A DNA stretch of 64,000 nt from Solibacillus sp. FSL R7-0668 (GTDB lineage: Bacteria; Bacillota; Bacilli; Bacillales_A; Planococcaceae): positions 684,001 to 748,000 of the forward strand of contig NZ_JBBOUU010000001.1 in NCBI RefSeq assembly GCF_038006205.1, written 5' to 3'. The notes beneath the pieces were generated by a model. It made no database searches, had not been told where the DNA came from, and was given only the letters and a program-made list of their open reading frames with translations. Positions 1 through 64,000 of this stretch are shown one piece after another; positions within the stretch are counted from its first letter, which is position 1, and each line of letters starts with the position of its first letter. A program made the translations under genes and the position numbers.

Positions 1-1
1 T

Positions 2-331
2 GCGTTTAATGAATACATTGCAGCCTTTAATGAAAAAGATTTAGATCGTTATCAAAATATTATTTCAAAAAATGCAGAAGGCTTCGATTATGTAGAGGAT
101 GTTAAGGCGGTTACAGAAGTATTTAAACAATACGACGTGAACCGGACTGCAAAAGATATAACAATTGTTAAATATAGCAAAGAAAATGCACAAGTGTTTT
201 CTAATTTAACGACACATACAAAAGAGCTTGAAACAGGAGTAGAGCTATCTGGTACAGGCCGCCAAGTAACGGTATTTGTAAAAGAAGATAGCTGGAAAGT
301 TTCAAGTATTTATTATATTGGAAATGAATAA
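2..331 (+). CDS. NTF2-like (SnoaL-type) protein, C-terminal part, cut by window start
   Basis: An open frame runs from the first bases of the window to the TAA at 329-331, giving the last 109 residues of a protein whose start lies upstream. The visible part begins AFNEYIAAFNEKDLDRY, alternates helix-like and beta-strand-like stretches, and ends in strands resembling VTVFVKEDSWKVSSIYY. This is the look of the NTF2/SnoaL cone fold, often found in small secreted or cytoplasmic proteins of unknown ligand. An internal ATG-like start near 137 would split the fold and is unlikely. It is followed by its own terminator, so it is a separate unit from degV. In B. subtilis degV follows degSU, so this neighbour differs. 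Function unknown; fold assignment is inference. Confidence 0.6.
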   Translation, partial: AFNEYIAAFNEKDLDRYQNIISKNAEGFDYVEDVKAVTEVFKQYDVNRTAKDITIVKYSKENAQVFSNLTTHTKELETGVELSGTGRQVTVFVKEDSWKVSSIYYIGNE

Positions 332-348
332 GAGTAGCATGATTTTCA

Positions 349-385
349 AAACATCCTAATGGCATTTTCGCTAGGATGTTTTTTT
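349..385 (+). terminator. Rho-independent terminator after the NTF2-like gene
   Basis: AACATCCTA pairs with TAGGATGTT across a 14-base loop and runs straight into a T tract. It lies 18 bp after the stop codon. Confidence 0.85.
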
Positions 386-498
386 AATAGAATTTTTCAG
401 GTTTTACTAAGTTCTGTTCGATATGACAAATGTCATTTTTTCATTCACAATTGCATACAGATACGGTAAGATAGTGGACATAGGAGAGTGGAAAAACG

Positions 499-1341
499 AT
501 GAAAACAGCAGTTGTCACAGATAGTACAGCCTATTTAACGCTTGAAGAACGAGAGCGTCTTAATATTCATATGATTCCTTTAAGTGTCAATATTGAAGGA
601 ACAATTTTTGATGAAGAAATCGATATTACTGCCTCTGAATTTTATGATCGTGTACGTGGTGCGAAGGAATTCCCGAAAACAACACAGCCACCGATCGGCA
701 AATTCGTAGCGCTTTTTGAAAAATTAGCTAAAGACCATGATGAGGTCGTGACGATCCATCTATCCAGCGGCATTAGCGGCACATTCCAAGGTGCGATACA
801 AGCGAGTAACATGGTTGAGGGCATTCAAGTCCATGCATTTGATACCGAGGTTGCTGCCTATTTACAAGGCATGTACGTAAAAGAAGCTGCTAAAAAAGCA
901 AAGGAAGGTGCATCTGGTGCAGAAATTATGGCGCATTTAGAAGCTATCAAAGCGTCGATGGGTGTTTATATTGTCGTGGATGATTTACAGCATTTGCAGC
1001 GCGGTGGACGCTTATCCGCAGCGGCGGCATTAATCGGTGGGCTTCTTCAAGTAAAACCCGTTTTAACATTCCAAAATAAAGTCATCGTGCCATTTGAAAA
1101 AATTCGCACACGCAAAAAAGCATTACGCCGCGCAGAAGAGCAGCTTGCAGAGGCTGTTGAAAAATATGGCGACTTACAAGCAACGGTCATCCATGCTAGC
1201 TGCGAGGCAGAAGCGACAGAATGGATGAACAGCCTAGCTGAAAAATACCCAACCGTCGATTTCACATTAAGCTACTTTGGCCCGGTTATCGGCACCCACT
1301 TAGGTGAAGGCGCAATGGCCATCGGATGGTTGAAAAAATAA
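499..1341 (+). CDS. degV: DegV family fatty-acid-binding protein
   Basis: A 280-residue protein of normal DegV length, with ATG at 499 preceded by GGAGAG. The N-terminal TDSTAYL motif and the central VDDLQHLQRGGRLS motif are the family hallmarks. The latter corresponds to the lipid-contacting loop of DegV proteins. DegV/FakB proteins bind one fatty acid in a deep cleft; some partner with FakA to phosphorylate exogenous fatty acids, others have no known partner. In Bacillus the gene stands just upstream of comFA, as it nearly does here; only a NERD gene intervenes. It has its own terminator. I see no fakA in the window. Family assignment is firm; the physiological role is not known. Confidence 0.93.
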   Translation: MKTAVVTDSTAYLTLEERERLNIHMIPLSVNIEGTIFDEEIDITASEFYDRVRGAKEFPKTTQPPIGKFVALFEKLAKDHDEVVTIHLSSGISGTFQGAIQASNMVEGIQVHAFDTEVAAYLQGMYVKEAAKKAKEGASGAEIMAHLEAIKASMGVYIVVDDLQHLQRGGRLSAAAALIGGLLQVKPVLTFQNKVIVPFEKIRTRKKALRRAEEQLAEAVEKYGDLQATVIHASCEAEATEWMNSLAEKYPTVDFTLSYFGPVIGTHLGEGAMAIGWLKK

Positions 1342-1357
1342 TATGAGATTTATATGG

Positions 1358-1392
1358 ACAGCCGCTATGAACTTTTTGTAGCGGCTGTTTTT
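1358..1392 (+). terminator. Terminator after degV
   Basis: ACAGCCGCTA and TAGCGGCTGT form a perfect 10-bp stem with an 11-base loop, followed by a T run. Confidence 0.9.
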
Positions 1393-1455
1393 GGGTGCGG
1401 AGGGTGATGGAGTGTGCTGGATTTAGTGCGCTGATTTAGGAGGTTTTTGGAAAAA

Positions 1456-1571
1456 CGAACATAAAACTGTTGAAACCGAGCATAAATACAGAAAATCGAG
1501 CACAAACACATCAAAATCGATCATAAAAATAAAAAATCGAGCACAAAACCTCGAAAACCGAGCATATCTCA
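1456..1571 (+). repeat. Array 1: six 20-21 bp units with core CGAGCATAAA
   Basis: Cores start at 1456, 1477, 1497, 1518, 1538 and 1559, so spacing is 21, 20, 21, 20, 21. Core variants are CGAACATAAA, CGAGCATAAA, CGAGCACAAA and CGATCATAAA, each preceded by a short A run; the 5-7 bases after the core vary. A leader GGAGGTTTTTGG precedes the first unit and a C-rich tail (with CCCCC and CCCC runs) follows the last. It occupies the gap between degV and the NERD gene. Open frames across it on either strand are artefacts of the periodicity. Function unknown. Confidence 0.9.
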
Positions 1572-1737
1572 TGAGCCCCCATAGCCCCAGAGAAATCAAA
1601 TATAATCTGCGAAACTCCATACTCATCAAAATCAAAACTGTCGATTTCACCATGTTTTCCACGACAAAAAGAAATTTTCGCATAAAGGATTCCACGCAAA
1701 ATGCTTTTATTTTATGCTATTGGTGGAGGGGATGGAG

Positions 1738-2676
1738 ATGCAAAAATCTGAGCACTATGTATTCATGGAGGCGCTTGTTCGCAGGATTTCCGAGCAGGAT
1801 GAGGAAGCACTGAAATTTCAAGAAGAATTTTATCGTCTGCAAGCTGGACTAGCGGGAGAAAGAAAGCTAAAAGCGACGCTAGAAGACTATTATTTTAGAT
1901 CGGATTTTGAGATTTTGTATAATTTTGAATGCACCAATCCGCGTGGGTTCACTCATCAAATCGATGCGTTACTCATTACACCGCACTTTATACTTATTTT
2001 CGAGGTCAAGCAAATGTCGGGCAGCCTCTATTATAAGCCAGCTGTTCAGGAATTTTATCGTGTAACTGATCAGGGTGTGGAAGAAAGTTTCCCCAATCCA
2101 TTCGATCAGGTATATCGCCACCAGTTGTTTATTGAACAATTATTACGGCAAACCGCAGTTGCAATCCCCGTACGGCATATAGTCGTCATCGCAAATTACC
2201 GAGCAAAACTTGATAATGCTTTTGAAGCGATGCCAATCCTTCACTTAAGCAGCCTACCTAAATTTCTAGAATCCTTATATGAGCAGTATCCGGATACCAT
2301 GCTCAATACTCGTCAAATTACTGCGCTTTTTACCAGCATTCAGCAGCGCCATCCACCTCGTCGTCGAATTGAAGCAAGTCGTCTGAAGACAGGTGTGTTT
2401 TGTAAGCATTGCGAGGCGCTGGGTTCGATGTTCTTCTATCATGGAACCTGGCACTGCAAGTATTGTCAAACGAAGTCGATCGATGGAATCCTTGAAGCGT
2501 TGCAGCATTATCGCATATTAATCGGTCCGCATATTTCGAATCGAGCATTTCGCGATTTTTTGGGGATTACAAGTAGACATGCTGCTACTAGACTGCTATT
2601 AAAACTCAATTTAGAAGCGATGGGACATGGAAAAAGTCGCTATTATGTCATTCCAGAGCTTATAGTTTACGAATAA
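1738..2676 (+). CDS. NERD-domain (nuclease-related) protein with C-terminal zinc ribbon
   Basis: A 312-residue protein; I chose ATG 1738 because GGTGGAGGGG at 1722-1731 sits correctly for it (ATG 1732 is the alternative). Residues about 40-150 match the NERD domain, a restriction-endonuclease-like fold: a conserved Asp in HQIDALLITPHF near residue 76 and the E-x-K of FEVKQ near residue 90 are the expected catalytic-type residues. A CxxC...CxxC zinc ribbon (CKHC, CKYC) lies near residues 222-245, and a helix-turn-helix-like tail follows. NERD proteins are thought to process DNA, but biochemical data are few. The gene is absent from this position in B. subtilis and is bracketed by two repeat arrays in the same orientation, which suggests insertion. 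Not essential to competence as far as known. Confidence 0.8.
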   Translation: MQKSEHYVFMEALVRRISEQDEEALKFQEEFYRLQAGLAGERKLKATLEDYYFRSDFEILYNFECTNPRGFTHQIDALLITPHFILIFEVKQMSGSLYYKPAVQEFYRVTDQGVEESFPNPFDQVYRHQLFIEQLLRQTAVAIPVRHIVVIANYRAKLDNAFEAMPILHLSSLPKFLESLYEQYPDTMLNTRQITALFTSIQQRHPPRRRIEASRLKTGVFCKHCEALGSMFFYHGTWHCKYCQTKSIDGILEALQHYRILIGPHISNRAFRDFLGITSRHAATRLLLKLNLEAMGHGKSRYYVIPELIVYE

Positions 2677-2696
2677 ATAGGAGGTAAATGGTAAAA

Positions 2697-2813
2697 CGAG
2701 CATAAATCTTGAAAATCGAGCATAAAACAGAAAAAACCGAGCATAATTTTCAAAAATCGATCACAAATAACAAGAATTCGAGCATAAATCCATTAAAACC
2801 GAGCATAAACTGC
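2697..2813 (+). repeat. Array 2: six 20-21 bp units with core CGAGCATAAA
   Basis: Cores start at 2697, 2717, 2738, 2758, 2779 and 2800 (spacing 20, 21, 20, 21, 21). The leader GGAGGTAAATGG resembles that of array 1, and a C-rich tail follows the last unit. The array starts about 20 bp after the NERD stop codon and ends about 90 bp before comFA. Confidence 0.9.
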
Positions 2814-2836
2814 ACGGATCCCAGAAACCACAGAAA

Positions 2837-2867
2837 CCCCACCTACCCGAGCCTCCCGATCAACCCC
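2837..2867 (-). other. Possible G-quadruplex motif on the minus strand, upstream of comFA
   Basis: On the plus strand four C runs, CCCC (2837), CCC (2846), CCC (2855) and CCCC (2864), are separated by 5, 6 and 6 bases. The minus strand therefore fits the G3+N1-7 four-run pattern. The surrounding 70 bp are far more GC-rich than the rest of the window. Structure formation is untested. Confidence 0.5.
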
Positions 2868-2902
2868 AGCCACCGAAAACCCCAATATAAAGGAGAATTC
2901 AA

Positions 2903-4297
2903 TTGAAGCAACTCAAATCCCCTCATTTCAAAGCCTACACCGGGTGCATTCCGGAGCCTAAAATAGAGAATTTCTTCACCGGCCGTATTTGGTCACGCCA
3001 TAGTACACCGTTTCCTCAAGCGAAAATCAATACGTATGTTACGCACAACTTTCTCACCAAAAGCCCTGCCGTCACGACAACGCCCAAGTTAAGATGCAAC
3101 CGCTGTTTCAACACGACACCGCATAAGTTTGTTGCTTTTCCGTGTGCGAAATGCCAGCAAATTTGTCATTACTGCCGCCACTGCATTACGATGGGGCGCA
3201 TGTGTAGCTGTGACGACCTCATTACGTGGACGGGTCCAAGCTATTCCGTCAAACGAGCGAACCCGCAGTTTACTTGGGATGGAACGCTCACACCGCAGCA
3301 GCAAAAAGCCGCGAATGAATTAACCGAAAGCCTTCAGCAAAATCGCCATCATCTTATTCACGCCGTTTGTGGAGCTGGAAAAACAGAGATCTTATTTGCC
3401 GCCATTTACAAAGCACTCCTTCAAAATAAAAGAGTTTGTGTCGCCACGCCTCGAACAGATGTGGTACTTGAACTTTATCCTCGTTTTCAACAAGTATTTC
3501 AAAATATGACGATTCATGCGCTATACGGCGGTGCTGAGCCCGATAGCCAGTTTGCGCAGCTCGTATTAGCGACAACTCACCAATTGTATCGCTTTGAACA
3601 GGCCTTTGATGTGATGATTGTCGATGAGGCGGATGCGTTTCCATATACCTATGACGAGGCATTGCAGCGCGCAGTATTAAAGGCCAAAAAGCCCCACGCA
3701 CCAATTGCCTTTGTAACAGCAACACCCTCATCAAAGCTACTTACCCAGCAGCAAAAGGAAGGCTGGGGCTACTCGTTTATCGCACGGAGATTTCACGGAT
3801 ATTTATTACCAGTGCCGCAATATCATTCGCTATGGAGCTATAAAAAAGCATTTACGAAAAATCGAATTCCGCAAAAGCTTCTGCAATGGGTAACGAAGCG
3901 CCTCGAAAAAAATGAGCCCTTTCTTCTATTCTTTCCGACAATTGAATTAATGGAATGTGCCGCACCACTATTTCAAAAAATCGAGCCGACAATCGAAAGT
4001 GTTCATTCCGAAGACCCGATGCGTAAAGAGAAAGTACTCCAGCTGCGCAACGAACAGCGCAAGGGCCTATTAACAACGACGATTTTGGAGCGAGGCATTA
4101 CGATTAAAAATGTACAAGTTGCGGTAGTGGGCAGTGAAAGTCCGATTTTTACAGCGAGCGCACTGATCCAAATTAGTGGACGTGTCGGGCGCAATCCGCA
4201 GTATCCAGATGGTGAAATTGTCTTTTTTCATCATGGCATCACATTGGAGATGGATCGTGCGCGCAAAAAAATACAGGAGATGAACCGCCATGAATAA
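2903..4297 (+). CDS. comFA: ComFA, DEAD-box-type ATPase for DNA uptake
   Basis: A 464-residue protein from TTG 2903, chosen because AAAGGAG at 2890-2896 is ideally spaced. The N-terminal quarter carries a dense cysteine cluster (CNRCF, then CAKC, CHYCRHC and CSC), the zinc finger typical of ComFA. The helicase core follows with Walker A in VCGAGKTE near residue 154, a literal DEAD box in VDEADAF near residue 238, the SAT-like VTATPSS and a C-terminal QxxGRxGR-type motif (QISGRVGR). ComFA is a membrane-associated motor that helps pull single-stranded DNA through ComEC during transformation. It overlaps comFC by 8 bp, so the two are one transcript; comFB is missing between them. A C-rich leader and repeat array 2 lie just upstream, unlike in Bacillus. 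Confidence 0.95.
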   Translation: MKQLKSPHFKAYTGCIPEPKIENFFTGRIWSRHSTPFPQAKINTYVTHNFLTKSPAVTTTPKLRCNRCFNTTPHKFVAFPCAKCQQICHYCRHCITMGRMCSCDDLITWTGPSYSVKRANPQFTWDGTLTPQQQKAANELTESLQQNRHHLIHAVCGAGKTEILFAAIYKALLQNKRVCVATPRTDVVLELYPRFQQVFQNMTIHALYGGAEPDSQFAQLVLATTHQLYRFEQAFDVMIVDEADAFPYTYDEALQRAVLKAKKPHAPIAFVTATPSSKLLTQQQKEGWGYSFIARRFHGYLLPVPQYHSLWSYKKAFTKNRIPQKLLQWVTKRLEKNEPFLLFFPTIELMECAAPLFQKIEPTIESVHSEDPMRKEKVLQLRNEQRKGLLTTTILERGITIKNVQVAVVGSESPIFTASALIQISGRVGRNPQYPDGEIVFFHHGITLEMDRARKKIQEMNRHE

Positions 4298-4895
4298 GCC
4301 GATTACAAGCTGCTTATTGTGTGAGCGCGAATTGCAGGGACATACCAGTTGGCAAGAGCTATTAAAAAAATCACTCCCCCAAACAATTTGCCAACGCTGC
4401 GAGGATCAATTCGAAAAAGTCGAGCAGCAAAATGAACCAAATGTCACGACACTCTATCATTATAATGACGCGATGAAGGACTATATCCACCGCTACAAAT
4501 TTCTACATGATATTGTATTGGCACATGTTTTTAATGCCGCCCTTCACGCACAGCTAAAAAATGAAAAACGCCTCATTGTCCCCATTCCCATGCATGAACA
4601 AGGCTTAAAACGCCGCAGCTTTGCGCAAGTAGACGAGCTGTTAAAAGCAGCACATATCCCATTTCAGCATCATCTGACAAAACAAACTGACGAGCAGCAA
4701 TCCAAAAAGACGAGAGCACAGCGTTTACAAACGACACAGCTATTTCGCGTGAACAATCCAAATGCAATAAAGCATAAAGATATTTTATTAATAGACGATA
4801 TCTATACTACAGGCACAACCTTGCAGCATGCGAAAAACGCGTTGCTAGAGGCAGGAGCGCATACTGTAACTGGCTTTGCATTGATTCACAGTTGA
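4290..4895 (+). CDS. comFC: ComFC/GntX-type amidophosphoribosyltransferase-like competence protein
   Basis: A 201-residue protein starting at ATG 4290 inside the end of comFA. The N-terminus has a four-cysteine zinc site (CLLCERE and CQRCEDQ). The C-terminal half is a type I phosphoribosyltransferase fold with the PRPP-binding loop LLIDDIYTTGTT near residues 166-177. ComFC proteins are needed for efficient transformation and have been proposed to act with ComFA and DprA; the enzymatic activity is not settled. In this genome comFA leads directly into comFC with no comFB. Length and motifs are normal for the family. Confidence 0.93.
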   Translation: MNKPITSCLLCERELQGHTSWQELLKKSLPQTICQRCEDQFEKVEQQNEPNVTTLYHYNDAMKDYIHRYKFLHDIVLAHVFNAALHAQLKNEKRLIVPIPMHEQGLKRRSFAQVDELLKAAHIPFQHHLTKQTDEQQSKKTRAQRLQTTQLFRVNNPNAIKHKDILLIDDIYTTGTTLQHAKNALLEAGAHTVTGFALIHS

Positions 4896-5014
4896 ACTGT
4901 AGCACATTGTATTCAATTCTATTAAGTTTCAAAAGTTGTCAATAAAATTTGAGTGAAATTATGTATAATAGTAGATAATAAGGTTCGTCTTAGTTTTATG
5001 AAGGAGGGGTTGAA

Positions 5015-5425
5015 ATGGCGGAATTACGAAATTGTCCGATGTGCCAAGAATTTTTTAACTACACCGGCTTACGTGAAGTTTGTCATAACTGCGCACAAAA
5101 GGAAGAGGATATGTACCAAGTTGTCTATCGTTTTTTACGGAAGCGTGAAAATCGCGCGGCCAATGTAGATCGCATTGTAGAAGCAACAGGTGTAGACCGT
5201 GATTTACTATACAAATGGGTGCGCAAGGGTAGATTACATCCAGCGACATTCCCAAGCTTAGGGTATCCATGTGATAACTGTGGGCATTTAACGTCAAAGG
5301 GGAAGCTATGTGATAAATGCCAAAGTGATTTAAAGGCAGATTTACGCACGTTTGAAGCGGCGAAAGAGTTCCGTGATGGTGTATTGCGCAGAGATCGTGG
5401 TACGTATCACGCAGATAAACGATAA
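5015..5425 (+). CDS. yvyF: YvyF/TIGR03826-type flagellar operon protein
   Basis: A 136-residue protein from ATG 5015, preceded by GAAGGAGGGG. It has three CxxC knuckles: CPMCQEFF and CHNC at the N-terminus, then CDNCGHL with CDKC near residues 90-105. Between them lies a helix-turn-helix-like stretch (IVEATGVDRDLLYKWVRKGRL, in which DRDLLYKWVRKG looks like a recognition helix). This is the YvyF protein always found at the head of the flgM-flgN-flgK operon in Bacillales. It is suspected to be a small regulator of flagellar gene expression, but the role is weakly documented. A -10-like TATAAT sits at 4964-4969. A terminator follows, so read-through into flgM depends on that stem or on the SigD promoter of flgM. 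Confidence 0.88.
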   Translation: MAELRNCPMCQEFFNYTGLREVCHNCAQKEEDMYQVVYRFLRKRENRAANVDRIVEATGVDRDLLYKWVRKGRLHPATFPSLGYPCDNCGHLTSKGKLCDKCQSDLKADLRTFEAAKEFRDGVLRRDRGTYHADKR

Positions 5426-5435
5426 AAAAGTGCTA

Positions 5436-5474
5436 AAGCGAAGTCTAATCTATAGGACTTCGTTTTTCTTTTTA
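5436..5474 (+). terminator. Terminator after yvyF
   Basis: GCGAAGTC pairs with GACTTCGT over a 10-base loop, followed by TTTTTCTTTTT. Confidence 0.8.
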
Positions 5475-5555
5475 GTAAAATGGAGATAGGCGCTTATAAA
5501 GAAAAGCGGCTATGGAAACTTTTGTCGTATAAATTCGTAAATTTTTTAGAAGGCA

Positions 5556-5582
5556 TAAACAATTTTATGCCGCAGTCGAAAT
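5556..5582 (+). promoter_or_regulatory. Probable SigD promoter of flgM
   Basis: TAAA at 5556-5559, a 15-bp spacer, then GTCGAAAT at 5575-5582. The SigD consensus is TAAA-N15-GCCGATAT; six of eight -10 positions match. It lies 38 bp upstream of flgM, as in B. subtilis. Confidence 0.65.
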
Positions 5583-5619
5583 ATATAGTAGAAAGAGCAT
5601 TTGAGGGGAGGCCAACTAC

Positions 5620-5880
5620 ATGAAAATCAATCCAATTGGTTTACAGGCGATTAATTCATACAAAAAGCAAGCACGCACAGATAAAATGAATAATGTGCAA
5701 AAATCATTCGCCGATCATATCGAAATTTCATCAAAGGCGAAAGAAATGCAAGCAACGAACACGTATGCAGCAGAACGTGCAGAACGCCTACAAAAAATAA
5801 AAGCCGATATCGATTCAGGCGAATATAAAGTAGATGCCAAGCAAGTCGCACAGGATATGCTAAAATACTACCGTCGCTAA
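5620..5880 (+). CDS. flgM: FlgM, anti-sigma-D factor
   Basis: An 86-residue protein from ATG 5620, with GAGGGGAGG just upstream. It opens MKINPIGLQAINSYKK, the typical FlgM N-terminus. The C-terminal half (AERLQKIKADIDSGEYKVDAKQVAQDML) is the helix pair that binds SigD; the segment IKADIDSGEYKVDAKQVAQ is the diagnostic motif. FlgM holds SigD inactive until the hook-basal body is complete and the protein is removed or secreted, after which late genes such as hag are transcribed. It is the first gene after a SigD-like promoter, giving the usual negative feedback, and is followed by flgN 33 bp later. Confidence 0.95.
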   Translation: MKINPIGLQAINSYKKQARTDKMNNVQKSFADHIEISSKAKEMQATNTYAAERAERLQKIKADIDSGEYKVDAKQVAQDMLKYYRR

Positions 5881-5913
5881 AATCGAAATTTTTTTGTAAG
5901 GGAGCATCACATC

Positions 5914-6420
5914 ATGTCCATTGCCACAATCGTTGCAACGCTAGAAAAGCTTGAAAAAATGCATAAAAGCCTATTCGAGCTAGCACTTGCAAAAACCGAG
6001 CATATTAAGCAAGGTGATATGGAAAAGCTGGATCAGCTCATTAAAAATGAACAAGCGCATGTAGCAGCTATTGACAAGCTTGAGCAACAGCGTCAAGTGA
6101 TGGTAACGGATTACCTACGAGCAAAAGGAATTGCTTTCACTGATACACCCTCTGTTGCTGAAGTAATTGAAGTTGCTCAGGCAAGCGAGCCGACAGAAAC
6201 ATTAGTTGCGGTTCGAGAACGCTTAGTAGAGCTTTTAGGGAAATTAAAGTCTCAAAACGATTTAAATCAAAAAATGGTACTAAACTCCTTGCAGTTTATC
6301 AACATTACACTCGATGCGATGCGCCCACAGCCACGTAGCGAGCAGTTTAACTACTCTGGTGCAGAAGTGCGCGGTCAATCCGAAATTGCACGCCGCTCAT
6401 TTAACGAATTTAAAGCCTAA
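5914..6420 (+). CDS. flgN: FlgN, export chaperone for hook-associated proteins
   Basis: A 168-residue, largely helical protein with long amphipathic stretches (residues about 1-60 and 85-125), matching the FlgN family. It keeps FlgK and FlgL unfolded and delivers them to the flagellar export gate. It sits between flgM and flgK as in Bacillus (yvyG position). An RBS-like AAGGGAG lies upstream of ATG 5914. A terminator separates it from flgK, which has its own SigD-like promoter. Confidence 0.9.
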   Translation: MSIATIVATLEKLEKMHKSLFELALAKTEHIKQGDMEKLDQLIKNEQAHVAAIDKLEQQRQVMVTDYLRAKGIAFTDTPSVAEVIEVAQASEPTETLVAVRERLVELLGKLKSQNDLNQKMVLNSLQFINITLDAMRPQPRSEQFNYSGAEVRGQSEIARRSFNEFKA

Positions 6421-6437
6421 TCGCATGTCCTTTCCTG

Positions 6438-6468
6438 CGCATGTAGCAGGTAGTACATGCGTTTTTTT
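6438..6468 (+). terminator. Terminator after flgN
   Basis: CGCATGTA pairs with TACATGCG across an 8-base loop, followed by seven T. Confidence 0.85.
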
Positions 6469-6533
6469 ATAGGGAAAAGGATGGATTTTAAGTCAATTTA
6501 CGCACCAATAGCACATTTTCAATGAAATAAGAT

Positions 6534-6560
6534 TCAAAGCATTACATAATTTGCCGAAAT
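6534..6560 (+). promoter_or_regulatory. Probable SigD promoter of flgK
   Basis: TCAA at 6534-6537, exactly 15 bp, then GCCGAAAT at 6553-6560 (seven of eight -10 positions). The -35 variant TCAA recurs upstream of flaG in this window, supporting it as a real element. Confidence 0.65.
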
Positions 6561-6602
6561 AAAGAATAACAATGCACGAAAGATAAAAAGGAGGCTCCAT
6601 TC

Positions 6603-8240
6603 ATGCGCTCAACATTCATGGGACTTGAAGCAAGTAAACGCGGACTTTTCACACAGCAATCCGCCCTATATACAACAGGTCATAATATTTCAAACGCCAA
6701 TACATTAGGCTATACTCGCCAACGCGTCAATTTTGAAACAACTCCAGGATTCCCCGGTTCGGGACTGAACTCACCAACAACAGCAGGTCATATCGGTACA
6801 GGGGTACAAGCCCATTCTGTACAACGTATGCGTGATGAGTTCGTAGACCGCCAATTCCGTCAAGAGTCGAATAAGTTGGGGTACTGGTCTTCAACGACAA
6901 AATCCATCTCACAAATGGAGGATATTATGGCTGAGCCCTCTGAATATGGGATCAACCAGGCATTTACGGATTTTTGGAAGTCAATCCAAGATGTAAGTGC
7001 AAATCCTGAGGATGCATCGCCACGTAAAGTAATGCTAGCAAAAGCAGAAGCACTGGCAGATTCATTTAATTATAATTACAAGCAGCTGCAGACAATTCAA
7101 TCGAATATAGGGAATGAAATCTCAGTTTCTGTGGGTCAAATCAATTCTATCTTAAAACAGATTGCGGCATTAAATGCTCAGATTCAAGAGGTAGAACCAA
7201 ATGGCTATATGCCAAATGATTTGTATGATGCTCGAGATTCATTATTAGATGAATTAAACGAGTATATTCCCGTAACAACCGAACGAGTGCCGTCAGGAGG
7301 AAATGCGCTTGCAATTGCAGAAGGTAGCTTAACGATACTGTTTAATGGTAAAGAATTAGTGAATGGTAATACTTATTCGGAGCTACAAGCAATTGGTGAC
7401 GGTAATGATGTTGCAGATAAACATAAACGTATTAATGGTAATGATTTAACCGTTGCATTTACCAAACTTCAATCAACGGAGCCAATGACAGCGAAGGAAC
7501 ATGAGGAGTTAGAAAAATCAAATACACCAAAAACGTTTATCAATGATTTTGAACACGCAAATTTAGAAGCAAATAAAGGGAAATTATTGTCACTAGTAAA
7601 TGCTTATGGCTATAAAAATGCTGCAGGAGATAGAGATACATTAGGTATCTATCCTGAGATGCTTCAAAATTTGGATAAGCTTGCTACGACATTTAAGGAA
7701 GCCTTCAATAAGGTGCATCAAGCAGGATACTCACTAAATGGTACGAACATATCAACGCACGAATTCTTTGAAGGTACTGGTGCACTAGATTTAAAGGTAA
7801 ATGAAGATTTCTTAAAAGATCCATCACTCTTTGCAGCATCTTCGGGAGCAGGCGAGGAAGGGAATGGTAAGTGGGCAATTGAGCTCTCCAATTTACAATT
7901 CCTTGGTATGAATGGACAAGCAGCTCACTCAATTTTGGGGAAACCAATTGATTTTTCTAACTTAGATTTAGATGGCGCAACATTCCAAAACTTCTACAAA
8001 GGCCTTACAGGAGATTTGGCGGTAAAAGGTCAAGAGGCAGCTCGTCTAGAATTCAACTCTACAACCCTACAAATTCAAATTGATAACAACCGTGCATCTC
8101 ATAATTCGGTATCTCTAGATGAAGAGATGACAAATATGATTACCTTCCAGCAGGCATACAATGCTAATGCACGTATGATTACAGTAATTGATGAAACATT
8201 AGATAAGATTATTAACGGTATGGGCCGAGTAGGACTATAA
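6603..8240 (+). CDS. flgK: FlgK, hook-filament junction protein 1 (HAP1)
   Basis: A 545-residue protein from ATG 6603, with AAAAAGGAGG upstream. The N-terminus (FMGLEASKRGLFTQQSALYT, then GHNISNANTLGYTRQ) is the conserved flagellar rod/hook D0 domain. The C-terminus (VSLDEEMTNMITFQQAYNAN and ARMITVIDETLDKIINGMG) is the matching D0 helix. These helices form the first junction ring between hook and filament; the middle is the variable surface domain. Secreted by the flagellar type III system with FlgN. It forms an operon with flgL 54 bp downstream. Confidence 0.96.
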   Translation: MRSTFMGLEASKRGLFTQQSALYTTGHNISNANTLGYTRQRVNFETTPGFPGSGLNSPTTAGHIGTGVQAHSVQRMRDEFVDRQFRQESNKLGYWSSTTKSISQMEDIMAEPSEYGINQAFTDFWKSIQDVSANPEDASPRKVMLAKAEALADSFNYNYKQLQTIQSNIGNEISVSVGQINSILKQIAALNAQIQEVEPNGYMPNDLYDARDSLLDELNEYIPVTTERVPSGGNALAIAEGSLTILFNGKELVNGNTYSELQAIGDGNDVADKHKRINGNDLTVAFTKLQSTEPMTAKEHEELEKSNTPKTFINDFEHANLEANKGKLLSLVNAYGYKNAAGDRDTLGIYPEMLQNLDKLATTFKEAFNKVHQAGYSLNGTNISTHEFFEGTGALDLKVNEDFLKDPSLFAASSGAGEEGNGKWAIELSNLQFLGMNGQAAHSILGKPIDFSNLDLDGATFQNFYKGLTGDLAVKGQEAARLEFNSTTLQIQIDNNRASHNSVSLDEEMTNMITFQQAYNANARMITVIDETLDKIINGMGRVGL

Positions 8241-8299
8241 AATAACCAATAAAGAGACTTTTTTTACAGCGTAATTTTTCTTTTGAAAGGGGAATGGAA

Positions 8300-9673
8300 A
8301 TGGCAATAGGAACACGCGTCACACAATCGATGTTGTCGACGAATATGCTTCGAAACTTAAATAGCAGCTATTCAAAAATGTCTAAGTTACAGGATCAGAT
8401 TACATCAGGCAAAAAAATTACAAGGGCATCGGATGATCCAGTCATTGCAGTAAAGGGCATGGGCTACCGTACACAGCTTGGTAAGGTAGAACAATTCATC
8501 CGCAATACTGGGGAAGTCAATTCATGGTACGACACAACAGATATGTCACTTGGACAGGCGGGGGATGCATTAAATCGTGTTAAGGAGCTTGTTGTACAGG
8601 CGGCCAATGATACAAACACAGCAGATGACCGTGCGAAAATTAAAGCAGAGATTGACCAAATCCGCGAACAGCTACGTGATTTAGGGAATACGAAGGTAGC
8701 TGGAAAGTCGATTTTTACAGGTACTAATACGGAGAAGATGCTCTACACCGATGTGCAGCACTATGATCCAAAGTCGATTCAGAAACATTATGATAGCTTG
8801 GCTAGTGCACCTCCAGTAGGCGCGATTTCGGCACAAGAGGACTTTTTAAATAAAATCACTCCATCGGCGACGAATACTCAAGAAAATATTGCTAGTTATT
8901 TAGGGAACATCACTACGCCAAGTCCGATAACTATGATTTCTGACCGTGTATTAAATACGGAATTTGTGGATGGGGAAGGAAAACCGGTCAATCCGATAAA
9001 AGATTTACAAACAATGGATTTAACGATTTCTACAACTGTTGCGAGTGCGCCAAATGCACCGACAGCTGTTAAAGGTGAAACGGTTACGACAACTACTTTA
9101 CCAAATGGACAAAAGCAAACAATTACTACCTCTGTAGGGGACACAGAAACAACGACGACAACTGTTCTGTCTCAAGCAGTAGGAACAGGCTCTAATAAAG
9201 AAACAGCAGCCATCAAAGCGGGTACAGAGCCGGTAAAAATTGAAGTATTTGACGGAGTACAATTAACAGCTAACTTCCCAGGTGCTGATATTTTCGGACG
9301 TTTGGATGTATTGATGGGGAAAGTATCAGAAGCGTTAGATCCTGCTAACAACCCAAACCACGAAACAATTCAAAAAATGTTGGGTGGCATTGTTGATACA
9401 ACGGGTAAAGACAAGGACGATGATTTATCCATTATCCAGGGGAGCTTACTAACTGCACGTGCAGAAATTGGCGCGCGTCAAAATCGTCTTGAATTAATCG
9501 AACATCGATTAGATCAACACGAAATAAATGTTACGAAGCAAATGTCTGAAAATGAGGATACAGATTATGCATTAGCTATTACACAAATGGCAACATCTGA
9601 ATCTATCCACCAAGCGGCATTGTCTGTTGGGGCTAAAATTATCCAACAGACACTAGTAGATTTTATCCGATAA
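8300..9673 (+). CDS. flgL: FlgL, hook-filament junction protein 3 (HAP3)
   Basis: A 457-residue flagellin-family protein. I take ATG 8300, since GAAAGGGG at 8285-8292 is correctly spaced and the product then opens MAIGTRVTQSMLSTNML; ATG 8294 would add two residues. N-terminal D0/D1 (residues about 1-150) includes LQDQITSGKKITRASDDP. The C-terminal D0/D1 includes GARQNRLELIEHRLDQHE. It is longer than the roughly 300 residues of B. subtilis FlgL: the excess is a Thr/Ser-rich central insert at about residues 165-310. FlgL adapts the filament to FlgK. Confidence 0.94.
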   Translation: MAIGTRVTQSMLSTNMLRNLNSSYSKMSKLQDQITSGKKITRASDDPVIAVKGMGYRTQLGKVEQFIRNTGEVNSWYDTTDMSLGQAGDALNRVKELVVQAANDTNTADDRAKIKAEIDQIREQLRDLGNTKVAGKSIFTGTNTEKMLYTDVQHYDPKSIQKHYDSLASAPPVGAISAQEDFLNKITPSATNTQENIASYLGNITTPSPITMISDRVLNTEFVDGEGKPVNPIKDLQTMDLTISTTVASAPNAPTAVKGETVTTTTLPNGQKQTITTSVGDTETTTTTVLSQAVGTGSNKETAAIKAGTEPVKIEVFDGVQLTANFPGADIFGRLDVLMGKVSEALDPANNPNHETIQKMLGGIVDTTGKDKDDDLSIIQGSLLTARAEIGARQNRLELIEHRLDQHEINVTKQMSENEDTDYALAITQMATSESIHQAALSVGAKIIQQTLVDFIR

Positions 9674-9689
9674 TTAATAGTAAATAGAA

Positions 9690-9723
9690 AAAGCGTTTGG
9701 ACCTGCTCCAAGCGCTTTTATTT
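9690..9723 (+). terminator. Terminator between flgL and yviE
   Basis: AAGCGTTTGGA and TCCAAGCGCTT form a stem around a 5-base loop and are followed by a short T-rich run. The stem overlaps a possible upstream extension of yviE, which I therefore reject. Confidence 0.7.
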
Positions 9724-9741
9724 AAAGGGGAGGCGAATCGT

Positions 9742-10308
9742 TTGAATATCCCACAAATCCAAATTTCAACAACCGATATAAAAATGAACTATACAACACA
9801 GCCACCTGTGCAAAAAATCAAGCAGCCTCATGCCTCACAAACAATTGAACAGCCCGCAGCCACTTTAGAAATCAATACGACGCGCGGGAAGTTGAAAATT
9901 GACTCGTCACAGGCACGTCGTGATTTAGGGCAGGTTGGTCCGATTGAGGCGACAAAAAACGCTGCACAGCAGGCCGATCAAACACGCTTAGAGGGCATAT
10001 CTCGCCGGGTACGCGAAGGGCGCCAAATGATGCAGGGCGCAGGAAAAGGACAAGGAGCTGGAACGATTAAGCAAATTGCCATCCAAAATCACGGACCAAA
10101 GCGCCCAGGACCTTATAATATTAAGTTCATACCGTCCATTGGCTCTGTAAAGATCGATTACACACCAGGTAAAACCGATGTCAATATTGAGCAGCAGCAG
10201 GCAAAAATCGAACATAAGGTGAACAAACCAACGCATGACTATACGCCAGGTAAAGTAAGTGGGAAAATGGTTGTAAGACCCGATGTACAAATCGATGTAT
10301 CGGTATAA
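9742..10308 (+). CDS. yviE: YviE, DUF6470-family flagellar-locus protein
   Basis: A 188-residue protein from TTG 9742, chosen because AAAGGGGAGG ends 7 bases upstream and the product then opens MNIPQIQISTTDIKM like YviE. It contains the repeated pattern of polar strands seen in the family (PAATLEINTTRGKLKIDSSQ; then VKIDYTPGKTDVNIEQQQAK), with a DYTPG motif occurring twice (IDYTPGKTDV and HDYTPGKVSG). YviE lies upstream of fliW-csrA throughout Bacillales but has no established function. Cytoplasmic, no signal peptide. Fourteen bp separate it from fliW. Confidence 0.85.
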   Translation: MNIPQIQISTTDIKMNYTTQPPVQKIKQPHASQTIEQPAATLEINTTRGKLKIDSSQARRDLGQVGPIEATKNAAQQADQTRLEGISRRVREGRQMMQGAGKGQGAGTIKQIAIQNHGPKRPGPYNIKFIPSIGSVKIDYTPGKTDVNIEQQQAKIEHKVNKPTHDYTPGKVSGKMVVRPDVQIDVSV

Positions 10309-10321
10309 AGGAGAATGACGG

Positions 10322-10765
10322 ATGAAAGTAGAGACAAAATTATTAGGCGAAGTGGAAGTACAGGAATCCGATGTTGTGACGTTTGAGCAGGGCTTACTAG
10401 GCTTACAGGATTTAAAAAAATACACGCTTTTACCGATTGAGCAGGATTTACCATTTCTGTTATTACAATCACTGGACGATGCAGAGGTGAGCTTTGTATT
10501 AGCCTATCCATACGCATTTAAGCCCGATTACACCTTCGAAATTAGCGATGAAGACCGTGAACTCTTAAAAATCGAAGCAGAGATGGAAGTAGTAACCTAT
10601 GCCATAGTAACAATGAATGATTCCTGGGCGACATCAACAATGAATCTACTAGCACCTGTTGTGATTAATGTGAAAGAAAAGCTAGCGAAGCAAATCGTTC
10701 TACAAACGAGTGAAGCCTACTCACTTCGTCATCCGATTGGAACATCGGAAGGAAGTGGCAAGTAA
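10322..10765 (+). CDS. fliW: FliW, flagellar assembly factor and CsrA antagonist
   Basis: A 147-residue protein from ATG 10322, with AAAGGAGAATG upstream. It shows the FliW pattern ETKLLGEVEV, VVTFEQGLLGLQDLKKYTLL, and the C-terminal NLLAPVVINVKEKLAKQIVLQ. FliW binds either free flagellin or CsrA. When flagellin is exported, FliW releases it and sequesters CsrA, freeing hag mRNA for translation. Adjacent csrA begins one base after the fliW stop, so the two regulators are co-translated. Confidence 0.95.
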   Translation: MKVETKLLGEVEVQESDVVTFEQGLLGLQDLKKYTLLPIEQDLPFLLLQSLDDAEVSFVLAYPYAFKPDYTFEISDEDRELLKIEAEMEVVTYAIVTMNDSWATSTMNLLAPVVINVKEKLAKQIVLQTSEAYSLRHPIGTSEGSGK

Positions 10766-10984
10766 ATGCTCGTATTATCACGTAAAAAGGGCGAATCGAT
10801 TATGATTGGCGACCAAATCGAGCTAAAGGTGCTGAGCATCGATGGCGATCAGGTAAAGCTAGGCATTGTTGCACCGAAGACTGTAAAGGTACATCGTAGT
10901 GAAGTATTTGAAGCCATTCAAGAGCAAAACAAGCAATCGATGCAAAATGTGTCGATGGAGTTGTTTAAGAGTTTTAGGAAATAG
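10766..10984 (+). CDS. csrA: CsrA, translational repressor of flagellin
   Basis: A 72-residue protein starting immediately after the fliW stop. It opens [16 protein letters not shown], the universal CsrA start, and includes the RNA-contacting [15 protein letters not shown] strand. CsrA dimers bind GGA motifs in leader RNAs and block the ribosome site; in Bacillus the main target is hag. Here a textbook CsrA hairpin lies in the hag leader 170-180 bp downstream, so the circuit appears intact. Confidence 0.97.
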
Positions 10985-10986
10985 CG

Positions 10987-11028
10987 AAAGTACACGATTA
11001 TCGGTAAGCATAATCGTGTACTTTTTTT
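10987..11028 (+). terminator. Terminator after csrA
   Basis: AAAGTACACGATTAT and ATAATCGTGTACTTT form a perfect 15-bp stem, followed by T residues. It isolates hag as a separate unit. Confidence 0.93.
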
Positions 11029-11079
11029 GAACAAAACTAAATTGAAAAAAATAAATTGAAAAATATTTATAAAAACTAT

Positions 11080-11105
11080 TAAACATTTTTTCCAATTAAC
11101 GATAT
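11080..11105 (+). promoter_or_regulatory. SigD promoter of hag
   Basis: TAAA at 11080-11083, 14-bp spacer, AACGATAT at 11098-11105 (six of eight to GCCGATAT). It is about 90 bp upstream of the hag start, leaving room for the regulated leader. Confidence 0.75.
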
Positions 11106-11150
11106 ATAGTGTGTGAGGCTGAGGTACACTTAGCCGAATCAAAAAAAATT

Positions 11151-11186
11151 CCACACGGACGTGGATGAAAAAAACATTCAAGGAGG
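11151..11186 (+). promoter_or_regulatory. CsrA-binding sites in the hag leader
   Basis: CCACACGGACGTGG at 11151-11164 forms a CCAC/GTGG stem presenting GGA in its loop, and contains ACACGGACGT, a close match to the CsrA consensus ACANGGANGU. A second GGA site is the Shine-Dalgarno itself (AAGGAGG, 11180-11186). The pair at this spacing mirrors the two-site arrangement known for B. subtilis hag. Confidence 0.8.
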
Positions 11187-11194
11187 AATTCCAC

Positions 11195-12871
11195 ATGAGA
11201 ATTCAACACAATATTTCTGCGTTAAACACGCACCGTAACCTTGCCTTCAACAACGGGCAAACTTCAAAAGCTTTAGAAAAATTATCTTCAGGGTACAAAA
11301 TCAACCGTGCTGGCGATGACGCTGCTGGTTTAGCAATCTCTGAAAAAATGCGCGGACAAATCCGTGGTCTTGACATGGCGTCTAAAAACGCTCAAGACGG
11401 GATTTCTTTAATCCAAACAGCAGAAGGTGCATTAAACGAAACACAATCAATTTTACAACGTATGCGTGAATTAGCTGTACAAGCTGGTAACGATACAAAC
11501 ACAACTGATGACCGTGGTCAAATCCAAAAAGAAATCGATCAGTTAACTTCTGAAATTAACCGTATCGGTAACACAACTGAGTTCAACACGAAAAAATTAA
11601 TCAACGGTGAGCTTTCTGATTCTTACTCAACTTCTGATGCTACTGTAAAAACTGTAACAGCTGCTAAACCGGGCTCTGAAATTAAAGTTGGTCAAGAACC
11701 AGCATCATGGACTACAGATAAAGATATTAAATTTGATATTAACTTCGAGCCAACAACAGTAGGAACTGCTTCAGTAAGTTGGTCAGCTGCAACAGCAACA
11801 GGATTTAACATTGAAAAAACATCTACTGGTTTCAAATTAAATGCTTCAGTTACTGTTGGTGCAGACACTGTTAAAATCGATTCTGCAGCATTAGCATATG
11901 ATGCAGATAAGAAAGAGTATTCTTTCAACGGTAAAGGTGTAAGCTTCAAATTCTCAGAGGCAGAAGCAGCAAAATGGACAACTGGTAACAAGTTAACGAT
12001 TGATTTAACAAAAGCAACATTTGCTTCTAACAAAGTTACATTGAATGCAGATCCACAAGTACAAACATTTAGTGTTAACGGGGCATTTGGTACTGCATCA
12101 ACGGCTTCTAAAATTGAAAACTTTAAAGTAGCGTCTTCAGGTGCAACATTAGAAGGTTTAGGTAAGGCTAAAATTGACTATTCTGGTGGTAAATTAACAG
12201 TAGAATTTTTAGAGGCTGGATCAGCTGGTAAATCTTTGGGTAAAGTAGAAGTAAATGCGTTAACAGCTGGTGGAACTTATAACTTCAATCAAAATGGTAT
12301 TTCATTCGACTTTAAGGTACCGGCAGCGGGAGCAGTTGCTGCAAGTGGCGTATTTAATTTTGAAACAACAACAAAAGACGTTACAGTACCACCTGCAGAT
12401 GCAAAAGACCAATCAGTTAAATTCCAAATTGGTGCTAACGAAAACCAAGCAATGACTGTATCTATCGGTGATATGCGTGCGAAAGCTTTAGGTATCGTAG
12501 GTTCTGGTGAAGGCTTCCAAAAAGACAAAACTGTAACTGATGGTACAAATGCTACAGCGGTTGAAAGTTCATTAAATTTATCAACTCATGAAACTGCAGC
12601 GAAAGCAATTACTACAATTGATTCTGCTATCAATAAAGTATCTACTCAACGTGCGGCATTAGGTGCGGTTCAAAACCGTTTAGAGCACACTATTAATAAC
12701 TTAGGTGCTTCTTCAGAAAACTTAACAGCTGCTGAATCTCGTATCCGTGATACAGATATGGCAAAAGAGATGATGAACTTCACGAAGAACAACATCTTAA
12801 CGCAAGCTGCTCAATCTATGTTAGCTCAAGCTAACCAACAACCACAAGGTGTATTACAACTTTTAGGTTAA
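11195..12871 (+). CDS. hag: Flagellin with long central domain
   Basis: A 558-residue flagellin from ATG 11195 (RBS AAGGAGG). The N-terminal D0/D1 (MRIQHNISALNTHRNLAFNN onwards to about residue 145) and the C-terminal D1/D0 (from about residue 465, including AAESRIRDTDMAKEMM and ending QPQGVLQLLG) are canonical and form the filament core and TLR5-type surface. The roughly 320 residues between them are a Thr/Ser/Ala-rich beta-type insert absent from the 304-residue B. subtilis Hag, giving an outer D2/D3-like domain that is a good candidate for O-glycosylation. The Maf glycosyltransferase and pseudaminic acid genes directly downstream support that. Expression is under SigD and CsrA/FliW control as described for the leader. 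Confidence 0.97.
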   Translation: MRIQHNISALNTHRNLAFNNGQTSKALEKLSSGYKINRAGDDAAGLAISEKMRGQIRGLDMASKNAQDGISLIQTAEGALNETQSILQRMRELAVQAGNDTNTTDDRGQIQKEIDQLTSEINRIGNTTEFNTKKLINGELSDSYSTSDATVKTVTAAKPGSEIKVGQEPASWTTDKDIKFDINFEPTTVGTASVSWSAATATGFNIEKTSTGFKLNASVTVGADTVKIDSAALAYDADKKEYSFNGKGVSFKFSEAEAAKWTTGNKLTIDLTKATFASNKVTLNADPQVQTFSVNGAFGTASTASKIENFKVASSGATLEGLGKAKIDYSGGKLTVEFLEAGSAGKSLGKVEVNALTAGGTYNFNQNGISFDFKVPAAGAVAASGVFNFETTTKDVTVPPADAKDQSVKFQIGANENQAMTVSIGDMRAKALGIVGSGEGFQKDKTVTDGTNATAVESSLNLSTHETAAKAITTIDSAINKVSTQRAALGAVQNRLEHTINNLGASSENLTAAESRIRDTDMAKEMMNFTKNNILTQAAQSMLAQANQQPQGVLQLLG

Positions 12872-12892
12872 TCTTAATTTAAATTAATTTAT

Positions 12893-12936
12893 AATAAGGC
12901 GCTTCCCTTTAAAGGGAAGCGCCTTATTAAGTTTTA
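12893..12936 (+). terminator. Strong palindromic terminator after hag
   Basis: An uninterrupted palindrome at 12893-12928 (half-site AATAAGGCGCTTCCCTTT) is followed by AAGTTTTATT. Confidence 0.92.
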
Positions 12937-12992
12937 TTAATAAATGCCGATATTAATGTTAATAAGTCTATTTGAGTATAGAAAGAGGTAAA

Positions 12993-14819
12993 ATGATGTA
13001 TATCGATCGTAATATAGAAAGACTTCAGAATAATCTTTATCATTGGATATCACCTGCTGAAAATATTTCTCCTAAATATAATTATATAACAACAATTGAT
13101 GGTAAAGATTATTTTGAAAATATAGATGGTGGAATTATTGAAATAAATAAAGTATTTGATGAAACACAAAAAGGTATACCTTTAATGAGGCAAATGGTAA
13201 TTGCCTTTGGAATTTCTTCTCGTAGCGAACTGAACAAGCTATATAAAACTTTAAACGATACGTCGGTTTTATTAATAATTGAGCCTAACCCAGAGCTATT
13301 TAGTTATGCATTAAATAATGAGGATTTAAATGTTTTTGAAAAAAGTAATGTAGTTTTATTTGTTGATAATAATTTAGATAATTTACAACCATTTTTTCTA
13401 GATATTTTAGGAGAGTTTAATTATTTTTCATTAGTTAATAATATGGCATTTTATTTGAATAGTTTTTACAGACAAAATGATGGTAAAATGATAAAAGAAA
13501 TTATTCAAAAGATTAGACAAATCGTTCGTGCTAGAATTCAAATTATAGGAAATAGTATTGAAGATGGTCTAGATGGGCTTGAAAATAACTTGAAAAATAT
13601 TGAGTATTTGATAGAATCGAAAAATCCTGCTGAAATTTATAAAAAGTTTAAAAATAAACCAGCGATTGTTATTTCGGCAGGACCGTCTTTAGAGAAAAAT
13701 ATTCAAGATTTACGTGAAGCAAAAGGGAAGGCAATTTTAATTGCGGTAGATACAATTTTAACAAAGTTACTTAATCAAGGTGTAATTCCAGATTTTGTTT
13801 GCTCTGTTGAACGTATAGAGAAAGTATATGATTATTTCTATAAAGGCAAGAATATACCGAAGGAAGTAACGTTAGTTGGACCTACAGTTTTAGATCCTCG
13901 GATATTTTCTGAACTGAAAGGTAATTGGATCTTACCATTTAGAACGGAAGTAAGTGAATCTAACTGGCTACAAGCAATGACGAAAACAAATGGTAATGTA
14001 GGTTTGCTAATGGGGGCATCTTGTGCCCATGTTGCATTCGGCTTTGCTGTTCATTTAGGCGCGTCGCCAATTATATTAGTAGGGCAAGATTTAGCGTATG
14101 GAACAGATTTTGAAAATACTCATGTGAGCGATACAATTTACGATAAATTGGAAAAGCAAAAAGTGAAGATTGAAGAATTGGATGAAACAGAAGGTTACTA
14201 CGGTGGGATTGTAAAAACAACTAAAGTTTGGATGATGTTTAAGCAATGGTTTGAAATTAAAATCCTAGAATTTAATTTAAACGTAATTAATGCAACTGAG
14301 GGTGGAGCAAAAATTGCAAATACGCAGCAATTCCCATTGAAAGAAGCGCTTTTTCAGTATTGCAAAGATGATTTAGAATCCGTATATGAATACGTAAAGA
14401 GTATGGGTACATATGGTATTTCTGTGGAAGATTTAATAGAATCAATTGACAGTGAAATAAATTATTTTAATGAGATTATGAAAGAAGCAAGAACAAGTTA
14501 TCTTGAAGTTGAAAAAATAGAAATTAGTGCTCAAAATTTGACTAAACATGTAAGAACTATTCAAAATGTTACAGATGTATTTAATGAATTTGTTATTAAA
14601 ACAACAAAGCACCCTTTAATTTCACATAATATTCAAGGATTTGTTTTAAAAACGAGTTGGGATTTAAGTGCAATTGATGATGTAATTTCTGTAAAGAATT
14701 TGGCAGCTAAAAAAGCTGTACAAATAAAATATTATATAGTGATTATTAGTACATGTGAAAAAATTATTGATTTATTACAAGAAACCGTGAAGTTGTTAGA
14801 AGTTAAAATGAATTCATAA
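12993..14819 (+). CDS. Maf-type (DUF115) motility-associated glycosyltransferase
   Basis: A 608-residue protein; ATG 12993 (or 12996) follows GAAAGAGG. The centre (about residues 220-420) is the DUF115/MAF flagellin glycosyltransferase domain: PAIVISAGPSLEKNIQDLR, AVDTILTKLLNQGVIPDFVC, and LVGQDLAYG. Maf proteins transfer nonulosonic acids such as pseudaminic acid from CMP-sugar donors onto Ser/Thr of flagellin in the cytoplasm before export. Position immediately after hag and before the pse genes fits this exactly. The gene is more AT-rich than the flagellar genes before it, as is common for glycosylation islands. The acceptor residues cannot be predicted from sequence alone. Confidence 0.88.
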   Translation: MMYIDRNIERLQNNLYHWISPAENISPKYNYITTIDGKDYFENIDGGIIEINKVFDETQKGIPLMRQMVIAFGISSRSELNKLYKTLNDTSVLLIIEPNPELFSYALNNEDLNVFEKSNVVLFVDNNLDNLQPFFLDILGEFNYFSLVNNMAFYLNSFYRQNDGKMIKEIIQKIRQIVRARIQIIGNSIEDGLDGLENNLKNIEYLIESKNPAEIYKKFKNKPAIVISAGPSLEKNIQDLREAKGKAILIAVDTILTKLLNQGVIPDFVCSVERIEKVYDYFYKGKNIPKEVTLVGPTVLDPRIFSELKGNWILPFRTEVSESNWLQAMTKTNGNVGLLMGASCAHVAFGFAVHLGASPIILVGQDLAYGTDFENTHVSDTIYDKLEKQKVKIEELDETEGYYGGIVKTTKVWMMFKQWFEIKILEFNLNVINATEGGAKIANTQQFPLKEALFQYCKDDLESVYEYVKSMGTYGISVEDLIESIDSEINYFNEIMKEARTSYLEVEKIEISAQNLTKHVRTIQNVTDVFNEFVIKTTKHPLISHNIQGFVLKTSWDLSAIDDVISVKNLAAKKAVQIKYYIVIISTCEKIIDLLQETVKLLEVKMNS

Positions 14820-14888
14820 ATGAGGATTTTTATTGAAATGGGTGTCTTTTGTGTACAGTAAGAGCACTAGACAGCAGTAAAATTTCTA

Positions 14889-15205
14889 AGCTTTCTAAAA
14901 AAGGTCATCGTTCGTTACCTAAATGAATTCATTGTCATGGTATTAGACAATACGCGTATTTATTATGCCAAATGTCTTGAATAGTTTCTAATAGAAGCAT
15001 CAAGACCATCTTGAATTTCTGTTCTTCTCCCCATATAGTTCCCCACTTAAATTTAATTGAGGTAATATGGAAATTTATGGGTTAAATGGTAGTTTGTGAT
15101 GTCTTTTTTTGGATGTTGGTAAGATTCATAGTGTAGTTCAAGGGTTTGTTTATTTAGATGACTAATCAAATACCCGAGAACACGGTGAAAAGACTTTGTT
15201 TAAAA
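14889..15205 (+). pseudogene. Degenerate IS630-family transposase remnant
   Basis: Translated in pieces, the stretch gives YLNEFIVMVLDN (the second catalytic Asp region), a frameshift near 15000, then LEFLFFSPYSSPLKFN (the LPPYSPxLN motif of IS630 transposases), an in-frame TGA where the catalytic Glu region LIEGLW should be, and a decayed tail resembling the QGFI C-terminus. At least two stops and one frameshift make it inactive. The N-terminal half is gone. It lies between the Maf gene and pseB, suggesting that the glycosylation genes were assembled by mobile DNA. Confidence 0.7.
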
Positions 15206-16572
<1,367 letters not shown>

Positions 16573-16573
16573 A

Positions 16574-16615
16574 AAATACACCCTTATCGAATTTATTGGA
16601 TAAGGGTGTATTTTT
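16574..16615 (+). terminator. Terminator between pseB and pseH
   Basis: AAATACACCCTTATC and GATAAGGGTGTATTT form a perfect 15-bp stem with T residues after it. Confidence 0.92.
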
Positions 16616-16643
16616 GCCGATTCATTTTTGTTCAAAGCTTATT

Positions 16644-16675
16644 TAAATTGAAGAAGGACAACTTTGAACCGATAA
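16644..16675 (+). promoter_or_regulatory. Possible SigD-like promoter for pseH-F-G-I-C
   Basis: ACCGATAA at 16668-16675 resembles the SigD -10 box. The -35 is poor: TGAA sits 15 bp upstream and a better TAAA sits 20 bp upstream. Tentative, but a promoter is needed after the terminator. Confidence 0.35.
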
Positions 16676-16724
16676 TAGAATTAGAGAAATTTATTTTAAA
16701 ATAAAGTTTTGGGTGGGATAGATT

Positions 16725-17270
16725 ATGAAACATCATTTATCCGATTTTATTGATATGGCATATGAACATACGGAAATCGTTTATAAATGGAGAAATCAGC
16801 CACATATTCGAGAAGTAATGTATAACAGTAATTTATTAGATTGGAAAGAGCATTTGCAATGGTTTGATTCGATACCTAATGATAATTCGAAAATAGTTAA
16901 AATTCTTTACTATAATAATAAACCATATGGAATAGCCAATTTTAAATTTACAAATTTACAATCGAATATTGGGGAATGGGGTTTCTATATTGGTGAAAAG
17001 GATGCTCCAAAAGGAATGGGAAAGTTATTAGCATATAAAATGCTTTGTTATTTATTTGAAGAACTAAAAATTAGAAAAGTATGCGCAGAAGTGTTGGACT
17101 ATAATCAAATTAGTTTGAATTTTCATGGGAAAGTAGGATTTAAACAAGAGGGAATACTTAGAAAACATATTTTTAAAAATAATAATTATTGTGATGTCTA
17201 TTTGTTTAGTATATTTGCAGATGAGTGGATACAAAAAAAGAGAGAATTAGAAAAAGAATTGTTTAATTAG
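16725..17270 (+). CDS. pseH: PseH-type GNAT N-acetyltransferase
   Basis: A 181-residue GNAT protein with RNQPHIREVMYNSNLLDWKEH near the N-terminus (the segment WRNQPHIREVMYNS is typical of PseH), then the acetyl-CoA-binding region around APKGMGKLLAYKML near residues 90-105, and NFHGKVGFKQEG near 145. PseH acetylates the C4 amino group of UDP-4-amino-4,6-dideoxy-AltNAc. It is more AT-rich than its neighbours. The next gene, pseF, starts 11 bp after its stop. Confidence 0.88.
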   Translation: MKHHLSDFIDMAYEHTEIVYKWRNQPHIREVMYNSNLLDWKEHLQWFDSIPNDNSKIVKILYYNNKPYGIANFKFTNLQSNIGEWGFYIGEKDAPKGMGKLLAYKMLCYLFEELKIRKVCAEVLDYNQISLNFHGKVGFKQEGILRKHIFKNNNYCDVYLFSIFADEWIQKKRELEKELFN

Positions 17271-17281
17271 GAAGTGAATTT

Positions 17282-18004
17282 ATGAACACAATCGCAATTA
17301 TCCAAGCAAGAATGGGCTCATCCCGTTTGCCGGGGAAGATCTTAAAGCCACTAGGAAATGTAGACGTTTTAACATATGATATTGAACGCTGTCGTGCTAT
17401 TCAAGGGGTGACTGAAGTCATTGTAGCAACAAGCTCCTTGCCACAGGATGATGCCATTGCGGCTTGGTGTGAGGCGCATCAGGTTGCTTATTTCCGAGGT
17501 TCGGAGGATGATGTACTTGATCGCTATGTTCAATGTGCGAAAATGTACAAGCCTGATTATGTCATGCGTGTCACTTCAGATTGCCCATTTGTCGATTATG
17601 AAATGGCGATTGACATGGTCGAACTGATGCATAAGGAACAAAAGGATATCATTTTACTGGACGGTGAACTCCCACGTGGGTTGGCAGTAGAGATTATTTC
17701 GTACCCAGCATTATTACGCATTCATGAAGTAGGTCTAGAGCCACGACACCGCGAGCATGTAACGTATTACGCCTATGAATTTAAAGAGCAATTTGAAGCA
17801 ATTACATATCAAATTCCTAATAATCGTCAAGCACATGAATTACGAATTACACTCGATACGGAAGAGGACTATCAATTAATTACAGAAGTAGCGAAGCAAT
17901 TTAATAATCCTTTAGTGTCGAGTGTAGAGGTTATTGAGTTTTTAAAAGCCAACCCTCAAATTGCCAATTTAAATGCACATATTGAACAAAAGCCGGTGAT
18001 ATAA
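17282..18004 (+). CDS. pseF: PseF, CMP-pseudaminic acid synthetase
   Basis: A 240-residue member of the CMP-NeuAc/CMP-Kdo cytidylyltransferase family, opening NTIAIIQARMGSSRLPGK with the nucleotide-binding QARMGSSRLPGK motif. It activates pseudaminic acid with CTP to give the CMP donor used by Maf. Located between pseH and pseG; pseG starts at the base after its stop codon. Confidence 0.92.
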   Translation: MNTIAIIQARMGSSRLPGKILKPLGNVDVLTYDIERCRAIQGVTEVIVATSSLPQDDAIAAWCEAHQVAYFRGSEDDVLDRYVQCAKMYKPDYVMRVTSDCPFVDYEMAIDMVELMHKEQKDIILLDGELPRGLAVEIISYPALLRIHEVGLEPRHREHVTYYAYEFKEQFEAITYQIPNNRQAHELRITLDTEEDYQLITEVAKQFNNPLVSSVEVIEFLKANPQIANLNAHIEQKPVI

Positions 18005-18961
18005 GTGAAGGTAATTATTCGGGCAGATGCGTCATTTCAAATTGGTAGCGGTCATGTCATGCGTTGTTTAACAATTGCCAAAAAGCTGCGAGATTACGGC
18101 TGCCATGTGCAGTTTTGGATGGAGCCGTTAGAAGGTAATTTAATCGATTTTGTAAAAGCTGAAGGGTTTCCTAATCTAACAGAAAGACAACAGGCAGATT
18201 TGTATATTATTGATCATTATCAGCTTGGGAAAGAGTGGGAGCAGTCAATTCGTTCGTTTACGAAAAAAATTGTTGTCATTGACGATTTAGCTCGTGAGCA
18301 TGATTGTGATTTAGTACTCGATCAAAATGTGGTGCCTAATTATAAAACACGCTATGACGAGTTAGTTCCTGCAACTTGTGTGAAATTACTTGGACCACAA
18401 TATTTGATGATGCGCGATGAGTTCGTAGAGGCAAGAAAAAAGATAAGAACGAGAAATGATAATATCGAGAGACTACTTATTTTTATGGGTGGAACAGATC
18501 CGACAAATGAAACAATGAAGATTTTGCAGGCATTACAGTTCTTTAACTTTTCACATGTGGACGTAGGTGTCGGAAATGGTAATCCAATTAAACAACAAAT
18601 TGAAATGATTTGTCAGGAGCGCGGCTATCATTATCATTGCCAAATTAATTATATGGCTGAGCTTATGCAGCAGGCCGATTTTGCTATTGGCGCGGGTGGT
18701 GCGACAATGTGGGAGCGCTGTTATGTGGGACTTCCTTCAAGTGCGACAATTGTAGCCGATAATCAAATTAGTACAACCGTATTTGCACATGCACTTGGTG
18801 TTGTTAAAAATCTAGGCTGGCATGAGCAAGTAACAGCAGAAACGTATAAAAAACTGTTAAGTAATTTACAAATTGGAGAGATGAGCAGAAAAGGTCTTGA
18901 GCTCACAGCAACAAAGCAGCCAAATATGTGGCTACAGGAAATTTTGGAGTTGATAAAATGA
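18005..18961 (+). CDS. pseG: PseG, UDP-sugar hydrolase of the pseudaminic acid pathway
   Basis: A 318-residue protein from GTG 18005, abutting the pseF stop. The motif DASFQIGSGHVMRCLTIAKK includes the GxGHxxRC signature of PseG. A glycosyltransferase-B-like C-terminal half carries FMGGTDPTNET and IGAGGATMWERCYVGLPS. It releases UDP to yield 2,4-diacetamido-2,4,6-trideoxy-L-altrose. The stop overlaps the pseI start (ATGA at 18958-18961), showing translational coupling. Confidence 0.93.
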   Translation: MKVIIRADASFQIGSGHVMRCLTIAKKLRDYGCHVQFWMEPLEGNLIDFVKAEGFPNLTERQQADLYIIDHYQLGKEWEQSIRSFTKKIVVIDDLAREHDCDLVLDQNVVPNYKTRYDELVPATCVKLLGPQYLMMRDEFVEARKKIRTRNDNIERLLIFMGGTDPTNETMKILQALQFFNFSHVDVGVGNGNPIKQQIEMICQERGYHYHCQINYMAELMQQADFAIGAGGATMWERCYVGLPSSATIVADNQISTTVFAHALGVVKNLGWHEQVTAETYKKLLSNLQIGEMSRKGLELTATKQPNMWLQEILELIK

Positions 18962-20004
18962 TAAAAATCGGACAAAAAGAAATTGGTCAGCATATAAAGC
19001 CCTTTATTATTGCAGAAATGTCGGGCAATCACAATCAGTCATTAGAACGCGCGCTTCATTTAGTGGAGCTTGCTGCTGAAGCTGGTGTGGATGCATTAAA
19101 GCTACAAACCTATACACCAGATACGATAACATTAGATGTACATACAGGTGAATTTTTTATTCAGGATGATGCAAATTTATGGAAGGGTAATTCGCTTTAT
19201 AATTTATATAAGGAAGCCTACACTCCTTGGGAATGGCATAAGGCGATTTTTGAGAAGGCAAATGAATTAGGGCTACTTGCATTTAGCTCGCCATTTGATG
19301 AAACAGCGGTTGATTTTTTAGAAACACTAAATGTTCCCGCTTATAAAATTGCATCCTTTGAAAATGTAGATTTACCGCTAATTCGTAAGGTGGCACGTAC
19401 AGGCAAGCCGACAATTATTTCTACAGGAATGGCGACAGCTGCGGAAATTGATGAGGCAGTATGTGCATTCCGTGCAGAAGGAAATAATCAGCTAATTTTA
19501 TTAAAGTGCACAAGCACATACCCGGCGACACCAGCAAATTCGAATTTAGCGACGATTCCGCATATGCGCGAGCTATTCGGCACAGAAATCGGTCTGTCGG
19601 ATCATACGATGGGGGTTGGAGTTTCAGTTGCCGCTGTGACGCTTGGTGCGACTGTAATTGAAAAGCATTTTACAACATCACGTGCAGATGGTGGCGTGGA
19701 TTCAGCCTTTTCTATGGAGCCACATGAGTTGAAGATGCTTGTGGAAGAAACGAAGCGAGCGTGGGAATCACTTGGTAAAGTAAGTTATGGTCCGACAGAT
19801 GCTGAAAAAGATTCAACAATATTCCGTCGTTCATTATATATTGGTGAAGATTTAAAAGCCGGTGATATTTTAACCGAGCAAAATTTACGTAATGTTCGCC
19901 CGGGCTTAGGCTTGCCAACGAAATATTTTGATTTAGTTCTAGGTAAAGCGATTAAACAAGATGTACAAAAAGGTACACCACTTAGTTGGGAGTTATTATT
20001 ATGA
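18958..20004 (+). CDS. pseI: PseI, pseudaminic acid synthase (NeuB family)
   Basis: A 348-residue protein; I use ATG 18958 in the ATGA overlap with pseG. The NeuB barrel opens with PFIIAEMSGNHNQS and includes LKLQTYTPDTITLD, LLKCTSTYPA and GLSDHTMGVGV. The C-terminal about 60 residues are an antifreeze-like SAF domain (RRSLYIGEDLKAGDILTEQN). It condenses the altrose derivative with phosphoenolpyruvate to make pseudaminic acid. The presence of PseB, C and G-type partners favours pseudaminic over sialic or legionaminic acid. Confidence 0.94.
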   Translation: MIKIGQKEIGQHIKPFIIAEMSGNHNQSLERALHLVELAAEAGVDALKLQTYTPDTITLDVHTGEFFIQDDANLWKGNSLYNLYKEAYTPWEWHKAIFEKANELGLLAFSSPFDETAVDFLETLNVPAYKIASFENVDLPLIRKVARTGKPTIISTGMATAAEIDEAVCAFRAEGNNQLILLKCTSTYPATPANSNLATIPHMRELFGTEIGLSDHTMGVGVSVAAVTLGATVIEKHFTTSRADGGVDSAFSMEPHELKMLVEETKRAWESLGKVSYGPTDAEKDSTIFRRSLYIGEDLKAGDILTEQNLRNVRPGLGLPTKYFDLVLGKAIKQDVQKGTPLSWELLL

Positions 20005-21125
20005 GTGAATTTATTTCATACGGTCGTCAAAGCTTAGATGAAGAGGATATTCAAGCGGTAGTCGATACACTGCGCTCACCTTATTTAACGCAGGGACCGA
20101 AAATTAAGGAATTTGAGCAGGCAATTGCAGATTATATCGGTGTCAAATATGCGGTTGCCTTCTCTAACGGGACCGCTGCCTTGCATGGTGCTTGCTATGC
20201 GGCTGGAATTGGTGAGGGAGATGAGGTTATTACTTCCCCAATTACCTTTGCTGCAAGTGCCAACTGTGTACGATATATGGGGGGGACCGTTGTATTCGCG
20301 GATATTGATGCGGAAAACTACAATATTGATCCAGCGCAAATTCGTGCTAACCTAACAGCAAAAACAAAAGCCATCATTCCCGTAGATTTTACAGGGCAGC
20401 CCGTAGAAATTGATGAAATCATGGCAATTGCAAAGGAACATAATCTTGTTGTTATTGAAGATGGTGCGCATTCATTAGGTGCGACATATAAAGGTCGTAA
20501 AGTCGGTACAACAGCGGATATGACAATGTTTAGCTTCCATCCTGTTAAGCCTGTAACAACGGCTGAAGGTGGCATAATTGTTACGAATAATGTAGCCTAT
20601 TATAAAAAACTATTGCAGTTCCGCAGTCATGGAATTGAGCAGGTTCCCTATTCTCAGGATAAGGGTGGCTGGTATTATGAAATGACGGATCTTGGCTATA
20701 ATTATCGAATGACAGATTTGCAGGCAGCGCTTGGCATTTCACAAATGAAAAAGCTCGATACATTTATTGAACAACGTCGGAAAATTGCAAAAATTTATAC
20801 AAAGGCTTTGCAAGGTGTGGAAGGAATTATTTTACCAAAGCAGCTTGAACAAACAGAGTCAGGCTGGCATTTGTATATGATTCAATTAGAAAACGCCGAC
20901 CGTAAGCAAGTATTTGATACAATGCGCGCGGCAAATATAGGGGTGCATGTGCATTATATTCCTGTTTATTGGCATCCATATTATCAACAGCTTGGCTATG
21001 AAAAGGGGCTATGTCCTGTAGCAGAGGCTTGGTATGAAAAGGCATTGACGTTGCCAGTGCATCCGGGATTAACAAATACAGATATAACTAGAGTTATACA
21101 AACTTTAAAAGAAAAGATTAGATAA
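20001..21125 (+). CDS. pseC: PseC, PLP-dependent aminotransferase
   Basis: A 374-residue DegT/DnrJ/EryC1 aminotransferase from ATG 20001, overlapping pseI by ATGA. Motifs: AFSNGTAALHGACYAAGIG, VIEDGAHSLGATYKGR (Asp contacting PLP), and FSFHPVKPVTTAEGG with the Schiff-base Lys in HPVKP. It aminates C4 of the PseB product. It ends the coupled pseF-G-I-C block; the gene order H-F-G-I-C differs from the B-C-F-H-G-I type of epsilon-proteobacteria. Confidence 0.94.
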   Translation: MSEFISYGRQSLDEEDIQAVVDTLRSPYLTQGPKIKEFEQAIADYIGVKYAVAFSNGTAALHGACYAAGIGEGDEVITSPITFAASANCVRYMGGTVVFADIDAENYNIDPAQIRANLTAKTKAIIPVDFTGQPVEIDEIMAIAKEHNLVVIEDGAHSLGATYKGRKVGTTADMTMFSFHPVKPVTTAEGGIIVTNNVAYYKKLLQFRSHGIEQVPYSQDKGGWYYEMTDLGYNYRMTDLQAALGISQMKKLDTFIEQRRKIAKIYTKALQGVEGIILPKQLEQTESGWHLYMIQLENADRKQVFDTMRAANIGVHVHYIPVYWHPYYQQLGYEKGLCPVAEAWYEKALTLPVHPGLTNTDITRVIQTLKEKIR

Positions 21126-21226
21126 GTATGGGATTTATGAAGTGAGTAGAAAATAGCCATTTTTATATGGGTTCTTTTATAGAAAATGAACTTTACTAAA
21201 ATGGTAGACGGTGAGGGGGGATGGGA

Positions 21227-22402
21227 GTGCATAAGTTCACTTATCATAATGTTGGTCAGGGGCTATTTTTTGAAGGGTGTTTTCAATGTGGAGGCCAAGA
21301 AATTACTATTGTATATGATTGTGGTGCAGAAAAATCATATAAATCCAATTTGAACAACGTTATTTCCAAATTTCAACTCAGTAATAATCATATAGACATA
21401 TTAGTGATATCCCATTTTGATTTTGATCATATTTCAGGAATTAAAAAGCTATTGAGTCAATGTACAGTGTCACATATAGTATTACCATACTTAACAAATG
21501 AGGATATTCTTATTCATCTATTAAAACAACGAAATGTATCCACTCATAAAGATGAATTATGGTATTTAGAATTTTTAAAAAATCCACAGGTTATTTTGTC
21601 AGAATTTGAGTCTATCAAACGGATTACCTTTATTGTTAATGAATTTGAAAAGTCTATTTGGTCAGAGTCACTAGATCTCAACAATGAAAATATAGAAAAT
21701 AATATAATAAGCACATTCTATAATCATATTGAAATAAATTTTCAAAAATCAACACATATATATTTGGTTAATTCGTATTTAAAATTAAAATTCTTTAATT
21801 ATTCGATTAGCTTACAGAAAAAGAGAGCTTTTATGAAAAAAATAGAGAATGAAATGAAAATCCATGGTGATTTCAATATACATAGCTTGGCAAAGAGGGT
21901 TTTAAGTAACAGGACAGAAACAGAAACCTTTAAAAGAAACTATCGTTATGTAAGCAAATCTAACCATAATAATATATCTCTTCTTATGATGTATGATTTT
22001 AAAATAGCTAAAGGGAAAGAATTAAAAATAGAAATTAAAGAAGAACAATTCAATTTTTTAGAAAACGTATTTCATTATTATCCATTCAATAATTGTAGAT
22101 TTGTTCACTTCTTTACAGGGGATATATCTTTCAAATATGTTAGAAAGCATCTACAAATTTATGAACATTATAAAGATTTATTACCCCATGTTGATGTTAT
22201 TCAAGTCCCACACCACGGCTCTAAACATAATTGGAATGATGATTTGTTATGGCATATCCCAAAAAAGGCATTCTTTATTGTATCAAGTGGTATTAAGAAT
22301 TCATATGGGCATCCGCATACTGAGGTAGTAAAAAGTATAGAGGTACGGCACAAGCTATTTAAAGCGAATGAAACAGAAAGTATCTATGCAGAAATATTAT
22401 AA
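21227..22402 (+). CDS. Stand-alone ComEC-like MBL-fold hydrolase, copy 1
   Basis: A 391-residue protein. GTG 21227 is preferred, since GGTGAGGGGGG is well spaced for it; ATG 21221 would add two residues. The metal motif is SHFDFDHISG near residues 65-74 (HxDxDH of the ComEC type). A second signature is VPHHGSKHNW near residue 328, and GHPHTEV near the end supplies a further histidine. There is no membrane segment, so it is a soluble relative of the ComEC MBL domain. The middle about 150 residues are unlike ComEC and unrecognised. A paralogue (23600-24778) is about 70% identical by eye. It directly follows pseC but has no evident role in glycosylation. Stand-alone MBL proteins of this sort occur in bacterial conflict loci; substrate unknown. 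Confidence 0.8.
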   Translation: MHKFTYHNVGQGLFFEGCFQCGGQEITIVYDCGAEKSYKSNLNNVISKFQLSNNHIDILVISHFDFDHISGIKKLLSQCTVSHIVLPYLTNEDILIHLLKQRNVSTHKDELWYLEFLKNPQVILSEFESIKRITFIVNEFEKSIWSESLDLNNENIENNIISTFYNHIEINFQKSTHIYLVNSYLKLKFFNYSISLQKKRAFMKKIENEMKIHGDFNIHSLAKRVLSNRTETETFKRNYRYVSKSNHNNISLLMMYDFKIAKGKELKIEIKEEQFNFLENVFHYYPFNNCRFVHFFTGDISFKYVRKHLQIYEHYKDLLPHVDVIQVPHHGSKHNWNDDLLWHIPKKAFFIVSSGIKNSYGHPHTEVVKSIEVRHKLFKANETESIYAEIL

Positions 22403-22430
22403 TTGTCATTAGGTTATTTGAGGTAGCCTC

Positions 22431-22455
22431 TAAAATCTACAATTTTAACCGATAA
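22431..22455 (+). promoter_or_regulatory. Possible SigD-like promoter of the 22484 gene
   Basis: TAAA at 22431-22434 and ACCGATAA at 22448-22455, a 13-bp spacer (14 to CCGATAA). The -10 is close to that of the other SigD-like promoters in the window; the spacer is short. Confidence 0.45.
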
Positions 22456-22483
22456 AAACAATAAATGCAAAGGAGTCATTCTT

Positions 22484-22849
22484 ATGACACAAAACGTAGA
22501 GCAATTAGTGCAAGAAACGAAGGAATCTTATTATGCATACATAGTAAAGGTACAGGGTGGCTGTGAGGCAATTATTGCTTCACTCAAAGCAGGTGACAAT
22601 GCTTCAGGTTTACAGGGGATTATTGATTTAAGTGAGGGGCTTGCATGGCTACTAGATGCTGAGCAACTTCTATCTATCCATTCCTATAAAATTGATAGCC
22701 CCATTGCAAGTGTCAGTCCATTATTCGGTAAAATGAATGACGCCATCGAAGCAAATGACTTTGCGACAGTGATTGCTTTATTAGAGGATGAAGTGAAGCC
22801 GTTGTTTACAAACGCGGCAGAATGGAAATTTGAAGAAATTACAAATTAA
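22484..22849 (+). CDS. Small helical protein, unrecognised
   Basis: A 121-residue acidic, all-helical-looking protein from ATG 22484 with AAAGGAG upstream. It has no signal peptide or membrane segment and no motif I can name; the most distinctive stretch is GIIDLSEGLAWLLDAEQLL. The SigD-like box upstream and the setting between glycosylation genes and flaG-fliD-fliT suggest a motility-linked role, perhaps a chaperone-like or regulatory partner, but this is inference only. A second small gene, 23040-23282, follows after two hairpins. Confidence 0.75.
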   Translation: MTQNVEQLVQETKESYYAYIVKVQGGCEAIIASLKAGDNASGLQGIIDLSEGLAWLLDAEQLLSIHSYKIDSPIASVSPLFGKMNDAIEANDFATVIALLEDEVKPLFTNAAEWKFEEITN

Positions 22850-22863
22850 TGCTTTTGAAGGGG

Positions 22864-23014
22864 CTGCGCCAAAAGTAAATACTTTACTTTTAGCGCAGAG
22901 CTTGGTTCGTGTATTACTTATCCGCTGCAGGCGGTGCTTCTGCGGTGGTCGAAATAAAATTTCCACCATCCTCGGCGCAAGGGGGTGTCCCAGAATCACT
23001 TCTCGGACACTCCC
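22864..23014 (+). repeat. Two hairpins in the gap between the two small genes
   Basis: First: CTGCGCCAAAAGTAAA (22864-22879) pairs with TTTACTTTTAGCGCAG (22883-22898), a 16-bp stem with one mismatch and a 3-base loop. Second: GGGGGTGTCC (22981-22990) pairs with GGACACTCCC (23005-23014), with one mismatch. Neither has a T tract, so ordinary termination is not obvious; they may be a small palindromic repeat element or a processing site. Confidence 0.6.
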
Positions 23015-23039
23015 TTCATGCTATTTAGGGGGGACTAGA

Positions 23040-23282
23040 TTGAATAAGTGCGACGAGGAACAGCTCACCTTTCTCTATGAGCAATGGCGCTGGCTACAAG
23101 AGCAGGATTTGCTACTAGCTAAAATCGAGGGCAAGCTCCGCGCAATGCGAGTGCTAGCGCAGCACCGACTTGACAATCTGTTAAATGATTGGCAAATCCA
23201 CGATCTTCAGTGCGAGCTACAGCAGCTACAGCACGAGGTGGATCGATTAGAGCAGGAATTACATCAGGGGATGAGCAGTTGA
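23040..23282 (+). CDS. Small coiled-coil protein, unrecognised
   Basis: An 80-residue protein from TTG 23040, chosen because the GGGGGG-rich site at 23028-23033 precedes it and the hairpins lie upstream. The product is almost entirely charged helix with heptad-like leucines (LLAKIEGKLRAMRVLAQHRL, then LQQLQHEVDRLEQELHQ) and looks like a short coiled coil. It resembles small flagellar chaperones in general character but not in any motif I can identify. Possibly co-transcribed with the 22484 gene; ends just before the duplicated terminator. Confidence 0.65.
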   Translation: MNKCDEEQLTFLYEQWRWLQEQDLLLAKIEGKLRAMRVLAQHRLDNLLNDWQIHDLQCELQQLQHEVDRLEQELHQGMSS

Positions 23283-23299
23283 TACTCTCTCCATTCTAA

Positions 23300-23343
23300 A
23301 GCCAAGCAGCCTACCAAGATTGGTAAGCTACTTGGCTCTTTTT
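23300..23343 (+). terminator. Terminator, copy A of a duplicated sequence
   Basis: AGCCAAGCAGCCTACC pairs with GGTAAGCTACTTGGCT (two G-U pairs), then CTTTTT. About 65 bp, including the following TTTTTACGCC and CGCGTCG motifs, recur at 29958-30025. The two copies bound a 6.6-kb defence-like block. Confidence 0.88.
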
Positions 23344-23435
23344 ACGCCTTCGCGTCGATTTCTTTCATGTAAGATTGAGAAATAGTTCAGAATAAAGGAG
23401 TAAAATCAAGAACTATTGACAAAAGGGGGATTCAA

Positions 23436-23573
23436 ATGATTCATGAAATAAACCTTATTAAAATGCTCCAGTCTGTTGCGCCCCTAGACCGAGAATCAAT
23501 TGTACATCTTGAAGGTTTAGTTGAAAATATTATGGCATTAGGTTTTGAATGCTTTGCGACTAAAAATCAATAA
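23436..23573 (+). pseudogene. 5' fragment copy of the Septu-like ATPase gene
   Basis: ATG 23436 opens 45 codons nearly identical to the first 45 of the ATPase gene at 27144 (only a His/Tyr change noticed), then stops at TAA 23571. The homology begins upstream, at 23371 versus 27068, and covers about 200 bp including the ribosome site AAGGGGG. It ends abruptly where a sequence resembling the upstream region of the MBL genes begins (AAAACGGTAGACAGTGAGG). It is therefore a recombination scar or partial duplication, not a gene. The fragment could still supply a promoter or short peptide upstream of MBL copy 2. Confidence 0.85.
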
Positions 23574-23599
23574 AACGGTAGACAGTGAGGAGAATGAAA

Positions 23600-24778
23600 G
23601 TGCATAAGTTCACTTATCATAATGTGGGTCAGGGACTATTTTTTGAAGGGCGATTTCAATTTGAAGACCAAGAAATTACCATAGTGTATGATTGTGGTGC
23701 AGAAAAATCATATAAATCCAATTTGAACAGCGTTATTTCCAAATTTCAGATTAGTAATAAGCATATAGATATATTAGTGGTATCTCATTTTGATTTTGAT
23801 CATATTTCAGGAATTCGACAATTATTAAGTCAATGTACAGTTTCACATATTATTTTACCCTACTTAACAAATGAGGATATTCTAATTTATTTGTTAACAC
23901 AACGAAAGGCATCGCCTCAAGAAGAGTCTTGGTATACGGAATTCTTAAAAAATCCATATATTATTTTATCAGGATTTGAGTCTATAAAAAAAATCACTTT
24001 TATTGTAAATGAGGATGAACTTGATAAATCTATTTGGTTAGAATCACTAGATATTACCAATGGAAATATGGAAAATGAAGCGATTCATACTATTTATAAA
24101 CAAGTTGAAATAGACTTTAAGAATTCGAGAGATGTACATGAAGTAAACGCGAATTTAAAGCTGAAATTTTATAATTATGCAATTAGTTCTCAGAAAGAGC
24201 AAGCTTTTAAGACAAGAATAAAAGAGGAAATGAGAAAGCGGGGGGATTCAAGTGTACATAGCTTAGCATTGAGGGTTTTAAGCAATTCTAAAGAAACGGA
24301 AGAATTTAAAACAAACTATCGATATGTAAGTAAGTCTAATCATAATAATGTATCCCTCCTCATGATGTATGATTTTAAAATTACTAGAGGAGAAATATTG
24401 AAAGTAGCTTTTCAAGAAGAACAATTAAAATTATTTAATAACGCACCTCAATATTATCCATTATCAAATTTTAGGTTTGTCCACTTTTTCACGGGAGATA
24501 TATCTTTAAAGTATGTTAAAAAGCATCTACAAATTTATGAGCATTATAAAGATTTATTACCTCATGTAGATGCGATTCAAGTTCCCCACCATGGTTCTAA
24601 AAATAATTGGAACGATGATTTGTTAAAGCTGATACCAAAGAAAACGATTTTTATTGTATCAAGTGGTATTCATAATCAATTTGGGCACCCACATACGGAA
24701 GTAGTCGACAGTATAGAGGCAAATCACAAGATGTTTAAAGCTAACGAAACAGAAAGTATCTATGTAGAAATATTATGA
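23600..24778 (+). CDS. Stand-alone ComEC-like MBL-fold hydrolase, copy 2
   Basis: A 392-residue paralogue of the 21227-22402 protein. GTG 23600 is preferred, with GTGAGGAG upstream; ATG 23594 is possible. The metal-binding SHFDFDHISG, VPHHGSKNNW and GHPHTEV motifs are all kept. Divergence is concentrated in the middle (residues about 140-240), and both copies keep intact frames, so both may be functional with different specificity. This copy leads into the AAA ATPase gene 196 bp downstream and sits inside the repeat-bounded block, making it the likelier defence component. Catalytic activity and substrate are not predictable from sequence. Confidence 0.8.
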   Translation: MHKFTYHNVGQGLFFEGRFQFEDQEITIVYDCGAEKSYKSNLNSVISKFQISNKHIDILVVSHFDFDHISGIRQLLSQCTVSHIILPYLTNEDILIYLLTQRKASPQEESWYTEFLKNPYIILSGFESIKKITFIVNEDELDKSIWLESLDITNGNMENEAIHTIYKQVEIDFKNSRDVHEVNANLKLKFYNYAISSQKEQAFKTRIKEEMRKRGDSSVHSLALRVLSNSKETEEFKTNYRYVSKSNHNNVSLLMMYDFKITRGEILKVAFQEEQLKLFNNAPQYYPLSNFRFVHFFTGDISLKYVKKHLQIYEHYKDLLPHVDAIQVPHHGSKNNWNDDLLKLIPKKTIFIVSSGIHNQFGHPHTEVVDSIEANHKMFKANETESIYVEIL

Positions 24779-24974
24779 TAGATATACTTCGTTTGAATCT
24801 AAACTTTCTACTAATTTGTTTAAATTCGAGATGTATTTTTGATGCATCGGAATAATGTGGGTTTTCTCTGCCAACGAATGTATCCCATCAGAAAGTCCAT
24901 ACTAAAATGGTGTTTGAAGTGAATGTTTGTTATATTTTACATAGACAAAAATTTGCGAATGATGAGGTGTTCGT

Positions 24975-26066
24975 ATGTTGAAGCAAGTAAAAATCTCTAA
25001 CTTTAGAAATTTTGATGATGAAATAACAATCGATTTTTCAAAGGTTAAAGACTATTCATTTAATGAAGAATGTATTTCTAATGGATTGATTAATAAAGCG
25101 ATTATTTATGGACGTAATGCGATGGGGAAATCTAATCTTGGAAAGGCAATTGTTGATATTCGTAGCCTATTAATTGATGATAATTTGGCACTTTCTAACT
25201 TTTTTAACGCATCTACTATTAAAAAAGTAGCGACTTTTCACTATGAATTTTTACTGGAGCAAGATGAGGTTGTCTATAGTTACCAGAAGAATAATCAGTG
25301 TGAAATGCTTTTTGAAGAACTATATATAAATAATAAAAAGGTTTTTTCCTATGATTTTCTAAATGAATCGGGTGATTTTGAAGGGCTGCAATTCTATGAG
25401 GGCACAAAAACATTAAATTTCACGTACTGGAAAAATAATAAGTCTGTATTAAAATACATTATGAATAATTCTGGCGGTGTAGAGGTTTTAGATAAGCTAA
25501 TGCGGTTTGTGGGTGGTATGGCTGTAGTAAGACCTTCAGATGTCAGTGTGAAATTTGTAGGACCTCGACTTGTTGAAAAGGGCATTATCCAATCGTTAAT
25601 TGAGGATAATTTAATAGAGGAATTCGAACAGTTTTTAGCGAGCTCCGGAATAGATTTACCTTTAAGTGTGGATGTTAAGCCAGATGGACAAAAAAGTTTA
25701 TATATTCGATTTAATCAACCAATTGAATTTGTGACCTATGCATCGAGCGGTACATTAGCACTTTTAGGTCTGTTTAGAATTATAAAATCATTGGATTTAA
25801 TTACTTTCCTGTATATAGATGAATTTGATGCGAATTTTCATTTTGAACTAGCTGAATATATATTAGAATATATTAAAAAGAATATATCCATTCAAATGTT
25901 AATTACAACGCATAACACGGATTTAATGAGTAATAAATATATGAGACCCGATTGCTATATGATATTAACGAATGGTAAGTTAATTCCGATTGCAGATGCA
26001 ACAGAAAGAGAATTGAGACAGGGGCATAATCTAGAGAAATTATATCAAAGTGGAGAATTTAACTAG
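24975..26066 (+). CDS. AAA15-type ATPase, RloA/AbiLi-like
   Basis: A 363-residue ABC/SMC-like ATPase opening MLKQVKISNFRNF. Walker A GRNAMGKSN lies near residues 46-54, the signature-like YASSGTLALLGL near 257, Walker B FLYIDEFD near 278-285, and the switch His in ITTHNTDLM near 311. The C-terminal ELRQGHNLEKLYQSGEF is characteristic of the AAA15 ATPases that pair with RloB or TOPRIM partners in abortive-infection systems (AbiL, PARIS). The next gene is exactly such an RloB-like partner, starting 15 bp after the stop, but is frameshifted. The likely role is sensing or gating an anti-phage effector; inference from family. Confidence 0.85.
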   Translation: MLKQVKISNFRNFDDEITIDFSKVKDYSFNEECISNGLINKAIIYGRNAMGKSNLGKAIVDIRSLLIDDNLALSNFFNASTIKKVATFHYEFLLEQDEVVYSYQKNNQCEMLFEELYINNKKVFSYDFLNESGDFEGLQFYEGTKTLNFTYWKNNKSVLKYIMNNSGGVEVLDKLMRFVGGMAVVRPSDVSVKFVGPRLVEKGIIQSLIEDNLIEEFEQFLASSGIDLPLSVDVKPDGQKSLYIRFNQPIEFVTYASSGTLALLGLFRIIKSLDLITFLYIDEFDANFHFELAEYILEYIKKNISIQMLITTHNTDLMSNKYMRPDCYMILTNGKLIPIADATERELRQGHNLEKLYQSGEFN

Positions 26067-26081
26067 GGGAGGAGGGCTAGT

Positions 26082-26835
26082 ATGGGGAGTCCAAGTGTAT
26101 TGTTAGTAGTAGAGGGAAAAATAACAGAGAAAAAAATTATTCGAGCATTTTTATAGCTTGTATGGTTTGCAAAATGCATCTATTGTGGCGTATGGATCAA
26201 CTCTGTATTCGATGTATAATCGGATGAAGAAAGAGTATCGTTTGCCAAGTAATCCACATAAGGTCGATTTTGAAAGTCTAGATTTAGTGCTTTTTCTTAA
26301 TGAGCACTTGAAGTTGGATAGTGAAATCTTACTTCATGAAAAGGACTTTACTGATATTATTTTAATATTTGATTTTGATCCACAGGACCCTTCCTATTCT
26401 CCAAGTATATTAGAGGATATGTTACTGCATTTTGATGATTCGACAAGTAGTGGCAAGCTTTTTATTAATTATCCTATGGTAGAATCCTATAAAGATTTTA
26501 AAAGCCTACATGATCCAGATTTTGCAACGAGTACTGTAGATGCCCTAACATTAAAAACAAGGCATAAGGATAACAACCAATACAAAGCCTTAGTGAATGC
26601 GCGAAGTTTTGTAAACAATTGGAACCAAATAACGAAAACTGTCGGAAACTATATAATAAAGAGTAAGAAAGGGAAAATTGAGAGTTTGCTAGATATGACA
26701 CATCGAACTGATATTTACAGAAACTTTTATACTTTTCAAACAAATCATTTTCGACAATATGATGAGGTTTATATTGTGAATACGAGCTTACTCCACTTAT
26801 ATGATGAATATGGCTTAATTGCAACAAATGATTAG
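26082..26835 (+). pseudogene. RloB-like (AbiLii-type) protein, frameshifted
   Basis: ATG 26082 follows GGGGAGGAGG. The first 24 codons (SPSVLLVVEGKITEKKIIRA) match the N-terminus of RloB proteins, whose E-G-x-x-T-E motif belongs to a TOPRIM-like fold. The frame then hits TAG at 26154. The rest of the protein (SLYGLQNASIVAYGSTLYSM onward to 26835, about 225 residues) continues in another frame. One extra T in the T5 run at 26148-26152 explains it: four T would restore AFYSLYGLQ. The downstream half keeps FDFDPQDP, the conserved acidic TOPRIM-like patch. Either a recent inactivating mutation, a sequencing error, or a slippery switch. As read, the full protein cannot be made. Confidence 0.82.
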
Positions 26836-27143
26836 TGCAGCCGTTTCCACAAAGTATTTATAAATCGTAAAAAGATTGTTAAAAAAAGGTTAATTGCTTT
26901 CTATCGAACAGTGTCGGAAATAGTTGTTGAAGTTAAAAAGGATATATACTGTGATTGATCATACTAAGGGCTTGGTTCGCAAGTAATATCAAAAAACTTT
27001 ATCCACCAATTACACAAAATCATAAGAAAGGACTCCACTATTCAATGAGATGGAGTTCTTTTATTTAGGTTGAGAAATAGTTCAGAATTTATGAGTAAAA
27101 TGATATAGTGAATTCAAGAACTATTGACACAAGGGGGATTCAA
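26836..27143. other. Intergenic gap before the Septu-like pair
   Basis: No gene seen. It contains a terminator at 27028-27064 and, from 27068, the upstream half of the 200-bp sequence duplicated at 23371. The ATPase ribosome site AAGGGGG lies at 27131-27137. Confidence 0.6.
27028..27064 (+). terminator. Terminator after the RloA/RloB pair
   Basis: AAGGACTCCA pairs with TGGAGTTCTT (one G-U) around a 13-base loop, then TTTA. Confidence 0.75.
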
Positions 27144-28892
27144 ATGATTCATGAAATAAACCTTATTAAAATGCTCCAGTCTGTTGCGCCCCTAGACCGA
27201 GAATCAATTGTATATCTTGAAGGTTTAGTTGAAAATATTATGGCACTAGGCTTTGAATGCTTTGCGACTAAAAATCAGATTGCCTGTTATTATGAGGATA
27301 TGGGCGTTGCTAAGTTAGTTATTGTTGTTTCGGAAGGTGAAACTAAAATAAATTTAGAAAAAATCAAGAAGAGTGAGCGCGAGCTGATTCAACAACAGTT
27401 TACGTATTTTAATGAATATTGGCGTGAATATCTTGCAGATTTTTCAATTGATCTTCAATGTGAAGAGGGGCGAGCTCAGTTAATTGATAGCCTAAGAAAT
27501 ATCCTAGAAATCTTTTTTGATGATTTATCCATTAACTTTCGAATAAATGAAATTGAATTTAAAGATTACCGTTCATTTAAAAATGAAAGTATCTTTTTTA
27601 ATGAGAAATTAACAGTATTAATTGGACGCAATTCAAGTGGGAAAACAAGTGTTTTAGATGCAGCAGCCGTTGCGCTTGGCTCATTTTTAAGTGGAATTGA
27701 TGAAGTTGTCGAGACAAAGACGATTGCCAAGGAAGACGTTCGGTTCTCGATTCAAGAAATAGAAGGCGCAAAAGTCGTAACGAATCATTCACCGACAAGC
27801 TTAATTTTTAATACAGATTTTATTAAGAAGCGGGTATCTTGGTCACGGACAAGAAATTCGCTCAATTCGACGAAATTAACGACAAAGGATTCGAATAAGG
27901 TCGTCAATCTCGTTCGTTTTTTAGTGGATGAAATAAGGAATAATCCAACGCGAAAGATTACATTACCTGTATTTTCTTATCACGGAAATGGTCGAGTAGC
28001 GAATTTCACGAGAGATATGAAGTTGCTTGAAAAGACGGAAAATATTTCGAGGTTTGTTGGTTATAAGGATTGTTTGAAGCCGGCCTCGAATTATAAGTTC
28101 TTTATCGCTTGGTATACGAAGATGCAGTACCGTGCGTTCATGTTAAATCGGAGAATCCCTACGCTAGATGCGATAACGAATTGTTTAGAAGAGGCACTAA
28201 TTTATATGACGGCAGATGAGGTGTATCAGGTGGAACGCGTACTTTATTTAGAGGGCGCTTTGCATTTGGCATATGATACAGGAGAAATAATGCCGATTTC
28301 TCATTTAAGTGACGGTTATCAGGATGTGATTGGCATTATTTCGGATATTGCGTATCGTATGGTTATTTTAAATCCACATTTAGGTGATTCTGTTTTAGTG
28401 AATACACCTGGAGTTGTTTTGATTGATGAAATAGATGTGCATTTGCATCCAAAATGGCAGCAAAAGATTTTGCCGTTACTAAAAAGATTGTTTCCGGATG
28501 TACAGTTTATTACAACGACACATTCGCCGATTATTATTTCAACAACAGAAAGTAATGAGGCGTTGGAAATAGAGCTGGATGAGTCAAAGCAGCGTAAAAA
28601 AATTAGTGAAATCGGTGAACCAAAGGAATGGTATATATCGGATATTCTTACGACGGTATTTGATATAAAACAAGAACCTTTTGGTGGAAGTCCTGTGGAG
28701 ACTGTTCATTTTAAGTTGGAGCAATTTAGTGATTGGGTGAAGGAATATTTAGTCGATCATCATTCGCACGAATTGCACATAATCGAGCAATTGCATGATG
28801 AGTTAGTAGGTAGTTTAGCTAAAAATTCACCACAATATAGAGCTGTAAAAAATTTAATGGGATTAATAAGTGACCATGAAGAAATTAACTAG
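27144..28892 (+). CDS. Septu-like AAA ATPase (PtuA type)
   Basis: A 582-residue protein from ATG 27144. Residues about 1-140 form an N-terminal extension without recognised motifs. The ATPase follows with Walker A LIGRNSSGKTS near 159-169, the signature LSDGYQD near 388, Walker B GVVLIDEIDVHLHP near 421-434 and TTTHSP near 457. This is the AAA_21/SMC-like ATPase that pairs with a small HNH nuclease in Septu and in some retrons. The partner gene overlaps its 3' end. I see no reverse transcriptase or structured RNA, so a retron is unlikely. In Septu the ATPase holds the nuclease in check until infection lowers ATP. The unusually long N-terminal region could be a sensor. Its first 45 codons are duplicated at 23436. 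Confidence 0.75.
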   Translation: MIHEINLIKMLQSVAPLDRESIVYLEGLVENIMALGFECFATKNQIACYYEDMGVAKLVIVVSEGETKINLEKIKKSERELIQQQFTYFNEYWREYLADFSIDLQCEEGRAQLIDSLRNILEIFFDDLSINFRINEIEFKDYRSFKNESIFFNEKLTVLIGRNSSGKTSVLDAAAVALGSFLSGIDEVVETKTIAKEDVRFSIQEIEGAKVVTNHSPTSLIFNTDFIKKRVSWSRTRNSLNSTKLTTKDSNKVVNLVRFLVDEIRNNPTRKITLPVFSYHGNGRVANFTRDMKLLEKTENISRFVGYKDCLKPASNYKFFIAWYTKMQYRAFMLNRRIPTLDAITNCLEEALIYMTADEVYQVERVLYLEGALHLAYDTGEIMPISHLSDGYQDVIGIISDIAYRMVILNPHLGDSVLVNTPGVVLIDEIDVHLHPKWQQKILPLLKRLFPDVQFITTTHSPIIISTTESNEALEIELDESKQRKKISEIGEPKEWYISDILTTVFDIKQEPFGGSPVETVHFKLEQFSDWVKEYLVDHHSHELHIIEQLHDELVGSLAKNSPQYRAVKNLMGLISDHEEIN

Positions 28893-29610
28893 AACACCCG
28901 ATTTATTACCGGAAAAATTAAAGGATTCAAGTAAAAAAGCTGATTTGTATTTAAATTTGAGGGATCCAAAAACAAAGAAAATCCGTCCTCGATGGAATAC
29001 AATTACTGAAAAGAAAGTTAAAATTGTAAGAGAGAATCTATCGAAGCTATCTGAAGAAGAATGTGCATATTGTGGGCGCCGGATTGTTGCGAGTGATTTG
29101 GATGTGGATCACTATTTACCTTCCTCAGAGTTCCCGTATTTGGCATATTGTTGGGAGAATTATTTGCCAAGCTGTAAAAGGTGTAACCAAGCGTTAAAAA
29201 GAGATTATGTTCCGCCAGCGTTAAAGGGGAAACAGATTATAGAATCCTGTATGGCAGCCACTCTAAAGTATGATTATGTTTATAATGCATCTCAGCTATA
29301 TAAACTATCGAATTTAGAGAGGCTCATTAACCCCGCGTTTGATATAATAGAAGATCATTTGGAATTTAGCCCAGAATTTTTTTACTATAAAGCGAAGACA
29401 AAAATTGGCGAGAAAACAAATGAAATTTTCTTTGAGGATATACAATCCCAAAGATTTCTTGAGAAAATTAGTATTCTCGTAAAGGGTTTGGTAGCGCAAG
29501 GGGTAAATTGGTCTTCGATTCAAGACTTAATCGATACGTATGGATCATCGTATTATTATAAAAAATACTGGGAATATTGGATGGATGAAAAGTTGAATAA
29601 TCGTTTATGA
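28876..29610 (+). CDS. HNH endonuclease, TIGR02646/PtuB-like
   Basis: A 244-residue protein from ATG 28876, overlapping the ATPase gene by 17 bp (GTG 28870 is an alternative start). The HNH core is CAYCGRRI near residues 63-70, LDVDHYLP near 75-82 (catalytic His) and CWENYLPSCKRCNQAL near 90-106, with two zinc CxxC pairs. This matches TIGR02646/PtuB nucleases, effectors that cleave DNA or tRNA once released by the ATPase. The overlap with the upstream ATPase strongly implies one complex. The C-terminal half is helical and less conserved. The gene is followed by a repeat array and the second copy of the duplicated terminator. Confidence 0.78.
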   Translation: MKKLTRTPDLLPEKLKDSSKKADLYLNLRDPKTKKIRPRWNTITEKKVKIVRENLSKLSEEECAYCGRRIVASDLDVDHYLPSSEFPYLAYCWENYLPSCKRCNQALKRDYVPPALKGKQIIESCMAATLKYDYVYNASQLYKLSNLERLINPAFDIIEDHLEFSPEFFYYKAKTKIGEKTNEIFFEDIQSQRFLEKISILVKGLVAQGVNWSSIQDLIDTYGSSYYYKKYWEYWMDEKLNNRL

Positions 29611-29752
29611 TGATGTTTGAACTACCATTTATATGGTTCATCATCATAAGTTGGAGATGACATGCAAATTCAGTCATTTATGCATTCAATTCGTTTCAAA
29701 AATGCTTTATTATGTGCGTTCATACTGAGAAAAATGGTAAAATACGGTTAAT

Positions 29753-29870
29753 CGAGCGTAAATTTCAAAAACCGAGCATAAAGTTCTCGAAAACGAGCGT
29801 AAAATTAAAAATTCGAGCATAAAGAATTCGAAACCGAGCGCAAAAATAGAATACCGAGCATATTTCCACG
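29753..29870 (+). repeat. Array 3: six 20-21 bp units with core CGAGCATAAA
   Basis: Cores at 29753, 29773, 29794, 29814, 29835 and 29855 (spacing 20, 21, 20, 21, 20). Half the cores are CGAGCGTAAA or CGAGCGCAAA. The leader includes AAAATGGTAAAATACGG; the last unit ends CGAGCATATTTCC like array 1. It lies about 140 bp downstream of the HNH gene. Confidence 0.9.
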
Positions 29871-29960
29871 CAAAGTGGTCATGCATTCCGACTATCTATA
29901 AACGATTGTGAAAAACAACCCCATAATTCGGTGATGAGCCTATGATTTGTAAAAAAGTAA

Positions 29961-30002
29961 AGCCAAGCAGCCTACCTATTGGTAAGCTACTTGGCTCTTT
30001 TT
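29961..30002 (+). terminator. Terminator, copy B of a duplicated sequence
   Basis: Same stem as copy A (AGCCAAGCAGCCTACC with GGTAAGCTACTTGGCT, loop TATT) and the same CTTTTTACGCC flank. Copies differ by a 3-base loop deletion and a few substitutions downstream. Confidence 0.88.
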
Positions 30003-30220
30003 ACGCCTCCGCGTCGTTTCATTTCAAAGCCATATAAGTAAATTTCCGGGACGTTAATTCTTTTGTCTAAGCGAATTTCGATAATACCAAGGCATTGTTG
30101 TAATCATGCACTGAGTAGGTCCTATGATAGCGAACTCATGAATGTGACATTCTCGAAGAAAAGCAAGTATAAGTAAGATATTGAAACGGTAAGGAAATCT
30201 AGTAGTGATTTTTAGGTATT
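30003..30220. other. Gap between copy B and array 5
   Basis: No gene or clear signal beyond the tail of the duplicated terminator segment (to about 30025). Confidence 0.4.
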
Positions 30221-30335
30221 CGCAAATATATGTAGAATATCAATATCGCAAATAAACTCTGAAAATCGCAAATATCCCCACAATTTCGCAAATAAAATTC
30301 AAAAGTCGCAAATATCCCTTAAAACACACACATTT
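30221..30335 (+). repeat. Array 5: CGCAAATAAA-class array with 20 bp period
   Basis: Cores CGCAAATA at 30247, 30267, 30287 and 30307 are spaced exactly 20 bp. A degenerate sixth position falls near 30327, and one further core lies upstream at 30221 (26 bp away). Same architecture as the CGAGCATAAA arrays but with a different core; the same class recurs at 57636. It lies about 200 bp upstream of the first DndB-like gene. Confidence 0.8.
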
Positions 30336-30530
30336 TGATAAATTTAGAATTGTCAAGTACTCAACGAATAATAAGAAACTCAAAGAATCGTGACGAAAAA
30401 GTGGATAATTCCAGTTGATTGTTGCGTATTTGTAGAAAATTCTGAAAAATAACGTTGCAAAACAGAACAACAAACTATAATATTAGTAATTAATAACAAT
30501 TATATGGAAGGAAAAGGGGTGTAAATTCCT

Positions 30531-31613
30531 GTGACAAAAGTATATTTAGATGGCATTGCGTACAACCAATTTGGACATGATATATTTTTTACGCAACTCA
30601 ATTTAAAAACATTGCTGGCACTTTTTGAAGTAGATAGTAATGTACAGCGGGAGATTGATCCCCAACGAAAATTGGAAATCCGCTCCTTCATTCTGGATAA
30701 TGTCACACATAATCGCGATTTTCATTTCACATCATTTGTGTTTAGTAGTCGTGGTCAGATACAGCAAGATGAACAAGGCTATTACTTAGAATCTGGTAGT
30801 AAATTATATATTAGCGATGGCCAACATCGCGCATACAGCCTGGAATCAGCCTTACTATCATTAAAAAGTGCATTAGAGGCAGCTGTGTTTGTGAAGCATG
30901 AAGAAAAAATTATAATACTCCAAAAGCAAATTCGGTATCTTGAAGATTTTCCGATTAATATGCAGATTTATTTGGATTTAAGTATCAAGCAGGAGCAGCA
31001 AATGTTTAGTGATCTGAACACTGAGCGTAGAGAAGCGCATTCAGGTCAGCTGCTACAGTACGATCACCGTGATGCTTATAGTATCCTCACACGTCAATTA
31101 GCACAACGTTTACAAGGTCAAATCGATATTGAAATGAAGTCATCCCGTGTTGTCAGCAGTTCTTCTTCACTAACAACTCTTGTTATGATGAAGCGCTGTA
31201 TTGTAGCCCTCTTTGACGGATTACTCATTCAAAATACAAATAAAAACACATTTTCACTTCCTCAACATGAAGTAGAGCAAATTGCTGAAGCATTCTTTAT
31301 AAAATGGTTACAAATTTTTCCGAAGCAGGCGCATAAGCGTTTGCAATATGTAACAGGTTTAACAGGAATTCAAGTCGCATTAGCCCTTACCGTTCATCAC
31401 CTCACGAAATCACATAAGTTATCCTATCAAGAAGCGATTGATAAATTAACCTATTTAAAACAGTGTAGCTGGAAGCACACAGATCCTATGTTCCAGTTTT
31501 TATATTCCCATGACAAAAAAAGCATTAGCGGGCACTCGAGTTCCTATGCGATTCGCCGTATTAAAGGTGAGTTTCTAAAAGTAATTGAAAAAGAAATGGC
31601 GGTGAATGTATGA
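30531..31613 (+). CDS. DndB/DGQHR-domain protein 1
   Basis: A 360-residue protein from GTG 30531, with GGAAAAGGGG upstream. The motif LYISDGQHRAYSL near residues 92-104 is the DGQHR signature of DndB-like proteins, and PINMQIYLDLSIKQEQQMFSDLN near 142-164 (core QQMFSDLNTE) is the second conserved block. DndB represses or modulates the DNA phosphorothioation operon dndBCDE in other bacteria. No dndA, C, D or E is visible here, so this is an orphan or part of another system. It overlaps the next DndB-like gene by 4 bp, implying a two-protein unit. No membrane segment. Confidence 0.72.
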   Translation: MTKVYLDGIAYNQFGHDIFFTQLNLKTLLALFEVDSNVQREIDPQRKLEIRSFILDNVTHNRDFHFTSFVFSSRGQIQQDEQGYYLESGSKLYISDGQHRAYSLESALLSLKSALEAAVFVKHEEKIIILQKQIRYLEDFPINMQIYLDLSIKQEQQMFSDLNTERREAHSGQLLQYDHRDAYSILTRQLAQRLQGQIDIEMKSSRVVSSSSSLTTLVMMKRCIVALFDGLLIQNTNKNTFSLPQHEVEQIAEAFFIKWLQIFPKQAHKRLQYVTGLTGIQVALALTVHHLTKSHKLSYQEAIDKLTYLKQCSWKHTDPMFQFLYSHDKKSISGHSSSYAIRRIKGEFLKVIEKEMAVNV

Positions 31614-32623
31614 ATCAGCGCATAGCGATTTTTACCGTCCAGGAAATTGCCCAAATGGTGGAGCAACAAAAGATGATTTTGCGTAATACCGAACTTAGGC
31701 ATACACGTAAAATTCGTCAATATGTCATGGAACAGTTTATGAACGGCGATATTTATATTCCGCCAATTACGGTTTCTAATAATAATGGTATTTATTATGT
31801 GATTGATGGTAACAGTAGAATTCGTGGTATTTTGGATATTTTACCTCAGCTAAGTCGCTTGATTTTAAGCGAGGATTTAGAAGAGCAAAAGAAAGCTACG
31901 CAGTTAAATGCCAGTCTTAGTGATGTCCCACTGGCCTTTCAAATTTATAGTGATTTTACGCAGCAAGAGCGTGAGCAATTGTATTTAGATGCTAATACAA
32001 AAGGAAAAAAGGTAGCGCTTTCAAAGCGGATTGCGTTTGATTCACGTAATACAATCAATATCGTAACAAATGAATTATTACAGCAACATGAGGCATTACG
32101 CTTTGCGGGTGTGGAGCAAGAAAAAGTAAGCATGAACCGACCAGCAAACAAAAATTTCCTATCTTTAAGTCAGCTTCGTGCCCTTATAGCGCTATTTATA
32201 GTGGGGAAGGAAGCCGAGTCTAATATTTATACGCAGCACGTAGACGAAGAGCTGATCGAAAGGCGTCTACCAGTTTTAAATGCATGGCTTGATGAATTGT
32301 TTAAGTTAGAGGGACCTGAAAAAATCGGGGATTATCATATATCTATTTTAGCCAGTTTTCTATTTGTTCGAGCCCTTGCTTATTATGCTCTAAAAGGGGA
32401 GGAATTTGTCGCAACCTCTAAAAAAGCAGATTATGTCCGTGGAAGGATGAAAATGCTTAAGCATATAAGCTGGGAAACCTGTCAGCCAATGTGGGAACGC
32501 TTTGATGGCAAATATAGAGGAACGAGCGGGCTCTACTTTGTGAATAGTAATAAAAAAACATTAAATCAAATTATTGAATGGCTATGCTCTGAAGGGGGGG
32601 ATGTGCTATTACCGAGAAAGTAA
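31610..32623 (+). CDS. DndB-like protein 2 with degenerate DGxxR motif
   Basis: A 337-residue protein from ATG 31610, inside the end of the previous gene. It has VIDGNSRIRGIL near residues 63-74 in place of SDGQHR, and FTQQEREQLYLDANTKGKKV near 116-135 corresponding to the SDLNTERR block, so it is a diverged homologue of protein 1. The Q and H of DGQHR are replaced by N and S. Two unequal DndB-like proteins encoded in overlap suggest a heteromeric complex in which one may have lost activity. Function unknown. It is followed by two hairpins. Confidence 0.65.
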   Translation: MNQRIAIFTVQEIAQMVEQQKMILRNTELRHTRKIRQYVMEQFMNGDIYIPPITVSNNNGIYYVIDGNSRIRGILDILPQLSRLILSEDLEEQKKATQLNASLSDVPLAFQIYSDFTQQEREQLYLDANTKGKKVALSKRIAFDSRNTINIVTNELLQQHEALRFAGVEQEKVSMNRPANKNFLSLSQLRALIALFIVGKEAESNIYTQHVDEELIERRLPVLNAWLDELFKLEGPEKIGDYHISILASFLFVRALAYYALKGEEFVATSKKADYVRGRMKMLKHISWETCQPMWERFDGKYRGTSGLYFVNSNKKTLNQIIEWLCSEGGDVLLPRK

Positions 32624-32646
32624 CACAAGTCGTTATTCAATAGGAA

Positions 32647-32740
32647 AAACCTCTGTATACAAGTCCTGGACAGACATGAGGTATACAAAGGTTTCCAGTG
32701 CAGGAGTATCCTGACTATGTTTAGTATACTCCTTTTTTTT
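32647..32740 (+). terminator. Tandem hairpins upstream of the ComK-like gene
   Basis: First: AAACCT..GTATAC (32647-32660) pairs with GTATAC..AGGTTT (32681-32694), 6+6 bp with a 2x2 internal loop. Second: AGGAGTAT (32702-32709) pairs with ATACTCCT (32726-32733), then eight T. The second is a terminator for the DndB-like pair; the two together could also act as an attenuator for the gene 40 bp downstream. Confidence 0.7.
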
Positions 32741-32780
32741 GAAATTGCATATGTTTGAACACTAAAAAGGAGGCAAGAGT

Positions 32781-33338
32781 ATGGATAACAAATCTCAAAA
32801 ATTAATTACACATGAAACTCAAGTGATTTTTGAAACGGTTTATGAAGGGAAACAGGGTGTAGGGATTATTGAAAATGGTGTCTATCGTTTTGTTGAGGGA
32901 TCGCTGGCACAGTATTTTGCTTATAACGAGGCACATTTTGTAACGAATTTGGCAGTAGCAAAACGCTTGGCAAAGGATATACTAGGTTCAAGCTATGCTG
33001 CACCCTATATTTTTTTAGATATGGTATGGGTACCTATTCAAATTTATAATCGCTCAGTTATTTTGTATATTGCGCTACACCATATTGAACGTGTTGACAG
33101 TGTGTCAAAGTATGAAACACTTGTTGATCTACGTTACGGGGTGAGGCTGAAGCTAGATGTTAGCAGAGGGTCGCTATGTACGAAGCTACTTGTTAGCTGC
33201 TTTCTAAAGGTTTTACTAGATGGACGAAAGCAATTTTTGGGTGGAATCGGGCATGTACGATCGGATGATTGTGAAATCGTAAAGGAGCAAGGAAGTGTTT
33301 ATTACACAAAGAAGCGACAGAAATTAGATGATGAATAA
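32781..33338 (+). CDS. ComK-like transcription factor (divergent)
   Basis: A 185-residue protein from ATG 32781, with AAAAAGGAGG upstream. It aligns by eye with ComK over the core: AKDILGSSYAAP near residues 70-81 matches the RFFGSSYAGR motif of B. subtilis ComK, followed by PIQIYNRSVILYIALHHIERVD (VWVPIQIYNRS and IALHHIER are the clearest parts), where ComK has IFLFPT...WISHVHVKEF, and then by LRYGVRLKLDVSRG. Length fits ComK (192). ComK activates DNA-uptake genes by binding AT boxes in the minor groove. A second ComK-family gene lies at 56631-57122. It stands outside the com operon, next to motility genes. Homology is distant, so this is a fold-level call. Confidence 0.6.
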   Translation: MDNKSQKLITHETQVIFETVYEGKQGVGIIENGVYRFVEGSLAQYFAYNEAHFVTNLAVAKRLAKDILGSSYAAPYIFLDMVWVPIQIYNRSVILYIALHHIERVDSVSKYETLVDLRYGVRLKLDVSRGSLCTKLLVSCFLKVLLDGRKQFLGGIGHVRSDDCEIVKEQGSVYYTKKRQKLDDE

Positions 33339-33342
33339 CTAG

Positions 33343-33386
33343 AAAAAAAGTAAGCTAGCACGTAATTTGCGCTAGCTTACTTTTTT
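33343..33386. terminator. Bidirectional terminator between the ComK-like gene and fliT
   Basis: AAAAAAAGTAAGCTAGC and GCTAGCTTACTTTTTT form a long stem with A and T tracts on either side, suited to both converging genes. It overlaps the last bases of fliT. Confidence 0.88.
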
Positions 33387-33762
33387 ATTTCTTTTTATCG
33401 TAATACATGCCATCCATTGTGCGGACATCTGCATACGGATTTGCGTATTGCTGTTCGTGCTTTTTCGAGTTTTGTAGCTCTTTGAGATCCGTTTTAACAG
33501 CGAGAAGAACAATATTCAGGCGCTCGCGAATTCCCTTATCAAGCTCAGCAAGGGTTACATGTAACTTATTTGAAGTATCCATCGTAAAACCCAATGTTCG
33601 CAATTCATCGATAATGATGCCACGCTGATCAAGTTTTTGTTGGATGTCTTCTATATAAGCGTCTCGTTCCTCACTTTTTGGAACTGTTGAAAGCTGTTCG
33701 AAAAGCTTAGCAGATACTTGGAGTAATTTTTGAGTTTGCTGTTCCATACGTTTGGACTCCAT
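33385..33762 (-). CDS. fliT: FliT-like flagellar chaperone
   Basis: A 125-residue minus-strand protein whose ATG directly follows the fliD stop codon. It is small, highly helical and charged (QQTQKLLQVSAKLFEQLS near the N-terminus; LAELDKGIRERLNIVLLAVK in the middle), as in FliT, the chaperone of the cap protein FliD. Sequence similarity to B. subtilis FliT is weak, so position carries much of the call: flaG-fliD-fliT on one strand. Unlike B. subtilis, fliS is not between fliD and fliT but about 15 kb away on the other strand. Confidence 0.72.
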   Translation of the reverse strand: MESKRMEQQTQKLLQVSAKLFEQLSTVPKSEERDAYIEDIQQKLDQRGIIIDELRTLGFTMDTSNKLHVTLAELDKGIRERLNIVLLAVKTDLKELQNSKKHEQQYANPYADVRTMDGMYYDKKK

Positions 33763-35394
33763 TTATTGTTGTGTTGCTCCGCTGAAGAATAGGCTGGATT
33801 GTTCGTTTGCTTTATTAATGGCTTTTTCCATTGCTGTGAACTGATTCCAATAACGTTGTTCAATCATTTTTAACTTGTCTTCCCAAGTTTTAATGCGGCT
33901 ATTGGTACTATTCAAGTTACGTCCGATAGTGAATGTGTCATTCGCAGCTGATTCTCTGCCGGCCTTTACTTCAATGCTCTTTTGGAAGTTATCTAAAGAG
34001 CTACGCATTTGGTTAATGACACCTTTAGGCTCGCCCTCTCTGTCATTAGAAAATACTTTGAATACTGCTTCTTCATCTGCTAGTAAAGCTTCACGGAGCT
34101 TGTCTTTATCAAGCTCTAGTAAACCACCGTCACTGTATGTTTTTGTAGTCGTAATACCGATTTCACTTAATGTGTCGTATTTTTTCCCAGTATTCCCACC
34201 GTTTGAGTAAATGATTGAGCGTAGGTTTTGTAAGCCTGTTGATACTGTAGAGTCGCGACGGATAACACCGCTTTTCGCGATTTTTTCCCACTTTTCAATT
34301 TCGTCCTCAGACATATCCTTCTTCTGTTCTTCTGTTAATGGCGCATATTTACGGTTTTTCGTTTCGTTAATCGCACCATGTGTAGACTTGATGAACTCAT
34401 TGTATTTGTTGACGAATTCTTCTATTTTATTGACGAAGTTGTCTACGTCTGTTGTTGCTTTTAGTGTGATTGGTGTTTGTTCGTTGTATGTTTTGTTTAA
34501 TGTTACTGTGTAGCCGTTCAATTCGAATGTATTTGAATTACGCTCGATTTGGAGACCGTTGTATTCTAGTTTTGCGTTTTGACCAGCATCAACAACTATT
34601 GATGAGTCGTAGTTTTTATCTGCGATGTTCCCACCCGGATTAAAACCTAAGGCACCAAAGAAGTCACGTCCCTGCTGTGAATCTACAAACATACTTGTTT
34701 TTACAGAAGTTTTGTTGTCTCCTGTAATAATTGTCGTTGAACCAGATGTCGTATCAGAACTATTTACGAAAACTTCTCCGCTACCAGTCGCTTTTGTAGA
34801 AATTGATAGACTTCCACTATTTTGATCATAATAAGCATTAAGACCTGTACCAGAAGCGTTTAATTTAGAAACCATTGTTCCGATTGTATCTTCATCTGTA
34901 AGAGTAATCGATACATCTTCCATTTTGCCATTATCTTTTAAAACCTTCATTTTAATTTCATTAGTAGAACTATTTGCAAATAAGCCTGCCGTTTTATCAA
35001 AATCTTTAAGCTTTGTATTGCTTGGGGCTGGTTTACTTTGGTTACTGTCGTTAATAGTAAAGATATTCTCTGATTTGATTGTCGCTGCTGTTGCTAGTTG
35101 CTCAACCTTTGAAATTTGCAATGTACCCGCTGCACCAGCATTGGCAGTAGCTGTAATCGCATCATTCGTTGTTGTTACTGATTTTTTTATCAAGCTTGAT
35201 TGTTTTAATGTATTGTCGAACATGTAATCGCTTAATGCTTTTGCGTTTTTGTTCATTGTACGGAAGGCATCACGCTGCCATTCGTATGTTTGCTTTTGCT
35301 GTTGTAATTTATCGAGTGGTGCGCGTTGTGCTTGCATCATTTTTGCAACGATGCTATCGATATCCATACCTGACGCTAAACCGCCGATTCTCAT
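33763..35394 (-). CDS. fliD: FliD, flagellar filament cap (HAP2)
   Basis: A 543-residue minus-strand protein. It opens MRIGGLASGMDIDSIVAKMM, the invariant FliD N-terminus, continues with APLDKLQQQKQTYEWQRDAF, and has the C-terminal coiled region WEDKLKMIEQRYWNQFTAME. The domains are FliD_N (about 10-110), a flagellin hook-IN-like middle (about 290-345) and FliD_C (about 350-520). It forms the pentameric cap that folds incoming flagellin at the filament tip. Length is near the Bacillus norm. It is 24 bp downstream of flaG and one codon boundary from fliT. Confidence 0.95.
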   Translation of the reverse strand: MRIGGLASGMDIDSIVAKMMQAQRAPLDKLQQQKQTYEWQRDAFRTMNKNAKALSDYMFDNTLKQSSLIKKSVTTTNDAITATANAGAAGTLQISKVEQLATAATIKSENIFTINDSNQSKPAPSNTKLKDFDKTAGLFANSSTNEIKMKVLKDNGKMEDVSITLTDEDTIGTMVSKLNASGTGLNAYYDQNSGSLSISTKATGSGEVFVNSSDTTSGSTTIITGDNKTSVKTSMFVDSQQGRDFFGALGFNPGGNIADKNYDSSIVVDAGQNAKLEYNGLQIERNSNTFELNGYTVTLNKTYNEQTPITLKATTDVDNFVNKIEEFVNKYNEFIKSTHGAINETKNRKYAPLTEEQKKDMSEDEIEKWEKIAKSGVIRRDSTVSTGLQNLRSIIYSNGGNTGKKYDTLSEIGITTTKTYSDGGLLELDKDKLREALLADEEAVFKVFSNDREGEPKGVINQMRSSLDNFQKSIEVKAGRESAANDTFTIGRNLNSTNSRIKTWEDKLKMIEQRYWNQFTAMEKAINKANEQSSLFFSGATQQ

Positions 35395-35418
35395 AAGTAA
35401 AACCTCCAGTAAATTGAA

Positions 35419-35820
35419 TTAAATTTTTTCGTCCACAATCATACCCGCCATTTTTTGCATTTCATAAAATGCATCGAGCAGGCGCTGTGGTGGAATTTCT
35501 TTAATAACTTCTTCTGTTTGTGCATCGATTAAACGAACGTAATATTTGTCTAAACCCTCATGAAGTACAAACTTTGATGACTTTTGTGTTGTTTCAAGTA
35601 TTTCATTCATTGTATCAATTGCTGGTAATAACTTTTCTTTTAAGGTTTCTTGATCTGTCACATTTTCTTGAGCTAACCTTGTAACAGTTACAGAAGCCTC
35701 AATAGATTGTTCATTATTAGTGACAGGCTCCGTTTCAGCAGGCGTTACCGCAGCTCCCGGATTTGCGGAAGCTTTTTGCTGAACGGTGAAGTCTGTGCTA
35801 GGCTGCGAAGTGATACGCAT
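35419..35820 (-). CDS. flaG: FlaG, flagellar protein
   Basis: A 133-residue minus-strand protein. The C-terminal 70 residues hold the FlaG domain (LHEGLDKYYVRLIDAQTEEV and IKEIPPQRLLDAFYEMQKM); the N-terminus is disordered and Ala/Thr-rich. FlaG affects filament length in several bacteria by an unknown mechanism. It is the first gene of flaG-fliD-fliT and follows a SigD-like promoter at 35863-35889. Confidence 0.93.
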   Translation of the reverse strand: MRITSQPSTDFTVQQKASANPGAAVTPAETEPVTNNEQSIEASVTVTRLAQENVTDQETLKEKLLPAIDTMNEILETTQKSSKFVLHEGLDKYYVRLIDAQTEEVIKEIPPQRLLDAFYEMQKMAGMIVDEKI

Positions 35821-35862
35821 AAATTGTCCCTCCCAAAAATTGATTACCCATACTTAAAGCTA

Positions 35863-35889
35863 TTATCGGCAATATTTTTGCATCATTGA
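35863..35889 (-). promoter_or_regulatory. SigD promoter of flaG-fliD-fliT
   Basis: On the minus strand: TCAA (complement of 35886-35889), 15-bp spacer, GCCGATAA (complement of 35863-35870). Seven of eight -10 positions match; the -35 equals that upstream of flgK. Confidence 0.72.
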
Positions 35890-35954
35890 CTTATTTTAGA
35901 GAAAAGGGAGCAAAAATAGGAATTTTTTATAAGAATAATGATTTTAAAAATAGG

Positions 35955-35981
35955 TACAAAATCTTGGACAATTACCGATAT
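35955..35981 (+). promoter_or_regulatory. SigD-like promoter of the giant surface-protein gene
   Basis: TACA at 35955-35958, 15-bp spacer, ACCGATAT at 35974-35981 (seven of eight to GCCGATAT). It lies 50 bp upstream of the TTG start at 36032 and is divergent from the flaG promoter. Confidence 0.68.
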
Positions 35982-36031
35982 AAGGTTTAAAAGTAAGTAG
36001 ATTTTTCAACAGCTATTAGGAGGAAGATACA

Positions 36032-39000
36032 TTGAGTAAAATCAAAAATAGAAAAAATAAAATTACTAAAGTAACAATGAGCACAGCGTTAGTAGCAAGT
36101 TCAATTTCTTTCGTTGCTCCTTTGGCATCGGCGGCACAGTTTGCAGATGTGAAGCAAACGAATACTCACTACGATGCGATTAACGAATTAGCAGGTCGTG
36201 GCATTATCAACGGTTATGAGGATGGTTTGTTTAGACCAGAAAATTTTGTGTCACGTGCACAGGCAGCAAAAATTATTGCTAAAACATTAAATTTAGATGT
36301 AAGTAATGTTGAAAATCCTCAATTTAAAGATGTGAATATAAACAGCGGATATTATCCTTATATCGCTGCTTTAGCAAATGCCGGCATCATTAATGGCTTT
36401 GATGGTAAATTTAATCCTTCTGGAAATATCACACGTGGCCAAATGTCAAAAATTATTGCCCGTGCTTTTGAACTAACTTCAACAGATGAATTGACGTTTA
36501 AAGATGTTCCGGCTGATCATGAGTTTGCGCCGTATATTAGTGCTTTAGCCGAAAAAGGTATTACATTAGGTACAGGAAACGGCAAATTTGCGATGCACGA
36601 ACTTGTAACACGTGGTCAGCTAGCTTCTTTTGTGACACGTGCCGAAAAAGCAACAGCAGAGCCAGTCGTGACAACTGTTTCAGGTACAATAGATAAGATT
36701 TCTACTAATTCCGTACAAATTGATGGGAAAACATATCAAGTTTCAGAAACAGCAGATTTCTTAACTTCGGAAATTAATGAAGTAGCCTTGCAGGAAGCTG
36801 AAGTAATTGCAACAGTTAAAGATAATGTGATTACGCAAGTAGACGAACTAACAGTAGTAAATGGTGGACAATTTGACGCGCAAGGCTATTCTTTTGCAAA
36901 GTTATCACTTAATCAAACACTAACACATATATCCAATGTAAAGGCAACAGAGATTAATCATGAATTACCAACGTCTCGTGTTACATACGAAAATGTTTCA
37001 GCAGAAAAGCTAAATGCATACGCAGCAGCAGTTTCAGTGGCGTCATTAAATAATATGGTCGCAATTGAGCAGCAAACGGCATTGCAATTCCTAAACTCGA
37101 TAATTAATACACTTCGATTAAACGCAAGGGCGGCAAATATCGAAGCCAACGCAGAATCAGCAATTCAAACAATTGATGCACCAAATACTTCGCAATTGAA
37201 TTTAACAGGTGCATTCAATCGAGTTAATATCCCTGCGAGTGCACATATTGCCGGTAGAGGCTCTGTTCATTTATTGACGGCACCTGCGCAAAACTTACAG
37301 GGTATTACAGTTGCACCGGGATTTGTTATTCAACAGGTGAATCTTAATAATGTATTGTCTTCATGGAAAGAGGCACTTGATTTGCTAAATCAAAATCAAG
37401 GAAATTCTGGTCAAAACCAAGGGAATAATACAACAGATCCAGGTACTGATACAAACCCTGGAGATAATAACAATACGGGTGGAAATACAGATCCTGTACC
37501 TCCAATCGATACAACGGAACAAGATAAAATTACAGTAAACGGAATCGTGGCAAAGGTAAAAGAACAATTAGTGAATAGTTCTGCAACAAATGAAACAACT
37601 ATGTCAGACATCAGCATGTTATTGAATGCATTAGCCACAGATGGTGCAACGATTACTTTAACCAAATACACAATGAATCAAGCACAGGTGAATCAAGCCG
37701 GATCTATAGAAATGGGCATTACGATTGTTAAAGGGAATGTGATAGAAACGTTTGAAACAGCTATAGCCATTGTAGCTTTACCAGAAGTACAAGATCCAGA
37801 AACACCGCCACAGGAAGGAAATGCTGAAGACCAAGCAGCAGTAAATACGGTATTAGCAGAAGTGACGACTGCGCTAGACCAACTTTCTGTAACGAATGAA
37901 ACTACACAAACAACAATCGAAACAGTACTAATTGGATTTGAACAAAATGGTGTGGAAGTGTCATTGTCGAAATTTAATATGAACCAAGCTCAAATTGGAA
38001 AGATGGGTAATATTGACCTTGAGGTGACAATTCGTAAGGGTAGCGTGTTAGAAACAATTGTAGTATTGAAAGAAATTGCAGCTTTAGTTGAAGAACCACC
38101 AACACAATCGGGAGACCAGGACCAAGAGGTGGTCAACAATGCATTAGAAAAAGTACAACAATTACTAACGGATTTAGTGGTATCAAATGACATAAGTGAT
38201 GATGCAATTAAAACAGCCTTAGCAGCACTTCAAGACGAGGGCGTTGTCATAACATTATCAAAATATAGTCTAGAAAAAGCTAAACCGGGTATACAAGGCA
38301 GTGTAACAGTTGGCGTAACAGTTAAAAAAGGTCAGGTAAGTGAAACATTTGAAACGACTAAAACTATTGAGGCATTGCCAGAAGTAGTAGATCCAGGCGA
38401 TTCAGGAAATACTGAAGAGGCGGATAAGTTAGCGGTTCAGAGTGTTAAACAGGAGATTGAAGCTATATTAGCAAACGCAACCTATAGTAATCATACAGAT
38501 GGAGTAGCCATTGAGGCTTTATGGCATGCTCTAGATAAGCAAGGGACAGCTGTTGGAATAAATAACTTCGTAAAAACAGAAGCGACGATTGATACAGCGG
38601 GTACAATTCGATTTGAAGTTAGCATTGTTAAAAACAATGTAAAGGAAATAATCGCTATTTCAAAGGAAATTGCAAAACTTAATGCTCCGCCGGCTACAGA
38701 GGAAGTATTTACTAGTGTTCCTGTACTAGATGAAAATCAAATGATTCAATTTGGTGGTGAAGAGAGAAGAGTTGAGCAGGCTTCCATTCAAGCACTTCAA
38801 TCATTACAGGTAATGGAATCAACTAATCAAGGTGCTATACAGTTAGTAATGGGAACGTCAGGTGATGGAGAAACAGTTGCGTTACAAGCAGTTACAATCA
38901 ATGCTCACGCAGGCACAGAAGTGCTTAACTTTAACGACATCCCAGCAAATGTAGGTGTAGCAATTATCGGGGATGATGTTACAGAAATTCAAAATCTCCA

Positions 39001-42000
39001 AAATACGCAAAGTGTAACAATCGAAACAGCTGGAGCGATTGCCTTTACGGGTGATACGAATTTAAATGACATTACATTAACAAATGCAACAGATGTTACA
39101 GGTCTTGTAGCAGGCCGATTATTTGCGCAAAATTCAGTTGGAATGACATTTGATGCGTCGACATCAATAGCTACAGCAGAATTTACTGGTGTCGATGCAG
39201 TATCAGGCTTAAATGCAACAACAGCAGTATTTGAAACGAATAGTAGTTTAGGTCTATCAAATGTGAAAGCCTCTACCATAACGATTAATGACAAATCTAC
39301 AGTAGCATCGAATTCATTTGCACGTGTAGCGGCGATGGGTGCTGTAGCGAATACATCGACAATTAAAATAACAGTTGAAGGCTCTACAGCGGAGGATTTC
39401 ATCATTAGCCGTGAGGATGCTATTGTAGATATTCAAAAAAATAATGTGATTTCTAATGTAACAATTAAATCAAATAATACAAGCTTAGTTATGAGTGAAA
39501 TTGGCTCATTAAGCGTAGAGGCAGGCGTTTCCTATTTACGCTTAGGTACAACTGATCAACAGGCAAAAATTAGCAAACTCGATTTAGACTTGGCAAATGA
39601 TGTGCATCTTGTAGGAAATGCTGTGATTGCTCAATTAAATATTGCACGCACAAATACAGCTGCAAAGGTAAAAACAGATTCAACAATTACATTTACCAAT
39701 ACAAATAATCCGGATGCGATTGAATCTGCAACTACTTATACATTAGTGCCAGGTACGATCTTAGGACGATATACAATTCCTAGTCTTCCTGCTAATACGT
39801 ATTACTCATTATTAACACATAACAATACGCCAGCAGCAACAATGCCGATTGGACAACTTAAGAAGTATACGACATATATGTTCCTAGATTCGACGATTAA
39901 GCAAGTTGCGCTCTACGATAGCTCTGGAAAAAATATTTCGTCTATCATAACAGATCCACTAACTCGACCTGCTATGGATGTATTTGATATTAGTGTGAGT
40001 TCAACTACATCAAAAGTGTTGATTAATGTCACGACACCAAATTTATCTGAATTAGCATCACGCTTTAAACATTTTGCAGTATTTACACATGGTAATACTT
40101 CTGGAGGCTATCGTGTATCAGAAGTATTATTTGAACGTGGCACTTTCTCAAGCGACTTTAAAATTACACCAAAATCTAATCCGCCGCATTTATTAGAAGT
40201 TCCTGCTGGATCAGTAAGTTCCATATCCAATGTTGTAATTGTAGCTTCAGGTTATGTTTATGATTCTATTTCGAGTAAGAATAAGGATCAAAAAATAGAG
40301 GTTTTAAAATCATTAGCTCAGCATGCAAAAACTAATAATGATCACAGTATTTTATATGATTATTTAACGACAACGATTGCGGTGGATGGTAAAACATACG
40401 ATAGTATTTTCATGGATTCGATTATCGATGAACTATTGTCTAACTCGATAACGACAATTGATGGCTTAATCCAATTTATAGAAAATAAAGGGTCATCCGT
40501 AACTTATAATAAAATTGTTTCAATAAGTGAATTATTGTTAAACGGAGATATAGTAGAAGTAAAAGGTGATGGAACAAACTCGAAGGTCAATATTGAAGGT
40601 TCTAATCTCCTTATTAACTCATTAGCAGATGGAACAGAAATTGTTACATTCAAAGACAGTGCTGGTAATTCTTCGATGTTAAAGGTAGTAGTTAATACTG
40701 CAGAATCGGATGAAAATAAAATTAAAGTAGAGCTTATTAAAACAGAAGTTTCTGCAAATACAGAGATTTTATCCGGTGATGCGCGCTTAGCCACAAAGGA
40801 TGGTAAAACTTATTTAATTCCAGCTACATTGGGCAATGAAACGATTATTTATACGCCAAACGCTTCAAGTTCAGTGGTAGGTACATTTGAAAAAGCGAAA
40901 ACAGATGGAAATAATGATTACCAACTAAGTAATGTAACACTGGTTAATGTATCGAAAGAAGCTTTAAATTTAACTGGCGATATTGCACGTCAAACACTAA
41001 CAAAGAGTGGCTATGTAACAACGGATAATGAAATTCATTTCTACGTAATAGATTCTAATGCTACTGGTTTATTAGATCAGTACAATATTACAGCAGGTGG
41101 TAAATCAACTGCTGTAGCATTAGTTGAAAATGCGGGTGCTGTTTCTGCGACTGTTGCGACGAAGCAATTTGATGTAGCAGACTTAGCAATAGGTCAGGTG
41201 AAATCGATTGAACCGACTACTGCTAACACAACAATGCATACGAGATTTACAGCAAATGAGGTAGCTATATTTGCAGAGAAAAATAGTAAAAACTCTACAT
41301 TTAAAGTAACATCGCAAGACAATAAGATTTCATTAATCAATGCTGTTGCTTCAGCAAACTCTGCGGTAGAGCTAGTAAATTCAACGGTTGTTAAGGTAGA
41401 TTTAACGGATAAATTAAATGGGGCATCTATTATTGCACCTAAAACAGCTGCTGGTGATTTAAAAGAAGACATTATTCGCTTTGTAGGCAATGTTGCATAT
41501 GCGACAGGAACAGGAAAGCAGCGAGTTGTACTATCGAACGGTAAGCAGCTTGAGGTGGAAGTTGTTCAGCAAGCGACAGAATACGTTATGACCATCGATG
41601 ATACGCTGAGTCAGACATCAATTGAGGCGGCTGATTTAGATTTACAAAATATTAGTACTATTCAAGTGAATGGTACATCGGCAACAGCTGTGAATGTAAA
41701 TAATACGTATCTATCAATTACAGCAATGGCTAATCAAAGCGGTAAAGTAGAACTTATTGTAACGGATAGCGATGGTAAAAAGGCAGTTGTTTATGTAAAT
41801 GTTACAAATGGTGCATTAGTTGATATTGATACGGTTACTGTCGGCGATCAGCTATACCGAGTGGCGAAAATATCTATTGATAAAGCTGACTTAGGATTTG
41901 CTGGAGATATTCAATCCATTTCAGAGCGAACAGAAGTGGCACGTGGTGTAAGTAAAGTGGATGTAGCAACAATTTATGCAACAGGTGCAGGCTACGCAAC

Positions 42001-45000
42001 ATTTACAGTATTAAGCACAGATAATAAAAAAGCGTTAGTAAACATCGAGGCTTCAAAATCTAGTACAACAAATGAAATAGAAGCGAAAGCAACGGTTGTA
42101 AAACATGATACAACGAATGTAGCAACAGGTGGCTTAGACAAAGCAATTGCAGCAGATGCAGTGGGTGCTGGCATTGTACGTATTGAAGGCAATGTTCTTT
42201 ACGCATTAAAAGAAGGGTCAGTTGATTTAGCGATTGCAGGTGAGTCGAAATTATTCTACCGCATCAGTGTTGTAAAAGATGAAACAACAGGCCAGTATTC
42301 GTTTACAGCGCCAGAGCTTGTTTCAAAAGCAGTTTATACAGCAACAGAGCTGGGTTTAACGGATATTACATCAGCGAGTTCATCGGATGAAGCAATTGCA
42401 ACAGTAGATTACGCATCAAATAAAATTACCATTACAACCCAATCTAAGGATGACGCAGGTCTAATTACAGTAAACGGACCAAATGGCCAAGCGTTCATTT
42501 ATATGAATAAAACAGGTAATACATTATATACTGAAATCGAAAAAGCAACTGCTAAAGTAGATGTAAGTACAGGTGGCTTATCAAATGTTAGTAGTTTAAA
42601 AGAATGGACAAATGAGGGAATTGTGCGTTCATATGAAGCAGGAACAGTTTTAGATTTCTTCGTAGTACAAAATGGTAATACATCGTATAAAGTGACAGAC
42701 ACTGCGGGCAAAACAACGATTATTAACTTACCTGTGACAAATAATCTAGTAGGGCATCGTGAAATTGAAGCGAAAGTAGTCAAAGAAGAAGTCGGTTCAA
42801 AATCAGGTAACCCAGAAATAATTACGCCACAGGACGGTGAAATTATTTCTGGTACTTCCGTTCGTTTATATAAAGAAGCAGATGCCAAGCAATATGCGTA
42901 CGCTATTAAGACAGGTGATACATTAGTTAAATTAGCTGATGGTACGCTTGTTAAATATGTAGTATCCATTTCAAATGGTTTATATGAGCTAACATCTGAA
43001 ACAGTAACAAATGGGGTAACGAAAACAGATACTGATCTAGATTTAAATGGTAACTTAACAATTACAGGAATCGATAGCACGATTGCGGCAGCAGTAGCAG
43101 TTGGTAAATCGATTACATTCCATGGTCAAGTTCAAGATGGCGTAACAACAGCTCTTGTAACAGATGGTACTAAAACAGTGCGTGTGAGAATTACCATTGT
43201 AGCTGGTTCGATGACAGTAGAACCGATTAAGCACATATTCAATACAGGAATTACAGCGATTAATATTCATGAAACAGCAAAGGATATTGCGTGGATCTCT
43301 CCAGATGGTAGTTCGATTTACCTGTTAAAAGAAGGTGTGTTCCGCTATATTGAGCATGATTCAAATTCAAATACGAAAATAGTAAAACAATTAACGATTA
43401 CAAAAGCAGGAACAGATTATACAGTAGCAGGTCCTGTTGAAGTAAATAGTGTTGTAAAAACGGCGGCAGACTTAGGGCTTGTAAACGCATTGCAGGTTCA
43501 AGGAGGCTACAATACAGATGTTGTATATGCAGGTATGGTAGGTACCGATTTTGTTGCTTACCAAACGGGTATAGGCCGTACAGATGTGACGGTAAAGGAT
43601 GGGCAAGGTCAATCTACCCTTCTTCATATGGATGCAGATGCGACACTCGTAGCAACAATTGCTGTAGCAGAAAAAGCGGATAATACCGTGTTTACTTTTG
43701 CAAAAGAAGATTATGATTTAACGGATTTGGTGAATATTACAATTGCGAACGCGGAGATTGCGCAAAAGCATAGTACAAATAACCAGCTCTATCTATTAAA
43801 AGCAGGTACGACGTATGCAACGTTAGATGATGGTGCTGGCAACAAGGCATTAGTCTCCATTACGGTTACAAAACCAGCTGATAAGTTAGTAGCAACAGTG
43901 AAAACGATTGTAAAAACAGCATCAGAACTAGCGGTAGGTGCAACAACGGTTTCGGCATTACCAGGTGCACAAACGGATACTTCAATTGTGCGCGTAGCAG
44001 GTAATAAAGTATATGCAGTGGGTGCCGGGGAAACGAAAGTTAAGTTAGATAATCAAATTGTAACGGTAATCGTAAAAGAAGAGGCAAATGCGTATTCAAT
44101 CACATTAGGTACGGTAGCGAACTTTATTGAAATACCGATTGGTGATGGCACGTATACATTAGCCGACCTGACAAATACAAACGCTGTTGTGATTACAAAG
44201 GATGATAAAGGTACCGCTGCTGATAAAACGGATGATCAATTAATTATTTCAGTAAACGCAGCAAATGGTGCATTAGATTTAACAATTACAGATAATACAG
44301 GTAAGAAAACAGTTCATCATATTAAGGTTGAAAATAATATCATTACAAAACCTCCAGTAACTGCTGTAAAAGTGTTAACGACATCTATTGCCGATCTGGG
44401 ATTAGCAAATATAGACAACGATGTGGTTCAGTTACATGGAGCAAACTTACATTTATTAAAAGAAGGTAAGGCAGCGTTAGAAGGTTCGAACGGTCTTGTT
44501 AATGTCAACGTAACACGTAATACTGCAACGAAATATTTAGAGGTTGCACAATCAATTGTTCAAAAAGAAATTAAAGAAACAATTACGGCTGATACGAATT
44601 ATGCATTTGTAGAGGAAGATGGAAAGAAATATATTCGTGCGTTACAAGAAACGAATACACCATCTATTTACTACACGACAAATTACCGAATTGCTGCGAA
44701 TACACAGCTAGTGAATGATGAATATGTGTTAACAGTGGAAGAACGTCATAAACAGGAGGTAGATTTTGCAAGCTATGGATTAACAGGTGCATTAACATTG
44801 CATTCGGAAAATGAAGATCTTGCGAAGGCAGAGCTTACAGCTGACAATAAGTTAGTTATATATGCAGGTGCAGGCCAAATAACACCAACAGGTACAACAA
44901 CGATTACAGCAAAGGACGCGTCAAACAAACAAATTACAATTAAAGTAACGCGTGCAGAAGACGGTAAGATTAGCTATGTAGTTCAAGGTCAAGTAGATGC

Positions 45001-48000
45001 AATAAAATTTGCAGATATTAACGTAACAGATGTAGCTACGAAACCAGTAACGGTAGAAGGGCATAATGAAGCGATTGTACAAGCGACTGTAACTGCAACG
45101 GGAATTTCACTTTCTGCTCAAACAACAGGCACAACAAGCCTACTTATTAAACAAGATAATGTAGTGAAAGCAATCGTCAATATTACAGTAGCGGATGGGA
45201 AAGCTGTAGCTACAGTTGTGAAGTATGATGGTACGGGCTTACAGGATGTTATTACAGGCGATGCTAATATTGTTCGTCAAGAAGGAACAGTATATTACGC
45301 GACTGGAGAAGGTGTTGTACTTTATGACAAAGGGACAACAGCAACACAATTACGCATCGTAAAAAATACGGAAACAAATCTATATTCAATTACGCCAACA
45401 AGCTTTGCATTAGCGAAAGGCGCAACAAATTTAGACTTAACGATTAATGGATCGACAACAGTAAATATTTCTAACTCAAGTGTTGTAGATGCCTATGTTG
45501 CAAATGGTGCGCTTTATATTGTCGGTAAGTCTTTAGGAAGTACAGATATTTTAGTGACAACTGGTGCCGATAAAGCGGTTGTTCATGCACATATGACAGC
45601 GAGTGGCTTAACAGCAAATGTGGTGAATAGCTTTACATCAACAGACACGTTTACAGGTACATTTGAAGGAAATCAATGGGTTCAAGTTCGTAACGATAAG
45701 CTATACGCATTAGCAGTTAAAACATCAACTATTAAAGCGGATGACACACTTGTAACTGCTGAAGTAACGCGTAATATTGATACAAATGAATTTGATGTGA
45801 AGTTAACGCGTGTGAAACATAAGTTTAATTCTGCTGTAACATTAGTTAGTGATGCAGGTGCTACTGAGGATGCGGTTATTAAAATTAACGGCGATACAAT
45901 TTATGCGAAAGCTGTTGGAAAAACGCAAGTATTTGAAAACGGTACTGTACGTAATATCGAAGTAATTGCAAATGCAGACGGTACTTACAAAATTGCTGTC
46001 ACGGAAGCTAAAGTACAAAAAATTATTACAGGTGCAGATTTAGGCTTAACGTTATCTGCTTCATCAAATGTAGAGATTCATGCAATTGCAGGGTCGAATA
46101 TTTTAGAAACACAAGTTATCGACAATAACTTATACATTTACGCGCTTGGAACTGGTACAGCTGAACTTGTTATTGATGGCAAGACGATAGTTCATGTGTC
46201 TATTTCATCATCAAATAATGTGTTGGCAATTGCGGAACCACAGATTGCCAAAGCAACAATTACAACAGGAACGATTGAAAATATAGACCCTACTGATGGG
46301 AAAATTCGCATCGACGGAAATGCGATTTATGGCTTGCAAGAAGGCGTTTCAATAGTTAAAAAAACGGAATCTGGTAAGGCGACATTACACAAAGTTCTAG
46401 TAGTACGTGAGAATAATGTATTAAAAGTATCGACATCAGTAATAGAAAAGGCTTTCTTAACGGGTGATTTAACGGCTATTGATAATACAATCGTTCGTGG
46501 AGGCAATGGCAAGCTGATTGCTAAAGCTACAGGCGAAGAAACATTTATCCATGATGGAGTAACATACCGAGTTGAAGTAGATGCTGCAACTGGTGATATG
46601 AATATTGAAGTGTTACAAACAGATGTGATTGATTTAAGTTCAGTATTAGCTTCAATTACAGGTACGCCTTCATCAACGTTGTTACAAATAACTATGGATG
46701 GATCGAAGCTAAATGTAACGGCTGATAAAGAAGGTACAGAAATTATCGAAGTTTCCGGTAAATCTGTAGCAGGCCCTGACAGTACAATTCATGTGAAAGT
46801 AGTTGTTACAAAAGAAGGCACAGTATATAAAATTGCCTATGAGCTTATTCGAACAGAGCTTACGACAACGCAATTAGGGTTCCATCCTGTAAGTGTGACA
46901 CCAATCACGAATGGCTATGTAAAAATAGATGGTTCAAGTATTGTCATTTACCCAGGCAAGCAAGATGGTAGTACTATTACGAAAAAACAATATTTCACAG
47001 TGTCAGGAAATGGCGGTACACAGGCAATTTATAGCTTAGATCTTGATGGTATTACATTAGTTTCAAATGTAGTTTCTGGTTATAAAGTGGAGCCATTACA
47101 CCGAGATATAATGGTTTCAGAATTACAAATGAACCCAGTACAGGTTGCGATTGATGGAACAGCGAAATATTCAATTAAAACGAAGAATGGACAAGAAGTA
47201 TTAGAGGTTGTATTAAATAATACTAATAAATCTTATATTATTGTTCGAAGTGAAGATGGCTCATACAAATCAATCGAGGTTCAAGCTACGGAAAATGGAG
47301 CGAATGATTATACGACCAGTCATACAATTCACGGTACGATGGCATTAAGTAAGGTGACGAATATGTCTCCAACGGGTAATGTAAAATCCGTAAATGATGG
47401 ATCAAAATCAGTACTATATGCAACAGCTGCTGGTAAGTTTGCATATGAGGAAGATGGCAAGCTATACAATGCTGAAGTGACTGAATCCAATGGTAAATTT
47501 AGCTTTACTACCGGCCAAGTTGTTACGGTAGCATTAACGAATCCTCGATTAGTAGACGGTGAGTTAAATATTCAAGTAGATAGCTCAGGTACGAATGCGA
47601 TATCAAAAGTTGGTGAAGCAATTTATGCAACGGATAGTGGCTACAAGAAGGTAACCGCAACATTAAATGTTAATCAACAAGTGGAGGCTATAATAGAGGA
47701 TGTACCTTCTAAGACATTACCTAATACAGTCGTAAGTGCAACAATATTAAAAGCGCCAGCATCAATTAAACTAGATGGAACTACTGTTTTTGGTGGTACG
47801 GTTGCAGAATTTGCTGATACTGTAGATGCTAAAGATAAAGTCATTATTGTTTCAACAGTTGATGGTGATGGCCGAGTAACGCTTTATAAAGCGATAGGTG
47901 AAGTTGATACAGCTACTAATGAAGTGAGCTATGTATTTACTGCGATTACTAGTGATATTTTTGCTGATATAGATTGGGTAAATTCAACAAATTATACGGT

Positions 48001-48514
48001 TACAAAAATTGATGGTGAGTCTGTAGCTCGTGTGAAGGATAATAAAGTATACTTCATTGGCGCAGGAGAGGCTTTAATTATATTTAAATCAGAGACTGGT
48101 TTAGAAAGAACCGTAAAATATGAAGTTAATCCAGATACGTTTGAAGTAACTGTAACAAAAGCAGAAAATGTTATTTATTTCACTCGTGAACAAGTGACGG
48201 ATACGAGAATTAATTTAACATTTGATTTAAATGTCACTAATTTCCCAGATGGAGTAGATAATTTTATTGTAGCTCCAAAGGACCCACAGGTAATTACAGG
48301 AGTTACGAGACAAGATAAAAATAAAATCTTAATTAAAACTAATGAAATAGGTGCAGCAGATAATAGTGAGACTTCCGGTAATCTCTATATTCAATTACCT
48401 GAATTTTCATTTGCACAAGATATTACAGTAGCGTTGAAGGTGAAAAAGGAAGGTGAAGGATACACAATAACCTTTGATTCGACGGACTTTAAATTTATTC
48501 AAAAAACAAATTAA
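36032..48514 (+). CDS. Giant (4160 aa) S-layer-homology surface protein with tandem beta-rich repeats
   Basis: TTG 36032 follows AGGAGG. A signal peptide occupies residues 1-35 (ends near PLASAAQ). Three SLH domains follow at about 36-93, 95-150 and 155-212, each with the ITRGQ/VSRAQ-type motif that docks on pyruvylated secondary wall polymer. Residues about 453-490 are an Asn/Gly/Thr/Pro linker. Four repeats of about 95 residues (490-890) share YT/FNMNQAQ and ETFETxxxI elements. A beta-strand-rich part (890-1350) has VTIETAGAIAFTGDTNLND-like ladders. From about 1550 to 4050 many 80-110 residue modules recur, often opening TAxDLGL (TATELGL, TAADLGL, TSIADLGL, ITGADLGL) with an acidic xIxRIxGNxxY core. 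No LPXTG, no catalytic motif. It is probably a wall-bound adhesin or filament-associated surface protein. A SigD-like promoter and the setting between flaG and fliS tie it to motility. Confidence 0.9.
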   Translation: MSKIKNRKNKITKVTMSTALVASSISFVAPLASAAQFADVKQTNTHYDAINELAGRGIINGYEDGLFRPENFVSRAQAAKIIAKTLNLDVSNVENPQFKDVNINSGYYPYIAALANAGIINGFDGKFNPSGNITRGQMSKIIARAFELTSTDELTFKDVPADHEFAPYISALAEKGITLGTGNGKFAMHELVTRGQLASFVTRAEKATAEPVVTTVSGTIDKISTNSVQIDGKTYQVSETADFLTSEINEVALQEAEVIATVKDNVITQVDELTVVNGGQFDAQGYSFAKLSLNQTLTHISNVKATEINHELPTSRVTYENVSAEKLNAYAAAVSVASLNNMVAIEQQTALQFLNSIINTLRLNARAANIEANAESAIQTIDAPNTSQLNLTGAFNRVNIPASAHIAGRGSVHLLTAPAQNLQGITVAPGFVIQQVNLNNVLSSWKEALDLLNQNQGNSGQNQGNNTTDPGTDTNPGDNNNTGGNTDPVPPIDTTEQDKITVNGIVAKVKEQLVNSSATNETTMSDISMLLNALATDGATITLTKYTMNQAQVNQAGSIEMGITIVKGNVIETFETAIAIVALPEVQDPETPPQEGNAEDQAAVNTVLAEVTTALDQLSVTNETTQTTIETVLIGFEQNGVEVSLSKFNMNQAQIGKMGNIDLEVTIRKGSVLETIVVLKEIAALVEEPPTQSGDQDQEVVNNALEKVQQLLTDLVVSNDISDDAIKTALAALQDEGVVITLSKYSLEKAKPGIQGSVTVGVTVKKGQVSETFETTKTIEALPEVVDPGDSGNTEEADKLAVQSVKQEIEAILANATYSNHTDGVAIEALWHALDKQGTAVGINNFVKTEATIDTAGTIRFEVSIVKNNVKEIIAISKEIAKLNAPPATEEVFTSVPVLDENQMIQFGGEERRVEQASIQALQSLQVMESTNQGAIQLVMGTSGDGETVALQAVTINAHAGTEVLNFNDIPANVGVAIIGDDVTEIQNLQNTQSVTIETAGAIAFTGDTNLNDITLTNATDVTGLVAGRLFAQNSVGMTFDASTSIATAEFTGVDAVSGLNATTAVFETNSSLGLSNVKASTITINDKSTVASNSFARVAAMGAVANTSTIKITVEGSTAEDFIISREDAIVDIQKNNVISNVTIKSNNTSLVMSEIGSLSVEAGVSYLRLGTTDQQAKISKLDLDLANDVHLVGNAVIAQLNIARTNTAAKVKTDSTITFTNTNNPDAIESATTYTLVPGTILGRYTIPSLPANTYYSLLTHNNTPAATMPIGQLKKYTTYMFLDSTIKQVALYDSSGKNISSIITDPLTRPAMDVFDISVSSTTSKVLINVTTPNLSELASRFKHFAVFTHGNTSGGYRVSEVLFERGTFSSDFKITPKSNPPHLLEVPAGSVSSISNVVIVASGYVYDSISSKNKDQKIEVLKSLAQHAKTNNDHSILYDYLTTTIAVDGKTYDSIFMDSIIDELLSNSITTIDGLIQFIENKGSSVTYNKIVSISELLLNGDIVEVKGDGTNSKVNIEGSNLLINSLADGTEIVTFKDSAGNSSMLKVVVNTAESDENKIKVELIKTEVSANTEILSGDARLATKDGKTYLIPATLGNETIIYTPNASSSVVGTFEKAKTDGNNDYQLSNVTLVNVSKEALNLTGDIARQTLTKSGYVTTDNEIHFYVIDSNATGLLDQYNITAGGKSTAVALVENAGAVSATVATKQFDVADLAIGQVKSIEPTTANTTMHTRFTANEVAIFAEKNSKNSTFKVTSQDNKISLINAVASANSAVELVNSTVVKVDLTDKLNGASIIAPKTAAGDLKEDIIRFVGNVAYATGTGKQRVVLSNGKQLEVEVVQQATEYVMTIDDTLSQTSIEAADLDLQNISTIQVNGTSATAVNVNNTYLSITAMANQSGKVELIVTDSDGKKAVVYVNVTNGALVDIDTVTVGDQLYRVAKISIDKADLGFAGDIQSISERTEVARGVSKVDVATIYATGAGYATFTVLSTDNKKALVNIEASKSSTTNEIEAKATVVKHDTTNVATGGLDKAIAADAVGAGIVRIEGNVLYALKEGSVDLAIAGESKLFYRISVVKDETTGQYSFTAPELVSKAVYTATELGLTDITSASSSDEAIATVDYASNKITITTQSKDDAGLITVNGPNGQAFIYMNKTGNTLYTEIEKATAKVDVSTGGLSNVSSLKEWTNEGIVRSYEAGTVLDFFVVQNGNTSYKVTDTAGKTTIINLPVTNNLVGHREIEAKVVKEEVGSKSGNPEIITPQDGEIISGTSVRLYKEADAKQYAYAIKTGDTLVKLADGTLVKYVVSISNGLYELTSETVTNGVTKTDTDLDLNGNLTITGIDSTIAAAVAVGKSITFHGQVQDGVTTALVTDGTKTVRVRITIVAGSMTVEPIKHIFNTGITAINIHETAKDIAWISPDGSSIYLLKEGVFRYIEHDSNSNTKIVKQLTITKAGTDYTVAGPVEVNSVVKTAADLGLVNALQVQGGYNTDVVYAGMVGTDFVAYQTGIGRTDVTVKDGQGQSTLLHMDADATLVATIAVAEKADNTVFTFAKEDYDLTDLVNITIANAEIAQKHSTNNQLYLLKAGTTYATLDDGAGNKALVSITVTKPADKLVATVKTIVKTASELAVGATTVSALPGAQTDTSIVRVAGNKVYAVGAGETKVKLDNQIVTVIVKEEANAYSITLGTVANFIEIPIGDGTYTLADLTNTNAVVITKDDKGTAADKTDDQLIISVNAANGALDLTITDNTGKKTVHHIKVENNIITKPPVTAVKVLTTSIADLGLANIDNDVVQLHGANLHLLKEGKAALEGSNGLVNVNVTRNTATKYLEVAQSIVQKEIKETITADTNYAFVEEDGKKYIRALQETNTPSIYYTTNYRIAANTQLVNDEYVLTVEERHKQEVDFASYGLTGALTLHSENEDLAKAELTADNKLVIYAGAGQITPTGTTTITAKDASNKQITIKVTRAEDGKISYVVQGQVDAIKFADINVTDVATKPVTVEGHNEAIVQATVTATGISLSAQTTGTTSLLIKQDNVVKAIVNITVADGKAVATVVKYDGTGLQDVITGDANIVRQEGTVYYATGEGVVLYDKGTTATQLRIVKNTETNLYSITPTSFALAKGATNLDLTINGSTTVNISNSSVVDAYVANGALYIVGKSLGSTDILVTTGADKAVVHAHMTASGLTANVVNSFTSTDTFTGTFEGNQWVQVRNDKLYALAVKTSTIKADDTLVTAEVTRNIDTNEFDVKLTRVKHKFNSAVTLVSDAGATEDAVIKINGDTIYAKAVGKTQVFENGTVRNIEVIANADGTYKIAVTEAKVQKIITGADLGLTLSASSNVEIHAIAGSNILETQVIDNNLYIYALGTGTAELVIDGKTIVHVSISSSNNVLAIAEPQIAKATITTGTIENIDPTDGKIRIDGNAIYGLQEGVSIVKKTESGKATLHKVLVVRENNVLKVSTSVIEKAFLTGDLTAIDNTIVRGGNGKLIAKATGEETFIHDGVTYRVEVDAATGDMNIEVLQTDVIDLSSVLASITGTPSSTLLQITMDGSKLNVTADKEGTEIIEVSGKSVAGPDSTIHVKVVVTKEGTVYKIAYELIRTELTTTQLGFHPVSVTPITNGYVKIDGSSIVIYPGKQDGSTITKKQYFTVSGNGGTQAIYSLDLDGITLVSNVVSGYKVEPLHRDIMVSELQMNPVQVAIDGTAKYSIKTKNGQEVLEVVLNNTNKSYIIVRSEDGSYKSIEVQATENGANDYTTSHTIHGTMALSKVTNMSPTGNVKSVNDGSKSVLYATAAGKFAYEEDGKLYNAEVTESNGKFSFTTGQVVTVALTNPRLVDGELNIQVDSSGTNAISKVGEAIYATDSGYKKVTATLNVNQQVEAIIEDVPSKTLPNTVVSATILKAPASIKLDGTTVFGGTVAEFADTVDAKDKVIIVSTVDGDGRVTLYKAIGEVDTATNEVSYVFTAITSDIFADIDWVNSTNYTVTKIDGESVARVKDNKVYFIGAGEALIIFKSETGLERTVKYEVNPDTFEVTVTKAENVIYFTREQVTDTRINLTFDLNVTNFPDGVDNFIVAPKDPQVITGVTRQDKNKILIKTNEIGAADNSETSGNLYIQLPEFSFAQDITVALKVKKEGEGYTITFDSTDFKFIQKTN

Positions 48515-48526
48515 TAACTAATAATG

Positions 48527-48576
48527 TAGCTACATAGCGAAATGAAAATTCAACTCGCCGTGTAGCTATCTTTTTA
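48527..48576 (+). terminator. Terminator after the giant gene
   Basis: TAGCTACA (48527-48534) pairs with TGTAGCTA (48561-48568), with extra pairing inside, then CTTTTTATTT. Confidence 0.75.
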
Positions 48577-48591
48577 TTTATAATCTGTCTA

Positions 48592-48616
48592 TAAAAGTGA
48601 TTAGTTTTACCGATAT
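48592..48616 (+). promoter_or_regulatory. SigD-like promoter upstream of a 41-codon ORF and fliS
   Basis: TAAA at 48592-48595 and ACCGATAT at 48609-48616, a 13-bp spacer (15 if TATA at 48590 is the -35). The -10 equals that of the giant gene. Confidence 0.55.
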
Positions 48617-48662
48617 TAGAAGTAGATAAGTAGTTTGTATACAATTCAAGGAAGGGTGAAAC

Positions 48663-48788
48663 ATGTATTTTTCGAGTAATTTAAACGTCGAATTGGATAT
48701 GATATCCGGGTTGTGTATTAGTGATTTATCAAGGTTGGAGAAAACGTACATCAAAAGAATTCTATTTTCACCAAGAGCCCTAAAATAA
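48663..48788 (+). CDS. Possible 41-residue peptide
   Basis: ATG 48663 follows AAGGAAGGG and opens 41 codons ending at TAA 48786. The product, beginning MYFSSNLNVELDMISGLC, has one modestly hydrophobic stretch and a basic C-terminus. It lies 47 bp downstream of the SigD-like box and upstream of fliS. No known relative. It could instead be a decayed gene remnant. Confidence 0.4.
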   Translation: MYFSSNLNVELDMISGLCISDLSRLEKTYIKRILFSPRALK

Positions 48789-48807
48789 TTGTAAATAGCT
48801 TAATTTA

Positions 48808-48835
48808 TTCACAATTTAGCATGATGACCTATGAT
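48808..48835 (+). promoter_or_regulatory. Possible SigA promoter of fliS
   Basis: TTCACA at 48808-48813 and TATGAT at 48830-48835, 16-bp spacer. About 105 bp upstream of the fliS start. Confidence 0.45.
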
Positions 48836-48940
48836 ATACTTAATGAAAATAAGCCATTTAAACTATATTTAGACTAAATTTACATTGATTTTAGTAGTGG
48901 TATTAAAAATATAAAGAGCTTCAAAAAGGAGTGTATTTTT

Positions 48941-49345
48941 TTGGCAGCACATACAAATGCCTATAACGCATACAAACAAAATAGTGTAACGACAGCCTCA
49001 CCTGGTGAGTTAACATTAATGCTATATAACGGTTGTTTAAAGTTTTTAAATCGTGCAAAGTTAGCAATGATCGATAAAAATATTGAAGATAAAAATTACA
49101 ATATTCAACGAGCTCAAGCAATTATTGCAGAGTTAATGTCAACGTTGAATATGGATGTTGATATATCAAAACAAATGTTACCTTTATATGAATATATAAA
49201 TTATCGTTTAACAGAATCAAATATTAATAGCGATGTAGCAATGATTGAAGAAGTGGAAGGCTTAGTAACGGAGTTCCGTGATACATGGAAGGAAGTACTT
49301 AAAATTACGCGTCAACAGCAGTATGGGAATGTAGAACAAGTATAA
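48941..49345 (+). CDS. fliS: FliS, flagellin export chaperone
   Basis: A 134-residue protein from TTG 48941, with AAAAAGGAG upstream. It opens AAHTNAYNAYKQNSVTTAS and continues PGELTLMLYNGCLKFLNRAK, the FliS signature. It binds the flagellin C-terminus, blocks premature polymerisation and feeds export; in Bacillus it also influences FlgM turnover. It is monocistronic here (terminator on its 3' side, terminator of the giant gene on its 5' side), separated from fliD and fliT by the giant gene. Confidence 0.95.
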   Translation: MAAHTNAYNAYKQNSVTTASPGELTLMLYNGCLKFLNRAKLAMIDKNIEDKNYNIQRAQAIIAELMSTLNMDVDISKQMLPLYEYINYRLTESNINSDVAMIEEVEGLVTEFRDTWKEVLKITRQQQYGNVEQV

Positions 49346-49351
49346 AATAGT

Positions 49352-49392
49352 AGCCGCTAGTAAAAGTTATATTCTTTTACTAGCGGCTTTTG
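49352..49392 (+). terminator. Terminator after fliS
   Basis: AGCCGCTAGTAAAAG and CTTTTACTAGCGGCT are perfectly complementary across 7 bases; TTTTG follows. Confidence 0.92.
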
Positions 49393-49494
49393 CATATAGT
49401 AAACAAATTTAAGATGATAGAAGTCTATATATGAACGAGCAACTACTATACAATCAATAGCTACAGCAATCTCTATATATTCACCATTCCGCAT

Positions 49495-50601
49495 TTGTCA
49501 AGGTCTCAACTACAAAACTCGGGTTTATGTGTGGAACTATTAGAGAAATTGGATGCTGCTTATTTACAGGCACTTTCACAGCTACAATTGAATAAAAACG
49601 TGAAAAAAGAGCTAGCAATTGTTTATACGCCGTTACATGGGGCAGGGCTTGTGCCAACGATGCGCGGCTTACAAAGCTTTGGTTTTACGAATGCTCATCT
49701 TGTGCAGCAGCAAGCCATTCAAGACGGCGAGTTCCCAACTGTGATTTACCCGAACCCCGAGGAGCCCGATGCCTTTCAGCTGGCGATTGAGCTAGGTAAA
49801 CAGGTCGGTGCGCAGCTGCTACTGGCAACTGATCCAGATGCCGATCGTCTTGGCGTGGCAGTGCTTGTGGACGGCGCTTATAAATTGTTAACCGGCAATC
49901 AATTAGGCGCGCTGCTATTACATTATATTTTGTCGTCTCAAACGGTGCCGAGCAATGCGGCGATGATTAAAACGATCGTAACATCTGAATTTGGTACGGC
50001 TGTGGCACAAAAGCACGGTGTCGCGACGGTGAACACATTGACCGGCTTTAAATACATCGCAGAAAAAATTGCTGAGTGGGAGCAAACGGGTGAACACGAG
50101 TTTGTCTTTGGTTATGAAGAAAGCTATGGCTATTTAAAGGGCGTTTTTGTGCGCGATAAGGATGCAGTGCAAATTGCGCTATTAACAGCGGAAATGGCTG
50201 CGTATTATGCGGCGAACGGGGGGCAAACACTGGCTGATGTGCTAACCGCGTTATATGAGGAGCTGGGCTACTATCAGGAGGCATTGGTGTCACTGACTTA
50301 TGAAGGTATCGAGGGGCAGCAGAAAATTGCTTCGATTATGGCCGCACTACGTCAACAACCGCCGACTCAATTTGCCAATATCGCTGTTCGAAAAACCGAG
50401 GACTATTTAAAGGAATCAATCAACGGTTTACCGCAAGCCGACGTACTGAAATTTTTACTAGAAGACGATTCATGGATTTGCGTGCGTCCATCTGGCACCG
50501 AGCCGAAATGTAAGTTTTATATCGGCGTAAAAACCGAGAGCGGATTCGAAAGCGAACAAAAAATTGCACAATTAAAGCTCGCCCTACAGCAGTGGACATA
50601 A
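49495..50601 (+). pseudogene. Phosphoglucomutase/phosphomannomutase (PgcA-like), N-terminally truncated
   Basis: The frame encodes 368 residues that align with the C-terminal two thirds of PgcA-type phosphosugar mutases (about 575-580 residues). Present: VYTPLHGAGLVPTMRGL, the Mg-binding ATDPDADRLGVAV, the sugar-binding GYEESYGYLKG and the phosphate-binding RPSGTEPKCKFYIG. Missing: domain I with the phospho-serine TASHNP motif, so no catalysis is expected. No ribosome site precedes the TTG at 49495; stops close the frame at 49432. It is therefore a gene remnant truncated at about residue 200, with a well-preserved remainder that suggests recent loss. Followed by a terminator and an inverted repeat array. 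Confidence 0.82.
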
Positions 50602-50613
50602 GTGATGGGAATG

Positions 50614-50650
50614 GAGTGTCTGAGAAGTGAAGCTCAGGCATTCTTTTTTT
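50614..50650 (+). terminator. Terminator after the mutase remnant
   Basis: GAGTGTCTGAG pairs imperfectly with CTCAGGCATTC over an 8-base loop, then seven T. Confidence 0.78.
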
Positions 50651-50676
50651 GGGATGGGGGGCGATGGCTGGGGTTT

Positions 50677-50790
50677 TATGCGCGGTTTTCTAGGATTTGT
50701 GCTCGGTTTTTTGATTTTATGCTCGAATTTTTGAAGTTTGTGATCGAATTTATTAGTTTTATGCTCGAATTTCGGTATATATGCTCGCTT
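50677..50790 (-). repeat. Array 4: six 20-21 bp units, inverted orientation
   Basis: Read on the minus strand it is the CGAGCATAAA array. Plus-strand ends of the core complement fall at 50684, 50705, 50725, 50746, 50767 and 50787 (spacing 21, 20, 21, 21, 20). On its downstream side (minus strand) is a C-rich segment containing CCCCAGCCA, a match to the tail of array 2. Confidence 0.9.
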
Positions 50791-51211
50791 TTACAGTTTA
50801 TGGGATTATGGTCGCGCATCGAGGTCAACTTTGATACTAAAAAACAAAATAATTAGGTGATAACTGGGAATTCGCATGTATTTTCACCCCAACCCACAGC
50901 ACACCCATGCACCTCATATCCCGAGAGTAGAACAACACCACCAAATAAAACGCATAATTTCATAAAAATTCATAGAAATTTATACAAATAAATCCGTTAT
51001 TTTTCAAGATTTGACACGAAATATGCTTTTTTGATAAATATAAAAATTTCCACTGCAATTTTACGAAATATTTAGTCATATAGTATTGCTTTTTACTATG
51101 AGAACAAGTGCTTAATCTAGCAATTCAGCATATAGACAATTAATGGCATGGCAAGGTTATAATAGGGGTATATAGAGAGAGAAAGAACATTTGAGCTAGG
51201 GGGAATAAATC
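50791..51211. other. Gap before the PilZ gene
   Basis: No gene seen. A C-rich stretch at about 50887-50935 is followed by AT-rich DNA. A SigA-like promoter for the PilZ gene lies at 51133-51163 (TAGACA, 19 bp, TATAAT). Confidence 0.5.
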
Positions 51212-51589
51212 ATGGCTTTTAAACGAACAGAAGGATTTCGCTTCACGTTTGATGAAGCGGTTCCGGCAAAATATATTATCTTAATCGATGGAAAACCAGA
51301 AGAGGAAAAATCAACAAAATATGATTGTGAAATAGTAGATATTAGCCCACGTGGTATGAAAATGTTTTCTTATCACGAAATTGGTGAATATAATAATAAG
51401 CTGCTGCAACTTGAGGTTCAATTCATTTTAGACGAGGCGCTAATCAAAGCAGTTGGTGAAATCGTATGGAAAAAAGCATATGGGAGCAAAATTCAATATG
51501 GATTAATTATTGATGGACAACCTCAAGTGGAAGAGTTAATCATTAGTGAATTAAAGCTTCGCCGAAAAAAGGAAGTAAGCAAACGATAA
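51212..51589 (+). CDS. PilZ-domain protein
   Basis: A 125-residue protein from ATG 51212 with AGGGGG upstream. A single PilZ-type barrel: the DISPRGMKMFS stretch near residues 46-56 matches the D/NxSxxG motif of c-di-GMP receptors. The usual RxxxR is poorly formed; KRTEGFR at residues 4-10 is the nearest candidate. PilZ proteins couple c-di-GMP to motility or surface traits. The location beside flagellar genes fits, but whether this one binds c-di-GMP is uncertain because of the weak arginine motif. Confidence 0.78.
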   Translation: MAFKRTEGFRFTFDEAVPAKYIILIDGKPEEEKSTKYDCEIVDISPRGMKMFSYHEIGEYNNKLLQLEVQFILDEALIKAVGEIVWKKAYGSKIQYGLIIDGQPQVEELIISELKLRRKKEVSKR

Positions 51590-51711
51590 CTAGCAAGCCG
51601 TTCTTCTAAATGTGACAAAATGTCGAAATATGAAAAACATTTTATTTTTAAAAGGGATTTTATTATTTGTGTAGAAATAGTAATTATAGCCGTAATGAAG
51701 GAGGAGTTCAC

Positions 51712-52266
51712 ATGCTAAACTTTAACATTCGTGGTGAGAACATTGAGGTAACTCCAGCGATTCGTGAATATGTTGAATCAAAAATTGAAAAGGTAGAGCG
51801 TTATTTCAATGAGGATTTAAATGCGAACGCTAATGTTAATTTAAAAGTATACAATGACAAACAAACAAAGGTCGAAGTAACAATTCCGATGAAGAATTTA
51901 ACGCTTCGTGCGGAAGAGCGTCATAATGATATGTATGCAGCAGTAGACTTAATCGTTGATAAATTAGAGCGTCAAATTCGTAAGCATAAAACAAAAGTAA
52001 ATCGCAAATTCCGTGATCGTGAAGGCACAGGTATTTATTTTGCAACGGCAGCACAAGCGGAGCCAGCAACAGAATCGAATGAGGAAGAGTACACAATTGT
52101 TCGTACAAAACAATTCGACTTAAAGCCAATGGATCAAGAAGAGGCGGTATTACAAATGAACATGCTTGGTCATGACTTCTACATCTACACAGACGCAGAG
52201 TCAGATAGCACAAACATCGTTTATAAACGACGAGATGGTAAATACGGCTTAATCGAAACAAACTAA
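51712..52266 (+). CDS. hpf: Long-form ribosome hibernation promoting factor
   Basis: A 184-residue protein from ATG 51712, with AAGGAGG upstream. The N-terminal domain (MLNFNIRGENIEVTPAIREY, to about 100) binds the 30S decoding region. The C-terminal domain (about 125-184; IVRTKQFDLKPMDQEEAVLQ, then MNMLGHDFYIYTD) dimerises ribosomes into 100S particles. Standard long HPF of Firmicutes (yvyD), located before secA as in Bacillus. In Bacillus it is induced by SigB/SigH; no such promoter is clear here. Confidence 0.95.
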   Translation: MLNFNIRGENIEVTPAIREYVESKIEKVERYFNEDLNANANVNLKVYNDKQTKVEVTIPMKNLTLRAEERHNDMYAAVDLIVDKLERQIRKHKTKVNRKFRDREGTGIYFATAAQAEPATESNEEEYTIVRTKQFDLKPMDQEEAVLQMNMLGHDFYIYTDAESDSTNIVYKRRDGKYGLIETN

Positions 52267-52272
52267 CTTTCC

Positions 52273-52306
52273 AAACGAACTGCCTGTAATGGGTAGTTCG
52301 TTTTTT
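52273..52306 (+). terminator. Terminator after hpf
   Basis: AAACGAACTGCC pairs with GGGTAGTTCGTTT, followed by T residues. Confidence 0.88.
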
Positions 52307-52431
52307 ATATTGGCGAATACTTTCAATGGTTCTCTATGTAAATCATATGGCGTTATGCGCTTATTTGCGCCGTAGCTATAACTAATGGTAAAATGTAGTT
52401 TGAGACTATTTATTGGGAAGTGACCAATTCG

Positions 52432-54942
52432 ATGGCAAATTTTTTAAATAAATTATTTGATTTCAATAAAAAAGAAGTAAAGCGATTAGAAAAAACGGCA
52501 GATAAGGTAGAGGCATTAGCAGGACAGTTCGAAAGCCTATCTGACGACGCATTAAAAGCGAAAACAGAAGAATTTAAAAATCGTTACCAAAATGGTGAAA
52601 CGGTAGAACAATTATTACCGGAAGCCTTTGCAACGATTCGTGAAGCATCTCGCCGTGTATTAGGGATGTTCCCGTTCCGCGTGCAAATTATGGGTGCTGC
52701 CGCGCTAAATGAAGGCAATATCGCAGAGATGAAAACCGGTGAAGGTAAAACGTTAACCGCGACGATGTCTGTGTACTTAAATGCCATTACAGGCAAGGGT
52801 GTACACGTTGTCACGGTCAACGAATACTTAGCCAGCCGTGACGCGCGTGAAATGGGTGAGCTGTATGAATGGTTAGGCCTAACTGTCGGCTTAAACTTAA
52901 ATAGCTTATCAAAAGAAGAAAAACGCGAAGCCTATGCGGCGGATATTACGTATTCCACAAACAACGAGCTTGGGTTCGACTATTTACGTGACAATATGGT
53001 GCTTTATAAAGAAGACCGTGTACAACGTAAATTACACTATGCGGTAATTGATGAGGTGGACTCGATCTTAATCGATGAAGCGCGTACACCGTTAATTATT
53101 TCAGGACAAGCGGGTAAAACGGCACAGCTTTATGTCCAATCCAATGCTTTTGTGCGTATGCTAAAGCAAGAGGAAGACTATAACTACGATGAATCGACAA
53201 AAGGGGTAACGTTAACAGAAGCGGGTATCGAAAAAGCCGAGCGTTCGTTTGGAATCGACAACTTATTCGATTTAGCACATGTACGTTTAAACCATGCGAT
53301 TAACCAAAGCTTAAAGGCACACGCATCGATGCATTTAGATGTTGATTATGTAGTGCAGGACGGCGAAATCGTGATCGTAGACGGCTTTACAGGTCGTTTA
53401 ATGAAAGGGCGTCGTTATTCAGACGGTCTACACCAAGCCATTGAGGCAAAAGAAGGCTTAGATATTCAAAATGAGTCCATGACAATGGCAACCGTTACGT
53501 TCCAAAATTATTTCCGTATGTATGAAAAGCTGTCTGGTATGACAGGTACAGCGAAAACGGAAGAAGAGGAATTCCGCAATATTTACAATATGCAGGTGGT
53601 TGCAATTCCTACGAACAAGCCAATCGCGCGTGATGACCGTGCAGATTTAATTTATGCCACAATGGATGGTAAATTTAGAGCCGTTGCAGAGGATATTGCC
53701 GAGCGTCACCGTGCTGGCCAACCGGTTCTAGTAGGTACGGTTGCAATTGAAACATCTGAAATTATTTCAAAATACTTAACGAAATTTAAAATTCCGCATA
53801 ATGTCTTAAACGCGAAAAACCATGAGCGAGAAGCGGAAATTATTTTAAATGCAGGTCAAAAAGGCGCGGTCACAATCGCGACAAACATGGCCGGTCGTGG
53901 TACGGATATTAAACCGGGTGAGGGCGTACTTGAAATTGGCGGTTTAGCGGTTCTTGGTACAGAGCGTCACGAATCACGCCGTATCGATAATCAGCTACGT
54001 GGTCGTTCGGGTCGTCAAGGGAACCCAGGGGTAACGCAATTCTACCTTTCTTTAGAGGATGAATTGATGCGCCGTTTTGGTTCAGATAAAATGAAATCAA
54101 TGATGACACGACTTGGTATGGACGATTCCCAACCAATTCAATCAGGGATGGTTTCCAAGGCGGTAGAATCCGCGCAAAAACGTGTAGAAGGTAATAACTT
54201 TGACGCGCGTAAACGTTTATTACAATATGATGATGTATTGCGTCAACAGCGTGAAGTCATCTACAAAGAGCGTGAGGATGTACTCGATTCTGAAAATATG
54301 CGTGAGCTAGTAGAATCTATGATTGCGCAAGCGATTGAAAATGCCGTAGCCGTGCATACACAAGGTGAAAAGGATACTTGGACATTAGATGCGCTGGAAG
54401 ATTACATTGCAGCGAATCTTTTAGACGAGGGCGACATTACGAAAGCCGAATTAGAAACAAAGTCACCTGAAGAGATGATAGCCTTTATTTCAGAAAAGGT
54501 AACAGCGCGCTACAATGAAAAAGAAGAGGCCTTAACAGCCGAGCGTATGCGGGAATTTGAAAAGGTAATCTTACTGCGTTCAATCGATACGAAATGGATT
54601 GATCATATCGATGCGATGGATCAGCTACGTCAAGGGATTCATTTACGTGCATATGGACAAAACGATCCGCTACGTGAATACCAACAAGAAGGCTTCGCAA
54701 TGTTCGAGGAAATGGTCGCAGCAATCCGTGAAGATGTGGCGAAATATGCGTTAAAGGCAGAAATTCGCAGTAACTTACAGCGTGAAGAGGTAGCAAAAGG
54801 TCAAGCGGTGAACCCGAAAGAAGAGGGCGCAGCAAAGCCGAAAAAATTACCAACACGTAAAGCTGAAAACATCGGACGTAATGATCCATGCCCATGCGGT
54901 AGCGGTAAAAAATACAAATCATGCCACGGCGTAGGACAATAA
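52432..54942 (+). CDS. secA: SecA, preprotein translocase ATPase
   Basis: An 836-residue protein. ATG 52432 ([20 protein letters not shown]) is preferred over GTG 52420, which overlaps the ribosome site GGGAAG. Walker [12 protein letters not shown] near residues 99-109; Walker B region [15 protein letters not shown] near 206; the [11 protein letters not shown] block near 490; [13 protein letters not shown] near 521. The C-terminal SEC-C zinc motif [14 protein letters not shown] is intact. SecA drives secretion through SecYEG, including the giant SLH protein's signal peptide. Full-length and normal; flanked by its usual neighbours hpf and prfB. Confidence 0.98.
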
Positions 54943-54950
54943 AGCCAATC

Positions 54951-54995
54951 AAACGAGGTCATTGAAACCAAACTCAATGACCTAGTTTGCTTTTT
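54951..54995 (+). terminator. Terminator after secA
   Basis: AAACGAGGTCATTGA pairs with TCAATGACCTAGTTT (one mismatch), then GCTTTTT. Confidence 0.88.
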
Positions 54996-55023
54996 ACAAT
55001 GAATAAACTTCGGAGGAACAGAT

Positions 55024-56131
55024 ATGATTGAATTAGCAGATGTGCGCAATGCACTCGAAAATACAGCTACAAAACTAGCGGACTTTAGGGGGTCTCTTTG
55101 ACTTAGAAAACAAAGAGGCACGTATTCAAGAATTAGATGAGCTAATGCTGGAGCCTAACTTCTGGAATGACCAGCAAGGCGCGCAAACAATTATTAATGA
55201 ATTGAACGGCATTAAAGCGGTCGTGAACGAATACAACGAGTTAATCGCAACGCAAGAAAACCTAGAAATGACATTAGAATTATTACGCGAAGAACCAGAT
55301 GAAGAACTACAAGAAGAGCTTGGCGATGAGCTAACAGAATTCAAGGGAAAGATGGAAGCATTCGAATTGCAAATGCTGTTATCAGAGCCATATGATAAAA
55401 ACAATGCCATTTTAGAGCTGCATCCAGGTGCGGGCGGTACAGAGTCTCAAGACTGGGGTTCGATGCTTTTACGCATGTATCAGCGTTGGGCAGATAAGCG
55501 CGGCTTTAAAGTCGAAACATTGGACTATTTACCAGGCGATGAAGCGGGAATTAAATCGGTGACGTTAAAAATTTCCGGTCATAATGCATATGGCTATTTA
55601 AAGGCTGAAAAAGGGGTACATCGTCTAGTGCGTATTTCACCGTTCGACTCATCAGGTCGCCGTCATACATCATTCGTTTCTTGTGATGTCATGCCAGAAT
55701 TTAATGATGAAATCGAAATTGATGTGCGTAACGAGGATTTAAAAATCGATACGTATCGTGCCACAGGTGCTGGTGGTCAGCATATTAATACGACGGACTC
55801 TGCTGTTCGTATTACCCATACGCCAACTGGGGTTGTTGTACAATGTCAGGCAGAGCGTTCTCAAATTAAAAACCGTGATGCAGCGATGAAGATGTTAAAA
55901 TCTAAGCTCTATCAATTAGAAATCGAAAAACAACAAGCACAGCTCGATGAAATCCGTGGCGAGCAAAAGGAAATCGGCTGGGGCTCACAAATTCGTTCGT
56001 ACGTATTCCATCCTTATTCAATGGTTAAGGATCACCGTACAAGCGCAGAAACAGGGAATGTTGGCGCGGTGATGGATGGCGATTTAGATGTATTCATAAC
56101 AGCGTATTTACGTTCAAAAATTTCATATTAA
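55024..56131 (+). CDS. prfB: Peptide chain release factor 2, with programmed +1 frameshift
   Basis: ATG 55024 follows GGAGG. Codons 1-25 end at an in-frame TGA (55099-55101); shifting +1 at CTT-TGA-C joins the remaining frame to give 368 residues, the usual length. The SPF tripeptide ([12 protein letters not shown]) that reads UGA/UAA and the GGQ loop ([15 protein letters not shown]) that hydrolyses peptidyl-tRNA are intact. The frameshift is the conserved autoregulatory device: low RF2 slows termination at its own TGA and raises shifting. A start inside the second frame, near 55145, would lose the N-terminal domain and is wrong. Confidence 0.97.
55087..55102 (+). promoter_or_regulatory. prfB programmed frameshift site
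   Basis: AGGGGG (internal Shine-Dalgarno) is followed 3 bases later by CTTTGAC, the RF2 slip site; TGA lies at 55099-55101. Confidence 0.95.
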
Positions 56132-56137
56132 TGAATA

Positions 56138-56172
56138 AAGGGAATGTCCGAGAATAGGGCATTCCCTTTTTT
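56138..56172 (+). terminator. Terminator after prfB
   Basis: AAGGGAATGTCC pairs with GGGCATTCCCTT around a 7-base loop, then T residues. Confidence 0.9.
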
Positions 56173-56275
56173 ATAGTGAAAATTTAGTTAGATGTAATTG
56201 GGACTTGTCAAATAGATGAAGATATGTGATAATAAATACGAACGAATGTTCTTTTTTATAAAGGAGGAATTTTCC

Positions 56276-56629
56276 TTGCTACAAATCCCTTCTGGAACGA
56301 TTCCGTATTATGAATCAGGCATATATTTGCCGTTATTGTTAATCATCCTAGAAAAAGATCAACAAATTATCGAGCAAAGTCCGTTCAAGTTTAAAACGCC
56401 ATACTTACAGTTAATTGATGCTACGCGCAACAAAATTGAGCGAGATTTAATGGCAACGAAGGACTATTTTACACTTCATCAGATGCGCTTAGTGAGAGGG
56501 AAAACGGATGATTTGTTTACCGAGTATCATTTTTATTTTGGTGAGGTCATGGAGTGTAGAAGATATTCGAATATTCGCCTTCGTAATCAGAGTGAGTTAC
56601 TTCTTGCTGAATATATAGGAACGTCTTAA
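56276..56629 (+). CDS. Small conserved-looking protein, possibly YhjD-like
   Basis: A 117-residue product from TTG 56276, preferred because AAAGGAGG at 56261-56268 is well placed; an ATG at 56216 would add 20 residues with no ribosome site. The core YLPLLLIILEKDQQIIEQSP followed by FKFKTPYLQLIDATRNKIE recalls from memory the YhjD family of Bacillus, small proteins of unknown function. No membrane signal beyond the short hydrophobic stretch. It converges on the ComK-family gene with a one-base gap, so the two 3' ends share the intergenic space. Confidence 0.6.
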   Translation: MLQIPSGTIPYYESGIYLPLLLIILEKDQQIIEQSPFKFKTPYLQLIDATRNKIERDLMATKDYFTLHQMRLVRGKTDDLFTEYHFYFGEVMECRRYSNIRLRNQSELLLAEYIGTS

Positions 56630-56630
56630 C

Positions 56631-57122
56631 TTATAGTAAAGCTTTGCGTTGTAATATGAGATTTTTATAATAAAGAACAGCTCTTACGTATTGCTGATTA
56701 AATGATTTCAAATGGACAGGGAAAATGCATTCTGAGCCATTGACAAATGTCACCAATGTCGATTCGTTCACTTCTTCAATATTAATAATGGCATTGACGG
56801 TCACCCAAATATTTTGCTTAGAACGAGGTGAAAATAAAGGGAATATAACGCAAGGATCGCCAAAATTATAGGCAACCATAATCGGTACTTTATGTCGATT
56901 ATGCCCTAAAAATTCCTTTGCCTGCTTTGTCGTCGCCTCAAATGTCGAACCATTTAATGAGCAGGTCTGTCGAATCACTCGGAGCGGTGGGTAGGACATG
57001 GTCGTTTTGCCGTGCTTGTCTAACACTTCAGTAAAAACCTTACCGGAAATGGGCTGCGAAATTAAACAATACGTCGAGTTGGTAATATAGTACTTATTGT
57101 GTTGTTTGGGATTTTGAACCAT
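56631..57122 (-). CDS. comK: ComK-family competence transcription factor
   Basis: A 163-residue minus-strand protein. It follows ComK along its length: ISQPISGKVFTEVLDKHGKT, RVIRQTCSLNGSTFEATTKQ (ComK has RSCRFFGSSYAGRKAG), HKVPIMVAYNFGDPCVIFPL (ComK: HKPPIMVDPSNQIFLFPT), NIWVTVNAIINIEEVNES, and SFNQQYVRAVLYYKNL (ComK: SFENQVYRTAWL). ComK binds A-rich/T-rich boxes and turns on comE, comF, comG and recombination genes. It is about 30 residues shorter than the B. subtilis protein, mainly at the C-terminus. With comFA and comFC in the same window and a second ComK-like gene at 32781, this organism probably has a regulated competence pathway. Confidence 0.82.
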   Translation of the reverse strand: MVQNPKQHNKYYITNSTYCLISQPISGKVFTEVLDKHGKTTMSYPPLRVIRQTCSLNGSTFEATTKQAKEFLGHNRHKVPIMVAYNFGDPCVIFPLFSPRSKQNIWVTVNAIINIEEVNESTLVTFVNGSECIFPVHLKSFNQQYVRAVLYYKNLILQRKALL

Positions 57123-57302
57123 TTTAATCTCCTTTCTTATGAAAAAATACTTAAATTTCCACTATATATCTAAATTAATGCATAAAAAGTCAAAAATCAA
57201 CATTATTTTTAGAAAATTCTGTCACTAGATAATTATTCAGAATATATTGCAAATTAAATGGAGTTTATCTTATAATGGAAAAAAGAGATCGAGGTGATAT
57301 CG

Positions 57303-57545
57303 ATGGATAAATATTATTCATATACAGACTTTTTAAAAGCAGTCGGCCAGCAGCCAACAGGAAACCAAGCAGAAAAGTTGTTAAGTGAAATTTATTTAGA
57401 TTTATTTATAAGTCGATTACAACGTATACACCGTATCGAACAATTAAAAAAGCTAATCGATAATTCATTAGATCAGAAAAACGAACGAGATTTCCATACG
57501 TATGCTTCCGAATTAAAAGAACTAATGGAAGCACCCATTTCTTAA
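57303..57545 (+). CDS. IDEAL-domain protein
   Basis: An 80-residue protein; ATG 57303 is preferred because GAGGTG at 57291-57296 is its ribosome site. The C-terminal half carries the IDEAL-type helix pair (EIYLDLFISRLQRIHRIEQL, then IDNSLDQKNERDFHTYASEL): a small domain found at the C-terminus of many short Bacillales proteins, including ComK-linked YpiB-type proteins. Function unknown; no partner evident. Divergent from the ComK-family gene, with a 180-bp shared upstream region. Confidence 0.75.
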   Translation: MDKYYSYTDFLKAVGQQPTGNQAEKLLSEIYLDLFISRLQRIHRIEQLKKLIDNSLDQKNERDFHTYASELKELMEAPIS

Positions 57546-57550
57546 TCCGA

Positions 57551-57581
57551 AAAAGCTACCTAAATGGCTAGGTAGCTTTTT
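57551..57581 (+). terminator. Terminator after the IDEAL-domain gene
   Basis: AAAAGCTACCTA and TAGGTAGCTTTT are perfectly complementary over a 6-base loop, then T. Confidence 0.9.
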
Positions 57582-57635
57582 CTGTGCGTTCAAATAAAAT
57601 GAAAAATAGGGTACTTGTAAATAGATGGTGGAAAA

Positions 57636-57750
57636 CGCAAATAACTTTGATTATTTCGCAAATAAACTTTGAAAACCGCAAATATCCACGCGAAAACCAC
57701 AAATAAAACTTTAAAGTTGCAAATAAAATCAAAAGGTCGCAAATATCCTT
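57636..57750 (+). repeat. Array 6: six 20-21 bp units of the CGCAAATAAA class
   Basis: Cores at 57636, 57657, 57677, 57698, 57718 and 57738 (spacing 21, 20, 21, 20, 20); the fourth and fifth are degenerate (CACAAATAAA, TGCAAATAAA). A TGGTGGAAAA leader precedes it and the last core ends CGCAAATATCC, as in array 5. It sits about 80 bp upstream of the uvrB promoter. Confidence 0.88.
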
Positions 57751-57813
57751 GGACAAAGCAAAGCAGCATTAGCCTGTTTATCTAAAGAGGATTGGAAAAA
57801 TCAGCCCCATATA

Positions 57814-57846
57814 TTGACTCTAAATAAAGTTTCGAATATATGTTCG
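57814..57846 (+). promoter_or_regulatory. uvrB promoter with LexA (SOS) box
   Basis: TTGACT at 57814-57819, 17 bp, TATATG at 57837-57842. CGAATATATGTTCG at 57833-57846 is a one-mismatch LexA box (CGAAC-N4-GTTCG) covering the -10, so LexA would block polymerase directly. Confidence 0.82.
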
Positions 57847-57919
57847 CAAAATAATCGTCAATTAAAAATGGGTATGCTAAAATAGAATTAACAAAACATC
57901 GATAGAAAGGACCGCAATT

Positions 57920-59902
57920 ATGACAGACACTTTTACAATTCAGTCGGCGTACAAGCCCGCTGGAGATCAGCCTGAAGCAATTAAACAACTTGTACAAGGC
58001 ATCAAAGAAGGCAAGCGTCATCAAACATTACTTGGCGCTACGGGTACCGGGAAGACGTTTACGATTTCAAACGTCATTAAGGAAGTCAACAAACCAACAT
58101 TAGTCATGGCACATAATAAAACATTAGCAGGTCAATTATATAGCGAGTTTAAAGAATTTTTTCCAAACAATGCCGTTGAATACTTTGTCAGCTACTATGA
58201 TTATTTCCAGCCCGAAGCCTATGTGCCCCAAACGGATACGTATATCGAAAAGGATTCGAGCATCAATGATGAAATTGACAAGCTACGACACTCGGCGACA
58301 TCGGCATTATTTGAGCGCAAGGACGTCATTATTATTGCATCGGTATCCTGTATTTATGGGTTAGGGAATCCAGAAGAATACCGTGAGATGGTTGTATCCA
58401 TTCGTACCGGAATGGACATTGAGCGCAATCAGCTGCTGCGTAAATTAGTCGATATTCAATATGAACGTAATGATATCAACTTTACGCGCGGAACATTTCG
58501 GGTGCGTGGGGATGTAGTGGAAATTTTCCCAGCGTCGAAGGATGAGCACTGTTTGCGCATTGAATTTTTTGGGGATGAAGTCGACCGCATTCGCGAGGTG
58601 GACGCATTAACTGGTGAAATTTTAGCAGAGCGAGAGCATGTGGCGATTTTCCCAGCATCCCACTTCGTAACGCGTGAAGAAAAAATGAAAATTGCGATTG
58701 AAAATATTGAAAATGAGCTTGAACAGCGCTTAGCCGTATTGCGCGCAGAGGACCGCTTGTTAGAGGCGCAGCGCTTAGAGCAGCGTACCAATTACGATTT
58801 AGAAATGATGAAGGAAATGGGCTTTTGCTCCGGCATTGAAAACTATTCACGTCATTTAACATTAAGAGAATCAGGGGCAACACCGTATACCTTGCTTGAC
58901 TACTTTCCAGAGGATTTTCTGCTTGTTGTCGATGAAAGCCATGTAACTTTGCCACAAGTGCGCGGTATGTACAATGGCGACCAGGCGCGTAAAAATGTAT
59001 TAGTAGAGCATGGTTTCCGTCTGCCATCCGCGCTCGATAACCGACCGCTCATGTTTGATGAATTTCAATCGAAGGTCGGTCAGGCGATTTATGTTTCGGC
59101 AACACCAGGACCTTTTGAGCTAGAGCATACACCTGAAATGGTACAGCAAATTATTCGTCCGACAGGCTTATTAGATCCAAACATTGAAGTGCGTCCGATT
59201 GAAGGGCAAATTGATGATTTAATCGATGAAATTCATGAACGAATTCGTCGTAATGAGCGTGTGTTAATTACAACATTAACGAAAAAAATGTCGGAGGATT
59301 TAACAAATTACTTAAAGGAAATGGGCTTAAAGGTTGAATATTTACACTCCGAAATTAAAACACTAGAGCGTATAGAGATTATTCGTGAGCTCCGTAAAGG
59401 AACGCATGATGTACTTGTTGGGATTAACTTATTACGAGAAGGGTTAGATATTCCAGAGGTGTCACTTGTGGCGATTTTGGATGCTGATAAGGAAGGGTTC
59501 CTGCGTTCAGAGCGTTCGCTAATTCAAACGATTGGACGTGCGGCGCGTAATGCAAATGGGCATGTCATTATGTACGCAGATAATATGACGGATTCCATGA
59601 CAAAGGCGATTAGTGAAACGAAGCGTCGTCGTGAAATTCAAATGGCATATAATGAGCAGCATGGTATTACACCGCAAACTATTATCAAAAAAATACCAGA
59701 TATTATACGTGCAACACAAGCGGCAGAGCAGGAAGAAAAATATATTACAAAAGTAACGGGCGGCAAAAAGCTAACGAAAAAAGAACTGCAAAAGCTTGTT
59801 GAAACATTGCAAGTAGAAATGAAGGAGGCTGCCAAGGCATTAGACTTTGAACGTGCAGCAGAATTACGGGATATGATCTTTGAATTGAAGGCAGAAGGGT
59901 GA
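57920..59902 (+). CDS. uvrB: UvrB, excinuclease ABC subunit B
   Basis: A 660-residue protein from ATG 57920, with AGAAAGGACC upstream. Walker [12 protein letters not shown] near residues 36-46; the damage-probing beta-hairpin region [20 protein letters not shown] near 92-111; [17 protein letters not shown] near 337; helicase motifs [14 protein letters not shown] and GRAARN. The C-terminal UVR domain ([18 protein letters not shown]) contacts UvrC. It verifies damage after loading by UvrA. SOS-controlled through the LexA box upstream. It overlaps uvrA by 4 bp if GTG 59899 is used. Confidence 0.98.
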
Positions 59903-62778
59903 CTTACGTGAAAAATACAGAAATCGTTGTACAAGGTGCACGTGCACATAACTTAAAAAATATTGATGTCACAATTCCACGCGATAAAATCGTTGTTGTG
60001 ACAGGTCTTTCTGGCTCGGGCAAATCTTCATTAGCATTTGATACGATTTATGCGGAGGGGCAGCGCCGTTATGTCGAGTCACTATCTGCATATGCCCGCC
60101 AATTTTTAGGACAAATGGATAAGCCAGATGTCGATACGATTGAAGGGTTGTCACCAGCCATTTCGATTGACCAAAAGACGACAAGCCGCAACCCGCGCTC
60201 AACAGTGGGGACAGTGACAGAAATTTATGATTACCTGCGATTACTCTTTGCACGTATCGGTAAGGCCTATTGTCCAACACATGGCATTGAGATTACATCG
60301 CAAACCGTTGAACAAATGGTGGATCGCATCATGGAATATCCGGAGCGTACGAAAATTCAGCTGCTAGCGCCCGTCATTGAAGGCAAAAAGGGCACACATG
60401 TCAAGCTGCTAGAGGACTTGAAAAAGCAAGGCTATGTGCGCATTCGATTAAATGGCGAGCTCCGTGATTTAGACGACCATATTGAGCTCGATAAAAATAA
60501 AAAGCATACTATTGAAGTTGTGATTGACCGTGTTGTCATGAAAGAAGGGATTGAATCACGCTTAAGTGACTCGATTGAAGCCGCACTGAAAATTGCAGAG
60601 GGTCGCGTGTTAGTTGATGTGATGGAACATGAGGAGCTTCTCTTTAGTGAGCACCATGCTTGTCCGCATTGTGGCTTTTCCATTGGCGAGCTGGAGCCAC
60701 GTATGTTTTCTTTCAATAGTCCATTTGGTGCGTGCCCGTCTTGTGATGGGTTAGGTAGCACGGTGAAGGCAGACATTGATTTAGTTGTGCCGGATTGGGA
60801 GTTGTCGCTGCTCGAAAATGCGATTGCACCTTGGGAATCGGTATCGTCGATGTACTATCCACAGCTACTTGCATCAGTTTGCCGTCATTATGAGATTCCA
60901 ATGGACGTGCCAGTGAAGGACATTCCAAAGGCGAAAATGGATAAAATATTATATGGATCAGGCAAGGAAAAAATCCATTTTGAATATACCAATGATTATG
61001 GCAGCATGCATAAAAAGGATATTGAATTTGAAGGGGTCATCCCGAATATTGAGCGCCGATTCAAAGATTCCTCTTCGGATTATGTCCGTGATTCGATGCA
61101 AAAATTTATGACGGAGCAGCCATGTCGATCTTGTAAGGGACATCGCTTAAAGCCTGAAACATTAGCGATAAAAATCCAGGGACAAAATATTTCAGAGGCA
61201 ACGCGCTATTCGATTCAAGAAATGTATGATTTCTTTAGTTCGGTGGAGCTAACGGAAAAAGAAAAGCAAATCGCTAAGCTAATTATCCGTGAAGTGATTG
61301 AACGCTTACGATTTTTACTAGATGTGGGCTTGAACTATTTAACATTAGCGCGTGCTGCGGGGACCTTGTCAGGTGGAGAAGCACAACGTATTCGTTTGGC
61401 GACGCAAATTGGCTCGCGTTTAACAGGTGTGCTCTATATTTTAGATGAGCCGTCGATTGGCTTGCACCAAAGGGATAATGATCGACTCATTGCGACGCTT
61501 GAAAGTATGCGTGATTTAGGGAATACGCTCATTATCGTCGAGCACGATGAGGATACGATGATGGCGGCGGACCATTTAATCGATATTGGACCAGGTGCGG
61601 GTGTCCATGGTGGACAAATTATTGCACAGGGAACACCAAAGCAAGTAATGAAAAATAAGAATTCCATTACGGGGCAATATTTAAGTGGCAAGAAGTTCAT
61701 TCCATTACCACAGGAACGTCGTGCATCTGACGGCCGGAAAATTAAGATTAAAGGGGCTTCGGAAAATAACTTGAAAAATGTCAATGTCGAGATTCCACTG
61801 GGGCAATTTATCGCAGTAACAGGTGTTTCGGGGTCAGGGAAATCGACATTAGTCAATGAAATTTTATATAAGTCCCTTGCGTCGAAATTAAATCGTGCCA
61901 AGGTGAAGCCGGGTGCACATAAATCGATTGAAGGGCTAGAGCAGCTTGAAAAGGTTATTGATGTTGACCAATCGCCAATCGGTCGTACGCCGCGTTCGAA
62001 TCCTGCAACCTATATCGGGGTATTTGATGATATCCGAGATGTATTTGCGATGACGAATGAGGCGAAAGTGCGCGGCTATAAAAAGGGTCGTTTCTCATTC
62101 AATGTGAAGGGGGGGCGCTGTGAAGCATGTCGCGGTGATGGCATTATTAAAATTGAAATGCACTTTTTACCGGATGTGTATGTACCTTGTGAGATATGTC
62201 ACGGGAAACGCTATAATCGTGAAACATTGGAAGTGAAATACAAAGAAAAAAATATTGCTGACATTTTAGAGATGACAGTGGAGGATGCGCTAGAATTTTT
62301 CGGCAACTTACCAAAAATCCAGCGTAAACTGCAAACGATTGTCGATGTGGGGCTAGGCTACGTGAAGCTGGGGCAACCGGCTACAACGCTTTCTGGTGGT
62401 GAGGCGCAGCGTGTGAAATTAGCATCCGAATTGCATCGACGCTCAAATGGAAAATCCTTTTACATTTTAGATGAACCGACAACAGGTCTTCATGCGGATG
62501 ATATTGCACGCCTCCTAAAAGTGTTGCAGCGCTTAGTAGAAAATGGTGAAACGGTGCTAGTCATTGAGCATAATTTAGACGTCATTAAAACGGTCGATCA
62601 TATTATAGATTTAGGTCCAGAAGGTGGCGATGGGGGTGGTACCATTTTAGCAACAGGTACACCTGAGCAAATTGCAGAAGTGAAGGAAAGCTATACCGGC
62701 CATTATTTGAAGCCTATTTTAGCACGTGATCGAGCACGTATGGCCGACAAAATCGAACTAGCAAAACAGAAATCATAG
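59899..62778 (+). CDS. uvrA: UvrA, excinuclease ABC subunit A
   Basis: A protein of 959 residues from GTG 59899 (GTGA overlap with uvrB) or 956 from GTG 59908, which gives the more usual [20 protein letters not shown] start. Two ABC ATPase modules: Walker [11 protein letters not shown] near residue 35 and [10 protein letters not shown] near 645; signatures [13 protein letters not shown] and [13 protein letters not shown]; Walker [10 protein letters not shown] and LDEPTTGLH. Zinc fingers [10 protein letters not shown]...CPSCDG and CEACRGDG...CEICHGKR. It scans DNA for bulky lesions and loads UvrB. Normal length; co-transcribed with uvrB. Confidence 0.98.
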
Positions 62779-62850
62779 ACAAGTAAATGAAACTTTTTAT
62801 CCTCCCTCTTCGTATAATAAATTAGTTATGATGAGAGGGAGGAATTTTTT

Positions 62851-64000
62851 ATGCAAGAACAACGAAAACGCATTTTACAATTAGTAGAAAACGGTACAAT
62901 TACAGCTGATGAGGCCATTGTTTTATTAGAAAAGTTATCAGATAAAAACGAATCCACTCCGCCACCAGTACAACCAGTTGTGCCGCTAGCTAAGCAAAAA
63001 GAGGACGAGCCGGTATTTAAAGCGGAGCCGGTTGAAGAAGCACAAGAGCAACGTAAAACGACAGGATTTGAAGATATTTTTGGCAAGTCATTTAATGATA
63101 AAGAATTTAATAAAAAAATGGATGATTTCATGGGCGATATTAAAAAGGATTTATCGCAATTTAGCACGCGCATGACCGGCATCGTCGGCGCTGCATTATC
63201 GAAATTAAAGGATTTAGATATCGACACGCCATTTGGGGAAAAGGTAGAATTCTCGAAAACTTATGCGTACCCGGCGATGGATGTAAGAAGCATTGAGTTA
63301 GATATCGCCAATGGGAAAATTGATGTCATTCAAACGATGGATGATTTAATAACGATTCATGTTCAAGGCAAAACCGTACTGAAGGGAACGGAAGAAGAAA
63401 CCATTGCGCATATTACCGAATCATTAGTTGCCAAGACGGATGATAAACTAATGATTAAGTCCGAAAACAAGCTAACCCAGCTAAAGGTACAGCTCGCGAT
63501 TCCGAAAAAGCATTATGACGTATTTATTGCACGATTACTAAATGGTGGCATTACCGTAGCGAATTTAGATGCGAAGTTAATTAAAGCGCGTACTTATAAT
63601 GGCGCAATCCGAATCGAGCATACGCAATTTGACCATGCCGAGCTACAAACGAGCAATGGTGCTGTAGACGCGCGTACTGTAAAGGGTGCTGATTTAGAAA
63701 TCGAAACAGGGAATGGTCGAATTTATGTCGATGGGGAGTTAAAAGAGGTCGAGGCAGAATCGATGAATGGTCATGTCGTAGTGACAACTACGAGTGCCGA
63801 GGCCCATAAAATAAAGGCGCGTGCATTAGCAGGTTCAGTCGAAATTTATGTACCAAAAACGGTGGCATTAGACGGTCAAATTTTCTCGAACTTCGGCAAA
63901 GCAGACGTCGGCTTAATCGATGTGCAGCTCTATGAGGAAGAGGAGCAATTCCTACTGAAATCTGTGCGCTTCACAAAGGAGCTAGAAGGCGCAAAGCTAT
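62851..64000 (+). CDS. yvlB: YvlB-like DUF4097 (LiaX-type) protein, cut by window end
   Basis: ATG 62851 follows GAGGGAGG; the frame stays open to the last base (383 codons visible). Residues 1-40 (EQRKRILQLVENGTITADEA, IVLLEKL) are the SHOCT-like/YvlB-LiaX N-terminal domain. After a Pro/Glu linker, residues from about 140 form the DUF4097 beta-helix-like repeat (LDIANGKIDVIQTMDD, ARTYNGAIRIEHTQ, LQTSNGAVDARTVKG, ETGNGRIYVDGELK). YvlB follows uvrBA in B. subtilis (yvlABCD), where it belongs to the cell-envelope stress regulon; LiaX of enterococci senses antimicrobial peptides. Its C-terminus and neighbours lie outside the window. Confidence 0.88.
   Translation, partial: MQEQRKRILQLVENGTITADEAIVLLEKLSDKNESTPPPVQPVVPLAKQKEDEPVFKAEPVEEAQEQRKTTGFEDIFGKSFNDKEFNKKMDDFMGDIKKDLSQFSTRMTGIVGAALSKLKDLDIDTPFGEKVEFSKTYAYPAMDVRSIELDIANGKIDVIQTMDDLITIHVQGKTVLKGTEEETIAHITESLVAKTDDKLMIKSENKLTQLKVQLAIPKKHYDVFIARLLNGGITVANLDAKLIKARTYNGAIRIEHTQFDHAELQTSNGAVDARTVKGADLEIETGNGRIYVDGELKEVEAESMNGHVVVTTTSAEAHKIKARALAGSVEIYVPKTVALDGQIFSNFGKADVGLIDVQLYEEEEQFLLKSVRFTKELEGAKL

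What the first reader, a model, noticed from the sequence alone, without database searches (positions are those of the whole stretch)
1456..57750. A family of six-unit intergenic arrays with a strict 20-21 bp period
Six arrays (1456, 2697, 29753, 30221, 50677 inverted, 57636) share one design: a 10-bp core repeated about six times, core-to-core spacing alternating 20 and 21 bp, i.e. two turns of B-DNA, with variable 5-7 base linkers. Five of six have exactly six units. Fixed unit number and helical phasing with variable linkers point to selection on a protein-DNA array, such as a nucleoid protein, a domain boundary, or a replication or segregation site, rather than random slippage. I know no named element that matches.
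Basis: seen in the sequence. Interest (0 to 1): 0.88.

Follow-up and report, generated by a model that had tools for sequence, protein, structure and literature searches.

The report
Nuclease-like protein and its DNA arrays
Short DNA words repeated every two turns of the double helix turn out to sit beside, and to match, genes for a nuclease-like DNA-binding protein that comes in many versions, each with its own word, which gives a puzzling class of bacterial repeats a likely protein partner.

Summary
The arrays are real, but not one design with a fixed count. The genome holds about 63 arrays in three word families (CGAGCATAAA, CGCAAATAAA, CGCACGTAAA), mostly 4-7 units (mode six) at 20 or 21 bp. 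Some lie inside an ISL3-type MITE. They belong to the 20-21 nt tandem repeats of Bacillales described as enigmatic by Subirana and Messeguer (PMC8161180).

New is a partner. Window gene 1714-2676 encodes a NERD (PD-(D/E)XK-like) domain, a zinc ribbon and a winged-helix-like end, and lies between two arrays. Relatives in two genera sit beside arrays, mostly with their own word: 25 of 30 and 27 of 30 loci. Where both sides carry arrays they are direct repeats (23 of 23). A prediction noted beforehand held: AAAGTAGAA pairs occur 15-48 times in the six genomes predicted, once in one other, never in nine. A second prediction was mixed. Between two Planococcus-group genomes, reader end (55% identical) and array (64%) differ together while N-terminal half and flanks stay 93-96% identical; in a same-word pair reader and array are the best-kept parts.

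I conclude: cognate reader-array pairs. Binding, nuclease activity and purpose are untested.

The parts
1456..1568 (+). family A array, 6 units, upstream of the NERD gene
1714..2676 (+). reader gene: NERD domain (PF08378, E 3e-19), Cys4 zinc ribbon, C-terminal winged-helix-like region (zinc ribbon and winged helix named by eye from alignment and model); 320 aa
2697..2809 (+). family A array, 6 units, 20 bp downstream of the NERD gene, direct orientation
499..1341 (+). DegV family gene, upstream neighbour of the array-NERD-array block
2903..4297 (+). DEAD/ResIII helicase gene (ComFA-like; that name is recalled), downstream neighbour
29635..29940 (+). MITE with ISL3-type terminal inverted repeats that carries the third array
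29753..29864 (+). family A array, 6 units, inside the MITE
30221..30316 (+). family B array (CGCAAATA), 5 units, spacing 26,20,20,20
50675..50787 (-). family A array, 6 units, minus strand, no MITE ends seen
57636..57747 (+). family B array, 6 units

Best explanation
The arrays are multi-site binding platforms for a family of chromosomal proteins made of a NERD (PD-(D/E)XK-like) domain, a zinc ribbon and a winged-helix-like end. Most paralogues are encoded beside an array of their own word; in many genomes further arrays of that word are scattered between genes. The zinc-ribbon and winged-helix end reads the word (inferred from their joint change). The 20-21 bp spacing would put all bound protomers on one face of the helix, so that 4-7 of them, most often six, assemble side by side and bring as many NERD domains together (inferred). 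Shown by computation: adjacency, matching words, direct-repeat arrangement, dispersal of one word in the predicted genomes, joint change of reader end and array, active-site residues kept in 34 of 36 proteins. Not shown: binding, nuclease activity, purpose. My order for the purpose: chromosome anchoring or organisation 0.35, spread of array and gene by cutting and recombination (homing-like) 0.3, defence or self-marking 0.2, gene regulation 0.15.
For: Neighbour test: genes flanking 196 arrays (371 proteins) clustered by blastp; the largest recurrent cluster is this NERD family, 24 entries that come from 11 genomes and about 11 distinct genes, several seen from more than one array. Own genus: 25 of 30 loci have a 20-21 bp array (score 3 or more) within 450 bp, against 7 of 120 far windows of the same loci (300 shuffles: median 1.5, 95% point 2.0, but maximum 12.5). 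Planococcus group: 27 of 30 loci, upstream 20, downstream 23, against 1 of 60 far windows. Arrays on both sides are direct repeats in 23 of 23 loci, out of 54 examined. Paralogue groups have their own words. Prediction noted, tested: adjacent AAAGTAGAA pairs 15, 48, 32, 40, 45, 24 in the six predicted genomes (flank seen for five, G010 by similarity); nine others 0, one 1; reversed control 0. NERD matches against array count in 25 Planococcus-group genomes: Spearman 0.85. G105 against G112: 1000 bp before 95.6%, N-terminal part 93.5%, reader end 55.4%, array 64.1% with the same C-to-A change in all five words, 1000 bp after 93.5%; same-word pair G105/G040: N-terminal part 76%, reader 83%, array 92%. 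Syntenic pairs with 80% or more on the left: reader DNA alignable in 48 of 48 same-word pairs, 1 of 10 different-word pairs. Four cysteines and D84, E97, K99 conserved.
Against: Second prediction (GGCTAWWA pairs) was mixed: the word of the second NERD gene of this genome occurs only beside that gene; G010, G011, G014 had 6, 4, 7, G007 1; G012 had 21, not predicted exactly; the other ten genomes had 0-2, like the reversed control (0-2). Family B has 22 arrays of four or more units in this genome but neither of the two NERD genes found here is beside one; that word is beside NERD genes in four Planococcus-group genomes. Over 35 proteins reader identity does not predict word similarity better than the N-terminal half does (partial 0.07; 41 of 500 permutations as high). 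L474 and L475 share a word but have divergent readers. The NERD protein of G015 lacks the stretch with D84-K99 yet that genome has dispersed arrays, and L489 lacks E97. Array position is unrelated to gene orientation here. Array counts come from 15 scored candidates per genome; pairs and genomes are related, so p values are not independent. No binding data.
Confidence: 0.82

Rival explanations
1. The arrays are the inner part of a MITE or other satellite that spreads passively; the NERD gene is only a frequent neighbour.
For: About ten family A copies lie in a MITE with ISL3-type ends and some 8-bp target duplications; an ISL3 transposase remnant in the genome ends in the same terminal repeat. 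No orientation relative to genes.
Against: The same ends carry arrays of other words; arrays occur without ends; adjacency to NERD genes in two genera far above control windows; matched words and joint change; core kept while linkers drift at an orthologous array (core 50 of 50, linkers 27 of 44).
Confidence: 0.08
2. The arrays are operators: the NERD protein is a transcription factor and the scattered arrays define its regulon.
For: An array often lies upstream of the NERD gene (20 of 30 loci), which fits autoregulation; helix-turn-helix-like end.
Against: Dispersed arrays are not promoter-biased: convergent 14 and divergent 12 in this genome, convergent 17 and divergent 3 among 48 chains in other genera (crude ORF calls, at least one chain is a wrong-strand artefact). 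A kept nuclease motif is not needed for a repressor.
Confidence: 0.15
3. The arrays act as RNA: they are transcribed as small RNAs or sponges (a suggestion made for such repeats in PMC8161180).
For: That paper says that 52-nt repeats of B. coagulans are transcribed (discussion read).
Against: No orientation bias relative to genes in this genome; 20/21 bp helical spacing has no evident use in single-stranded RNA; match with a DNA-binding-like protein.
Confidence: 0.05
4. The arrays work by DNA shape alone (phased A-tracts, gyrase or nucleoid wrapping), without reading the word.
For: Two A-rich stretches per unit at about 10 bp spacing in families A-C (by eye; curvature not computed); 3' intergenic bias in other genera.
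Against: Word positions 5-7 are 0.76-0.96 identical between units of an array while linkers (positions 10-14) are at 0.25-0.30 (positions 0-4 were used for classing and are not evidence); G+C-rich words such as CGCGGGTAAA exist.
Confidence: 0.06

Closest known systems
20-21 nt tandem repeats of Bacillus (Subirana and Messeguer 2021, PMC8161180)
   Same: Constant 20-21 nt size, several sequence families per genome, non-coding, a short conserved sequence in every repeat.
   Different: The paper names no partner protein; it says that a protein or group of proteins may recognise the sequence. Here a candidate family, its cis arrays and matched words are given. 'NERD' does not occur in that main text.
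MITEs of ISL3-family insertion sequences
   Same: Terminal inverted repeats like the end of an ISL3 remnant in the same genome; exact 8-bp duplications in two copies.
   Different: Only part of the arrays; same ends carry different arrays.
NERD-domain proteins (PF08378), among them PglW of BREX/Pgl and SmdA of Staphylococcus aureus (these two seen in listings only)
   Same: NERD domain (weak matches to PglW and MADS6).
   Different: 320 aa with zinc ribbon and winged-helix-like end, no kinase domain found in Pfam; encoded beside phased arrays.
Plasmid iterons with Rep protein; ParB-parS; REP/BIME with RAYT (recalled)
   Same: Repeated sites about two turns apart, or dispersed intergenic repeats with a cognate protein.
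   Different: Neighbour is a NERD gene; no match of the protein in plasmid records; no palindrome seen in the unit by eye.
Specificity-domain swaps in restriction systems (recalled)
   Same: Conserved nuclease-like part, exchangeable recognition part, target word changes with it.
   Different: Target arrays lie in the host's own genome, beside the gene; a methyltransferase was not looked for.

Membership tests
20-21 nt Bacillus tandem repeats (PMC8161180) | Constant repeat size of 20-21 nt | tested here: met
   spacing 20 or 21 in all 201 counted neighbouring pairs of 48 arrays (finder allowed 19-22)
20-21 nt Bacillus tandem repeats (PMC8161180) | Several families of different sequence in one genome, species-specific | tested here: met
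[quoted passage not shown]
ISL3-type MITE | Terminal inverted repeats shared with an autonomous element | tested here: inconclusive
   met for about ten family A copies; end matches an ISL3 transposase remnant at C1:3431574-3431793; the other ISL3 match of the genome (C2) has no such end in its locus
ISL3-type MITE | 8-bp target duplication | tested here: inconclusive
   exact in 2 of the 8 aligned copies by eye, imperfect or unclear in the others
ISL3-type MITE | The array is part of the MITE in every copy | tested here: not met
   arrays without ends, for example window 1456, 2697, 50675
CRISPR array | Repeats separated by spacers with cas genes nearby | tested here: not met
   10-bp core, 10-11 bp linkers; no cas family among the ten window proteins scanned
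Plasmid or phage element | Reader protein on plasmids or phages | tested here: not met
   no tblastn match at E 1e-5 in 72,556 plasmid and 50,697 phage records (records near the window's own genome may be left out)
NERD nuclease | PD-(D/E)XK residues kept | tested here: met
   D84, E97, K99 in 34 of 36 sequences; L425 lacks the stretch, L489 lacks E97
NERD nuclease | Nuclease activity | not testable with these tools
   no assay; Foldseek's top hits include restriction-like endonuclease domains at E 0.002-0.05 with low TM, none at E 0.001 or better
Homing endonuclease or gene drive | Cuts an allele that lacks the element and is copied into it | not testable with these tools
   no empty-site pair was retrieved; one array without NERD gene between the DegV and helicase genes in G074

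The most novel reading that the evidence does not exclude
NERD readers and their phased arrays form a new kind of chromosomal element that behaves like a bacterial satellite with its own reader: reader end and adjacent array change as one cassette, the word is replaced in concert across all units, and arrays multiply through the genome in step with the number of readers, possibly by array-directed cutting and copying.
Probability: 0.3. Interest if true: 0.95.

Novelty: categorically new. Interest (0 to 1): 0.86.

Why it matters
The 20-21 nt repeats were published as a class with strong constraint on size and no known function or partner. If right, it is also a source of small, modular DNA-binding domains whose target words can be read off the neighbouring array, and a case of rapid co-evolution between a DNA-binding protein and repeated chromosomal sites in bacteria.

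Tried and rejected
Fixed six-unit design: rejected, 4-7 units. Passive MITE as the whole story: rejected. RNA or operator function by gene orientation: no bias in this genome. Whole-family correlation of reader identity with word similarity, controlling for the N-terminal half: not significant. Viral contigs: 65 stretches match the three-unit pattern, not examined further. G459 likewise. Literature: array words 143 papers, 20 listed, none relevant by title; others (159 papers, 20 listed; 1,719; 20; 27; 20; 2,697; 12; 31; 30) listed no paper that ties NERD proteins to tandem arrays (titles and starts of abstracts seen). PMC8161180: abstract, results part 1, discussion, term passages. PMC6749651: term passages. 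Others: listing only.

Counts to qualify: one search read 70 of the 87 model matches (63 have E at most 0.001); one search placed 64 of these, one lacked flank, the others had fewer than two classed words. One search stopped with an error at L144, so L144-L158 of its list were not printed. One search stopped with an error and used shifted anchors; one search replaces it. In one search the reversed control matched 9 of 398 genomes (one, G061, 25 times), the pattern 15. Alignment A2 left out L416 and L433 (in-frame stops), L427/L440 (one gene in two pieces), L428 (weak match), L439 (truncated) and many Planococcus-group paralogues. In one search the five misses of 30 are L422 and L423 (array farther out or unclear), L427 and L439 (partial genes) and L428. 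In one search the control hit is the far window of L476, a locus cut by a contig end. Word labels were set by hand; L423 and L483 were left out.
Full report
Observation. The six arrays are there. Four have the core CGAGCATAAA (family A, one on the minus strand), two the core CGCAAATA (family B). Units lie 20 or 21 bp apart, except the first gap of the array at 30221 (26 bp). Twenty Markov simulations of the window gave no chain of four or more units. The window is bases 684001-748000 of the 3.99 Mb main contig of a 4.23 Mb genome.

Genome-wide. An alignment of 16 arrays was turned into a sequence-only model. It finds 63 arrays at E at most 0.001 in the genome (87 at E at most 1). I read 70 of the 87. 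The clear ones fall into three word families: A CGAGCATAAA, B CGCAAATAAA or CGCAAATATC, C CGCACGTAAA. They share the frame CG-NNNN-TAAA and, mostly, a leader before the first unit (AATGG...GG...AT, by eye). Among 48 arrays with at least four family units, spans are 4-7 with six the mode (25 of 48) and spacing is 20 or 21. By a crude ORF caller they lie between genes; 20 of 64 overlap a predicted ORF of 71-140 codons, in one case 244, which I take as mostly spurious. Flanking orientation is even (co-directional 16 and 22, convergent 14, divergent 12).

Carrier. About ten family A arrays lie in a roughly 300-bp element, complete or partial, with terminal repeats GGCTCATCACCATAAGTTGGGGATG and its degenerate partner. 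Two of eight aligned copies show exact 8-bp duplications by eye (TGTTTATT, AAATATTT). A remnant of an ISL3 transposase (C1:3431574-3431735) is followed by the same terminal repeat. Copies with the same ends carry family C arrays and, by eye, at least one family B array. So a MITE carries some arrays, but does not define them.

Relatives. Model R1 matched 4 of 16 genomes of the genus and 108 of 200 of the family, in 15 of 19 genera (stricter filters, 15 candidates scored per genome). Hits in other genera are arrays with other words and the same period (which broke off at L144). A pattern that fixes only CG....TAAA at 21 bp matched 15 of 398 genomes of the class; the reversed control matched 9, one of them 25 times. 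In the matches listed the four free letters are mostly the same or nearly so from unit to unit within an array (CGGTGG, CGCTGA, CGACGA, CGCGGA and others). The named scan, capped, shows such arrays in Planococcus, Planomicrobium, Lysinibacillus, Sporosarcina, Neobacillus, Rossellomorea, Fictibacillus and others. In other genera 48 chains lie co-directional 17 and 8, convergent 17, divergent 3, three with a flank missing. At orthologous Planococcus-group sites one array keeps its core (50 of 50 bases) while linkers drift (27 of 44), and another has a different word in each unit.

The partner. Proteins encoded next to 196 arrays (371 proteins) were clustered. The largest recurrent group, 24 entries from 11 genomes and about 11 distinct genes, contains the window gene 1714-2676, which lies between arrays 1456 and 2697. 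It has a NERD domain (PF08378, E 3e-19), a four-cysteine zinc ribbon and a winged-helix-like end (named by eye). D84, E97 and K99, as expected of a PD-(D/E)XK fold (motif recalled), are kept in 34 of 36 aligned proteins; L425 (G015) lacks the stretch and L489 lacks E97. The AlphaFold2 model has mean pLDDT 90. Foldseek finds no PDB match at E 0.001 or better; the best (E 0.0019) is an R2 retrotransposon protein, and nickases and other restriction-like nucleases follow. Its neighbours are a DegV gene and a DEAD helicase gene.

Adjacency. Fifteen of 16 genomes of the genus have matches, up to seven each, some weak or fragments. Of 30 loci, 25 have a 20-21 bp array within 450 bp on at least one side; far windows of the same loci reach that score in 7 of 120, and 300 shuffles have a 95% point of 2.0 but a maximum of 12.5. 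In the Planococcus group 35 of 40 genomes have matches, up to 11 each. Of 30 loci, mostly the best hit of each genome, 27 have an array (upstream 20, downstream 23), against 1 of 60 far windows. Arrays on both sides are direct repeats in 23 of 23 loci, out of 54 examined; one of these, G001, has word A on one side and C on the other. Words go with paralogue groups: TGRCTAAAT, TTGGCTAGT, AAAGTAGAA, TTCTAATA, GTGACGAATA, TAATCCTCA, CGCTCRTAA, CGGACAGTA, GGAAAGTA, AGCGTATTT, CGCGCGCAT, CGCAAATAA and others.

Predictions. Before searching I noted that AAAGTAGAA pairs should occur in G003, G005, G006, G007, G010 and G014 only (the flank had been seen in five, G010 was added by similarity). The pair counts are 15, 48, 32, 40, 45 and 24; G011 has 1 and nine genomes 0; the reversed control is 0 in all 16. 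Some pairs lie beside the NERD gene itself, most elsewhere in the part listed. A second test (GGCTAWWA) was mixed: the word of the second NERD gene of this genome is found only beside that gene; G010, G011 and G014 had 6, 4 and 7, G007 1, and G012 21, which I had not predicted exactly; the remaining ten had 0-2, as had the control.

Co-variation. In 25 Planococcus-group genomes present, NERD matches and R1 array counts correlate (Spearman 0.85; 13 of 17 genomes with two or more matches have arrays, 0 of 8 with fewer; not corrected for kinship). Planomicrobium sp. Y74 (G105) and Planococcus halotolerans (G112; names from contig lengths) share one NERD locus. Among syntenic pairs with at least 80% identity to the left, reader DNA aligns in 48 of 48 same-word pairs and 1 of 10 different-word pairs (labels by hand, pairs not independent).

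Mobile elements. The protein has no tblastn match in 72,556 plasmid or 50,697 phage records (near relatives of the window's genome may be left out). Several NERD loci are syntenic across species. In G074 the DegV-helicase site holds an array and no NERD gene, which would fit loss by recombination between direct arrays. No exact empty site was looked up.

Reading. What the assembled NERD domains do is open; arrays persist in G015 although its NERD protein lacks the active-site stretch, which speaks for a binding role there. The arrays themselves are a published class (PMC8161180); that paper suggests an unknown protein and does not mention NERD. I found no paper linking the two in searches, in a library of open-licence papers of which only the listed part was seen.

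Noticed in passing
G000:C1:183250-184609, 1544054-1545366 and about 224080-225420 (L009, L017, L123): A 1.39 kb IS3-like insertion sequence (ORFs of 110 and 282 aa; two copies 96% identical over 1394 bp) lies inside family A arrays at these places; the third copy was seen by its end only, between array units. Loci were chosen for arrays, so a preference is not shown. The family name is by eye.
   Followed up: partly
G000:C1:3431574-3431793 (L024, L046): ISL3 transposase remnant with the terminal repeat of the array-carrying MITE.
   Followed up: yes
window 30531-31613: Gene with a DndB domain (DNA sulfur modification-associated, PF14072) just after the two arrays at 29753 and 30221, and an HNH endonuclease gene (28870-29610) before them.
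   Followed up: no
window 36032-48514: Very long open reading frame of 4160 codons.
   Followed up: no
L211 (G074): An array of another word sits alone between the DegV and helicase genes, where this genome has array-NERD-array.
   Followed up: partly
L189, L204, L193 and L207 (Planococcus group): In L189 and L204 two arrays of different words follow each other (CGACGAT then CGCTGAT); at the orthologous site of L193 and L207 the word differs between species.
   Followed up: partly
L425 (G015): NERD gene with a deletion over the active-site stretch, beside an array and in a genome with CGCTCRTAA arrays.
   Followed up: partly
G000 family B arrays, for example window 30221 and 57636: Family B has more arrays of four or more units than A here (22 and 18), yet neither NERD gene found in this genome is beside one; the word sits beside NERD genes in four Planococcus-group genomes.
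   Followed up: partly
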